Below, in pieces: positions 1 through 64,000 of a stretch of DNA of 64,000 nucleotides. Within the stretch, counting starts at the first letter, position 1. The number at the start of each line of letters is the position of its first letter. Both the position numbers and the translations under genes were made by a program. Origin of the DNA: Arenicola marina (Eukaryota > Annelida > Polychaeta > Arenicolidae). The notes under the pieces are model-generated. The model was not told where the DNA came from. It saw nothing but the letters and a program-made list of their open reading frames with translations, and did no database searches. The stretch covers positions 43,526,156-43,590,155 of the forward strand of contig OZ025252.1 of assembly GCA_964019135.1 (NCBI GenBank), read 5' to 3'.

Positions 1-57
1 GGATGACCGGGTCTTGCTCTTTCCCTTCGCCTTTCCTCCCTTTCCACGTCCAGACAT
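1..57 (-). CDS. H2A: Histone H2A, 5' fragment (unit A)
   Basis: Core nucleosome protein that dimerises with H2B. Only the first 19 codons lie in the window. Read on the minus strand from the ATG at 55-57, they encode the Ser-Gly-Arg-Gly-Lys N-terminal tail, and the base sequence matches the complete H2A genes at 40181, 46998 and 52994. The gene continues off the left edge. It is divergently transcribed from the H2B at 291 through a 233-bp shared promoter, the same arrangement as in the other three units. Confidence 0.95.
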   Translation of the reverse strand, partial: MSGRGKGGKAKGKSKTRSS

Positions 58-290
58 GATGAGTAGAGTGAGTAGTGATCTTCGATCCGCACACGGAGAG
101 TGAGAATGAGAAGTGTGAGCGCTAGTCGGCGTGCCGCTCTCTTATATAGGCCGCTGCGTGTGGCAGTGGGCGAGCCGAGTTGCCTGCCACACAGCGGTAG
201 TCAGCCTGCCACGCGGGCGCTGTATATAAGGATGAGCAGCTCGCTTGGCCACCACATTCTCTCAGTCTACTCTCGCTACCGAGAATAATC
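58..290. promoter_or_regulatory. Divergent H2A/H2B promoter, unit A
   Basis: Short intergenic region between head-to-head H2A and H2B start codons. A TATATA block at 143-148 is oriented for H2A (minus strand) and TATATAAG at 223-230 for H2B. The same pair of boxes recurs at the same spacing in units B, C and D. Co-expression in S phase is inferred from the family. Confidence 0.85.
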
Positions 291-662
291 ATGCCGCCCA
301 AGGCTGCGTCTAAGGGATCGAAGAAGGCCGCCAGCAAGGCAAAGGCCGCCCGTACCGGGGACAAGAAGAAGCGCAGGAGGAGGAGGGAGAGCTACAGCAT
401 CTACATCTACAAGGTGCTGAAGCAGGTTCACCCCGACACTGGAATCTCCAGCAAGGCCATGAGCATCATGAACTCCTTCGTCAACGACATCTTTGAGCGC
501 ATTGCCGCCGAGTCCTCCCGCCTAGCCCACTACAACCGCCGCTCCACCATCACCAGCAGAGAGATCCAGACGGCTGTCCGTCTCCTTCTGCCTGGCGAGT
601 TGGCCAAGCACGCCGTGAGCGAGGGCACCAAGGCTGTGACCAAGTACACCAGCTCCAAGTAA
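291..662 (+). CDS. H2B: Histone H2B (unit A)
   Basis: Core histone of 123 aa, intronless. A basic tail (Pro-Pro-Lys start, Lys/Arg cluster [14 protein letters not shown] at about residues 26-39) precedes the histone fold and ends in the typical KYTSSK C-terminus. It forms the H2A-H2B dimer of the nucleosome. The ATG at 291 follows TATATAAG at 223-230. Two in-frame upstream ATGs used by longer open frames lie in the H2A/H2B promoter and are not used here. Unit A and B copies read NDIFERI where C and D read NDLFERI. A histone stem-loop follows the stop codon by 30 bases. Confidence 0.97.
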
Positions 663-692
663 ACGGCTTGCCGCTTTTCTGCCAAACCCAAC

Positions 693-730
693 GGTCTTTT
701 TCAAGACCACCACACCTTCCAAAAAGAAAA
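693..730 (+). promoter_or_regulatory. Histone mRNA 3' stem-loop and downstream element (H2B, unit A)
   Basis: GGTCTT/TTTC/AAGACC hairpin at 693-708, followed by the purine-rich AAAAAGAAAA at 721-730. This is the U7-snRNP-directed 3' processing signal of replication-dependent histone mRNAs. Confidence 0.93.
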
Positions 731-1877
<1,147 letters not shown>

Positions 1878-1918
1878 GCTGTCTGTCAACCCTTGCGGTC
1901 AGCTTATCACAACAAACG

Positions 1919-1956
1919 GGTCTTTTTCAAGACCACCACATCCTCCAAAAAGAAAG
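1919..1956 (+). promoter_or_regulatory. Histone mRNA 3' stem-loop (H4, unit A)
   Basis: Stem-loop at 1919-1934 and AAAAAGAAAG at 1947-1956. One extra G lies at the 5' base of the stem (ACGGGTC instead of ACGGTC in the other copies). The hairpin itself is intact. Confidence 0.9.
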
Positions 1957-2853
1957 TCGATACGAATGCTTTTATTGCGTTTTTTGCTAAGTTATTAGTT
2001 TTCTATATTGATAATATAATTCAAATTAAGCACTGCCACTGGATAACGGATAACAGTTTTGGCGTTAGCACTTGATTTTATACACCGGCTGCGTTCTCTT
2101 GATATTGTTAATCGGTATGTTGCAAGCTTAGGAAGACCGCGTAAGTAAGCAATGAATAATAACAATCGTAGTCTACTTAGCCATCTACTACATTTTATAG
2201 ACTAGATCTATAATTTATAAGCTTACTTTCATAAGACAGAAATTCACAAAATGGGGTGGATGAAATTCCGGAAATAAAGTGCCTTTTGAATCTATAACTT
2301 AATAAGTCGTCATATTTGACTTGATGGCACACTGATTTACAATGCACTGAATCTGAACACGACTAAAATCAGTGATCTCGTATGACAGTAAGCTTATGCA
2401 TTGTTACAATGATGAACAATGTTGTGGGTGGGGGCTTTAACCACGTAACGTAATATCCCGGCCTATTTATTTACAACCAAAACCAGTCTTTGATGTTATA
2501 CTTATACAGTTATAGGCCTTGCACGGTTTGGTCTTTGCTTCTGACAAACTATATACACTTGCCGAAAGCCGATAGTATCGCGGGGCGCCGGCCGGCCACG
2601 GGGCCCCCACCCCAACCCCAGCCCCAGTCCTTGCTCACTGCCCGACCTCGGGCGGTGTGCGAGGGCGCCGGGGGCCTACCTAGGTAGCGCGGGCGGTGGC
2701 TGAACCCACCGACCCAAAGCCGCGAGAGGCGAGCCGAGGCCGGTGAGCAATATCATCGACGCGGTCGCGAAACGAGCGAAGCAGGGGATTGAAATGTGTG
2801 GCAGGCACGGGGCTAAGGGAGAGGGTGGGGCGCGGCCGGTCGACCTTTCCTAG
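1957..2853. other. H4-H3 spacer, unit A
   Basis: Non-coding spacer. It is AT-rich to about 2570 and GC-rich from about 2580 to 2840. It lacks the 729-bp inverted-repeat element that occupies the matching spacer in units B and C, and is more diverged from them than the coding regions are. Confidence 0.7.
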
Positions 2854-2923
2854 CCAATCAGAAGCTCGGTAAAGGCCCGCCATTTTCCGAACCACACTGC
2901 CACGGTTAGAGCCCCTTTAAAAA
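2854..2923 (+). promoter_or_regulatory. H3 promoter, unit A
   Basis: CCAAT at 2854-2858 and a TATA-like TTTAAAAA at 2916-2923, 47-54 bases before the ATG. Both elements are conserved before H3 in units B and C. Confidence 0.75.
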
Positions 2924-2960
2924 CGCCACACAACTGTGCCCGGCACATCAGTTTCACTGA

Positions 2961-3380
<420 letters not shown>

Positions 3381-3413
3381 ACAGGCCTGCTCCACCGGCA
3401 ACACTCCCCAAAC

Positions 3414-3451
3414 GGTCTTTTTCAAGACCACCACATCTTCCAAAAAGAAAA
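3414..3451 (+). promoter_or_regulatory. Histone mRNA 3' stem-loop (H3, unit A)
   Basis: Canonical hairpin at 3414-3429 and AAAAAGAAAA at 3442-3451. Only 24 bases separate this signal from the left end of the inserted DNA, so H3 3' processing should be unaffected. Confidence 0.93.
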
Positions 3452-3475
3452 CCGCTTGCTCTGCTTTCCTTTGTT

Positions 3476-3664
3476 ACTGACAGAAGTTGAAAACTTCTGT
3501 CAGTATACTGCTATGTTCGGTTTGTAAATTTATTTATTACTGACAGAAGTTGAAAACTTCTGTCAGTATACTGCTATGTTCGGTTTGTAAATTTATTTAT
3601 TACTGACAGAAGTTGAAAACTTCTGTCAGTATACTGCTATGTTCGGTTTGTAAATTTATTTATT
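3476..3664 (+). repeat. Three 63-bp repeats with a perfect hairpin (element left terminus)
   Basis: Three tandem copies starting at 3476, 3539 and 3602. Each begins with ACTGACAGAAGT, a TGAAA loop, and ACTTCTGTCAGT, a perfect 12-bp palindrome, followed by an AT-rich tail. The hairpin arm is the inverse of the motif next to the element's 3' termini. Confidence 0.9.
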
Positions 3665-6600
3665 TATTTGTTTTTTTGTTTGTATGTTTTTGCGCTCGAT
3701 CTAGGGCGCATGGTTAGAGTTACGGTTGTCAAAGTTCACCAAGTGATAGATATATGAAATAGCTCGGCTAAGTTCGTTATTGGCATATGTAGGTCAAAGG
3801 TCAAGGCCACAGCGATTTTTTGAAAAAAAAGTTAAGAACGCGTCTATCTCCCTTAATATTAGGTCTAGAGACTTCGGGTAAGTTTCAGAATGTGCTACTA
3901 TTTAAGGCGCATCTTTCAGCCGTTGATCACTTTTTGACGCGTCATACTCATTTTCGAGCTACATGACGTTTTATGTTTTCCGAAAAACGCCAAAGATGAC
4001 CTTGAACGGTTGTGCTGCGATTTGACCACTTTAGGTTAAAGATATCACTCTGGTGTTCTGGCCTCTCATAAAAATATAAATGAAACTGGCCCCTGTGAAA
4101 TCTGAGATTTTTCGCATGCGTCATATGACGTCAGGATGACGTCACTTTTGGTACATACAAAAAATCGTCAAAAATCGGAAAAAAATGTTAAAAATACAAA
4201 AATGGCGCCGTATGGTAGGGAAAAAGATTCCTAGTTCAGCAGAATAATAAAAACAATATGTTCCAATCTTACTTCCGGTTCCAAGGGTGACGGCAATTCC
4301 CTATGGGACCTCCCATGTTAAAGCCCTCAATCTCTCAGGCTGGGGAAATTTTGTTTGCCCCGTATTTCATAGGTGCCTGCATCAAACAGTTTCGGGATTT
4401 TTTCGTTGGTTAAACAAGGTACCCAGTAACCATGGTCCTTACTAGAGGGAATGCGGATAGTAACTGACGTCACAGGATTTTTTTGAAATTTTCCCTATTG
4501 TGAAAGATAGGGATTTTTGGGGCTTGCAGGGGCTCCCACGGGCGTCCTATTGAAGCCGACGCTCTATGTTTTCAGTTGTTGATGGATAGTAGTAGGATGA
4601 GTCATTAACTATAAACACGGCGACATAGCCTTGTAACTTTTCGGTATATAGTCGAACGCGTTTAACATGGGACCCTATGGAGATAATCAAACTTCCTTCA
4701 ATATGACGTACTTTCGGTTGAGCGATCTCACTTTGCTTTACCACGGTACGAGATGTGGACGAGTACAAGAGACTCAGAGTAGACTGACGGCAAACGCGTG
4801 TCTCAGTTTCGTTTCCATGGCAACCGAAGATTTTCCCAATGATAAAGTATACAAATTCCCTCTAACTTAGCAAATTCGTCAAAAATCAGAAAAACTAGCT
4901 AGACCTTCGATCTTTGCGTATAATGGTAGGGTAGATATGTCTCCAGATTACTATTGGCAGTAAAGCATTATTATCCTTCTCATCTTAGCTGCAGAGTCTT
5001 TTCTTCGTCTGCTCGTTTTTCATTTATCCGCAATGGTGAACAATAGCAATTTTCGGAAATTGGGTGAACTAATATCTGAAGGACTAACAGTCCTACCGCC
5101 GTTCTAATCAACGTTTTGGATTGAGGGCACAAATGTTTGTGTTTAGATATTTGGACGTTGTCGTGCGTCATGCCATGACGTCACCGTGACGTAATGACGT
5201 CTTAATTTGTTGAAGGCCATTCCTCGGCTATAATACGTCACAGCGACTTCCGGTTGATTTGACGTTATACCTCATACTAAGGCACAACTGGTGCCATGCG
5301 TAACTTTTTTTGCGGTACTGAAACGTGTGCGTCAAAAATGACGTCCAAGTTTACATTACCCGACGTAATTGCAAAATCGTTTCATTTACACCTAGTTAGG
5401 CACTAGCTACCATCACTATAAGTATATAAGCAGGTAACATGGGAATTTAGAAGCCAAATTGTTTATTTTTGGTGAGCGTCAGTGACGTCATGTGACGTCA
5501 CGTTGACGTTTCCATGGTAACGGAACTAAGCCCAATGATAAAGTATAGAGATTCTGGCCAAATTGGAAAATTCGTCAAAAATCAGAAAAACTAGCTAGAC
5601 CTTCGATGTTTGCGTATAATGATAGGGAAGATATGCCTCCAGATTACTATTGGCAGTAAAGCATTATTATCCTTTACATCTTAGCTGCAGTCTTTTCTTC
5701 GTCTGCTCAATTTCCATTTATCCGTAATGATGAAGCATAGCAATTTTCGGTAATTAGGTGGAGCTATATCTGAAGGACTAACAGTCCTACTGCCGTTCTA
5801 ATCTGCGTTTTGGATTGAGGGCACCAATGTTTGTGTTTAGATGTTTGCACATTTCCGTGCGTCACGCCATGACGTCACCATGACGTGATGACGTCATAAT
5901 TGTATAACCTCTATTACTCGACTATTATCCATCATAGCGACTACCGGTTGATTTGACGCTGTACCTTATATCAAGGGACAACTGCCGCGATGCGTAACTC
6001 TTTTTGCGGTACTGAAACGTGTGCGTCAAAAGTGACGTGCACCTCGCGTTAAACGGCGTATTGAACTTGAAAGGGCCATAACTCGGTTAAGCCCAGATTT
6101 GGCATGAAGCGAGAGGCAATTGTATAGTTATCTACGGTAAATGGCGATAGAATTGCTCTAGGGCGCTTAGTTTGGCCGCTAGAGCGCTCGCAAGAGGTGC
6201 ACCCCCCTTTGCTGAAGCTCCCATTATGAGTCAACGGCGATATCGAGCGGCAATGACTCTGCTTTGCGATGGCCGCCGTTTGCTTAAAAGCGACGCTAGA
6301 GAGTCGGGACTGGTTTGAAAGGACGGGCAAACGTCGACTTTGGTGAGGAATCCGCATTCGCCTCTAGCCTAGCACGCTTAGTTTTGACGCTGGAGGGCTC
6401 CGTAATTTAGCAATGATGAGTCCGAGAACAGGCATTAGGGCGGGTCCAAGCACACGTAGAAAGTCGGGATTTGGCCGAATTCACTCAAAATGGTGCCCTC
6501 TATCTGGGAAAACAGCCCGCGTTGAACAGCAGCCGTTAGATTGTGCTATTCCAGCATCCGCATCGTAGAGGTCCAATTTGGGCCAAAATGCGCTTTCAGC

Positions 6601-6942
6601 GAGGCCAATACGGCTATCAGTGGGCAGTGTGGGCTAGAACGCCTTCGGATATTGGCATTATTGATCCCAAATTGGCCATTTTGGCCATATTTAGCCCAAA
6701 TTGGCCGCTGAAGGCTGTAATTATTCCAATTCGCCCGTTTATAGCGCTATTTAGCCCACGTTGTTCGTTCAAGGAGCTGTTTAACCAAATATGCCCACTG
6801 AAGGCATCATGTAGTCAGCATGAGGCAAAATCAGCTTATAGTATATGTGTTTCTGCATGTCATCGCCTGTACCATATTTTCGGCGCATGAACGGTGATCT
6901 GAAAAGTCACTTCTGTCAGTACCTCAGCCTACGGCTGTCTTG
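3663..6942 (+). repeat. 3.28-kb tandem unit 1 (non-autonomous Helentron-like)
   Basis: First of the head-to-tail units, 3280 bp, almost identical to the next one. It contains eight exact TGACGTCA octamers, two related internal blocks (about 4860-5530 and 5560-6060) and short GGCC-containing repeats near 6660-6800. It ends with ACTTCTGTCAGT (6909-6920) and the CAGCC-TAC-GGCTG hairpin (6925-6937). No credible gene: the open frames of 67-115 aa recur only because the DNA is duplicated, and they match no family I know. Confidence 0.85.
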
Positions 6943-9900
6943 TTTATTTGTTTTTTTGTTTGTATGTTTTTGCGCTCGATCTAGGGCGCATGGTTAGAGT
7001 TACGGTTGTCAAAGTTCACCAAGTGATAGATATATGAAATAGCTCGGCTAAGTTCGTTATTGGCATATGTAGGTCAAAGGTCAAGGCCACAGCGATTTTT
7101 TGAAAAAAAAGTTAAGAACGCGTCTATCTCCCTTAATATTAGGTCTAGAGACTTCGGGTAAGTTTCAGAATGTGCTACTATTTAAGGCGCATCTTTCAGC
7201 CGTTGATCACTTTTTGACGCGTCATACTCATTTTCGAGCTACATGACGTTTTATGTTTTCCGAAAAACGCCAAAGATGACCTTGAACGGTTGTGCTGCGA
7301 TTTGACCACTTTAGGTTAAAGATATCACTCTGGTATTCTGGCCTCTCATAAAAATATAAATGAAACTGGCCCCTGTGAAATCTGAGATTTTTCGCATGCG
7401 TCATATGACGTCAGGATGACGTCACTTTTGGTACATACAAAAAATCGTAAAAAATCGGAAAAAAATGTTAAAAATACAAAAATGGCGCCGTATGGTAGGG
7501 AAAAAGATTCCTAGTTCAGCAGAATAATAAAAACAATATGTTCCAATCTTACTTCCGGTTCCAAGGGTGACGGCAATTCCCTATGGGACCTCCCATGTTA
7601 AAGCCCTCAATCTCTCAGGCTGGGGAAATTTTGTTTGCCCCGTATTTCATAGGTGCCTGCATCAAACAGTTTCGGGATTTTTTCGTTGGTTAAACAAGGT
7701 ACCCAGTAACCATGGTCCTTACTAGAGGGAATGCGGATAGTAACTGACGTCACAGGATTTTTTTGAAATTTTCCCTATTGTGAAAGATAGGGATTTTTGG
7801 GGCTTGCAGGGGCTCCCACGGGCGTCCTATTGAAGCCAACGCTCTATGTTTTCAGTTGTTGCTGGATAGTAGTAGGATGAGTCATTAACTATAAACACGG
7901 CGACATAGCCTTGTAACTTTTCGGTATATAGTCGAACGCGTTTAACATGGGACCCTATGGAGATAATCAAACTTCCTTCAATATGACGTACTTTCGGTTG
8001 AGCGATCTCACTTTGCTTTACCACGGTACGAGATGTGGACGAGTACAAGAGACTCAGAGTAGACTGACGGCAAACGCGTGTCTCAGTTTCGTTTCCATGG
8101 CAACCGAAGATTTTCCCAATGATAAAGTATACAAATTCCCTCTAACTTAGCAAATTCGTCAAAAATCAGAAAAACTAGCTAGACCTTCGATCTTTGCGTA
8201 TAATGGTAGGGTAGATATGTTTCCAGATTACTATTGGCAGTAAAGCATTATTATCCTTCTCATCTTAGCTGCAGAGTCTTTTCTTCGTCTGCTCGTTTTT
8301 CATTTATCCGCAATGGTGAACAATAGCAATTTTCGGAAATTGGGTGAACTAATATCTGAAGGACTAACAGTCCTACCGCCGTTCTAATGAACGTTTTGGA
8401 TTGAGGGCACAAATGTTTGTGTTTAGATATTTGGACGTTGTCGTGCGTCATGCCATGACGTCACCGTGACGTAATGACGTCTTAATTTGTTGAAGGCCAT
8501 TCCTCGGCTATAATACGTCACAGCGACTTCCGGTTGATTTGACGTTATACCTCATACTAAGGCACAACTGGTGCCATGCGTAACTTTTTTTGCGGTACTG
8601 AAACGTGTGCGTCAAAAATGACGTCCAAGTTTACATTACCCGACGTAATTGCAAAATCGTTTCATTTACACCTAGTTAGGCACTAGCTACCATCACTATA
8701 AGTATATAAGCAGGTAACATGGGAATTTAGAAGCCAAATTGTTTATTTTTGGTGAGCGTCAGTGACGTCATGTGACGTCACGTTGACGTTTCCATGGTAA
8801 CGGAACTAAGCCCAATGATAAAGTATAGAGATTCTGGCCAAATTGGAAAATTCGTCAAAAATCAGAAAAACTAGCTAGACCTTCGATGTTTGCGTATAAT
8901 GATAGGGAAGATATGCCTCCAGATTACTATTGGCAGTAAAACATTATTATCCTTTACATCTTAGCTGCAAAGTCTTTTCTTCGTCTGCTCAATTTCCATT
9001 TATCCGTAATGATGAAGCATAGCAATTTTCGGTAATTAGGTGGAGCTATATCTGAAGGACTAACAGTCCTACTGCCGTTCTAATCTGCGTTTTGGATTGA
9101 GGGCACCAATGTTTGTGTTTAGATGTTTGCACATTTCCGTGCGTCACGCCATGACGTCACCATGACGTGATGACGTCATAATTGTATAACCTCTATTACT
9201 CGACTATTATCCATCATAGCGACTACCGGTTGATTTGACGCTGTACCTTATATCAAGGGACAACTGCCGCGATGCGTAACTTTTTTTGCGGTACTGAAAC
9301 GTGTGCGTCAAAAGTGACGTGCACCTCGCGTTAAACGGCGTATTGAACTTGAAAGGGCCATAACTCGGTTAAGCCCAGATTTGGCATGAAGCGAGAGGCA
9401 ATTGTATAGTTATCTACGGTAAATGGCGATAGAATTGCTCTAGGGCGCTTAGTTTGGCCGCTAGAGCGCTCGCAAGAGGTGCACCCCCCTTTGCTGAAGC
9501 TCCCATTATGAGTCAACGGCGATATCGAGCGGCAATGACTCTGCTTTGCGATGGCCGCCGTTTGCTTAAAAGCGACGCTAGAGAGTCGGGACTGGTTTGA
9601 AAGGACGGGCAAACGTCGACTTTGGTGAGGAATCCGCATTCGCCTCTAGCCTAGCACGCTTAGTTTTGACGCTAGAGGGCTCCGTAATTTAGCAATGATG
9701 AGTCCGAGAACAGGCATTAGGGCGGGTCCAAGCACACGTAGAAAGTCGGGATTTGGCCGAATTCACTCAAAATGGTGCCCTCTATCTGGGAAAACAGCCC
9801 GCGTTGAACAGCAGCCGTTAGATTGTGCTATTCCAGCATCCGCATCGTAGAGGTCCAATTTGGGCCAAAATGCGCTTTCAGCGAGGCCAATACGGCTATC

Positions 9901-10225
9901 AGTGGGCAGTGTGGGCTAGAACGCCTTCGGATATTGGCATTATTGATCCCAAATTGGCCATTGAAGGCCATATTTAGCCCAAATTGGCCGCTGAAGGCTG
10001 TAATTATTCCAATTCGCCCGTTTATAGCGCTATTTAGCCCACGTTGTTCGTTCAAGGAGCTGTTTAACCAAATATGCCCACTGAAGGCATCATGTAGTCA
10101 GCATGAGGCAAAATCAGCTTATAGTATATGTGTTTCTGCATGTCATCGCCTGTACCATATTTTCGGCGCATGAACGGTGATCTGAAAATTCACTTCTGTC
10201 AGTACCTCAGCCTACGGCTGTCTTG
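6943..10225 (+). repeat. 3.28-kb tandem unit 2 (non-autonomous Helentron-like)
   Basis: Second copy, 3283 bp, with scattered single-base differences from unit 1 and small indels. It carries the same eight TGACGTCA sites and the same terminus: ACTTCTGTCAGT at 10192-10203 and hairpin at 10208-10220. The junction with unit 1 reads TCTTGTT then TATTTG, without the 63-bp hairpin repeat. Confidence 0.85.
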
Positions 10226-12330
10226 TTTATTTGTTTTTTTGTTTGTATGTTTTTGCGCTCGATCTAGGGCGCATGGTTAGAGTTACGGTTGTCAAAGTTC
10301 ACCAAGTGATAGATATATGAAATAGCTCGGCTAAGTTCGTTATTGGCATATGTAGGTCAAAGGTCAAGGCCACAGCGATTTTTTGAAAAAAAAGTTAAGA
10401 ACGCGTCTATCTCCCTTAATATTAGGTCTAGAGACTTCGGGTAAGTTTCAGAATGTGCTACTATTTAAGGCGCATCTTTCAGCCGTTGATCACTTTTGAC
10501 GCGTCATACTCATTTTCGAGCTACATGACGTTTTATGTTTTCCGAAAAACGCCAAAGATGACCTTGAACGGTTGTGCTGCGATTTGACCACTTTAGGTTA
10601 AAGATATCACTCTCGTGTTCTGGCCTCTCATAAAAATATAAATGAAACTGGCCCCTGTGAAATCTGAGATTTTTCGCATGCGTCATATGACGTCAGGATG
10701 ACGTCACTTTTGGTACATACAAAAAATCGTAAAAAATCGGAAAAAAATGTTAAAAATACAAAAATGGCGCCGTATGGTAGGGAAAAAGATTCCTAGTTCA
10801 GCAGAATAATAAAAACAATATGTTCCAATCTTACTTCCGGTTCCAAGGGTGACGGCAATTCCCTATGGGACCTCCCATGTTAAAGCCCTCAATCTCTCAG
10901 GCTGGGGAAATTTTGTTTGCCCCGTATTTCATAGGTGCCTGCATCAAACAGTTTCGGGATTTTTTCGTTGGTTAAACAAGGTACCCAGTAACCATGGTCC
11001 TTACTAGAGGGAATGCGGATAGTAACTGACGTCACAGGATTTTTTTGAAATTTTCCCTATTGTGAAAGATAGGGATTTTTGGGGCTTGCAGGGGCTCCCA
11101 CGGGCGTCCTATTGAAGCCAACGCTCTATGTTTTCAGTTGTTGATGGATAGTAGCAGGATGAGTCATTAACTATAAACACGGCGACATAGCCTTGTAACT
11201 TTTTGGTATATAGTCGAACGCGTTTAACATGGGACCCTATGGAGATAATCAAACTTCCTTCAATATGACGTACTTTCGGTTGAGCGATCTCACTTTGCTT
11301 TACCACGGTACGAGATGTGGACGAGTACAAGAGACTCAGAGTAGACTGACGGCAAACGCGTGTCTCAGTTTCGTTTCCATGGCAACCGAAGATTTTCCCA
11401 ATGATAAAGTATACAAATTCCCTCTAACTTAGCAAATTCGTCAAAAATCAGAAAAACTAGCTAGACCTTTGATCTTTGCGTATAATGGTAGGGTAGATAT
11501 GTCTCCAGATTACTATTGGCAGTAAAGCATTATTATCCTTCTCATCTTAGCTGCAGAGTATTTTCTTCGTCTGCTCGTTTTTCATTTATCCGCAATGGTG
11601 AACAATAGCGATTTTCGGAAATTGGGTGAACTTATATCTGAAGGACTAACAGTCCTACCGCAGTTCTAATCAACGTTTTGGATTGAGGGCACACATGTTT
11701 GTGTTTAGATATTTGGACGTTGTCGTGCGTCATGCCATGACGTCACCATGACGTGACGACGTCTTAATTTGTTGAAGGCCATTCCTCGGCTATAATACGT
11801 CACAGCGACTTCCGGTTGATTTGACGTTATACCTCATACTAAGGCACAACTGGTGCCATGCGTAACTTTTTTTGCGGTACTGAAACGTGTGCGTCAAAAA
11901 TGACGTCCAAGTTTACATTACCCGACGTAATTGCAAAATCGTTTCATTTACACCTAGTTAGGCACTAGCTACCATCACTATAAGTATATAAGCAGGTAAC
12001 ATGGGAATTTAGAAGCCAAATTGTTCATTTTTGGTGAGCGTCAGTGACGTCATGTGACGTCACTTGACGTTTCCATGGTAACGGAACTAGGCCCAATGAT
12101 AAAGTATAGAGATTCTGGCCAAATTGGAAAATTCGTCAAAAATCAGAAAAGCAAGGTAGAGCTGCGATCTTTACGGCACTTAGTAAGGCTGAACTATCTC
12201 CGAACATACATGCGCTCAGAATTGACGTCGTGTGCTTAGTCTGGGAACCATGGCGCCGCAAAAGGGGCACCCCCCTCGCGCGGTCGCCAATGATGAGTGA
12301 ATGGGGAAATCGACTCATTTCTTTGTTAGA
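10226..12330 (+). repeat. 3.28-kb tandem unit 3, incomplete
   Basis: Closely matches units 1 and 2 up to about 12150, with six TGACGTCA sites. It then passes into a strongly diverged but recognisably related sequence (the GGGGCACCCCCC region near 12263) and loses similarity near 12330. It lacks the 3' hairpin terminus. Consistent with truncation or recombination with a diverged copy. Confidence 0.75.
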
Positions 12331-13081
12331 AAACACAAATTGGAAGACAACAAAAAATTCCACCCTTCTCACACAAAACCAACGAGTGAGCCAGCAATTG
12401 CGTTAATTGCCAGTTTATCTTCTGGTTTTATTTACTTTGCACGCTAATTGTTGGTGTGTAACCGTGTCGTGTTGTAGCAGTTGTGGTGGAGGCTTTCGCG
12501 GAAGTAACTTCCATGCGGAATTTCGCACATTTGGCGGAAAACAGCCAAATAATTCAAAGCGCGTCAGGTACCACCCTCAACGGACTTTCCTTTACATCCA
12601 CTGACACGATATGTCGGTACCTAAACGCCCTTTTTGCCATTTTACCAAGAAATAGCTGTTTATTTTCGAAAGAGGTCTCGCCATAACGGGACATAACTTT
12701 CTTGTATCAAATGAATAGGCTGTGCCAAATATAGTGTTGAACTGATAGCCAACGGTATATGCTATAAATTTCACGCTTCTATTTGCCATCAATTAAACGT
12801 TATGAAACGTTTTCGCTGTTTTTCGCCTGAGTTATAGTAGTCCTTGAGTATTCCGCGTTTTATATGATGCCTCAATATCATTATGTTTCGGCGTCAGCGC
12901 GCACGCGCAGGTCGCCATTTGCACTTTTGGAGCAGGTAAGGAAGAGTCGTGGCAATGCAATAATTGAAGATTGAAACAGTTTTTGTTGCCCAACGAACAA
13001 TATGGTTCAATTTTCACGCTCATCATGTGTTGTAGATCTAATTTTTGTATTCAATGATTTACACGTTGAGGTTATCTGGAT
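12331..13081. other. Non-coding stretch inside the insertion
   Basis: No convincing gene. Open frames are 65-78 aa, overlapping on both strands, and none resembles a known family. Nothing else recognised. Confidence 0.5.
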
Positions 13082-14948
13082 ATTCATAGAAATGGACTTC
13101 CGGTCATGTGCACTATACTCGCCAGGCGGCGCACCAAGCGCAGGTGAAAACAAACGCACGTGGCCCATACATTTGCATGCGTTCCGCTCTGATTCTCCAC
13201 CGTACCGAACGCCGTACTTGCCCTATATATATATGTAGCGCTGCCTATGCAAATAAGATAACGCCGAAGCAGTACAAGGTCTGGGGGTGCCCCAACCCCA
13301 ATATGCAAGACGGGGGGTGGGGTGGGGGGGGGGGACCTCCCCTCCCATTTTGAAGAAGAATGTTATTTCTATCTGGTCAAGGGTTTTATTTTTTCTTTGC
13401 CAAATTTAGGGCAAGCATTATTGTTAGCTAGGAGTCAAAAATCATTTGATCTATAGAGCATTATATCACTTTTTTTAGCCACCCCCCGCCCCCCCTCAAA
13501 AAAAGAAAAACCCTTAAGGAAAGTATTTTGTATCCTTTCAAGGTTACCTCTTCTGTGATAAATTAAGTATTTTCTTCTCTCAACAAATGGGATACCCGTT
13601 GGATTAATTCTCTCAACAAATGGGGATACCCACTGGATTAATTCATTGTGTCTAATATTAAAATTCAAGCAATTCTGTCAAGTTCAATGCAAGCTTCTTT
13701 TTTTCGGGGGTTATGGGGGTGAAACACTGAGAACATGGACCTAAAAACATCAGAGATCTTAGATCAGACATCTGGAAAAATCAAATATCACACATCAGAG
13801 AAACATCTGAGATCAAAGATACTGCCTTTACATATCTAAGATCAGAGACCAGAGGTCTGAAAAAGATCACAGAACATGCCAACTAAAAAATCAGAGATCA
13901 GAGAACATGCCAACCAAAAAAAAAGACCAGAGAACTAAGCCACCCTGTTCCACCCCCCCCCCCCCCCCCACCCCCCTTTTTGTTAGGAAGAGAATTTTCT
14001 GTCAAGTGCAAAGCAAGTTTATTTTATATCCACAAATTGAGGGCAAGAGAAAATGCCTTTCCCCCAAATTCAGGGTATGCATTTGTTTTGGGCCTTATTA
14101 ATTAGGACCACTGAATTAGGTCTGTTTCTAATTATGTGTCAGCAATAGGAGGTAAAAATTCGGCAGCAACAAATGAGAGATAGGCATATCCACTGGATAA
14201 ATGTAAATTATGATGTTTCAATATGCATCCTGACCTACATCAATTTGTTTCTGCATTAAGTTTTTTTTCCGGCTGCATGACTTGTATGGGTCTACTCTAA
14301 CGCTTTCCAGTTCTCATGGACTTGCAATCATAAGTACCTGTATTTACAATTATATGTATCAACTATAACAGGTGAAACATTTACAATAAATATCTAAGGC
14401 TACTATAGAACCTGCAATTTAGCAATTGAGAAAATGTTCATCAATGTATGTTTGGGTAGGAACTGTAAAGACATACATTCCATAATAACATAATTCAGTA
14501 AGTGAGCTCTGGAAGTCAGGCGATAAAATATTAGGGTTAGAAATCCTATGTTACTGAACAAATTATCAATACCCTAGGGTTCTCGATCCCCCCCCCCCCC
14601 CCCCCCACACACACACGTACAGTCCAAACGGGATTCATCCAAAGAAGACGGTCACCTACTTCTCTGTTGCTTCGTTGGGCTTTAGGTCAGCTACTTTTAG
14701 TTTTCTGGGTACCTGGCACTAACTACGCCAGGTAGGGTTTCCAAATAGTATTAGGACATAGCACAATGAAATAAAAACAGACGCAAACCCACGGAACAAA
14801 ACTAGTACAAAGACACCAAAAACACGAGATTTGTATGCAGATTTATAACCACGTGGCAATGTTTTCACCTGCGCGATAACGAGGCTCCGTATTTTCACCT
14901 ACTACGCATGCGCACCAAAATTGTGACGTCAGGCCATTTCTATGAATT
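13082..14948. mobile_element. Possible inverted-repeat element, about 1.9 kb
   Basis: ATTCATAGAAATGG at the left (13083 region) reappears inverted at the right (about 14935-14948). Further in, GCAGGTGAAAAC followed by an ACGTGG block at 13139-13160 is inverted near 14850-14880. The interior has poly-C/poly-G runs (13310-13334, 13950-13970, 14590-14606), an ATCAGAGATC-rich stretch (13745-13935) and octamer motifs (ATTTGCAT near 13170, ATGCAAAT near 13247) around a TATATATATA run. No coding capacity and no clear target-site duplication. Confidence 0.4.
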
Positions 14949-15063
14949 GCTGATCCGATCGTGTGTTTACCAGGCCTGGGTCTTGACTTGGCCTAAAGTC
15001 AGTCATAAATGCCGTAGACTCACGTTTCGGCCCATATTTTCCACCAATTTGTCGCATTCGCTC

Positions 15064-15480
15064 TAAAACTCACTGACGTGAGAAAGCAACACCGTGCAAT
15101 TTTAATGATACCAAACTTACATGTGTACTGCGATGTCATCCTTGTTTATGACACAAATATAGAAATAATATTTCTCCATAGAGCTGACACTCCATTGCCA
15201 ACAGACACTTTGTCGCAAATAGACTAAATCACAGACAATGAAATGCTCTATAATTGCCATGGCGCGCGTGGCTGGTACAAATATAGAGCATCTATTGTTC
15301 AGAGCATGTTCGGCGCCATGGCAACTACGTCCTCTTATGACGTATGCTTTAGTATATTTGTGGAACCGCGTTTGCTGCCAATGGAGTGTCAGCATGGAGA
15401 AATATTATTTGTGGGTGGCTCTAGTGCCAGCGACCATCAGGTCTTAACTGCAGTCTCCCAACCCTGTGAATGAATCTGTT
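15064..15480. mobile_element. Hairpin (foldback) element, copy 1
   Basis: Left half 15150-15260 and right half 15270-15415 are imperfect inverted copies. Shared blocks include AATATTTCTCCAT, CTGACACTCCATTG, ATAGAGCAT and GCCATGGC. Likely a foldback MITE. The short open frames across it are products of the palindrome. Confidence 0.5.
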
Positions 15481-15589
15481 GCTCTTTGTTTTCTTACGCC
15501 ACTTGTTATTTCTGATATATTCACTTGCGACTATTGACTTGACTTGACTTGTTTGTGTCTTATTTTCTATGAATCATTTTGAAAATCAC

Positions 15590-16470
15590 TGACGCGGCAA
15601 TAGGGCAATATTAATGATACTGAATTTACTTTTATATTGAAATTTTACCATTGTTTATGATAAAAACTATTTCTTCATGCTAATCAATGCCACAGCGGAC
15701 ATATTATCATATTTTTACTATATAAAGTACAGACAGTGAACCGCGGTGCAGAGGAAAGTTTAAATTTACAGCAAGCAACTAGAATGGTAGATGAGTGAGC
15801 AGATTAACCTATATTTTCTAGTCTGATGCAAATGGTAGCAGATAGTTATAGTATTCCTGTGACTTTCTAGTCGTATGCAGGGACATAGATTAACTTTTGA
15901 TGTTGCCTGTCCTGTCAGGTATGTGGTGTTGAGATTGACCTGTCCCACTGAAAATGTACCTGTCCTAGCAAATTGAGAAACGAGAACATTGATAAAACTA
16001 ATTAATAAGTTATGTACTATGCTATTTACAAGGATTTCTACGATTCTGCAACGTCATATTCTGAAAAGTGAGCGCTTATGACTGAGCGCACAGTTTCAGA
16101 TGTTATATTGTCAAGGCTGAAAAACGAAAGCTACCGTGTAGTTATTGTTAGCATTAATCAGTGCCTGCAGGTTGTTTGCTCAGTGTAACTGCTGAAGATT
16201 GCTGAATAGCGGGAGATCGCAGTCTAAATCTTCACCTGCCCCATCGGGCATAAAGCAGTATTCTGACCTGTCCGACCATGTAATTCAACTGTCCCGGGCA
16301 GTCGGTTATGTCTCTCCCTGGTATGCCATGGCTGTTTATAGCAGCCTGTCAGATTTTTGTAGCAGTTACAACTATAAACAGGGCTTGTATGTGCCACAGC
16401 AACTAGATCATTTTATGACATGTGGTTTAGTATATTTGTGACAGAGCATCTGTTGTTAATAGAGTTTTAG
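15590..16470. mobile_element. Hairpin element, diverged copy 2
   Basis: The left part (15590-15735) parallels copy 1 from AATCACTGACG onward. The right part (16370-16465) parallels the right half of copy 1 (TTTAGTATATTTGTG). About 600 bp of extra sequence, without a gene, separates the halves. Confidence 0.4.
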
Positions 16471-17459
16471 CATGAGCTGTAAACGTCATTCCAAAGTATT
16501 TATGAATTTGACTTTAGTTAAGAACTGTAAATAAAATACAGCATATGCTGCCTGGCTCTCAACACACATACTCTTTAGAGGCAGGTCTGGTAACATGTGT
16601 GTATGCCCTGACCCCCTGGCCTCAGGGACTGGACTGCCCAAGTCCACAAATACAATGGTGACCCTTGATGACGGGTAAACTGAGTTCATTTTTTAGACCC
16701 CTCTTTTACATAAAAGCGATAGACAGGGAATCACTATGTGTTAATTTAATTGTTCATTGTTTAGAACCCCTAGTAAAGTTTGTTCAACAGCTTTTTCAAC
16801 GCGACTCGACATCAAAAAGTGCTGTGCTATTCAAAACCTTCACCTTGGTGGTGGTTTTGATGTCAAAGCTAGGTGGCCAAATGAAGCTGTGCTACCAAAG
16901 TGAAAACAATAAACTTTTGTATATAAATCTATAAGTTTTTACTTAAAGTGTCATATAATAAAAGTAATTTTACAAAACCTAGTCTACCATAATGACTAAG
17001 AGAGCTGTAGCTGGAAAGTGAAGAGTGCCAAGTGATATCGACGCATTTCCAGTTTCATATTTGTCATGCATGTAACCTTAGACACAAAGGTGCTTTTCAT
17101 TGCCGGATACTGGTAACCCGAGGTATGGCAATATGAAAATATAAAATTCATGTGGGCACTAAAACAGTGGAAAAGACCTGCAAGTTGCGCTGTTCAAAGT
17201 ACCAAGATGACATATTTCCTGATAAGTAGATTGTTCTCTAATTTGTGTATACTGCAGCTTCTTGGTTAATTGTAAATTGTGTTGAGTGTTCTTTCGACTG
17301 TAACACAATTCTTATTGCAAGAAGATAGATTAGACACATGTAACATTGAACGATTAAGTAATATAAATAAAACATTCATATTAGCACCCCCAAGCTGCTT
17401 ATACAGCCATTTCGCACAATATTGTAAATATTTTGGAGAATGTCTTTGACATTATGTCA

Positions 17460-18094
17460 CTATAAATGTTAACATTGCAAGAGCTAATGTGTTATCATAC
17501 AGTGGTCGCTGCGTTATCTGATCTTTTCGATGTATACAGAACACTTTTACATGTTAAAGCAACTTCATTCGTCGACTCATTCAGTGACGCGACTTACGAC
17601 CAACATTTTGACTTGTTATACATGTTATGCAACCGGCACTCAAATCAATCCCAATCTGACTAATTGTTAATGAGCGGAAGTCTAAGTGTGCATCATTGTT
17701 ATTCACGCCTTTTGTGTACATTAGTTGAATCAATACATGGGCACAATGGCTGCATGACGCAATTAAGCCAAAGGGTTTAACTTTAGAGCAGCATGTCAGT
17801 GCAACAGCACATAGTTGGAGAAACCTAAAGCAGCATGGCATATTTGCTTCACTGTGGTCAACACAGATTCAAACCCTCCTTCTGAATCATGATGCTACCA
17901 TGGATAAGTTGGAAAATGGGGCCAGAGATGCATCAACCATTTTAAAGTTTAGGAAAAAATTGTATGGTGAGCTTAACAAATTGATGTTTGACTGGATTGT
18001 TCAAGAACATACATTGCCATTTCCGGGATTCCTCTATTATAATACTCCGTCTGTTATACAGTCTTTTCAGGCTGGCAGAACAGAAGTTGTATAA
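17460..18094 (+). pseudogene. Possible decayed transposase fragment (pogo/Tigger-like?)
   Basis: Interrupted plus-strand frames. The segment 17900-18094 reads with a pattern (R-K-K-L-Y-G-E-L-N-K-L-M-F-D-W then a P-F-P-G turn) loosely like the CENP-B-type DNA-binding region of pogo/Tigger transposases. A preceding frame around 17760-17890 includes GLTLEQHV. No full domain and no catalytic residues are visible. Unrelated decayed coding sequence is equally possible. Confidence 0.2.
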
Positions 18095-19880
18095 TGCAGG
18101 GACCACAACAGCGATGTCCAAATTTGTATGACTATAGTACATAAAAAAGCCACTCCCACATACGATACACCAGTTTGCCAAAAAAAATGGTGGCTTAACA
18201 ACTTTCCATGGTCTTTATTGCATACAATATATATGTGCATTCATGTGCTAAGAACCTGCATACTTTTTTCCATTGAAATCATTTTTCTTATCGTAAATAA
18301 TGATGAATGACTAACATGTAAGTTTCAAACACTTCTTGTTCACAATCTCAATGATCTTTATTGAAAGTGGATCTGGATACAAAGAAGACGTTCATGTAAT
18401 AGAGAGAAATAAGCAAATATGACATACATATATATATCCACTTTATTATCAAATTTACCAGACATATTTTGCTGCATAACTTTTTTAATGTATTTCAATA
18501 ACCAAGTGGCACTTCACAGATGTGACAGAGATGGAGATACTTATTGTAGTAACTTCAGCAATAAAGGGATTAATATGGTATATGATTCCCTGTAAGTCTA
18601 TAACACATGATGTGGATGTTGGATATGTGACTTAACAGGAATTGCCAAAAAAATACCACTGCTTATGTAACTGAAGTATGTTTAGTAAATTACCAGGGAC
18701 ATTCTAACTTTACCTGAAATATACCGATTTTTGCAGAAACCTTCGAAACTGATACACTTGCCAAACCGTAAATGAAACAACACTTTTTAAGTGTTGATGC
18801 TATGCTGATGACATAGCCCATCGAATTGCGGAGCACTCTTGATGGAATATTTCCAGTTCACATCCATAAAACATACAAAGTTGAACATCTCTTAATTTAA
18901 TAATGGATCTATGATATTTGCCTTTATCTCAAGTGACCTGTTAAAACATAAAGGCATAGTCAGAGGTTGCGATCATTTATTATATAAATGTTCAATCAAA
19001 CTTGCTCGCTGTGCACACTAGACAGTCCTACCATTTTTTTTTTAAATATCTGTTTCAAAACATGAGTCAAATGCTATGCCAGGTACTATACGTTTAACAC
19101 ATATCGAACATGTACTGTTTACCACTTTTGTCAAAAGATTACATTTCAATATTCAGATAAATTATTTGCCCAGGGCTAAAATTCACACCATAAACAATTA
19201 AACCAGAACTTTCATCTATGTCGATTTGCAGGAAAATTGCAGCTTTGTTGTTCTGAAGTTGAAGCCGCAATTTTGTCACTTTGAATTGCTACAGTAAACT
19301 ATGAGCATTATATTTTGTGCAACCATATAATATGATTCCATACTTTCTTTTCAATGGGTACATTAATATTAAATGTGTGCTTAAATTCATCCAGAAGCTA
19401 GTGTTTAAAAGTGTAAATCAATCGATCATTCCAGTTTAAGTAAAATGTATGTAGTCATCTTTACATTATGAATGTTATCATATAGTCCTTTGCACTTCCA
19501 GACGTTCTGGATTGAAGTCCACATTGTTGGTGGTATGTATGTTTTTATTGCCCTTAAGTAACTTGTAACTGTTATACTTCGTATTAGATTTTCGTGATCC
19601 GTTGTACTTGCCATCAACCACGTTTTCTTCCCATTGTTGTTCTTTTGAGCATTTGATGGCGAATTTCTATATAGTTTTCTTGTGTAGTCGTTATACCTTA
19701 GTATTTTCCGCAAAAAAACCCCACATTTGTTTAAAATGTAAATTGATAGACAATACGTCTGTTAAATATTAGCCAAACTAACATGATTTACAATATGTTT
19801 CTGCAGACACCGCATGCTGTTCGACTTTACGGGAGCTTAAAGAATACCCTGGAATTTGTCAAACTGTAAGTCTGTTCTTA
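18095..19880. other. AT-rich non-coding stretch
   Basis: AT-rich sequence without a credible gene, tandem repeat or inverted repeat that I can see. The longest frame (95 aa, minus strand near 19426-19713) resembles nothing known. Confidence 0.5.
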
Positions 19881-20409
19881 AAACGGGATTTCATCTCTGG
19901 GTAGCTTGTAGGTTAGTCAGTCCAAGGGCTGCCGTAGCCGTAGCCACCAAATGATACGTGTAAGGGGCAGGATGGCGTAGCGCTTGTAAGGTCAGCCAGT
20001 CAACTAGCCCACAGTATATGGCGTCCTTGCTTCCTGTCAAGCAAAGCCTCTCACGAGTGTAAGGAGATTGGTCGAGAGGGAGGGGGAAGGTGTCACAAAC
20101 TTAGCCTTTTCTTAATCGCAGGAACTTGACCAGCTCAGAGGAACGGAGGGTGACGACGGGGGTGGGGTGCGGAGGGGTCGGAGTGGGGATTACCGTCAGT
20201 CAACCAGCTCTGATAGAAGAAAGAGAAGTGGAGAAATGTACGTTACCTGGATAGGCAGAGAGGAGAGGGGTAGGGGGGGGGGGACGCGGGAGGGGGAGAA
20301 TGGTGCAGGAATGGAATGTTGGTGTTTTAGGCCACTTTTGTGCACATACAGGCTAAATTGGGCCAAGGAACCTCCCGAGACGATGAAGGAATGAAACATG
20401 CCCCAGATT

Positions 20410-20490
20410 AGGTGCCCGAGCCCGGATTCGAACCCAGGACCTATTGATCTGCGGTCTAGTGCGCTAACCACTACACCAGGGAGGCCCCCG
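20410..20490 (-). repeat. tRNA-Cys-like SINE head
   Basis: On the minus strand there is a pol III box A (TGGTGTAGTGG, complement of 20468-20478) and a perfect box B (GGTTCGAATCC, complement of 20424-20434). The anticodon loop between them (CCGCAGA) carries GCA, as in tRNA-Cys. The anticodon stem is mismatched, so this is a tRNA-derived SINE rather than a working tRNA. The shared anticodon region at 57171-57240 supports a dispersed family. Confidence 0.55.
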
Positions 20491-22009
20491 GGAGAATGGT
20501 GCAGAGTGGCGGTCAATCAGGCGGCCCTGACCTATACAATGTACGCGGGTCCCACCCGCGAGTTGTGACTTGACGTTTTATATACCCCAAAACGCTGTTA
20601 TATATCTTCACGGCCGCGCCCTCACTAGATAGATACATTTTCGGAAAATTCTGCGGTGCACTAAACATACAACCACAATTTTTTTTTTCTTTTTTTTTTT
20701 CGAAATTACGTAAAGCATACGTAAATGACGTTTTATTCCTCTAATGGCTAGGCTATTAGTAAATATTGCTAAAAAACATTTTTCATCTGTTGTTATCGTG
20801 CAGTGACGGTAAGACACCTATTGATTTGTTGATACCATTACAAGTCTGGTTTACTTCCAGGGTTGATAGTAGGAGAACAGACAAAAGGCGCAAGAGATTT
20901 CTGCCCTCGACACTATTTCATCTGGTAGGTAACACACATGCTTTTCGGTCCAAAATATGTAACGATGTTACTCAGAATCTGAACCCTTTCAAACTATTAT
21001 AAATGTAATATGTTGGCATTATTTCCTCTCGGTTTCTTGGGGGGTTTCCATATTGTTGTAATGAAACAAAAGTTGTCTGTCAATGCAACTGCTTCACAAG
21101 TAGAACCTTTCGTTTTAAGATGGTATTTTATTTCACGCCTTCTCATTGCTTGCAAATAACGAATTAAAGTTCTTACAGGTTCATCATTCTATCAATATAA
21201 TACAAATCGATGCCATATACTTTTGTGTTCGTAATTGTTACGGTATTGCGGCTCAACAATGGCGTGATTACCGAATACTTTGTTCAACAATTGGTAACTA
21301 AAACGCATTTTCAGTTTTTACCAGCAAAACTAACAGTGAGATATGGATTCCACCCGCTGTAGCTGATCGGCAGTTTCCGATTCCAACCTTCCATGTTTTA
21401 TGTTGCCCTATATATAATGTCAATGTCATCAAATACAAGGGGTTCCCTTTGCAAAACTAAAGAGATGTTTTCTCTCACATTTGTCTTTCTTTCATCAGGA
21501 AATGATCGTATTACAGTGTTAGAGCTGCCAGTTATGCTTTCCCGCTATAATAATGCCCTTATTGTGCTTTAATGGCAGGATATGCAGCTGAACAAAACGA
21601 AAAGCATCATCATGAGGGCAGCTGTAGGTCAGCAAGGAGACATTCGTCTTGGAATATACTATGTAGAACCATTGTACGTCTATTAGACATATGACCTTGT
21701 CTGTACACGTGCGCCCTCCCCAATATTGTTCTTTTCTCTTTCAGCAGTTTTTTTTTTTTAATTTTCCCTTTTGTGTGTCTTTTCAGTGCTACCGCGTATA
21801 CAGTCTAGGATCTACTATAACATATAAGTATATGTACTGCACCCACCCTCACAAAATCTTTCGGTTTACTCAACACGTTCATCTGTTTTGTCTTTTGTCT
21901 AATTTTGATTTCTTCCTTTTCAGTCCCGGGGCGTATATATTATACTATATATTATATAATATATAATATATACTAACAGGTACGCCAACAGCGTGAAAAC
22001 GCTCGAGGC

Positions 22010-22860
22010 GCTAGAAGTACCTGTAGCAAAGCTCTGAGAAATACACTGGCAAATACCTGAGAAAGCTCTGAGAATTTCACTGGCAAATACCTGAGAATTC
22101 TGCTGGAAAATACCCTGAAAAGCTCTGAGAAATTCCTTGGCATATACTTGGCAAAGCTCTGAGAAATACTCTCCGTGAAATATACTCTGTGAACTATATT
22201 CGGTGAAATACATTCTGTGAACAGCCCTCCGTGAATTATACTCTGTGAACTACATTCGGTGAAATACATTCTGTGAACAGCTCTCCGTGAAATATACTCT
22301 GTGAACTATATTCGGTGAAATACATTCGGTGAACAGCTCTGTGTGAACTATATTCGGTGAAATACATTCGGTGAACAGCCCTCCGTGAACTATATTCGGT
22401 GAAAAGCCCTCCGTGAAATATATTCTGTGAAAGATACTCTGTGAACGGTACTCTGCGAAATATACTCGGTGAACGGTACTCGGTGAACAGTACTCCCGGG
22501 AAATATACTTTGAACGGTACTAAGTGAAAGATACTCTGTAAACGGTACGCCGTGAAAGATACTCTGTGAACGGTACGCCGTGAAAGACACTGTAAACGCT
22601 ACTGCGTGAAAGACACTGAACGGTACGCCGTGAAAGATACTCTGTGAACGGTACGCCGTGAAAGACACTGTAAACGCTACTGCGTCAAAGACACTGTTAA
22701 CGGTACGCCGTGAAAGATACTCTGTGAACGGTACGCCGTGAAAGACACTGTAAACGCTACTGCGTGAAAGACACTGTGAACGGTACTCCGTGAAAGATAC
22801 TCGGTGAACGATACGCCGTGAAAGATATTCGGTGAACTGCACTTCGTCAAAGATACTCTG
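22010..22860. repeat. GTGAA minisatellite
   Basis: From about 22160, tandem 14-bp units of the type GTGAAATATACTCT and GTGAACTATATTCG. From 22010 to 22160, a related longer repeat built on AAAGCTCTGAGAAAT. Degenerate copies trail to about 23290. Open frames through it on the minus strand are repeat artefacts. It ends about 850 bp before the Helentron ORF. Confidence 0.8.
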
Positions 22861-23709
22861 TCAACATTACTCCAGTCAAATACCTTTTAGCAAGGTCTGC
22901 GAAATACCTTACCATATACTGAGAACTATTTTACTTTGAAAGATCCTTTCTGTCTGTGAATTCGTCCGTGAGATTCACTTGTAAAGTTAGTGTGCAGTCC
23001 CAAAAACACGTACGACGTGACAGTCTGTACAAGATACGCTTTGAACTATTCCGTCAAAGATACGTCAATAATCTGTATTGTACCCTGTGACATACGCTCC
23101 TAAATATACTCTTGTGACATAAAGATCCTCTGTGTTATTCTGAAAGAGATTCAGTGAAATATACTGTGATATCATTGTCTGACGTCGTGATCTATACAAC
23201 ATCAAGACGTACCTGTGCAAAGTACCTCTGGACAAATACCGGAGCAAGAAAGTGCCACTGTACGTATTAAGCTGAACTTCAATCGAAGGAAACACCTGTG
23301 GACGTGAACAAGATTGAGCTTTATCTGCAATCTACTGTTGTACTTTATTAAATATATTTCCATTATATATCTATCGTACCGTCACTTACCACAGTAAACA
23401 CACTGGTCTTCTTTCCGTATTGAGCTGCATACTACTGTTGTACTTAATAAATATATTTGCAAGATATCTTTTGCACCTTTACGCGAAGGTCTTCCATTTC
23501 TTTACTATTGGTCTTCCATTTCTCTTTCCATTATTTTAGTCTTCATTAAATCTATTCATTGAATTTTGAGCGTATAGTTCTTACTTCACTGTGATAATCT
23601 TCCAATATTTGCTAACGTTCGTAATATAATTTATCGTCTTCGACACATTACGTAAGGTATTAGATCCAATCTAGATTTCACTTTCAATTGATTCTGATTT
23701 GAAGACAGT
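22861..23709. other. Leader region upstream of the Helentron ORF
   Basis: Degenerate minisatellite remnants, then an AT-rich stretch with two related segments (about 23310-23360 and 23420-23470, each with ACTGTTGTACTT). No gene. May hold the ORF promoter, but no confident TATA box was assigned. Confidence 0.4.
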
Positions 23710-26700
23710 ATGCCCCGATTAAAGAAAGCAAGTGAAGCACAAAAACGAAATGCGAACAAGTTACGCGCGCGGAACCGTCTCTCAACTATTGCCGACTGCG
23801 AAATTGATCTGGCTGATGGTCCGAAGTCTATGCCTGCAATCGGCCAGGTTGAGAAGAGAACACGTGAAAAGGAAACTGTGGCTGCCAGTAATACGAGGCG
23901 TTCTAAGGTTAGAGCAGCAATAACAGCTCGACGTTCTGCTGAAAGTCCGTCAGAAGTAGCTGTCCGACTGGCGAGCATGAGAAAGGCTGCGCAAGTGTTA
24001 CGTTCTACTGAAACCCCGGATCAAACTGCTGCCAGACTTTCCAAAGTCAACCGCGCTATCAAAGAGCAGCGTTCAAACGAAACCCCTAAACAAACAGCTG
24101 CCAGACTGTCGAAAGTCAACCAGGCCATGAAAGAGCGGTTTTCAAACGAAACCCCTACACAAACAGCTGCCAGACTATCGAAAGTTACAAAAACTATGAA
24201 AGATCAACGCTCACGAGAAACCAAAGACAAAGCGTCTTCCAGACGTTTTAAAGTCAAACTGAAAATGAGAGAACATTTATCAAAACAATCTCAAGATGAA
24301 CATGATGCCAGAGGGTCTAAAATGAAACTCAGAATGAGAGAGCGTTATTCGGAACAACCTCAAGATGAACGTGATGCCAGAGTGTCTAAAATGAAACTCA
24401 GAATGAGAGAGCGTTATTCGGAACAACCTCAAGATGAACGTGATGCCAGAGTGTCTAAAATGAAACTCAGAATGAGAGAGCGTTATGCGAAACAATCTCG
24501 AGACGAACGTGATGCCAGTCGATCTAAGGTGAAAGAATGTGTCAAACAGCAACGGTCAAAAGAACGACCACAAGAGACTCACCGAAAACAGGCCAAAGTT
24601 AGAAACGCGATGGCCATTTTGCGAAAAGCACGACGGGGCACGGTACCGGATGTTACAGCTGTAATATCAAACTTCTTGAGCAAAGTGAAAGATGCGGCTG
24701 ACTATGTCTGTTGTTCCTGTCATCGCCTCATGTATCGAAGGACTGTGGTGCTGCTGAAGCAAAACAAGTACATCAAAACGCATGAGGAACTTCTCAGTGC
24801 AGTGCTGGCTCATAAGTTGGAATCTGTAAGTGGAAAGGAATGGATATGCCGAACTTGTCATCTGTCTCTCAAACGTGGCAAAATGCCAACTCAAGCGAAA
24901 TGTAACAAGCTAACATTGTCGCCTCAACCTTCTGAACTGAAAGAATTAAACAACCTTGAACTGAGATTAATCTCGCAAAGAATCCCGTTCATGAAAATGG
25001 TAGCACTCCCTCGAGGCAAGCAGCAGGGCATTCATGGCCCCGCAGTGAATGTGCCATCAAAGATAGATTACGTTTGCAAACAGTTCCCACGGTTACCATC
25101 TGAAACCGAACTGATTCCGCTGAAGCTGAAGCGTAAACTGCAGTACAAGACACACTACATGTATGATTACGTTCGCCCAGCCAAAGTACTGGCAGCATTG
25201 CGATGGCTCAAAGAAAACAACCCATTGTACGCTGACATTGTTATCAATGACAACTGGTCCGATGACTGCGAGAAGGATGATTCCAAACTCTGGCATTCCA
25301 TGACGAGTGATAATCCCTCACAAACGGAAAATTCCAGCATTGCATGTCATCCAGTTAATCCTACTCAACCACCAGTTGCGATGACAATTCCAACCAGTTC
25401 CGGTAACGATACATTTGACAGCGCTTTCAAATCTGTTGAAACAATGGCTAACCAGAGAGGCATGACAATTGTCAATGTCCCAGGAGATGGAGATTGCTTG
25501 TTTCATGCCATATGTCTCCATCTGAACAAAACTGAAAGAATGAGAATTGCACCGAGACAATTGAGAAAGAAGCTAGCTGACCACATGCGACAGCACCCAA
25601 TGTGTATGAACGGTTTGTACTATCGCGATTTCTTGGCTCAGCCACTCGAAGCGGATGATCCCATGAATGCGGACACAGAGAGACCTGGTGCAATTGACTA
25701 TGCCATAGCGCGTATCGATGATGTAAATACAAGACAAGAAATTCGTTGGCTCAAGTATCTTGATGATCTGGAGGATGGAACTCAATGGGGCGAACACTTA
25801 GCTGTGCAGGGTCTAGCTGACATGCTTGACGCAACCATTCATGTCGTAGCATCAAACAATCCTAACATGGATGCAGTACGCCCAATGCACGGGGATGGTG
25901 TCCACGAATTTCACATTGGTCTTATTCAGCAATTCCATTACGTTGCGTTGGTCAACAAGGCAAATGAACCTACACACGAAGAAGTGGTAGAAACCACAGT
26001 GGATGGCGAAACAGTGAATTCTGATGATGAAATGGACGAGGAAAACGCTACAGCGTTTGCACGTGCACAGAGAATCAGTGGTTCACCGTATGAAACAAGC
26101 TTATTGGCAGAAAATCCCATTGATACAAATGCCGAGCTTCACATCGCTCCAGCTGAAGATCAGAAACCCATGCCGCTCCTCAGTGATACCCACTTCGAAG
26201 AACTTGCCAATCCCGATAAATACCCCGACGGGAAAAATGCTCTCACTGCGGAAAGAGAAACACCAATCCATCCCAGAAAGTACTTCAATCAAAGGTTACT
26301 AGACCAGGATGGTAGATTTGCGAAATCCGTAGAATATCTGCTGAGCGCTCAATACGCCGTCGAAAGTAAACATGTGCAAAGTGCAACCAACCATTTCATG
26401 TTCCGTCGCATGACTAAAAAAGAATTTCGTGGCAACAGAATCAATGCACAGTTTGTAAAAAATGCGGACAAAATCAAGCAACTTGTGCAAACTGATCACG
26501 CATACAAGCTGTTGAAACAAGTCAGAGGATCACCTGCGTATTTCCAATCAATCTTCTATGATGTGCTTGCCATGGTCAGACAATTGGGCATACCCACTTG
26601 GTTCATGACTCTGACGTCAGCAGATATGCTATGGCCAGACATGATCCAGACAATTGCGAGACAATACGGAACGGTTTTGAGCGATGAAGATGTTAAGAAC

Positions 26701-29700
26701 ATGCCTTTGCAAGACCGACACAAATGGCTAAGAACGAATCCAGTGACAGCTGCACGTCACTTTGAATACCGACTCGAATTGCTGTTCACCGACGTAATCA
26801 AATCAAAGATCCACCCACTAGGTGAACTGATAGATTACGTCTCGCGCATTGAGTTCCAAACCCGTGGTTCTCCTCACGCACATATCCTCTTGTGGATAAA
26901 AGATGCACCGAAACTCGATGTTCAAACGGATGTAGAAGTGTGTGACTTCATTGACAAGCATGTCAGTTGCAACCTTCCCCAAGAGCCATCTGTGCGTGAG
27001 TTTGTGAAGCACATCCAACAGCACAACCACTCTTCGTACTGCCGGAAAAAAACACACTGCAGGTTCAGATACCCGCGTCCGCCCACTTCAGTTACAATAC
27101 TCGCCAGAGAGCCAGATGAGAGTCTTGAAAAGGTCGAACTCATGACACGTACAACTGAAACTCTGAAGTCCGTCCGTGCAGTACTTGATGAGAAAGAAAT
27201 GGATGACAACGTCACTCTGGCCACTATCCTGCGGAAGGCAGAAGTTACTGAAGAACAATACACAAATGCATTGTCCGTGTCTCAACGAGGCAACAACGTT
27301 GTACTACAAAGAACACCTTCGGAACAATGCGTGAATCCGTACAACCCAACCATTCTCAACGCGTGGAAAGCAAACATGGATTTACAGTACGTGCTGGATC
27401 CTTATGGTTGCGTTATGTACCTTGCTGCTTACATGACAAAAAGCGAGAGGAACATGGGAGAACTTCTCAAAGCGGTACTGAAAGAGAGTAACGATGCAGA
27501 CGTCAAAACGACTCTCAGACGTATGGGTTCTGTGTTCTTGAATCACCGTGAGGTCAGTGCGCAAGAAGCCGTGTACCGTCTGCTTTCGATGCCTCTCAAA
27601 CGATTCAGCAGAGAAGTCCTGTTCGTCGACACCAATCGCCAATCCGAAAGAGCCGGCGTGTTGAAATCTGCAGATGAACTGGCAAACAAAGATGATGAAG
27701 ATGAAGATATCTTCCAAAGAAATCTGATCGACAGGTATACCGCGAGACCTGATGAACTGGAAGAACTGAGCTTGGCTGAATTTGCGTCTCGCTATGCTAC
27801 AAATTACACGAAAAATGACAATGGTGACAGCATGCCTCAGGTACTGGATGACAATGGCAATGAAAACCCAGTCGATATTGAGCCGGATGGCTTGCCGAAA
27901 CGTATCACACTCAAAAACGGCATCGGTACAATGCGAAAGAGAAGGCGCCCAGCAGTCATTAGATATCACCGCTTTCGACAGGAAAAGGAATCAGAGGAAT
28001 TCTTTCGTGCGAAGCTGATGCTATTTGTTCCATGGAGAAACGAGAGCGTTGATTTGATTGGCAATTGCAGAAATTTTGCCGAACGCTACGCACAGATTGA
28101 GCAACGAATTCAACTGCTTGAATCGCGGTTCTCAAACAATGTTGACCTCATTGACCGAGCCATCTTAGAGAATGCTGCCTATGGTCCGCCAGAGCACGTG
28201 TGGGAAAACGTTGCGCCCGAAGCAGAACACCAAAGGCTACAGGATGAAGGCGAGGGAATAGATGTGGAAACACAAATCGAGCAGGAAGATCTTGATGCCA
28301 ATGCGGCAATGATCACAGGAAATGTGTCTGACAACCACGCCGACATGATTGCACGATATGAAGCCCAATCCAACAGTCATGTATTGACACCGGCAGAATA
28401 CCGTAAAATGATGCGTGACCTAAACGAAGAACAAAAGCAAATCGTGACCTACCATCGCAAATGGTGCAAGAAAGCCGTGATCTCCATAAAGGAAAACAAG
28501 CCAGTGAAACCGTACAGGGTTTTCATGAGTGGGCCTGGTGGTGTTGGCAAAAGCCATGTGATACGCCTCATTCAATCCGATACAAAGAAACTGCTAGCAC
28601 TGTCTCAACGTTTCACACCGAATGATGTCACAGTTCTTCTTATGGCTCCAACTGGTGTAGCGGCATTCAACATCAGCGGTATGACAATCCACTCGGCGCT
28701 CCTTATGCGGGTTTCCAAATATGGCAACAAGTATGAGCCACTTTCCTTCGAAAAACTCAACACACTTCGCACAAAACTCCAAACGGTGCAGTTGATCATT
28801 ATCGATGAAATATCGATGGTTGGACCAAATATGCTGCTGAATATCCACAAGAGAATGTGTGAGATCAAAGGCCATTCTGGAGATGACGTTTGGTTCGGCA
28901 ACGCTTCCGTTCTAGCAGTCGGAGACCTGTACCAACTGCCGCCTGTGTGTCAACCGTATATCTTCGAGCCGATCACGGATGCAATGGCAAGCTTATACTA
29001 CGGTGGTATTTGGACAGACGAGTTTGAGTTCCATGAGCTGCATCAGAGCATGAGGCAACAAGGAGACCAAGCGTTTGCGGACGTGTTGTATCGATTGAGA
29101 ACAGGCGAAGCCACCGCAGATGACATCAGTGTCCTTGGTTCACGGAACATCAGCGTTGACAGCGAGCCGTATCCCCACAACGCCCTTCACCTGTTTGCGC
29201 GAAATGTTGACGTCGACGTACACAACTCCGCGATGCTTGACAAGTTGGTCCCCAAAGACAAACAGGTTCCTATTGTGGCTGTTGATGACAAGAGAGACAT
29301 CACCGGTACATTAGATATGGCACAACTCACAACCCCTGCAACGCGATCCAAAACTGGTGGCATGGATACCGTTCTCACTGTGGCAATCGGAGCGCGCGTA
29401 ATGATGACCGCGAATGTTGACACGGCTGATGGACTGGTCAATGGAGTTGTTGGAGAACTTCAGGGCATCATCAAGAACAATGCAAATGCCGTGAGCACGC
29501 TACTCGTCAAGTTTGACAACGACAAAGTGGGCAAGAGTGCCATTTCTGGTAGTCCATGGAAGACAGACTTTCCGGAAGCCGTTCCTGTAAAGCGTCATGA
29601 AGTACACTATGAAAAGTGTCAATCTAAAGGGTCACAAGTCACACGTCACCAATTTCCGCTAACCCTAGCGTGGGCTGTCACCATCCATAAATGTCAGGGT

Positions 29701-30585
29701 CTAACACTAGACGAAGTCGTTGTCAGCATGAAAGGTGCAAGACGTTTTGGTCAAGGCCAGGCATACGTAGCGTTCAGTCGTGTCAAGAAGCTGAGTGGAC
29801 TCAATATCACTGACTTCGATGCATCAGGTGTTAAGGCTAACAAGAAAGTGTCAAAAGAAATGGAAACGATGCGCAAGAAGCTCATCAACCCTGAAACACT
29901 GACGATGCTAACCGCGAAGAGCGCTGACGACATTACAATTGGACACTTGAACGTTCCCTATTTCTTGGATAAACTGAACGATTTGCAAAGCGCGAGTGAA
30001 AACAACATCTGGCACAACACCGACGTCATGTGCTTCAGCGAAACTTACCTAACACCAGCGCATGACATAGATCGCTTTCTGCTTCAGAATGACCTCAAAG
30101 CATTTAGACAAGACGTTCCACACGAACACAACCACGCTGGGAAACACGGCGTCATGATTTGTGCATCTGCTCACCTGGACCCGCAGGAATTAACCGTGGC
30201 AAATATAGATGGTCTGGAATCAAAGGCAGTTGCTGTACAGACAGTCCATTCAAGACTAGTGGTTTGTGTTGTGTACCGCCCACCATCTCTCGCTATGACC
30301 ACGTTCTTCCCTCGTCTCGAGACCTTGTTGGCCAGACTGCCACTGCATGTTCCAACGTTTCTTCTCGGTGACATGAACGACAATCTGGCGAACCAACCAA
30401 CATCGGCGCTTGTCGCCTTGATGGCAAAATGGGGATTCCAGCAGTACGTCACTGAACCGACAACGCCTGACGGTACTCTCATCGACCACATCTATTGCAA
30501 CAGACAGCTGGACAGTGCGACTGTAGACATCCACGACGTCTACTACTCGAATCACGATGCAACATTCATTACAACACACCTTTAA
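23710..30585 (+). CDS. Helentron Rep-OTU-helicase-endonuclease protein
   Basis: One uninterrupted ORF of 2291 aa with the full domain set of an autonomous Helentron (Helitron2). The N-terminus is basic, with about 20-aa repeats (residues 90-180) and 23-aa repeats near 200-270, two of them almost identical in DNA. A Cys/His zinc motif follows (C334, C337, C380, C383, H384). An OTU-like cysteine protease has DGDCLFHA with C596 and a distal H743. The HUH Rep domain has H1056-A-H1058 and a tyrosine pair Y1237/Y1241. The Pif1-type SF1 helicase has Walker A GPGGVGKS (K1614), Walker B IIIDE (D1699, E1700), GDLYQLPPV and TIHKCQG. A C-terminal exonuclease-endonuclease-phosphatase domain has SETYL (E2111), YRPP, GDMND (D2221) and SNHD (H2282). 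Expected to nick, unwind and transfer element DNA by rolling circle. No stop or frameshift is seen, so it may be functional. Confidence 0.95.
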   Translation: MPRLKKASEAQKRNANKLRARNRLSTIADCEIDLADGPKSMPAIGQVEKRTREKETVAASNTRRSKVRAAITARRSAESPSEVAVRLASMRKAAQVLRSTETPDQTAARLSKVNRAIKEQRSNETPKQTAARLSKVNQAMKERFSNETPTQTAARLSKVTKTMKDQRSRETKDKASSRRFKVKLKMREHLSKQSQDEHDARGSKMKLRMRERYSEQPQDERDARVSKMKLRMRERYSEQPQDERDARVSKMKLRMRERYAKQSRDERDASRSKVKECVKQQRSKERPQETHRKQAKVRNAMAILRKARRGTVPDVTAVISNFLSKVKDAADYVCCSCHRLMYRRTVVLLKQNKYIKTHEELLSAVLAHKLESVSGKEWICRTCHLSLKRGKMPTQAKCNKLTLSPQPSELKELNNLELRLISQRIPFMKMVALPRGKQQGIHGPAVNVPSKIDYVCKQFPRLPSETELIPLKLKRKLQYKTHYMYDYVRPAKVLAALRWLKENNPLYADIVINDNWSDDCEKDDSKLWHSMTSDNPSQTENSSIACHPVNPTQPPVAMTIPTSSGNDTFDSAFKSVETMANQRGMTIVNVPGDGDCLFHAICLHLNKTERMRIAPRQLRKKLADHMRQHPMCMNGLYYRDFLAQPLEADDPMNADTERPGAIDYAIARIDDVNTRQEIRWLKYLDDLEDGTQWGEHLAVQGLADMLDATIHVVASNNPNMDAVRPMHGDGVHEFHIGLIQQFHYVALVNKANEPTHEEVVETTVDGETVNSDDEMDEENATAFARAQRISGSPYETSLLAENPIDTNAELHIAPAEDQKPMPLLSDTHFEELANPDKYPDGKNALTAERETPIHPRKYFNQRLLDQDGRFAKSVEYLLSAQYAVESKHVQSATNHFMFRRMTKKEFRGNRINAQFVKNADKIKQLVQTDHAYKLLKQVRGSPAYFQSIFYDVLAMVRQLGIPTWFMTLTSADMLWPDMIQTIARQYGTVLSDEDVKNMPLQDRHKWLRTNPVTAARHFEYRLELLFTDVIKSKIHPLGELIDYVSRIEFQTRGSPHAHILLWIKDAPKLDVQTDVEVCDFIDKHVSCNLPQEPSVREFVKHIQQHNHSSYCRKKTHCRFRYPRPPTSVTILAREPDESLEKVELMTRTTETLKSVRAVLDEKEMDDNVTLATILRKAEVTEEQYTNALSVSQRGNNVVLQRTPSEQCVNPYNPTILNAWKANMDLQYVLDPYGCVMYLAAYMTKSERNMGELLKAVLKESNDADVKTTLRRMGSVFLNHREVSAQEAVYRLLSMPLKRFSREVLFVDTNRQSERAGVLKSADELANKDDEDEDIFQRNLIDRYTARPDELEELSLAEFASRYATNYTKNDNGDSMPQVLDDNGNENPVDIEPDGLPKRITLKNGIGTMRKRRRPAVIRYHRFRQEKESEEFFRAKLMLFVPWRNESVDLIGNCRNFAERYAQIEQRIQLLESRFSNNVDLIDRAILENAAYGPPEHVWENVAPEAEHQRLQDEGEGIDVETQIEQEDLDANAAMITGNVSDNHADMIARYEAQSNSHVLTPAEYRKMMRDLNEEQKQIVTYHRKWCKKAVISIKENKPVKPYRVFMSGPGGVGKSHVIRLIQSDTKKLLALSQRFTPNDVTVLLMAPTGVAAFNISGMTIHSALLMRVSKYGNKYEPLSFEKLNTLRTKLQTVQLIIIDEISMVGPNMLLNIHKRMCEIKGHSGDDVWFGNASVLAVGDLYQLPPVCQPYIFEPITDAMASLYYGGIWTDEFEFHELHQSMRQQGDQAFADVLYRLRTGEATADDISVLGSRNISVDSEPYPHNALHLFARNVDVDVHNSAMLDKLVPKDKQVPIVAVDDKRDITGTLDMAQLTTPATRSKTGGMDTVLTVAIGARVMMTANVDTADGLVNGVVGELQGIIKNNANAVSTLLVKFDNDKVGKSAISGSPWKTDFPEAVPVKRHEVHYEKCQSKGSQVTRHQFPLTLAWAVTIHKCQGLTLDEVVVSMKGARRFGQGQAYVAFSRVKKLSGLNITDFDASGVKANKKVSKEMETMRKKLINPETLTMLTAKSADDITIGHLNVPYFLDKLNDLQSASENNIWHNTDVMCFSETYLTPAHDIDRFLLQNDLKAFRQDVPHEHNHAGKHGVMICASAHLDPQELTVANIDGLESKAVAVQTVHSRLVVCVVYRPPSLAMTTFFPRLETLLARLPLHVPTFLLGDMNDNLANQPTSALVALMAKWGFQQYVTEPTTPDGTLIDHIYCNRQLDSATVDIHDVYYSNHDATFITTHL

Positions 30586-33500
30586 TAACAGAACCTAGTA
30601 CTCATTTCTGTCTAGCGTCACGTTGTATATACTATAATTAATCGTTATAAATGAGCCAATTGTTACATCATTCCACGTTACTCTGATACTATAGTCGTGT
30701 CTGCTATTTCATAATTGTTGATTAACTATTTGCTCTGCTTAGAAAGCCATCACGTACTACTAAATGATATGTAGGTGAGAGACTATATGTATATATTAAC
30801 TAGCTTACTGCTGACAGTTACAACATAGCAAAGTTGTCGTTTCCGGTCAAGAAGCGACCCGCCCTGTTCGGGGTTCATGGGTCGGCGTGGAATACCCGCG
30901 CACATGATGAGTAAGTGGGCCCGTCCCTACTCATCATCACGAATTGTCGTACTACAATGGTTATATCGACTGCCGCATGCGTCCGATTGCCTTGCACATT
31001 ACCCATCTATGTGCAATTTAAATCTATCTCTGAGCAGAATCATCAAATGTTCACACCCTAAGGGGTACACCGAACAACATCGCTGCAGCAAGATGTTGCA
31101 TTATCGGTTCGTCAGGTCAGTACCTCGGCTGTTGCATACGTCCGATATGCTTTCACATGGTCCTTCCATTAACACGTGAAATGTTCCCATGACGAAAACC
31201 GGCGATTTTACGCACTCCAAATGGTACAACAAATTATATCCCAGCGGCAACACGGGCTAACACTTCGCTCAGTTGCTCAGACAATCGGCGGCGGTATGAT
31301 CCTCGCTCGCATGCTCAGTCGATCCAGCGAAAAACTGCCCTTGACCGGGACCTCCATGTTTTATATACTAGTGATGTGCTACTGGTGATACGCAACTGGT
31401 GAATACTAGTGACGATATCTTACTCGTGATATGCAACTGGTCATATGATTCTGGTGATATGCATCTGGTGAGTCCTCCATGGAAAGTCTTCAATGCTATG
31501 ATGTGACCGATGACGCGGTTGCGTTTTTGGTTTTGTTCATTTTTTAAGGGATAGGAAGGGAGGCGGGGCGGGAGGGGGGGGCTGGAGGGGCTTACTGATG
31601 AATGCTGGATCTTGGATGCTATAATGTTGCTGATGGCGAGGTTGCGTCTTTGTGTGTGTTCATTTTTTGTGGGGAGAGCGGTGCGGGCGGGAGAGAAGGG
31701 GGCTGGGGCGCCGGGGACGTATGGGGGTGGGTGTAAGTGGACATAATTAATTACGGAACGCCAGTATTGTAGGATAAATAATTTGTATGCCACTATCATT
31801 TAAGATTGTGCTCAAGTTGTCCTCAGATAATGTGTGAATTACGGTAGTTGATGCTGGGGCTTAATATCATCCGGATAGGTGCATTTGTGAAAGTGATGAG
31901 CAATCTTTCGTTTATTAGCAATATTAACGATGTTGTCGGTGTCAGCCATATTTTGAAAACACTGGCTTACTTTGTGCACTACTTTTCGGGGAGAGAAATA
32001 TGAAATGCATGATATAAACACAAATCCGCCTTCCGTTCTGTTCCGTTGGAACATTCCTCACGCAGCACACGGGGGTTGGGCCTCGAAGGTCGTAATTAAT
32101 TACAGCTGAGGAATATCATATGCATTAGAATCAAACGAACCAAATCGTTTGTTTCCTCCCACTAGTTTTCAAGAATGTTCGACACTTGTCCTGATACAAT
32201 ATTTGAAGCACGGTACTTGCTGCCAGGGATAATCCCCCGGGCTGACTATAATTGTTACGAACATAATGATGAATATTTCGTTTGAAGGTCCAATACCTTT
32301 ACATGCATATACGCAATATGTATTCAGTCTACGTTATTTGATATTAATTGTTTACCCTCAGCGGTCTTGCTTACTCCGCCAGAAGTATACACTTCCTGTT
32401 TGACGAAATATTATATTAGTACAATTATATAAATGGTATGGTCGGTCTGAGTACCATCATCATTCTAGTGGTTGAATTACTACCACTGTGGATACATTGC
32501 AAGACATTGGCTTGCTCTGTGCATTACCTCCTCCCAGGGAAGAAATATTGCATGTAGAGTATAGAAACAAATCCACCTTGGTGTATCATCTGTGTTTGAT
32601 GTGCAACCATCGATAAAATGCGAAAACTGTGAGTAATGGAACAGTACACAGGCAGCCTACGGCTTCCATGGGGACGAAATCCCTCACTTGGCGTCCCACG
32701 GGCAGCCTTCGGCTTCAGCTGGATAAAACCTTCTTTACGTGGCAATACACGGACAGCAAGCAACTTCAGCAAAGACGACTTCATTGCGTGGCAGTACGCA
32801 GGCAACTTCAGCATCTCTTCAGCGAGAGACACCTACAGTACGTAGCAATACACGGGAAGCATACGGCTTCAACTAGAACAACCTTCCTTGTGTGACAATA
32901 CATGGCAACCTACAGCTTCAGCCAGAATGACCTGCCTCAGGTGGCAGTACACGGCCAGCCTGCCGTTTGAGCTAGAACAACCTGCCTTACGTTGCAGTAC
33001 ACGAGCAGCCGACGGCAGCATCCAAGCGAACTTGATGTGATGCGTACGAAGGCCATTCCGTACCCTATGCATGTCACCGGTACACGCCTTACTTGAATCT
33101 TGCACCTCCCATCTACCGTGTGAAAGAAAGCTACCTGTCGCTTTACCACTGAGTTTGCTGAATCCGTCCGCCCGTGGGTACCTAATGTGTTTGCCCGTTT
33201 GTGCCTAACGAAGCAAATAGCCGATATCTGCACCATTTCTGTAACGCCAACTGGATCCCAAAGTGCAATTATGAACAGATTTACTGGACTGCTGTGCACT
33301 AATGATCATCTTGTGACATATAATTGAAGAAAATGTGGCAGGTTCATTTCCATTTATGAAGTAGTCAGTGTTGTCTATTTAAGCCTATGTACGAGGCGTA
33401 AACGTATAACGACGGTTCTCACCGTGGACTATAGCTGCATTTGCATTTGCCATGTGTCATGGTCGTGTTACACATAGTAGCTTAACGTGAAGTAATAATA

Positions 33501-33920
33501 TGTACCGTTATGTACTCAACCACATAATATACTATATTTTCCATAACTCAAGGACATAACCGCATAATTGACATGTAATGATTATCCATCCCGACGTGTC
33601 GTACTGCTTCTACAGCCCGTACGGTTTAACCGATATCGATTTAACCATATTTGATTCATAAGTAGTGTGTCGGTGTGACATATCTCACAATTACATAGAC
33701 GGGATACATGTAGTGGTTGGAAAGCTATGCCCTGTCATGCATTGATAATGCTGACCTGAACCGACCACGATAAATATTGTATTAGCCTGTTGCTTTATGG
33801 CATATAGTCGAGCACGCTTACAATTGGAAATAAACTGCCCTTAATTAATGACTTGATAGAGCTGCGTTAGTGTGTTTTAGTTTTTAGGAAACGACAATTC
33901 TTCTAGCTAACACGCGAGTT
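30586..33920. other. Non-coding region after the Helentron ORF
   Basis: No credible gene. Visible structure: CTGGTGATA-type short repeats at 31365-31470; an imperfect duplication of about 120 bp at 31480-31735; a related pair at about 31955-32045 and 32495-32600; and a tandem repeat at 32630-33020 (listed separately). The remainder is unremarkable AT-rich sequence. Confidence 0.55.
32630..33020. repeat. Degenerate tandem repeat of about 52-60 bp
   Basis: About six or seven imperfect copies, each with a CAGTACACGG-like block, an AGCCTACGGCTT-like block and an ACAACCT-like block. The first copies contain AGCC-TAC-GGCT, the same hairpin core as in the Helentron 3' termini. Confidence 0.6.
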
Positions 33921-34080
33921 TTTTTAGCCCAGTTTCAGAATGTGCTATACCTTGCGACGCCCATCTTTCGGACATTGGTCAGTTTTTGATGAGTGATACT
34001 CAATTTGGAGTAAAAAGGGCGTTTTATGTTTTTCGAAAAAAAAAAAATACCTTGAAAAAGACCAATCGCCGCTACGTACA
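33921..34080 (+). repeat. Diverged copy of the 3.28-kb unit, left part
   Basis: From CAGTTTCAGAATGTGCTA near 33930, the sequence parallels unit 1 from about 3885 to 4015, including GTTTTATGTTTT followed by CGAAAAA. With 37780-38722 it suggests a diverged relative of the 3.28-kb unit spanning about 33.9-38.7 kb and carrying the RPA-like gene. Confidence 0.55.
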
Positions 34081-34554
34081 TAATCTGGCATTTTATACGA
34101 ATTGCAATTCGCCCCGCCAGTTTACATTTTATATTCAGAATGGCGATAATAAGTTAACTATATTCATAATTCCCTTAAAGCGACAGGCAGGGCATATTCG
34201 AATTGCCATAGAGACGAAGTAAGAATTTAAATATACCATTTACGGTAACGTCACCATTATTCGACAGAATTGAGCTATTCTTACATTTCGTTTGGGCGCG
34301 TAGTAAATACCGAAAGAATTAGAGTCTGACAAGCATTTCATTTTGTTTTTCTTTATTAACCTGGTGTCAAAGCACAAAAATCAATGTCCCAAAGTGCACG
34401 AAACAGGAAAGTCCGAAGACGACCGCATATAAAACTATGCATTGTCTTTTTTCCGCCGCCGTTTTGCGGCTGAAAACTAAAATGTACACGTAAATTTCGA
34501 AGATGAAACTTCCTTCAGTAATAAAGCAATCCGCTAGCACATTAACCGCACATC

Positions 34555-34830
34555 AGCCATTGCGGTGGCTAGTGGTATTCCGCTCTGCATCCTGATCTTT
34601 GGTCCACATCATTGCGGTGGCTGGTACTCTTCGGCTCAGCATCCTCATCTTTGGTCCACAGCATTGAGGTGGCTGGTACTCTTCGGCTCAGCATCCTGAT
34701 CTTTGGTCCACATCATTGCGGTGGCTGGTACTCTTCGGCTCAGCATCCTGATCTTTGGTCCACATCATTGCGGTGGCTGGTGCTCTTCGGATCTGCATCC
34801 CGATCTTTGGTCCACAGCATTGCAGTCGCC
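34555..34830. repeat. 52-bp tandem repeat, about five copies
   Basis: Units built on GATCTTTGGTCCACATCATT and GCGGTGGCTGGTACTCTTCGG, period 52 bp. The stop codon of the RPA-like gene (34765-34767, minus strand) falls inside it, so the repeat supplies the protein's last residues. Confidence 0.8.
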
Positions 34831-36156
34831 GGCGTTCTTCCCCACTGCTGTCTGCTCTTGTCGCAGATTCAGTTTCCGAATTACGTTGTTGCTCACCTCA
34901 GCGGTCACCTCCGGTAGCAACAGGAGGTACTCCTCAAAGTCCTCCAACTGGGACACTTGTAGAAATTCAATTCTCCCATTTCTGCGAAGGAATTCTTCCA
35001 TCGCCCCTTGAAACATCGTGTACTTGTCTTCCCCGATGTCCACGTAACCGACGACACTGCTCTGGACTTTAGACGTTTTCTGTTTCATTTTGCAGCCTTC
35101 ACACCGAGTGAAGACTGCCTTGGGATCAAACGTCGCAATCTTTTTCTTGCAGTTGCTGCATTTGACGGCAGCCCAGATGTGGGCTCTGGTGATTTCACCT
35201 GTCACGGTTTTGTTGTCACCCGTTGCGACGACTGCTGAAGACACCGTGCCTACGTCACTGCACTCGACGATACGTGTCGTTGGTGTGCAAGTTAGACAGT
35301 TCAGCCCCTGAAAGTCCCGCACAGCGACATGGTGAAATGCGTAGCAGCACCCCACATGGACTTCTCCAATTTGAGCGCCCCACACTGACAAGTCGATGCT
35401 CCCGCTCTTGTCAGCCACCTGAATAGTTTGCCGCAAAAGCGTTGATTCTCGCACTTGTTTCTCCTCGGGCTCACCGGCCTTCACAACTTTGCCCGAGATA
35501 TTAATCTGAAAATACAATAAAAATAACCACATTAGCCCAGTCCATTAACTGGCTAAATGGCACACAAAAATCTATCAGCACCACAGGGAATATGTCGGTA
35601 CCTATTCCTTTAATTAACCGCTCCATATTTCTACGATTTATCACCCTGCAACTTATTCATACAGATAATAAATACATACACAGTACACGTATTACCGGAC
35701 GTCAGTCATTCAAGTAAGGATCGAGATAAGATAAATCACAAAAAAATGACATACCTTCTTTCCCTTCTCCAGACCGTATGCCTGTTCTACAGAGGTCATG
35801 TCTTCGCCACATTCTTCGATCTCTGGCCGCTCCTTGAAGCTGTATCCTACTTCGTGCAGCACCGTCTGCACAGCACTGTTGCGGCCCAACAAGATATCTT
35901 GCTTGTCAGGACGCCATTTGTCGGGAACGAATTCCACGTCCGACAATTTAACTGGAGACTTGCTGCTATGTAGGCTCTGGAGCTGCGCTCTCTTGTTTCC
36001 ATCAAACCCGACGAGGTCGTGGTAGGCCTCCCGGCCAGTTTGGATGACAGCGTTAAAATACATGGAATTCGACCTCCTGCTGCGTTTCTCGGGGGATAAA
36101 CCCACCACATACCCCAACACATCTTCAGTTCTCTTCTGTTCTCTTTTCTGACTCAT
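34765..36156 (-). CDS. RPA1-like single-strand DNA-binding protein, two exons
   Basis: Minus-strand gene: exon 1 36156-35755 (134 codons), intron 35754-35506 (GT...AG, GTATGT donor and TTTTCAG acceptor), exon 2 35505-34765 (246 aa plus stop). The join is in phase 0 and gives 380 aa. The protein resembles the large subunit of replication protein A. An N-terminal OB-like domain in exon 1 includes VVGLSPEKRSRRSNSMYFNA. A second OB-like segment follows (SGSIDLSVWG), then a zinc-ribbon CSNC...CEGC (C250, C253, C269, C272) as in RPA DBD-C. RPA-like proteins accompany many Helitrons and are thought to protect single-stranded transposition intermediates. The gene lies inside the same insertion, antisense to the Rep ORF, which supports that role. 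The C-terminus runs into a 52-bp minisatellite, so the native end may be altered. Confidence 0.8.
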
Positions 36157-37093
36157 GCTATTTGCTTACGTCTTCAATAAGAAGTCTTGTAAAGGCTTAA
36201 ATTTTCTCCGGTCTTTTATAGCAAAAAAACGGACGTTATAGTGAGCCCACGAGCGACACGAGGGATCGAAGTTTTAGGTCTCAAATGTTGTGCCAATGTG
36301 CGCTATTTTTTCACGATTTTGCCCTAAAGATATTGTTTAATGATCAAAGGGACTAATTTCAAACAGGCATATGAAACCTCACTGCTCAAGGTATATATTA
36401 GCATTTAATGTATGATTGTTGGACCTCTAAATCGTTTAAAAAAGATACAATTATGGCGATTCCCAATAACAGTACCGTGTTTTTTTCGCAAATTCAGCTT
36501 GATCCATTGAGCGCAGAATCCAGAAACACAAGTCGAATTTATTCCTAGATGTCAAGATCAAAATAAGCCGAAACAATAAATAACTAAAGCAACAAACCCT
36601 CAGTTAGAGAGCAAAACAGAGGTTCGCACTAGCACACACAATTAACATCAACCAGTACATTACACAGCTCATTGCACCAATATCTGCCATCGAACCACTA
36701 CATTATATCTCTGTTGGCGGGCTACTGCGTCAATACATTCGTACTCTCGCCCGCCAGGGCGGCGCTGCGCAAATTAATTGGGGAAAGCTGTGTCGCGTAT
36801 TTCTACAAATTAAAACCTGCGATCCGACTTAAGCCTAATAACACATGTATCATGTGATCCAAGGTGATAGTTCGCTCCTATTTTCGGCCTGTTTGGAAAG
36901 GAACACTGAATATTTTGCACTTTTACGTGCACAAGGCTCGTTTTTGTGCTATTTTATTCCTGCAGATGAATATTCCATTCGAAATTATAACTCATTCGAC
37001 AGTTTGTGAAAAATCTTTATATTTGCTCCCAGCCGACAGCAGCGGTCTGAGCGGAGGAACCGCGAGCGTCACCTAGCGAATTGGCTCGTTTTT
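36157..37093. other. Non-coding stretch upstream of the RPA-like gene
   Basis: AT-rich sequence without a credible gene. It should hold the promoter of the RPA-like gene (reading leftward), but no clear TATA box was assigned. Confidence 0.4.
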
Positions 37094-37772
37094 GTGCGTT
37101 ATGATTGGACACGTTATGATTATCCGGAATGCCAGTTCGAAATAAGACTTATTAAAACGTCAATAAAGGTCATGTGAACATATTGATGGCAGGTCCATGG
37201 GGCACATTATCACTGATTATGCGGGCACATTAAGCGGCTCTCCATCGCGTCCGCACCTATCTTCTATATTTATAGGCCTTGTTGAATGTGAAACCGGCCT
37301 GGCGTAAGAAAGCGTATAGTGCTTAAAGTCCGGCCCACCTTCGCATCCCTCAAAATAATATTATACGAATAATAAATAATACTGAAACCGGGTTTTTGAT
37401 ACTCTCTCTGCAAATGCTAATACATGGTGAGCATAGATTATTAGATATAAGAGAAAAATGCTTCAATTTTTTTTTTCGTTTCCATTCTATCGATTACCGG
37501 CGAAAGCGACTAATCTTTAGATATTTGTTTACATTACTCACCATTAATCATCAACGATTTATCCTCATAAACTACGTTTATAAAAACCTATTTGATGGAT
37601 TATACGGTAAAAAAACACGCCTGCCTCATGATTTGAACACACGAACCTACGATCTGAAGTCGCAAGCTCTATCCACTGCGCTAACAGGGCACTGAGCAAT
37701 TCGTTACGTTTTAGTACGTCTTATTTCGAACTGGCATTCCGGATAATCATAACGTGTCCAATCATAACGCAC
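37094..37772. mobile_element. 679-bp inverted-repeat MITE
   Basis: Perfect terminal inverted repeats of about 55 bp starting GTGCGTTATGATTGGACACG, at 37094-37148 and inverted at 37718-37772. The similarity continues imperfectly inward. No coding capacity. No clear target-site duplication. It sits inside the large insertion and holds a tRNA-like sequence near its right end. Confidence 0.8.
37619..37692 (-). repeat. tRNA-like pseudogene/SINE fragment
   Basis: On the minus strand, box A TAGCGCAGTGG (complement of 37673-37683) and a degraded box B (complement of 37630-37640). The anticodon stem pairs well around a CTTCAGA loop. The acceptor and T stems are mismatched, so not a functional tRNA. 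Confidence 0.5.
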
Positions 37773-38722
37773 TGAGGGTAGAAAGGCCATAACTCACGTA
37801 AACCAAGGTCCCATTCACCACGTTCCCCCGCTTTTGAAAACAAAACGGCCAAATCTAAAATAATCATTTCAAGAAGGAAACAATAAAATTACCTTTCATA
37901 TTTAATACAGCAAAATATTGCCTTGTATAAAATATAGATACCGTGTGTTAATAGACATAGGCTGGGTCTCAGACTTGAGTTGCATAAATGCGCAGCCCAT
38001 TTGCCCCTTGCATTTTCCAGCGTCACCAACGATATAGCGTATTAGGTTGATGTCAGAGAGTGATAACGAACCAGATGACCCCTACAAGCAGACTTTGGAT
38101 CTACCAAAAGCAGGCCAATGACGCAGTGCAACTAAAAAATGCAGACCGACTTTTATGTCACTAAATGTCACAAAAGAATGATAAAAATTGCATCATTTTG
38201 CAGTAGCGATCTCCCGTACGGCTGCATAATAAAAATACAAGGTTGCAACCTTATCCCCGGTTCCAGGGCACCCGCTAATTTGCCATAGGGATAGCCATGT
38301 TATGTTGTAAATTTGAGTTTTTTGTCGCCAGGGTATAGGGGGCACGGTAGCACGTACGGTCCGTTAAGATGAGACTTTGAGGCGAGTTGGTTGTAAAATG
38401 TGTCGCTCGATAATGCGCATCTTTCATAAGTTGTCCATACGGCAAGTTCCCTGGGACTTCCCATGTTATGGCCCTCCATCTCTCACGACGGAAAAAAAAT
38501 GTTGTGTATTTCACAAGTGCCTTCGTCAAACATTACCAAGATTTTTTTCAGTCTGTGGTTCGACATGGTACCCAGTAGCCACAGTGCGTACCATACGGCA
38601 TTCAAGTAAGAAAAGACGTCACAAGGTTTTTTCGGTGACGTCATGTGACCTTATGTCGGCGTTTCCATGGCATTGGAACTACGATTACTTCTGTCAGCAC
38701 CTCAGCCTACGGCTGTCTTGTT
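37773..38722 (+). repeat. Diverged 3.28-kb unit, right part with Helentron 3' terminus
   Basis: Several stretches parallel the 3.28-kb units, for example GGTACCCAGTAGCC near 38570 against GGTACCCAGTAACC near 4420, and TGACGTCATGTGAC near 38640. It ends in the family terminus, ACTTCTGTCAGC (38687-38698) plus hairpin (38703-38715), at the right border of the insertion. Confidence 0.7.
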
Positions 38723-40138
38723 TATTTAAAACTGCTCATACAATTTAACGGTATAAAAAGAATTAGTGCCCCAGTTTGTGCGTTACGAATCGGGTGGGTG
38801 CGAAAATATGTGTTGCTTGCTTTTGTCCAGTCAGGCATTCCTATAAAATCGTGACGTAAGTTGAAGATGAAACATTGATCTGTCCGTTATGCATGTGGTC
38901 AGTTCTACCAGACCGTCGGAAGCGTTGTATTTTGGGGTCTGATCAGTCTATATAAGGAACACTTTTACGTAACCATAGTAACCGCTCGCAGACATGTAAG
39001 CCCACAAAACACATTAGCTCGCCAGACACTGACAGTCACTCATGAAAGCGCCGCATTCTGGTTGATGAACTGTCTAATCGCTCATGTATCACATTAACCT
39101 CCTATGGTGGTTATAATTCTGATATACGCATTGAAATTCAGGCACAGGTCACAGCATTAAAGTAAAGCATAAGTATCCCGGTCTCGTGGGGTCTCGATCA
39201 TATCCCATGGTGACTGTACAGCCACTGTATAGCGTCATCACCATTTACACGATGGAGCGGGAATGTAGTGATATAGTATACTGAAAGCTTATTTTTATAT
39301 AACGCAGTTAAAACGAAGCATAGCAACACGTGGGTAGATTGAATATTAAACAAGTTTATTTCATGGTACATATATGCACATGTGATGTAAGCGCACAAAT
39401 CATTAATTGACAACAAAAAAACTTGCAGGGAGACTAGTGCCACGGTTTACCCCGCCAGCGGGTTTAAAAGATAGTCGGAAAACAAACGAATTAATTCACA
39501 TATAAACCATACCCACATAAACGATCAATCCATGTAAATTTACTCTTCTAACGCGTGTGAAGTGAATAAACGAACAAATATCGCAGAATATGGGGGAAGA
39601 TAGTAAAATAGGGGCCCATGTTATATGTTCTTTATGATTAATAAGGGTACACACAGTGTATGATGGATACCGGAAACATAGGTACTCATCTTGGAATGTG
39701 TGTAGGGTATTTATCACCACGCGCCACTTAAAACAACAGCCTGTGGCACGTATATATGTTTATATATATATAGGCCCAGCCAATCAGTAGGTGATGGGGT
39801 CGATCACATCCTACTCTCGTAACACTCCATTTAGACGACGTCTTCGCTTTACATTTATTTTACACCAGATATGTTATCAACGTCCATGCCCCTTATTAGG
39901 TCTATACATTCGATTGCGTTGGGGGTTTCAAATCAATCGACCGGTTTATATGGAGCAATCTAGCTACTCTAGATATGTTAATGGCAATCACGCGATGAGC
40001 CGCCGGTAGCAACGGCTTACAGATTTGTCGATAAGCGGAGTAATCGGGCCATCACATTTTATAAAACGATTAACAGGATGAAAGGAGAGACGGGTGCAGA
40101 TAAACAGGTCTACGAGTTTTCTTTTTGGAAGGTGTGGT
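38723..40138. other. H3-H2A spacer, unit A right half
   Basis: Histone spacer resuming after the insertion and nearly identical to 45544-46955 and 51536-52951. It contains a TATATAAG at 38949-38956 with no gene after it and a TATATATATA run near 39766 beside a CCAAT. Open frames of 72-84 aa are conserved only as far as the whole spacer is. Confidence 0.7.
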
Positions 40139-40154
40139 GGTCTTGAAAAAGACC
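40117..40154 (-). promoter_or_regulatory. Histone mRNA 3' stem-loop (H2A, unit B)
   Basis: Minus-strand hairpin at 40139-40154 with the purine-rich element at 40117-40126, 26 bases after the H2A stop codon. Confidence 0.93.
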
Positions 40155-40180
40155 GTTGTGTTGAGTCGGACCAAAGCTGT

Positions 40181-40555
40181 TTAGTGAGCTTTCTGGGTCT
40201 TCTTGGGCAGGAGCACAGCCTGGATGTTAGGCAGCACACCACCCTGGGCGATGGTCACACCTGACAGAAGCTTGTTCAACTCCTCGTCGTTACGGATGGC
40301 CAGCTGCAGATGACGGGGGATGATCCTGGTCTTCTTGTTGTCACGGGCAGCGTTTCCTGCCAACTCGAGAACCTCAGCTGCGAGGTACTCCATGACGGCG
40401 GCCAGGTACACGGGGGCACCGGCTCCGACACGCTCGGCATAGTTGCCCTTGCGCAGATGACGGTGGATGCGGCCCACGGGGAACTGAAGCCCAGCACGGG
40501 ATGACCGGGTCTTGCTCTTTCCCTTCGCCTTTCCTCCCTTTCCACGTCCAGACAT
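40181..40555 (-). CDS. H2A: Histone H2A (unit B)
   Basis: Complete intronless H2A of 124 aa. It has the [20 protein letters not shown] tail, [20 protein letters not shown] at the start of the fold, acidic-patch residues in NDEELNKLL and the C-terminus PKKTQKAH. It dimerises with H2B and contributes the nucleosome acidic patch. No H2A.Z or H2A.X signature (no SQ motif at the C-terminus). The ATG at 40555 lies 230 bp from the divergent H2B start. The protein is identical to those of units C and D. Confidence 0.98.
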
Positions 40556-40786
40556 GATGAGTAGAGTGAGTAGTGATCTTCGATCCGCACACGGAGAGTG
40601 AGAATGAGAAGTGTGAGCGCTAGTCGGCGTGCCGCTCTCTTATATAGGCCGCTGCGTGTGGCAGTGGGCGAGCTGAGTTGCCTGCCACGCCGCGGTAGTC
40701 AGCCTGCCACGCGGGCGCTGTATATAAAGGTGAGCAACTCGCTTGGCCACCACATTCTCTCAGTCTACTCGCTACCGAGAATAATC
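40556..40786. promoter_or_regulatory. Divergent H2A/H2B promoter, unit B
   Basis: TATATA at 40641-40646 (H2A side) and TATATAAA at 40721-40728 (H2B side). Intact although the H2B gene it drives is interrupted. Confidence 0.82.
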
Positions 40787-42011
40787 ATGCCGCCCAAGGC
40801 TGCGTCTAAAGCCCCGTTCACACGATGCGATTTGTCGTAAGTTTGGGCCCTTGCCACAAATGCTACGACAAACCTGACGACCAAACTGCCGACAATTCGA
40901 AACTTTCTGAAATAGGACATGCTCTAAAACTTGCGACAAATCGGAAGAACTCAGGGAGCCTCAACCAATCAGCGCCGGGCATGACGTGACGTCATTTTTG
41001 TAAACGACTTCCAAGATGGCGACCAACAAGAAAGGGAAGCTTGACACCACGCTCAATATTGAGGAAACCGAGATGTTTGTTGGGCTTGTGCGAGACAACG
41101 AAGTCTTGTGGAATTCATCATCCCCCGTATACTTGAAGTCCGGCATGCGGAAATTGGCCTTGAAAGCCATAGCCGCGAAAATTGGCAGAAACTTAAAGTT
41201 AAGAATTTCCCTGGTGGTCTTCATTTCTTTTTGGAGGGGGTGCAGGGTTAGAATGCTTGATCTCTGGATATGACAGGGTAGGAGAGTCTTCTATTGTAAT
41301 GAAGGTATAAATAAAAAGTTGGGATAAATTAGTCATGTAGGCGCAAATAAGCACTAAGGGACTATTATCTGCTAGAGATAGCTTTATAATTTTTAGTCGA
41401 GTGACGAAGGCCAACCCTTTCCACCCTGGAGTCAGGTCGCTTAATCCGCGCTGTGCCGGCTTCGCGCCATCTGGATGTGCTCACTTGGGTGACATGTACC
41501 AGTTAACCAGGGCAGGGGGTCAGAAGGCCCTGTCACGTGACTACCTGGTCGTGTCAGCCTGTCTAAAGTTGTGTCTGACCGTGTGAACCGTCATCAGACT
41601 GAAGTTTCGACCGATCGTAAAGACCGGCGTAAGATTTCTCGCATCGTGTGAACGGGGCTTAAGGGATCGAAGAAGGCCGCCAGCAAGGCAAAGGCCGCCC
41701 GTACCGGGGACAAGAAGAAGCGCAGGAGGAGGAGGGAGAGCTACAGCATCTACATCTACAAGGTGCTGAAGCAGGTTCACCCCGACACTGGAATCTCCAG
41801 CAAGGCCATGAGCATCATGAACTCCTTCGTCAACGACATCTTTGAGCGCATTGCCGCCGAGTCCTCCCGCCTGGCCCACTACAACCGCCGCTCCACCATC
41901 ACCAGCAGAGAGATCCAGACGGCTGTCCGTCTCCTTCTGCCTGGCGAGTTGGCCAAGCACGCCGTGAGCGAGGGCACCAAGGCTGTGACCAAGTACACCA
42001 GCTCCAAGTAA
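40787..42011 (+). pseudogene. H2B: Histone H2B interrupted by a transposon (unit B)
   Basis: The first 23 bases of H2B (MPPKAAS and part of the next Lys codon, 40787-40809) are followed by an 850-bp insertion. The reading frame resumes at 41663 and runs to the stop at 42009-42011. Apart from the insertion, the remaining coding sequence is intact and encodes NDIFERI like unit A. The insertion introduces stop codons in frame, so a normal H2B can be made only if it is excised or spliced. The downstream Met at 41763 would give only the last 82 residues, lacking the tail. Classed as a pseudogene, apparently a recent one. Confidence 0.93.
40810..41659. mobile_element. PIF/Harbinger-type non-autonomous element
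   Basis: 850 bp with terminal inverted repeats AGCCCCGTTCACACGATGCG (left) and its complement (right), flanked by TAA/TAA (40807-40809, 41660-41662). A 3-bp TWA duplication is the hallmark of PIF/Harbinger. The interior at 41016-41200 encodes a fragment starting MATNKKGKLD with ETEMFVGLVRDNEVLWN, like the MADF/Myb-type DNA-binding partner protein of animal Harbingers. No transposase remains. Confidence 0.85.
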
Positions 42012-42041
42012 ACGGCTTGCCGCTTCGCTGCCAAAACCAAC

Positions 42042-42080
42042 GGTCTTTTTCAAGACCACCACACCTTCCAAAAAGAAAAC
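42042..42080 (+). promoter_or_regulatory. Histone mRNA 3' stem-loop (H2B, unit B)
   Basis: Canonical hairpin at 42042-42057 and AAAAAGAAAA just after it. Retained behind the interrupted gene. Confidence 0.92.
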
Positions 42081-43253
<1,173 letters not shown>

Positions 43254-43289
43254 GCTGTCAACCCTTGCGGTCAGCTTATCACAACAAAC

Positions 43290-43328
43290 GGTCTTTTTCA
43301 AGACCACCACATCCTCCAAAAAGAAAAT
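43290..43328 (+). promoter_or_regulatory. Histone mRNA 3' stem-loop (H4, unit B)
   Basis: Canonical hairpin at 43290-43305 followed by AAAAAGAAAA. Confidence 0.93.
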
Positions 43329-43845
43329 CGATGTGAATGCTTTCATTGCGTTGTTGACTGGTAATAATAATTAATCCACCACCTTTGTTCCCTTAACGTT
43401 TACGTAAACTTAGGCACACCGCATATTAAGTAAGCAATTAATAATAATCAGCCAACTTACCTAAGCTATAGACTATAACACTTAGACCTGAGAGAAATTA
43501 ACTAGTGCGATTACTTACTGGGGGGGGGGGGGGGGGGCTGAAATCCCGCAGCAATTAATAACAATCCTCCAACTTACCTAATCTATAGACTAAGTATATA
43601 ACACTTAGATCTGAGAGAAATTAGTGCGATTACTGGGGGACTGAAATTCAGCAGCTCTGTATGTATACAGCTGGCTCGCCGTTAGACATTAAGCTTGATG
43701 GCATACTGATTTGAAATCAAACTCTTGTCTGCATAGGACTGATCTCGTATGACAGCACACTTGTTGCAATGCTAAAGACTGGGCGTAATCACGTAACGTG
43801 CTATCTCAGCATATTGATTTTAAATAACACATAGACTGCCATCTT
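43329..43845. other. H4-H3 spacer, left part, unit B
   Basis: Non-coding. It contains two diverged tandem copies of a segment of about 110 bp (43430-43540 and 43550-43640, each with CCAACTTACCTAA-like and ACACTTAGA-like blocks) separated by a long poly-G run at about 43521-43537. Confidence 0.65.
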
Positions 43846-43854
43846 CATAGACCT

Positions 43855-44583
43855 TTGGCGCAAGTGCCCCCAGGCAAGCCCGCTTCTCTAGGGGCACAAC
43901 GGTAACAATGTTAAAATCCTTCGACGTTAGTAGGGAATCGACTGTAGCTTTTATTATAATGCGGGCGCGTACAATAATAGTGCTAACGTATTATATATAC
44001 CTTGTTCTATCATCTGAGATCAAAAAAGTGTGTCGACACTAGGTTGTTTCGATTATATTTTCGCGAAGAAATGTTGGAGCACACAACTGTTCCCGACCAG
44101 CCATCCGCCATATTTGTTTTTGGCGGATGTCGGTACCTGTGAATGCGAGTTGGTTCCTCCTCTCCGTTAGCATATGACTCTCCGCTAGAGGGCCTTGTCA
44201 GTCGCTCACTTTGAACTTAACGACAATAGCAGCGCCCTCTTTCACAGGTCATTGACTGTTACAAAGTTTGGGACCCAGGCTACATATGGTTCAAATGGTG
44301 GCGGGATTCGCCAGGTGGCGCTGCATATACATGGCGGTTGGTGGGGAAAAGTCGCATGCTCCAACATTTGTTCGCGAAAATATGACTGGAACAATCTAGT
44401 GTTGACACACTTTCTTGATGTCAGAAGATAGAACAAGGTATATAGAATACGTAAGCACTATTATTGTACGCGCCCGCATTATAATAAAAGCTACAGTCGA
44501 TTCCCTACTAACGTCGAAGGATTTTAACATTGTTACCGTTGTGCCCCTAGAGAAGCGGGCTTGCCTGGGGGCACTTGCGCCAA
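43855..44583. mobile_element. 729-bp Mutator-like MITE, unit B
   Basis: Long terminal inverted repeats starting TTGGCGCAAGTGCCCCCAGG (left) with the complement at the right, covering about 130-190 bp each side. Flanked by a perfect 9-bp duplication CATAGACCT (43846-43854 and 44584-44592). Nine-base duplications are typical of Mutator-like elements. No coding capacity. Confidence 0.88.
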
Positions 44584-44920
44584 CATAGACCTCAGCTCTT
44601 GATGTTATAGGCCTTGCACGGTCTGGGCTTCCGACAAACCATACACTTTTGCCGATAGACAGTAGCGCGAGGCGCCGGCCACCGGGCCCCCCACCCCCTG
44701 TTCTTGCTCACTGCCCGACCTCGGACCTAGGGCGCCGGGGGCCTACCTAGGTCGCGCGGGCGGTGGCTGAACCCACCCGGCCGAGGCCGCGAGAGGCGAG
44801 CCGAGGCCGGTGAGCAATATCATTCACGCGGTCGCGAAACGAGCGAAGCAGGGGATTGAAATGTGTGGCAGGTACGGGGCTAAGGGAGAGGGTGGGGCGC
44901 GGCCGGTCGACCTTTCCTAG
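44584..44920. other. GC-rich H3 upstream region, unit B
   Basis: Non-coding. GC-rich sequence conserved in all three H3-bearing units immediately before the CCAAT box. Confidence 0.6.
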
Positions 44921-44989
44921 CCAATCAGAAGCTCGGTAAAGGCCCGCCATTTGACGAACGTCACTGCCACGGTTAGAGCCAATTTAAAA
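44921..44989 (+). promoter_or_regulatory. H3 promoter, unit B
   Basis: CCAAT at 44921-44925 and TATA-like TTTAAAA at 44983-44989. Confidence 0.75.
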
Positions 44990-45028
44990 GCGCCATACAC
45001 GTGTGTTGAGCACATTCAGTTTCACTGA

Positions 45029-45448
<420 letters not shown>

Positions 45449-45481
45449 ACAGGCCTGCTCCACCGGCAACACTCCCCAAAC

Positions 45482-45520
45482 GGTCTTTTTCAAGACCACC
45501 ACATCTTCCAAAAAGAAAAC
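45482..45520 (+). promoter_or_regulatory. Histone mRNA 3' stem-loop (H3, unit B)
   Basis: Canonical hairpin at 45482-45497 and AAAAAGAAAA downstream. Confidence 0.93.
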
Positions 45521-45535
45521 CGCTTGCTCTGCTTT

Positions 45536-45555
45536 CCTTTGTTTATTTAAAACTG
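45536..45555. other. Empty insertion site of the 35-kb element (unit B)
   Basis: CCTTTGTT joined to TATTTAAAACTG. In unit A these two halves lie at 3468-3475 and 38723 onward. The same empty site is present in unit C around 51528-51547. Confidence 0.92.
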
Positions 45556-46955
45556 CTCATACAATTTAACGGTATAAAAAGAATTAGTGCCCCAGTTTGT
45601 GCGTTACGAATCGGGTGGGTGCGAAAATATGTGTTGCTTGCTTTTGTCCAGTCAGGCATCCCTATAAAATCGGGACGTAAGTTGAAGATGAAACATTGAT
45701 CTTTCCGTTATGCATGTGGTCAGTTCTACCAAACCGTCGGAAACGTTGTATTTTGGGGTCTGATCAGTCTATATAAGGAACACTTTTACGTAACCATAGT
45801 AACCGCTCGCAGACATGTAACCCCACAAAACACATTAGCTCGCCAAACACTGACAGTCACTCATGAAAGCGCCGCATTCTGGTTGATGAACTGTCTAACC
45901 GCTCATGTATAACATTAACCTCCTATGGTGGTTATAATTCTGATATACGCATTGAAATTCAGGCACAGGTCACAGCATTAAAGTAAAGCATAAGTATCCC
46001 GGTCTCGTGGCGTCTCGATCATATCCCATGGTGACTGTACAGCCACTGTATAGCGTCATCACCATTTACACGATGGAGCGGGAATGTAGGGATATAGTAT
46101 ACTGAAAGCTTATTTTTATATAACGCAGTTAAAACGAAGCATAGCAACACGTGGGTCAGAATGAATATTAAACAAGTTTATTTCATGGTACATATATGCA
46201 CATGGGATGTAACAAATCATTAATTGACAACAACAAAACTTGCATGGAGACTAGTGCCACGGTTTACCCCGCCAGCGGGTTCAAAAGTTAGTCGGAAAAC
46301 AAACGAATTCATTCACATATAAACCATACCCACATAAATGATCCATCCATGTAAATTTACTCTTCTAACGCGTGTGAAGTAAATAAACACGCAAATATCG
46401 CAGAATATGGGGGAAGATAGTAAAATAGGGGCCCATGTTATGTGTTCTTTATGATTAATAAGGGTACACACAGTGTATGATGGATACCGGAAACATAGGT
46501 ACTCATCTTGGAATGTGTGTAGGGTATTTATCACCACGCGCCACTTAAAACAACAGCCTGTGGCACGTATATATGTTTATATATATATAGGCCCAGCCAA
46601 TCAGTAGGTGATGGGGTCGATCACATCCTACTCTCGTAACACTCCATTTAGACGACGTCTTCGCTTTACATTTATTTTACACCAGATATGTTATCAACGT
46701 CCATGCCCCTTATTAGGTCTATACATTCGATTGCGTTGGGGGTTTCAAATCAATCGACCGGTTTATATGGAGCAATCTAGCTACTCTAGATATGTTAATG
46801 GCAATCACGCGATGAGCCGCCGGTAGCAACGGCTTACAGATTTGTCGATAAGCGGAGTAATCGGGCCATCACATTTTATAAAACGATTAACAGGATGAAA
46901 GGAGAGACGGGTGCAGATAAACAGGTCTACGAGTTTTCTTTTTGGAAGGTGTGGT
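45556..46955. other. H3-H2A spacer, unit B to C
   Basis: Non-coding spacer matching 38735-40138 with few differences. It includes the orphan TATATAAG at 45770-45777. No H1 gene or other coding region. Confidence 0.7.
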
Positions 46956-46971
46956 GGTCTTGAAAAAGACC
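46956..46971 (-). promoter_or_regulatory. Histone mRNA 3' stem-loop (H2A, unit C)
   Basis: Minus-strand canonical hairpin with the purine-rich element immediately to its left on the plus strand (about 46934-46943). Confidence 0.92.
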
Positions 46972-46997
46972 GTTGTGTTGAGTCGGACCAAAGCTGT

Positions 46998-47372
46998 TTA
47001 GTGAGCTTTCTGGGTCTTCTTGGGCAGGAGCACAGCCTGGATGTTAGGCAGCACACCACCCTGGGCGATGGTCACACCTGACAGAAGCTTGTTCAACTCC
47101 TCGTCGTTACGGATGGCCAGCTGCAGATGACGGGGGATGATCCTGGTCTTCTTGTTGTCACGGGCAGCGTTTCCTGCCAACTCGAGAACCTCAGCTGCGA
47201 GGTACTCCATGACGGCGGCCAGGTACACGGGGGCACCGGCTCCGACACGCTCGGCATAGTTGCCCTTGCGCAGATGACGGTGGATGCGGCCCACGGGGAA
47301 CTGAAGCCCAGCACGGGATGACCGGGTCTTGCTCTTTCCCTTCGCCTTTCCTCCCTTTCCACGTCCAGACAT
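46998..47372 (-). CDS. H2A: Histone H2A (unit C)
   Basis: Complete 124-aa H2A, identical in protein to units B and D. It reads from the ATG at 47372 to the stop at 46998-47000, divergent from H2B at 47604 with a 231-bp promoter between them. The 3' stem-loop lies 26 bases beyond the stop. Nothing unusual in the coding sequence. Units B and C are almost identical here, which points to recent duplication or gene conversion. Confidence 0.98.
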
Positions 47373-47603
47373 GATGAGTAGAGTGAGTAGTGATCTTCGA
47401 TCCGCACACGGAGAGTGAGAATGAGAAGTGTGAGCGCTAGTCGGCGTGCCGCTCTCTTATATAGGCCGCTGCGTGTGGCAGTGGGCGAGCTGAGTTGCCT
47501 GCCACGCCGCGGTAGTCAGCCTGCCACGCGGGCGCTGTATATAAAGGTGAGCAACTCGCTTGGCCACCACATTCTCTCAGTCTACTCGCTACCGAGAATA
47601 ATC
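47373..47603. promoter_or_regulatory. Divergent H2A/H2B promoter, unit C
   Basis: Same two TATA boxes as unit B: TATATA near 47458 facing H2A and TATATAAA near 47538 facing H2B. Confidence 0.82.
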
Positions 47604-47975
47604 ATGCCGCCCAAGGCTGCGTCTAAGGGATCGAAGAAGGCCGCCAGCAAGGCAAAGGCCGCCCGTACCGGGGACAAGAAGAAGCGCAGGAGGAGGAGGG
47701 AGAGCTACAGCATCTACATCTACAAGGTGCTGAAGCAGGTTCACCCCGACACTGGAATCTCCAGCAAGGCCATGAGCATCATGAACTCCTTCGTCAACGA
47801 CCTCTTTGAGCGCATTGCCGCCGAGTCCTCCCGCCTGGCCCACTACAACCGCCGCTCCACCATCACCAGCAGAGAGATCCAGACGGCTGTCCGTCTCCTT
47901 CTGCCTGGCGAGTTGGCCAAGCACGCCGTGAGCGAGGGCACCAAGGCTGTGACCAAGTACACCAGCTCCAAGTAA
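47604..47975 (+). CDS. H2B: Histone H2B (unit C)
   Basis: Complete 123-aa H2B, the uninterrupted equivalent of the broken gene in unit B. A longer open frame begins at 47415 in the promoter, but the ATG at 47604 is the conserved histone start and follows the TATA box correctly. It carries Leu instead of Ile in NDLFERI, shared with unit D. The remaining sequence matches unit A. The stem-loop begins 31 bases after the stop. Confidence 0.97.
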
Positions 47976-48005
47976 ACGGCTTGCCGCTTCGCTGCCAAAA
48001 CCAAC

Positions 48006-48044
48006 GGTCTTTTTCAAGACCACCACACCTTCCAAAAAGAAAAC
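48006..48044 (+). promoter_or_regulatory. Histone mRNA 3' stem-loop (H2B, unit C)
   Basis: Canonical hairpin at 48006-48021 followed by AAAAAGAAAA. Confidence 0.93.
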
Positions 48045-49246
<1,202 letters not shown>

Positions 49247-49282
49247 GCTGTCAACCCTTGCGGTCAGCTTATCACAACAAAC

Positions 49283-49321
49283 GGTCTTTTTCAAGACCAC
49301 CACATCCTCCAAAAAGAAAAT
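49283..49321 (+). promoter_or_regulatory. Histone mRNA 3' stem-loop (H4, unit C)
   Basis: Canonical hairpin at 49283-49298 and AAAAAGAAAA. Confidence 0.93.
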
Positions 49322-49837
49322 CGATGTGAATGCTTTCATTGCGTTGTTGACTGGTAATAATAATTAATACACCACCTTTGTTCCCTTAACGTTTACGTAA
49401 ACTTAGGCACACCGCATATTAAGTAAGCAATTAATAATAATCAGCCAACTTACCTAAGCTATAGACTATAACACTTAGACCTGAGAGAAATTAACTAGTG
49501 CGATTACTTACTGGGGGGGGGGGGGGGGGCTGAAATCCCGCAGCAATTAATAACAATCCTCCAACTTACCTAATCTATAGACTAAGTATATAACACTTAG
49601 ATCTGAGAGAAATTAGTGCGATTACTGGGGGACTGAAATTCAGCAGCTCTGTATGTATACAGCTGGCTCGCCGTTAGACATTAAGCTTGATGGCATACTG
49701 ATTTGAAATCAAACTCTTGTCTGCATAGGACTGATCTCGTATGACAGCACACTTGTTGCAATGCTAAAGACTGGGCGTAATCACGTAACGTGCTATCTCA
49801 GCATATTGATTTTAAATAACACATAGACTGCCATCTT
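49322..49837. other. H4-H3 spacer, left part, unit C
   Basis: Near-identical to 43329-43845, including the poly-G run (about 49513-49529). Non-coding. Confidence 0.65.
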
Positions 49838-49846
49838 CATAGATCT

Positions 49847-50575
49847 TTGGCGCAAGTGCCCCCAGGCAAGCCCGCTTCTCTAGGGGCACAACGGTAACAA
49901 TGTTAAAATCCTTCGACGTTAGTAGGGAATCGACTGTAGCTTTTATTATAATGCGGGCGCGTACAATAATAGTGCTAACGTATTATATATACCTTGTTCT
50001 ATCATCTGAGATCAAAAAAGTGTGTCGACACTAGGTTGTTTCGATTATATTTTCGCGAAGAAATGTTGGAGCACACAACTGTTCCCGACCAGCCATCCGC
50101 CATATTTGTTTTTGGCGGATGTCGGTACCTGTGAATGCGAGTTGGTTCCTCCTCTCCGTTAGCATATGACTCTCCGCTAGAGGGCCTTGTCAGTCGCTCA
50201 CTTTGAACTTAACGACAACAGCAGCGCCCTCTTTCACAGGTCATTGACTGTTACAAAGTTTGGGACCCAGGCTACATATGGTTCAAATGGTGGCGGGATT
50301 CGCCAGGTGGCGCTGCATATACATGGCGGTTGGTGGGGAAAAGTCGCATGCTCCAACATTTGTTCGCGAAAATATGACTGGAACAATCTAGTGTTGACAC
50401 ACTTTCTTGATGTCAGAAGATAGAACAAGGTATATAGAATACGTAAGCACTATTATTGTACGCGCCCGCATTATAATAAAAGCTACAGTCGATTCCCTAC
50501 TAACGTCGAAGGATTTTAACATTGTTACCGTTGTGCCCCTAGAGAAGCGGGCTTGCCTGGGGGCACTTGCGCCAA
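49847..50575. mobile_element. 729-bp Mutator-like MITE, unit C
   Basis: Same element, same position and same length as in unit B, so inherited by unit duplication. The left target duplication has one substitution (CATAGATCT, 49838-49846) against the intact right copy CATAGACCT (50576-50584). Confidence 0.88.
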
Positions 50576-50912
50576 CATAGACCTCAGCTCTTGATGTTAT
50601 AGGCCTTGCACGGTCTGGGCTTCCGACAAACCATACACTTTTGCCGATAGACAGTAGCGCGAGGCGCCGGCCACCGGGCCCCCCACCCCCTGTTCTTGCT
50701 CACTGCCCGACCTCGGACCTAGGGCGCCGGGGGCCTACCTAGGTCGCGCGGGCGGTGGCTGAACCCACCCGGCCGAGGCCGCGAGAGGCGAGCCGAGGCC
50801 GGTGAGCAATATCATTCACGCGGTCGCGAAACGAGCGAAGCAGGGGATTGAAATGTGTGGCAGGTACGGGGCTAAGGGAGAGGGTGGGGCGCGGCCGGTC
50901 GACCTTTCCTAG
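50576..50912. other. GC-rich H3 upstream region, unit C
   Basis: Same conserved GC-rich sequence as 44584-44920. No gene. Confidence 0.6.
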
Positions 50913-50981
50913 CCAATCAGAAGCTCGGTAAAGGCCCGCCATTTGACGAACGTCACTGCCACGGTTAGAGCCAATTTAAAA
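50913..50981 (+). promoter_or_regulatory. H3 promoter, unit C
   Basis: CCAAT at 50913-50917 and TTTAAAA at 50975-50981. Confidence 0.75.
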
Positions 50982-51020
50982 GCGCCATACACGTGTGTTG
51001 AGCACATTCAGTTTCACTGA

Positions 51021-51440
<420 letters not shown>

Positions 51441-51473
51441 ACAGGCCTGCTCCACCGGCAACACTCCCCAAAC

Positions 51474-51512
51474 GGTCTTTTTCAAGACCACCACATCTTC
51501 CAAAAAGAAAAC
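51474..51512 (+). promoter_or_regulatory. Histone mRNA 3' stem-loop (H3, unit C)
   Basis: Canonical hairpin at 51474-51489 with AAAAAGAAAA downstream. Confidence 0.93.
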
Positions 51513-52951
51513 CGCTTGCTCTGCTTTCCTTTGTTTATTTAAAACTGCTCATACAATTTAACGGTATAAAAAGAATTAGTGCCCCAGTTTGTGCGTTACG
51601 AATCGGGTGGGTGCGAAAATATGTGTTGCTTGCTTTTGTCCAGTCAGGCATCCCTATAAAATCGGGACGTAAGTTGAAGATGAAACATTGATCTTTCCGT
51701 TATGCATGTGGTCAGTTCTACCAAACCGTCGGAAACGTTGTATTTTGGGGTCTGATCAGTCTATATAAGGAACACTTTTACGTAACCATAGTAACCGCTC
51801 GCAGACATGTAACCCCACAAAACACATTAGCTCGCCAAACACTGACAGTCACTCATGAAAGCGCCGCATTCTGGTTGATGAACTGTCTAACCGCTCATGT
51901 ATAACATTAACCTCCTATGGTGGTTATAATTCTGATATACGCATTGAAATTCAGGCACAGGTCACAGCATTAAAGTAAAGCATAAGTATCCCGGTCTCGT
52001 GGTGTCTCGGTCATATCCCATGGTGACTGTACAGCCACTGTATAGCGTCATCACCATTTACACGATGGAGCGGGAATGTAGTGATATAGTATACTGAAAG
52101 CTTATTTTTATATAACGCAGTTAAAACGAAGCATAGCAACACGTGAGTAGATTGAATATTAAACAAGTTTATTTCATGGTACATATATGCACATGTGATG
52201 TAAGCGCACAAATCATTAATTGACAACAAAAAAACTTGCAGGGAGACTAGTGCCACGGTTTACCCCGCCAGCGGGTTTAAAAGATAGTCGGAAAACAAAC
52301 GAATTAATTCACATATAAACCATACCCACATAAACGATCCATCCATGTAAATTTACCTTTCTAACGCGTGTGAAGTGAATAAACGAACAAATATCACAGA
52401 ATATGGGGGAAGATAGTAAAATAGGGGCCCATGTTATGTGTTCTTTATGATTAATAAGGGTACACACAGTGTATGATGGATACCGGAAACATAGGTACTC
52501 ATCTTGGAATGTGTGTAGGGTATTTATCACCACGCGCCACTTAAAACAACAGCCTGTGGCACGTATATATGTTTATATATATATAGGCCCAGCCAATCAG
52601 TAGGTGATGGGGTCGATCACATCCTACTCTCGTAACACTCCATTTAGACGACGTCTTCGCTTTACATTTATTTTACACCAGATATGTTATCAACGTCCAT
52701 GCCCCTTATTAGGTCTATACATTCGATTGCGTTGGGGGTTTCAAATCAATCGACCGGTTTATATGGAGCAATCTAGCTACTCTAGATATGTTAATGGCAA
52801 TCACGCGATGAGCCGCCGGTAGCAACGGCTTACAGATTTGTCGATAAGCGGAGTAATCGGGCCATCACATTTTATAAAACGATTAACAGGATGAAAGGAG
52901 AGACGGGTGCAGATAAACAGGTCTACGAGTTTTCTTTTTGGAAGGTGTGGT
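51513..52951. other. H3-H2A spacer, unit C to D
   Basis: Third copy of the spacer, with the orphan TATATAAG at 51762-51769. It is slightly closer to the unit A right half than to unit B in places (for example around 52200, where the sequence GTGATGTAAGCGCAC is kept). No gene. Confidence 0.7.
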
Positions 52952-52967
52952 GGTCTTGAAAAAGACC
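52952..52967 (-). promoter_or_regulatory. Histone mRNA 3' stem-loop (H2A, unit D)
   Basis: Minus-strand canonical hairpin 26 bases beyond the H2A stop. Confidence 0.92.
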
Positions 52968-52993
52968 GTTGTGTTGAGTCGGACCAAAGCTGT

Positions 52994-53368
52994 TTAGTGA
53001 GCTTTCTGGGTCTTCTTGGGCAGGAGCACAGCCTGGATGTTAGGCAGCACACCACCCTGGGCGATGGTCACACCTGACAGAAGCTTGTTCAACTCCTCGT
53101 CGTTACGGATGGCCAGCTGCAGATGACGGGGGATGATCCTGGTCTTCTTGTTGTCACGGGCAGCGTTTCCTGCCAACTCGAGAACCTCAGCTGCGAGGTA
53201 CTCCATGACGGCGGCCAGGTACACGGGGGCACCGGCTCCGACACGCTCGGCATAGTTGCCCTTGCGCAGATGACGGTGGATGCGGCCCACGGGGAACTGA
53301 AGCCCAGCACGGGATGACCGGGTCTTGCTCTTTCCCTTCGCCTTTCCTCCCTTTCCACGTCCAGACAT
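52994..53368 (-). CDS. H2A: Histone H2A (unit D)
   Basis: Complete 124-aa H2A, identical in protein to units B and C, from the ATG at 53368. Divergent from H2B at 53601. Although it belongs to the terminal and partly degenerate unit, the coding region and 3' stem-loop are intact. Confidence 0.98.
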
Positions 53369-53600
53369 GATGAGTAGAGTGAGTAGTGATCTTCGATCCG
53401 CACACGGAGAGTGAGAATGAGAAGTGTGAGCGCTAGTCGGCGTGCCGCTCTCTTATATAGGCCGCTGCGTGTGGCAGTGGGCGAGCCGAGTTGCCTGCCA
53501 CGCCGCGGTAGTCAGCCTGCCACGCGGGCGCTGTATATAAGGGTGAGCAACTGGCCTGGCCACTCACATTCTCTCAGTCTACTCGCTACCGAGAATAATC
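53369..53600. promoter_or_regulatory. Divergent H2A/H2B promoter, unit D
   Basis: TATATA near 53454 (H2A side) and TATATAAG near 53534 (H2B side). The 5' leader of H2B has several substitutions relative to units B and C. Confidence 0.8.
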
Positions 53601-53972
53601 ATGCCGCCCAAGGCTGCGTCTAAGGGATCGAAGAAGGCCGCCAGCAAGGCAAAGGCCGCCCGTACCGGGGACAAGAAGAAGCGCAGGAGGAGGAGGGAGA
53701 GCTACAGCATCTACATCTACAAGGTGCTGAAACAGGTTCACCCCGACACTGGAATCTCCAGCAAGGCCATGAGCATCATGAACTCCTTCGTCAACGACCT
53801 CTTTGAGCGCATTGCCGCCGAGTCCTCCCGCCTAGCCCACTACAACCGCCGCTCCACCATCACCAGCAGAGAGATCCAGACGGCTGTCCGTCTCCTTCTG
53901 CCTGGCGAGTTGGCCAAGCACGCCGTGAGCGAAGGCACCAAGGCTGTGACCAAGTACACCAGCTCCAAGTAA
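53601..53972 (+). CDS. H2B: Histone H2B (unit D)
   Basis: Complete 123-aa H2B carrying the Leu variant of NDLFERI shared with unit C. The translation is otherwise the same as unit A. Start chosen at the MPPKAAS tail. An overlapping upstream frame from 53411 is promoter sequence. Stem-loop at 54003-54018. Confidence 0.97.
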
Positions 53973-54002
53973 ACGGCTTGCCGCTTCGCTGCCAAAACCA
54001 AC

Positions 54003-54041
54003 GGTCTTTTTCAAGACCACCACACCTTCCAAAAAGAAAAC
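54003..54041 (+). promoter_or_regulatory. Histone mRNA 3' stem-loop (H2B, unit D)
   Basis: Canonical hairpin at 54003-54018 with AAAAAGAAAA downstream. Confidence 0.93.
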
Positions 54042-55220
<1,179 letters not shown>

Positions 55221-55256
55221 GCTGTCCACCCTTGCGGTCAGCTTATCACAACAAAC

Positions 55257-55294
55257 GGTCTTTTTCCAGACCACCACATCCTCCAAAAAAAAAT
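55257..55294 (+). promoter_or_regulatory. Damaged histone 3' stem-loop (H4, unit D)
   Basis: Reads GGTCTTTTTCCAGACC: the A to C change removes one stem pair. The following purine tract is AAAAAAAAA instead of AAAAAGAAAA. Every other copy in the window keeps the consensus. Confidence 0.85.
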
Positions 55295-55589
55295 CGATGT
55301 GAATGCTTTCGTTGCGTTGTTGACTGGTAATAATTAATCCACCACCTTTGTTCCCTTAACGTTTACGTAAACTTAGGCACACCGCATATTAAGTAAGCAA
55401 TTAATAATAATCAGCCAACTTACCCAAGCTATAGATTATAACACTTAGACCTGAGAGAAATTAACAGTCGTGCGATTACTGGGGGGCTGGGGGGCAGCAA
55501 TATATAATCACAATCCTCCAACTTACTTAAGCTATAGACTAACTCTTAGATCTGAGAGAAATTAGTGCGATTACTGGCGGACTGAAATT
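55295..55589. other. Truncated H4-H3 spacer and right edge of the histone array
   Basis: Parallels 43329-43640 of unit B, with the poly-G run mostly lost, and stops matching abruptly after GACTGAAATT at about 55589. No MITE and no H3 follow. Confidence 0.75.
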
Positions 55590-55782
55590 AACTTTACGTC
55601 AAAGTCGATATTCTCTTTCACTTCAACTTGCTCCGATAAGGTAGACCTTTCGGTGTTCTACACTGAGCCAAGTCGGTCTGGACCATGTTAACAGTGCCGT
55701 GAATTACGTGCAAGCACACTTGTGTGTAAATACCTCGCGTCATTTAATTAACTAATTTAACTAAATAGGCGATTTATCAATT

Positions 55783-56119
55783 ATGGAGTCTCCAAAAAGA
55801 TCCTGGATACATTTCACTTGTTAGACCGAAAGTGTCTTCACTCGCGCTAACAGATTCCTTTTTTAAACGAACGATTTCGGTTCCGCTACGACCGATCATG
55901 AAATCCTGGCGCCTTCACCTGGCCACCCTGGATGGTGTGTGTAACGCCTTTTACGCCAGTCGTCACGGCCATCAACATGATCAACTGCAGGACTTGCAAC
56001 AGCAGCAGCTCATCACTTTGGTACTCACAGCTATCTTAACACCCTCTGATGCCAGCCACCTCTCAGAGGCAATGCTTGGCGGAGTAGCCGGCTGTGGGAT
56101 AAATAACACTGGCGTCTGA
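55783..56119 (+). pseudogene. Decayed copy 1 of an unrecognised small gene
   Basis: Paralogous to the locus at 56367. Shared features are an upstream CACACTTG plus a TATA-like stretch, a start region with GGAGTC and AAAAAGATCCT, then CCGCTACGACCGA and coding similarity (LHLATLDGVCNAFYASRHGH against LQLATLEGVRNAFYEYASRH). Here the frame from the ATG at 55783 meets TAG after 13 codons, and the conserved part lies in another frame (open to 56119). I do not recognise the family. Confidence 0.5.
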
Positions 56120-56366
56120 ACGTTAATCCTGCCGCCATCGCGCGACCTGCTCCAGCCAGTCCAGGTAAAACAATTATCGTAACAATAACTATGATGTCAT
56201 GCATACCTAACACCTTTTGATGTTAACACTGTGCCAAGTCTGTGTTTGCAACACGTTAACAGTATGGTTAGTTACGTGCGAGCACACTTGCGTATAAATC
56301 ATTCGCCCAAATTTGTTTTCCAGTCACATTGTTTTAAAGGCTGTTACGGCGGTGTACTTACTAAAC

Positions 56367-56749
56367 ATGGATATATCAAATAGGGAGTCAGCGACGAAAA
56401 AGATCCTAAATTTATTTGACGAAATTTTCGTCGCTCATGTGAACAGATTCGTCTCCTAAACCTGCACATTGATGATATTCAGGTCCGCTACGACCGAGCC
56501 TACAAAGCCGGTCGCCGTTCCTACCGCTACACCTGCCGCCTTCAGCTGGCCACCCTGGAGGGTGTGCGTAACGCCTTCTACGAGTACGCCAGTCGTCACG
56601 CCGATCAGCTGGAGAACTTGCAGCAGCATGTCATCAATCTGAGACTCGTCACGGACGTTTCGAAGACGTTGCCTGGAGACATTGTCAAGATAAAACATCG
56701 CTTTTCAGCGCTCCACACAATCCAAATCTGTGTGCTATTTGTTTATTAA
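56367..56749 (+). pseudogene. Copy 2 of an unrecognised small gene, frameshifted
   Basis: The ATG at 56367 lies 68-75 bases after a TATAAAT near 56293. The first frame encodes about 30 residues (MDISNRESATKKILNLFDEI onward) and hits a stop at 56457. The better conserved continuation is in another frame from about 56450 (RLLNLHIDDIQVRYDRAYKA, then LATLEGVRNAFYEYASRHAD) and ends at 56749. This looks like a single frameshift in a short, intronless, charged helical protein. Its similarity to copy 1 shows that the frame was once under selection. Family and function unknown. Not an H1. Confidence 0.5.
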
Positions 56750-57170
56750 TATCTGTTATTTATCGCTCATTAAAGATCATTGGGTATCAAGATAAGATTC
56801 TTTCTACACATCTGAAAAAAGTGAACAGGTTCCCTCGCGACTTTTATTTTAGGATAAGTAACCAAAAATAAACTGGCTCACACAGTTATCTATGTAGTGG
56901 GTTGTCATATTGTGTGTCTGCTGCTTATCGATTATTGTATTATCGCACATACAATCTAATGTCGGCCAACTTCTCACATGCTTATGATAAACTATTCTTA
57001 TCAATGCAGATTTGTATATGTAGACAAATAAAACGTGCACGATGTCTCACATATAGGCTACAAGTCGATATCAGTTATGTTCCGAAATAGATCCCCCGTT
57101 ACAAACTACCCGTAGGGAGAAACCTCGTCCAAGGCGTTATGAAATGAATTGATGTGTTACATTAGATTAT
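56750..57170. other. Non-coding stretch
   Basis: AT-rich, with short overlapping frames only. Nothing recognised. Confidence 0.5.
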
Positions 57171-57240
57171 CGGCCCCGATTCGAACCTAGAACCTATTGA
57201 TCTGCAGTCTAGTGCGCTAACATCTATACCAAGACCCAAC
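57171..57240 (-). repeat. tRNA-Cys-like SINE fragment, copy 2
   Basis: Shares the anticodon region (ACTGCAGATCAATAGGT) and box B (complement of 57177-57187) with 20410-20490. Box A is degraded. Confidence 0.5.
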
Positions 57241-58720
57241 CTCTAACCCCCTGAAATTGATTCATGTACCCTCGATTTAGGCACCTTTTCTATTTATTAT
57301 CTGATATAGCTTCTTAATGTATATGGTTGCAATTGAACGTCCAGTGTTGTTTGTAAAAATCATGGTATTCGTCCACTTTGTTTAAAAGACTTTTTAATCC
57401 CGAGGAATTTCTCGATAAGCCACCCGTCAGCATGGATTCTTCATTGCCCAATCAAGTACGCCAACAACGCCTGTTATCCCTGGGATCATTTACTGCCCGG
57501 GGACTTCCTATAATCCATAAAGCCGCGCAATAAATTAAACGAATACACACAGCTGTCAGATAGTGTATATATACATTTAAACCCTTCATCAGCTGTCAAT
57601 TGGTTGCTTGTCATGTGCTACTCGTTGACTGATCTAAAGACACCTAACTTCCGCATAGAGGGTTGTCATGTTATACAGCTTCACTAAAGAGACAACTTTT
57701 TTTTCAACCATTGACTGATCGAAAGACGCCGAACATCCACCTAGTGGGTTGTCATGTTATTCAGCTTCACAATAGAAACACCTTTTTCAAGATGGCGTAC
57801 AACATAATGTTATCGCGTTAAAGGCGAATTCCTTGTAGTTTTACTTCGTAATCATATATCTTTTAAATCCCGGAGACCTGTATTCAAGACACATTAGTTG
57901 AGAAGTCGTTGGAATTTTCAGAACGCTTGAAAAGAAACAAGCCTCGGTTGTTGGAATGAGAGATGGTGTCAGCGGTCGATGCCGGGAACCGTCTTCGTGC
58001 ACAAACAGAGCACGTCGCACAGAGCCAGAGAACCCGTCTATATGCACAAACCAAGCACATGATACACAGCCAGGAAAGCTTTTAGTAGGCATTTAACTTC
58101 AAATGAAAGAATAATCCAGGAAAGATAAATAAAAGGGTTACCACCATAAACAGGAGAAGTCCCCTTAGGCAATGGAAGAGGCGGATACATGATATATATT
58201 GGCCATTTCACAGTTCGCGGTTATTTAATATTTAAATTCCCAGTTCACGATTAATGAAAATCCTCGATCACGGCGGTCGGCTAATATCCCATTCCCAGTT
58301 CACGAGGAATTATTTTCCTCATTCCAACTTCACGGTGAAATAAAAAGCCCATTCTCGAGGAACGGAAATACCCCTTGCCGCCCCTCCCCCCCAACCCCCT
58401 ACATTGGCAATATTTTGTCCATGTCGGGAACACAGTCCGTCAGCAAACCCTGATGCATATCCTTTGATCCACTCTGTAGGTCACCAGATTAATAAGGTCA
58501 CTTATCTTAATATCTGGTTGCCGCTTTCCTCTTTACTTCTGCGATGATAAAAGCTTATGTAAAACAAGTCATGGGATAACAGCACATGTCACAGAGACGC
58601 ACGTGTCGACAATAACTGAAACCTAAGGGGTGAGGTTGACACATTTGCGCTCACACGTTTACGCACAGACTATAATCGGATTGAAGTCACTCGGAGACGT
58701 CATCTCGCTTTGGTTCTAGC
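57241..58720. other. Intergenic region upstream of the AprA-like gene
   Basis: No credible gene. It contains a tandem duplication of about 110 bp (57605-57700 and 57710-57785, each with GGTTGTCATGTTAT and CAGCTTCAC) and, at 58200-58370, repeated CCCATTC/CAGTTCACG-type words. Confidence 0.5.
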
Positions 58721-58723
58721 GCC

Positions 58724-61700
58724 ATGAACACACTGTGGGGTATGCTGGTGGCTTGTCTGGTCAGTACTACGGGTTTGTAGCATCTTTAGAATACATGACA
58801 ATATTGAGAAAATTAGGATAAAAGAACCTGCAATGTGTAGTTTTTGTATTACGGTGGTGATTGGAGGCGTCATGTGAAAGATCCGGCACTGAGAAGATTA
58901 CACTGGTGACAGCCGAAACCACAACAATTCACAAGTTATATGTATAATATCAAACCTACGGAGCCCCGTTAGGGATATTCAAAATCCATTATTTATCTCG
59001 CGCGCACGACTTAGTAGCTCGTTCGCACGACATAGTATCTCGTGTGCATGACATAGTATCTGTAACAATAGTAAGTCGCTCGAACGAGATACCAAATCGT
59101 GCGAACGAGATACCAAGTCGTGCACATGAGATACTATATGTAGTGCGCACGAGATAAAAACATATTTTGAATGTCCCAAGCGGTGCTCCGTAAAAATCAG
59201 TCGTGGAGCCAGAGGGTGTTATTAGAGTAAGTGGTTCACACTACTCTCCCCATATCCGCTCCCCTATCTCTCCTCCCTGTTCCGCAAAATTTGTTGCGTA
59301 CACACTAGGTGATGTTACTCACAGGGAATCTACCCATGTGTCCCCAGGTATGGCAGTGTCGCACCCCCCCCCTTTGGACGACAGAGAAGATAAAACATGA
59401 ATACACTAGATGGTGTTACTTACGGGGGAGTCTGCCCATATGTCCCCAGGCATGACAATCTCTTCCCCTCTGCCCATGTGTCCCCAGGTATGGCAGTGTC
59501 GGGCCGCCCCTCTGGACGACTACATAGCCAAGCCCGAGACCGTCACCGGATATGAGCAAATCGACAACTTCCGGGACGAAGACCTATCGGTTACAGTCTA
59601 CGTGTACAAAGTCACAACTCTGCAGTGGTTTGACGGTAAGTCGAACAAGTCGGCACTCTCATGGTGTCTGGTGGTACGCCAAGTGACAAGTCCTCGCTCT
59701 CTGGGAGTTTGGTGGTACGCCAAGTTACATGTCCTCGCTCCCTGGGAGTTTGGTGGTACGCCAAGTGACATGTCCTCGCTCTCTGGGAGTTTGGTGATAA
59801 GCCCAATTACAATCTTCACTCTCTAGTTGGTAAGTTAAGTTAATAAGTGTCACTCTCCCTTTGCAATAGTCAACATGTTAGCACCCCGTCTTTTCTAGAA
59901 TATTCCACAGAATAGTAGTGTAGTTTACAAGTGTTCTGAAGCTCTGTTATTGCCTGTCTTCTGGCGATCTGCTGTACTTGGATTGGCTGGTTTCAGAGAC
60001 ATTCTCCAGTTGGCCCATCTGGTGGCACTACATGTCAATCGTTATTCCCGATGTCGTCCTGGAACCCAGCTCGGGATTCTTCTTCCTCAGCGAGTACATA
60101 AACACCGACCCGTGAGTACAATGTCAGACACACGGTAAACATAAACACCGACCCGTGAGTACAATTTGAGACACACGGTAAACATGAACGCCGACCCGTG
60201 AGTACAATGTGAGACACACGGTAAACGTAAACACCGACCCTTGAGTACAATGTCAGACACACGGTAAACGTAAACACCGACCCGTGAGTACAATGTCAGA
60301 CACACAGTGAACATAAACACCGACCCGTGAGTACAATGTCAGACACACGGTAAACATGAACACCGACCCGTGAGTACAGTGTCAGACACACGGTAAACAT
60401 GAACACCGACCCGTGAGTACAGTGTCAGACACACGGTAAACATAAACACCGACTTGTGAGTACAATGTCAGACACACGGTAAACATAAACACCGACCCGT
60501 GAGTACAGTGTCAGACACACGGTAAACATAAACACCGACCCTTGAGTACAGTGCCAGACACTCAGTAAACATAAACACCGACCCGTGAGTAGTGTCAGAC
60601 ACTCAGTAAACATAAACACCGACCCGTGAGTACAGTGTCAGACACTCAGTAAACATAAACACCGACCCGTGAATACAGTGTCAGACACACGGTAAACATA
60701 AACACCGACCTGTGAGTACAGTGTCAGACACAGGGTAAACATAAACACCGACCCGTGAGTACAGTGTCAGACACACGGTAAACATAAACACCGACCCGTG
60801 AGTACAGTGTCAGACACACGGTAAACATAAACACCGACCCGTGAGTACAATGTCAGACACACGGTAAACATAAACACCGACCCTTGAGTACAATGTCAGA
60901 CACTCGGTAAACGTAAACACTGACCCGTGAGTACAATGTCAGACACACAGTGAACATAAACACCGACCCGTGAGTACAATGTCAGACACAGGGTGAACAT
61001 AAACACCGACCCCTGACTACAATGTCAGACACACGGTAAACATAAACACCGACCCGTGAGTACAGTGTCAGACACACGGTAAACATAAACACCGACCCTT
61101 GAGTACAATGTCAGACACTCGGTAAACGTAAACACCGACCCGTGAGTACAATGTCAGACACACAGTGAACATAAACACCGACCCGTGAGTACAGTGTCAG
61201 ACACACGGTAAACATAAACACCGACCCGTGAGTACAATGTCAGACACACGGTAAACATAAACACCGACCCGTGAGTACAGTGTCAGACACACGGTAAACA
61301 TAAACACCGACCCGCGAGTACAATGTCAGACACACGGTAAACATAAACACCGACCCTTGAGTACAATGTCAGACACTCGGTAAACGTAAACACCGACCCG
61401 TGAGTACAGTGTCAGACACACGGTAAACATAAACACCGACCCGTGAGTACAGTGTCAGACACACGGTAAACATAAACACCGACCCGTGAGTACAATGTCA
61501 GACACACGGTAAACATAAACACCGACCCTTGAGTACAATGTCAGACACTCGGTAAACGTAAACACCGACCCGTGAGTACAATGTCAGACACACGGTAAAC
61601 ATAAACACCGACCCGTGAGTACAGTGTCAGACACACGGTAAACATAAACACCGACCCGTGAGTACAGTGTCAGACACACGGTAAACATAAACATCGACCA

Positions 61701-63194
61701 GTGAGTACAATGTCAGACACACAGTAAACATAAACACCGACTTGTGAGTACAATGTCAGACACACGGTAAACATAAACACCGACCCGTGAGTACAGTGTC
61801 AGACACTCAGTAAACATAAACACCGACCCGTGAGTACAATGTCAGACACACGGTAAACATGAACACCGACCCGTGAGTACAGTGTCAGACACACGGTAAA
61901 CATAAACACCGACCCGTGACTACAATGTTTGACACACAGTAAACATCTACACCGCCCAGTGAGTACAGTGTCAGAAACACGGTAAACATGAACACCGACC
62001 CGTGAGTACAGTGTCAGACATAGGGTAAACATAAACACCGACCCGTGAGTACAGTGTCGGACACACGGTAAACATAAACACCGCCCAGTGAGTACAGTGT
62101 CAGACACACGGTAAACATAAACACCGACCCGTGACTACAATGTTTGACACACAGTGAACATAGACACCGACCTGTGAGTACAGTGTCAGACACACGGTAA
62201 ACATAAACACCGACCCGTGAGTACAGTGTCAGACACACAGTAAACATAAACACCGACCCGTGAGTACAGTGTTTGACACACAGTAAACATAAACACCACC
62301 CAGTGAGTACAGTGTCAGAAACACGGTAAACATGAACACCGACCCGTGAGTACAATGTCAGACACACGGTAAACATAAACACCGACCCGTGAGTACAGTG
62401 TTTGACACACAGTAAACATAAACACCGACCCGTGAGTACAGTGTCAGACACACGGTAAACATAAACACCGACCCGTGAGTACAGTGTCAGACACACAGTG
62501 AACATAAACACCGACCCGTGAGTACAGTGTCAGACACTCAGTAAACATAAACACCGACCCGTAAGTATAATGTTAGACGCACGGTAAACATAAACACCGA
62601 CCCGTGAGTACAATGTTTGACACACAGTGAACATAGACACCGACCCGTGAGTACAATGTCAGACACTAAGTAAACATAAACACCGACCCGTGAGTGCAGT
62701 ATGAGACACTCAGTAAACATAAACACCGACCCGTGAGTACAGTGTTTGACACACAGTAAACATAAACAGCGACCCGTGAGTACAGTGTTTGACACACAGT
62801 AAACACAAACACCGCCCAGTGAGTACAGTGTCAGAAACACGGTAAACATGCAGTAGTGATAACGTTTCTGATAACATTTAAATTACTGCAATAGCATATT
62901 AATACACTGTGCATTAATACAGAGACATAGTTATGATACTACCACACTGAATGAATTAATCTATAATTATGTTGAGCACACACTACATGCGTACATATAT
63001 TGAATGTAGTAATACATGCATATGTTATCCGTATCATTACGCGAAGAGCGGTGTAATACCATATAATGCACACCAACAGGCCACCGACCCCGGACACGGA
63101 CTACTTTCTGCCGCTCATCATGCAGTTCAGCAACAGTTCCGGTGCGCCAGGAATTCTTCTGGATCAAATCCCCAATGGACCAATTTCATTCCCG
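58724..63194 (+). CDS. Secreted AprA / PhoPQ-activated pathogenicity-related-like protein, 5' exons
   Basis: Four exons in one consistent frame: exon 1 58724-58759 (12 codons), exon 2 59488-59635, exon 3 59997-60111, exon 4 63080-63194, continuing past the window. Introns begin with GT and end with AG, and the phases fit (0, 1, 2). Exon 1 into exon 2 gives a signal peptide ([12 protein letters not shown] then VWQC) followed by [12 protein letters not shown]. Exon 2 ends TTLQWFD, exon 3 gives [16 protein letters not shown] then [10 protein letters not shown], and exon 4 gives [21 protein letters not shown]-like starts, a Trp-rich WWH stretch and an (L)xQIPNxP motif are features I associate with the PhoPQ-activated pathogenicity-related family, which includes Dictyostelium AprA, a secreted proliferation repressor. 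Function in animals is uncertain. Introns 2-4 are filled by minisatellites. An acceptor 9 bases downstream (exon 2 from 59497) is equally in frame. Confidence 0.7.
58959..59190. mobile_element. 232-bp palindromic MITE with TA target site (intron 1)
   Basis: Flanked by TA (58957-58958 and 59191-59192), as in Tc1/mariner-type elements. Ends are CGGAGCCCCG (left) and its imperfect complement CGGTGCTCCG (right), with CATTCAAAAT-like and TATCTCG-GCGCACGA blocks inverted further in. The centre is built of TCGTTCGCACGA and CTCGTGTGCATGA words in both orientations. Confidence 0.7.
59300..59500 (+). repeat. Repeated intron 1 / exon 2 junction
   Basis: Three copies of the sequence around CCATGTGTCCCCAGGTATGG: at about 59335, 59437 (diverged, CCATATGTCCCCAGGCATGA) and 59475 (the likely used acceptor). 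The first copy includes a decayed version of the beginning of exon 2, up to TTTGGACGAC. Confidence 0.75.
59636..59820 (+). repeat. 41-bp minisatellite at the start of intron 2
   Basis: About four tandem copies built on CCTCGCTCTCTGGGAGTTTG and GTGGTACGCCAAGTGACA. A degenerate first copy abuts the exon 2 donor GTAAGT. Confidence 0.8.
60097..62850 (+). repeat. 43-bp minisatellite copying the exon 3 donor site (intron 3)
   Basis: About 64 tandem copies with period 43 bp (first two starts 60101 and 60144). Each contains AACACCGACCCGTGAGTACA, that is, the last 13 coding bases of exon 3 plus the GTGAGT donor, followed by TGTCAGACACACGGTAAACA. Variation is mostly single-base (for example CCCTTGAGT, GTTTGACAC, CTCAGTAAAC). 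Long minus-strand frames through it are artefacts. Confidence 0.93.
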
Positions 63195-64000
63195 GTCATC
63201 CACGTCCTCTACGCCCTCTACACCCTCCACGCCCTCTACGCCCTCCACACCCTCCATGCCCTCTACGCCCTCTACGCCATCCACGCCCTCAACGCTATCC
63301 ACTTCCTCTACGCCCTCTACACCCTCCACACCCCCCCCGCCCTCCACGCCCTCCACGTCCTCCATGCCCTCCACGTCCTCCACGTCCTCTACGCCATCCA
63401 CGTCCTCCACACCCTCTACGCCCTCCATGTCCTCTACGCCCTCTACGTCCTCTACGCCCTTCACGCCCTCCATGTCCTCTACATCCTCCACGTCCTCTAC
63501 GCCATCCACGTCCTCTACACCCTCCATGTCCTCTACGCCCTCCACGTCCTTCACGCCCTCCATGTCCTCTACGCCATCCACACCCTCTACGCCATCCACG
63601 CCCTCAACGCTATCCACGTCCTCCACGTCCTCTACGCCATCCACGTCCTCCACACCCTCTACGCCCTCCATGTCCTCTACGCCCTCCACGTCCTCTACGC
63701 CCTTCACGCCCTCCATGTCCTCTACATCCTCCACGCTCTCCACGTCCTCTACGCCATCCACGTCCTCTACGTCCTCTACGCCCTCCACGTCCTTCACGCC
63801 CTCCATGTCCTCTACGCCATCCACACCCTCTACGCCCTCCACGTCCTCCACGTCCTCTACATCCTCCACGTCCTCTACGACATCCACGTCCTCCACGCCC
63901 TCTACGCCATCCACGTCCTCCACGCCCTCCACGCCATCCACGTCATCTACGCCCTCCACACCCTCCACGCCCACTACGCCATCCACGTCCTCTACGCCAT
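63195..64000 (+). repeat. 9-bp minisatellite starting at the exon 4 donor (intron 4?)
   Basis: From the GT at 63195 to the window end, about 90 copies of 9-bp units such as TCCTCTACG, CCCTCCACG and CATCCACGT, pyrimidine-rich on the plus strand. The first base of the array coincides with the predicted exon 4 boundary. A minus-strand frame of 266 aa made of V-E-D/G repeats is a by-product. Confidence 0.9.

Follow-up and report, generated by a model that had tools for sequence, protein, structure and literature searches.

Canonical Helitrons have 5'-TC...CTRR-3' ends and insert between A and T. The accounts of these elements and of Helraiser describe a rolling-circle logic with end bypass and with head-to-tail arrays in plants and bats, and maize Helitrons that reach 39 kb by gene capture (PMC5876387, PMC6431247). 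Helentrons and HINEs were described by Thomas, Vadnagara and Pritham (2014; PMC4067079), in whose text an S in motif 2 (RGSPH) together with an upstream F/Y..R is diagnostic of a Helentron. For Helitron2 (FoHeli) of Fusarium oxysporum, 5' duplications of less than 200 bp (31, 65, 73 or 85 bp) are ascribed to self-insertion and one non-autonomous element is reported as nested within an autonomous one, while a three-copy tandem in Metarhizium is discussed in terms of either repeated 5'-end insertion or rolling circle (PMC5148889).

Here we consider a block within 64,000 nucleotides of Arenicola marina DNA (the window). A preliminary description had proposed a single, exceptionally large Helentron with tandem non-autonomous units of its own, with a nest of separate insertions as the alternative. 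That alternative is the best fit: the single giant element is not favoured, the internal right ends and the stacked left ends being open to pairing so that three nested elements can be read from the ends, and we consider it probable that the block arose through three successive rolling-circle insertions built in place.

The insertion in the histone repeats

Read against the empty site, a 35,247-bp insert lies between T and T, without target-site duplication, and splits one histone unit (unit A) at a TTT. By direct reading, the left join at 3476 consists of CCTTTGTT followed by ACTGACAGAAGT, the right join at 38720/38721 of GGCTGTCTTG followed by TTTATTTAAAACTG, and the intact target CCTTTGTTTATTTAAAACTG is present in both of the downstream units, B and C. 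The limits of 3474 and 38720 were set by a rule derived from that histone site, according to which the empty site equals the left flank minus its final TT plus whatever comes after TCTTG; of the 3476 to 38722 given earlier, the insertion itself thus stands and the exact ends do not, and the empty target and the position between the two Ts, both claimed in the preliminary description, are borne out. The same TTT is unbroken in at least 29 other histone units of the genome. For the 701-bp query spanning the site (window 45300-46000), 40 of the 1,973 candidates of the first look were scored, which makes the counts lower bounds: at 29 of these places the sequence ran on across the site without a break (2 of them in the window and 27 at C5:30.59-30.73 Mb), two were the halves of the interrupted unit A, three were partial duplications of the spacer, and six belonged to another unit type, in which the alignment stops about 20 bp beyond the site.

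Histone arrays and long repeats are difficult to assemble, and a misassembly of either the histone-unit join or the stack has to be weighed. A join of unlike histone units was raised since unit A, over the whole of its left part, reaches only about 91-93% identity with units B and C; we set that explanation aside because identity is 98-100% in the 200 bp flanking each join—the low values being located in the spacers—and the right flank of unit A is 96-100% identical to the same units. This flank identity gives no sign of the false join that the preliminary description had named as a possible refutation. Moreover, both outer joins give a clean empty site, unbroken in those other units, which outcome would be unlikely from a false join; an artefact we accordingly regard as very improbable.

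Termini, units and genes of the block

The end motifs at both sides belong to one family, the hairpin CAGCC-TAC-GGCTG included, as had been claimed from the letters alone. The earlier picture of two ends holds for those motifs but not for their number, the 63-bp left terminus being present three times in tandem (3470-3664) and the right terminus likewise three times, ending at 6942, 10225 and 38720, with the extra copies at 6909-6942 and 10192-10225. The elements run from TTACTG to TCTTG, and the left subTIR pair is CTGACAGAAGT...ACTTCTGTCAG, the latter recurring at the right end at 38687; palindromic subTIRs with at least 11 identical bp near both ends, plus a 3' palindrome, are the arrangement by which Helentrons are recognized. 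In the insert the 11-mer arm was observed 9 times and the 13-mer hairpin 3 times, as against 0.02 per resampling and 0, respectively, in 100 first-order Markov resamplings. Genome-wide, the right-end motif pattern gave 420 exact matches versus 0 for the reversed control; among the first 100 of those 420 right ends as listed, 16 had a same-strand neighbour within 12 kb (0.58 expected if evenly spread), and two had an opposite-strand neighbour within the same distance.

Table 1. Positions of the features of the block within the window
Feature	Position	Strand	Description
Whole insertion in histone-repeat spacer	3474..38720	+	35,247 bp, no target-site duplication
Left terminus 1	3474..3536	+	63 bp, with palindromic subTIR CTGACAGAAGTTGAAAACTTCTGTCAG; by bracket order, attributed to the outer autonomous Helentron
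Left terminus 2	3537..3599	+	63 bp; by bracket order, attributed to HINE2
HINE1, innermost (putative)	3600..6942	+	3.34 kb: left terminus 3, T-tract, body, right terminus
HINE2 remainder (putative)	6943..10225	+	Right part of T-tract, body, right terminus (hairpin 10208)
Autonomous Helentron remainder (putative)	10226..38720	+	28.5 kb: right part of T-tract, 5' region, coding interior, right terminus
Interspersed repeat inside autonomous unit	13082..14949		About 1.87 kb
181-bp segment	20309..20489		Missing in C177A, C212 and C49 (C49 by coordinates only)
Helentron transposase ORF	23710..30585	+	DUF6570, OTU, Rep (HUH), Pif1 helicase, AP endonuclease
RPA/SSB-like gene	34765..36165	-	Apparently two exons, 35710-36165 and 34765-35544
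Segment missing in C177B copy	36702..37401		With an interspersed repeat, about 36698-37056
Outer right terminus	38687..38720	+	SubTIR 38687-38697, hairpin CAGCC-TAC-GGCTG 38703-38715, TCTTG end

By its sequence features—a Rep, Pif1-helicase and AP-endonuclease ORF, a putative RPA-like gene, the ends and the TT target—the interior is a Helentron. The ORF, which had been noticed previously, is confirmed by Pfam and by motifs: its 2,295 aa (open frame 23698-30585, first ATG 23710) match Helitron_like_N (2e-34), PIF1 (2.1e-19) and Exo_endo_phos (7.6e-10), and contain the Rep/helicase motifs EFQTRGSPHAH and YLAAYMTK, Walker motifs and, in the C-terminal part, the AP-endonuclease motifs SET, GDMND and SNHD. 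The Helentron-diagnostic S lies in the EFQTRGSPHAH at 1052 of the open frame, with FEYR at 1022. The putative RPA-like gene of the preliminary description has an archaeal SSB (OB-fold) match (E 1e-4) to the second exon—the other exon having no match, and a Pfam search of the gene yielding no RPA family—and a two-exon homologue, 53-56% identical, in a second autonomous copy of 31.7 kb (C177A). At the matching point of that copy the 1.87-kb repeat of the window, which has at least 21 further chromosomal or contig places at 85-98% identity, is absent and the element sequence is continuous. The last 1.1 kb of the outer unit (37573-38720) is unlike the 3' end of the copy C177B, a difference that speaks against the three-step nesting; within that stretch a resemblance to an older HINE subfamily (about 78%) is confined to 38439-38632. 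The stretch may go back to 3' capture, to replacement, or to a loss in C177B.

Units 1 and 2 are, as judged from the letters, HINEs: they are non-coding and have both ends in common with the autonomous Helentron, and a Pfam search of the longest HINE frame (121 aa) found no family. In HINE1 the uninterrupted T-tract is at 3652, the subTIR at 6909 and the hairpin at 6925, before the TCTTG end. The first 1.95 kb of the HINEs is shared with the autonomous unit of the window, whose common 5' region extends to 12175, and their last 0.7 kb recurs at the 3' end of both C177A and C177B; at the 3' end of the outer unit itself, only the last 40 bp or so of the terminus is closely common.

Inner joins and the history of the block

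Both inner joins (6942 and 10225) are without a left terminus and begin inside the family's own T-rich tract, whose form is ATTT repeated one to four times, then GTTTTTTTG. When the ends are read as brackets—a spurious one-mismatch hairpin match at 32653 being excluded—the window gives ((( ))), and the empty-site rule applied to both inner pairs yields AAATTTATTTATTTATTTGTTTTTTTG, which is the uninterrupted tract at 3652. In the history that we consider probable, the autonomous Helentron of about 28.5 kb would have come first, landing between Ts of the spacer that follows the H3 gene; a HINE would then have entered the T-rich tract about 60 bp inside the left terminus of that Helentron, and a second HINE the equivalent tract of the earlier HINE. 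At every step the older 63-bp left terminus would be left stranded at the left, with the rest of its tract and its body behind the right terminus of the newcomer, so that the net product would be stacked left ends followed by head-to-tail bodies. The pairing of left with right ends, the order of the insertions and their occurrence at the histone locus rather than in a donor are what we infer from this arrangement; the HINEs would presumably move by the enzyme of the Helentron, and a preference of Helentrons for T-rich targets may explain why the tract was struck.

Among 34 end pairs from several loci, 12 close on T-tract plus body, 12 on another left terminus and 8 on other flanks, the remaining two (both in L035) having damaged ends beyond the empty-site rule. 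In the first group the tract form was rebuilt in 9, nearly so in 2, and not in 1 (C212:30406/33231). The tract being modular, left and right pieces taken from unlike pairs also yield that form in 84 of 132 cases, and 1,134 of 5,000 shuffles reach the observed 9 of 12; tract rebuilding therefore locates the joins in the tract and is weak as a proof of end pairing, which consideration slightly lowered our confidence in the three-step nesting and raised that in its rivals.

The counts of ends at other loci were obtained with a left-end query that contained two stacked ends and was thus biased toward stacked ends: within the covered sequence L023, L025 and L034 are balanced, with two left and two right ends each, and left ends are in surplus in L024 (4:2), L027, L032 and L033 (2:1), L035 (3:2) and C212 (3:1 per unit). 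The stack alone is hence no proof of an equal number of nested bodies. In the older subfamily (L011, L013, L014 and L015) the left ends are single, which we counted in favour of nesting.

A rolling-circle concatemer, or a local tandem duplication of one unit, would suit the 99.54% identity between HINE1 and HINE2 (12 mismatches in 3,277). Those two are mutual nearest rows in a 37-row tree (path 0.0032) and fall in no well-supported set, so that local duplication remains conceivable. In favour of nesting, on the other side, HINE1 differs little more from a HINE on C12 (16 mismatches in 3,274) than from HINE2. Such an origin fits much of C212:1-21 kb, for which we retain it: there most of the sequence consists of tandem units of 3,480 bp that are nearly identical (5 of 6, mostly spaced at 3,480 bp), each join consists of a right end, a T-run and three left ends, as concatenation or unequal exchange would give, and nesting alone explains neither that array nor the two sister units of L026. 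In the window, by contrast, the internal joins are without a left terminus and the stack at the start holds all three, an order that head-to-tail copying would fail to produce; the third unit, autonomous and 28.5 kb long, has no more than the first 1.95 kb and the last 40 bp or so closely in common with the HINEs. In other arrays (L022, L023, L024, L025, L031 and L034), adjacent units are not sisters in the 37-row tree, the L031 split being weakly supported. For the window we thus hold this explanation to be improbable.

A nest that was built in a donor and then transposed as one piece, its outermost termini on either side serving as the ends and two internal right ends being bypassed, is a more serious competitor, if still an unlikely one. 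The outermost ends and the single precise empty site are compatible with it, and outer left ends seem to have been used in L027, L032 and L033, where two stacked left ends and one right end are followed by other flanks. C212 and C177A, too, have HINEs immediately ahead of the autonomous unit. The two bypasses required, however, would be of internal right ends of the genome's commonest listed form; and at the HINE-autonomous joins of C212 and C177A the T-tract is cut at points different from that of the window, so that in these two other autonomous left sides the whole 35-kb composite, for which the preliminary description had suggested a search, was not found.

One might speculate, with considerable reserve, that the T-rich tract is the preferred landing pad of the family and that HINEs are repeatedly fed into autonomous left ends, giving directional, Russian-doll clusters. 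Sequence of this kind lies at 96-136 kb and again at 199-207 kb of contig C177, which was read up to 105200, from 121701 to 135700 and from 204900 on. Clusters of this sort might in turn be mobilized as composites, or give rise to HINE-autonomous chimeras, by way of multiple left ends and a choice of right ends.

Significance and relation to described elements

Stacked left termini and rows of right termini may form a readable record of insertion order, by which self-insertion, in the fungal account a proposal for Helitron2 (PMC5148889), becomes testable genome-wide. They also suggest a possible route from Helentrons to tandem, satellite-like arrays, and the locus provides a case of a Helentron in an animal, about 28-32 kb long and with coding motifs, in a histone cluster with many empty targets. 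The 5'-TC...CTRR-3' ends and the A-T target of canonical Helitrons are not seen here, the ends being TTACTG...TCTTG and the target T-T.

With the Helentrons as portrayed by Thomas et al. (PMC4067079), the elements of the window share a single ORF that unites Rep, Pif1 helicase and AP endonuclease, palindromic subTIRs, a 3' stem-loop, TT insertion without duplication, HINEs that have both ends in common with autonomous elements, the motif-2 S and the FEYR site; the putative RPA-like gene would be a further common feature. They differ from that portrayal in the size of the autonomous unit (28.5 kb, and 31.7 kb in C177A), in a 3' subTIR about 23 bp from the end versus 38-60 bp in the mite families, and in the stacking of left termini, with HINEs apparently nested in the left-end T-tract of a partner. 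The Cg_HINE of the Pacific oyster likewise combines HINEs, T-rich targets and tandem repeats, but there, in the published description, the repeats are central satellite-like monomers, and the HINEs have no autonomous partner linked to them (PMC7492417). FoHeli as reported (PMC5148889) also has multiple 5' termini and a non-autonomous element nested in an autonomous one; here, in contrast, the inner joins can be assigned to single bases of a T-tract within the left end, and HINE subfamilies share the arrays with autonomous units of about 30 kb. Self-insertion giving rise to multiple 5' termini having already been proposed for the fungal Helitron2 in that paper, the block represents a variant of the same theme (PMC5148889).

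The insertion site and its surroundings

Histone unit A occupies window positions 1–3473 and 38721 onward and is broken past its H3 gene, the left join reading directly as CCTTTGTT followed by ACTGACAG and the right join as GGCTGTCTTG followed by TTTATTTAAAACTG, while at the target position the intact neighbouring units B and C carry an unbroken CCTTTGTTTATTTAAAACTG. In the genome (867 Mb, 762 contigs), a 701-bp query across the site—the 40 best of 1,973 candidates being scored—found at least 40 places: at least 29 uninterrupted, two that were the halves of unit A, three partial spacer duplications, and six (of the 40) of another unit type, whose match ends about 20 bp past the site. Identity was 98–100% across the 200 bp flanking each join. 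The preliminary description's insertion in unit A, with the empty site kept in units B and C, is thus borne out; it appears genuine and precise, with no duplication of the target site.

Elsewhere on contig C5, where the window spans 43526156-43590155, a histone unit at C5:30682700-30684600 carries about 1 kb of spacer duplicated in tandem; the duplication breaks at TTTATTT, the motif into which the Helentron inserted in the window. Two similar match pairs (C5:30593490 and C5:30587303) lie at two other units. In the window, the following histone unit has its H2B gene disrupted, shortly after the gene's start, by an 850-bp insertion (40809-41659) that is absent from the other units there. A tandem array of period 43 bp and about 90% identity spans 60096-62849, and a second, more diverged one lies at the window end (63190-64000).

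Termini, proposed nesting and balance of ends

Tandem Repeats Finder detected a 63-bp unit repeated 3.1 times (3470-3664), every copy being a left terminus composed of the palindromic subTIR, TATACTGCTATGTTCGGTTTG, and the start of the T-rich tract. The end motifs previously noted at both limits of the insert—subTIR at the left, subTIR plus the CAGCC-TAC-GGCTG hairpin at the right—are indeed there, and each recurs at further internal sites. The bodies at 3664-6942 and 6943-10225, which belong to two HINEs (non-autonomous Helentron relatives), are 99.54% identical; the third, 28.5-kb unit closely matches them over only its first 1.95 kb and last 40 bp or so.

If each left end is written as an opening bracket and each right end as a closing one, the window gives ((( ))), one spurious one-mismatch hairpin match at 32653 being disregarded. 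The empty-site rule set by the histone site (left flank minus its final TT, plus the sequence after TCTTG), when applied to the two inner pairs, yields AAATTTATTTATTTATTTGTTTTTTTG, which is identical to the tract behind the third left terminus at 3652; to judge from the sequence, this shows the inner joins to lie in the T-tract. Among 34 end pairs from the window, the Helentron-bearing contig C212, parts of C177, and the 16 best-ranked of 31 further distinct sites, 12 closed on T-tract plus body, a further 12 on another left terminus, and 8 on other flanks, the ends of the remaining two (L035) being damaged. The tract form was obtained in 9 of the 12 T-tract pairs, with two near fits (L023, L034) and one misfit (C212:30406/33231). 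Tract rebuilding does not prove the pairing, because the form also arose from 84 of the 132 combinations of left and right pieces of different pairs, and 9 of 12 was attained by 1,134 of 5,000 shuffles; the pairing rests instead on the left-end stack, the window's inner joins without left ends, and the left:right balance. Between the two readings first offered, a single large Helentron or a nest of separate insertions, the bracket order favours the nest, to which tract rebuilding adds no proof of pairing.

Left and right ends balanced fully (2:2) at L023, L025 and L034. In the sequence examined the ratio was 4:2 at L024, 2:1 at L027, L032 and L033, and 3:2 at L035, and left ends were in surplus at L022, L026, L028-L031 and L036; L021 stood at 3:2 with its third unit still open. 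C212:1-21000 is a tandem array whose units show a 3:1 ratio, with a single right terminus to three left ones; most are near-identical and 3,480 bp long, and one is a shorter, different HINE. According to the Fusarium work, surplus left ends are to be expected if a nested copy transposes using its outer left end and the first right end reached (PMC5148889), and such moves may explain the surplus here.

The autonomous Helentron and its relatives

Features of the window insert and autonomous relatives
Feature	Position	Strand	Remarks
Right terminus (subTIR, CAGCC-TAC-GGCTG, TCTTG)	6909-6942; 10192-10225; 38687-38720		
Segment	13082-14949		at least 21 further places, 85-98% identity; absent at corresponding point in C177A
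Segment	20309-20489		absent from C177A, C212, C49
Segment	36702-37401		absent from C177B
Transposase open frame	23698-30585		first ATG 23710; 2,295 aa; DUF6570, OTU, Helitron_like_N, PIF1, Exo_endo_phos
Predicted two-exon RPA/SSB-like gene	34765-36165	minus	one exon: OB-fold SSB match, E 1e-4
C212	33246-55000		ends at contig end
C177A	103161 to right end 134887		31.7 kb; read in parts
C177B	right end 207041-207073		
C49			known by coordinates alone

The Rep/helicase/endonuclease ORF noted earlier inside the insert is present, with the expected Rep, helicase, endonuclease and OTU motifs readable in it. Against the C212 copy, dN was 0.009 and dS 0.032 over 1,381 codons, which is consistent with purifying selection. 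Within this ORF, 24001-24534 holds 69-bp tandem repeats (Pfam STPRs, PF21107), whose copy number is apparently unequal between window and C212. The RPA-like gene also noted there stands in part: one exon has its OB-fold SSB match and a homologue in C177A is 53-56% identical, but the other exon gave no such match. The genome protein search (21 best of 2,625 first-look candidates scored) yielded at least 27 matches, long open frames being frequent among them, so that related Helentrons are, by this count, plentiful.

The three segments tabulated above are read as further insertions within the window's autonomous unit. The family is, on the identities compared, a mosaic, because beyond 32088 C177A and C212 drop to about 70-80% identity to the window but C177B holds 97%; the last 1.1 kb of the window's autonomous unit is unlike the C177B 3' end. 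At 14983-15413 lies a foldback-like repeat, whose genomic copies match it on either strand, at about 90% identity in one orientation and about 75% in the other.

Arrays, mechanism and known systems

The genome search for further ends, as the preliminary description proposed, found the right-terminus pattern at 420 places (control, 0). Among the first 100 of these (contigs C1 to C5), 16 had a same-strand neighbour within 12 kb, against 0.58 expected from an even spread, and two an opposite-strand one. In a tree of 37 rows over the common 5' 1.9 kb, neighbouring units were non-sister at L022, L023, L024, L025, L031 (a weakly supported split) and L034; two units of L026 and five of the six in C212 1-21 kb were near-identical. 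Left sides were read for three copies, those of the window, C212 and C177A, and in every one a HINE immediately precedes the autonomous unit; the T-tract cut points at this join in C212 and C177A are unlike that of the window.

Helentrons target TT within T-rich DNA (PMC4067079). Since the left end carries such a tract, that end would itself be a target for the family: an insertion would leave the older 63-bp end at the left and the older body behind the newcomer, and repetition would pile up left ends in front of a series of bodies. Local duplication is a possible origin of HINE1 and HINE2, the window's two HINEs; separate arrivals from an active subfamily suit the sequences, because HINE1 is almost as near a HINE on C12 (16 mismatches) as HINE2 (12).

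Helentrons, HINEs, tandem Helitrons and self-insertion yielding multiple 5' termini are already published (PMC4067079, PMC5148889, PMC5876387), as are element sizes (PMC6431247) and HINE arrays (PMC7492417). Titles and abstract beginnings, in a coverage mostly excluding subscription journals, revealed no other account of such nests in an animal Helentron.
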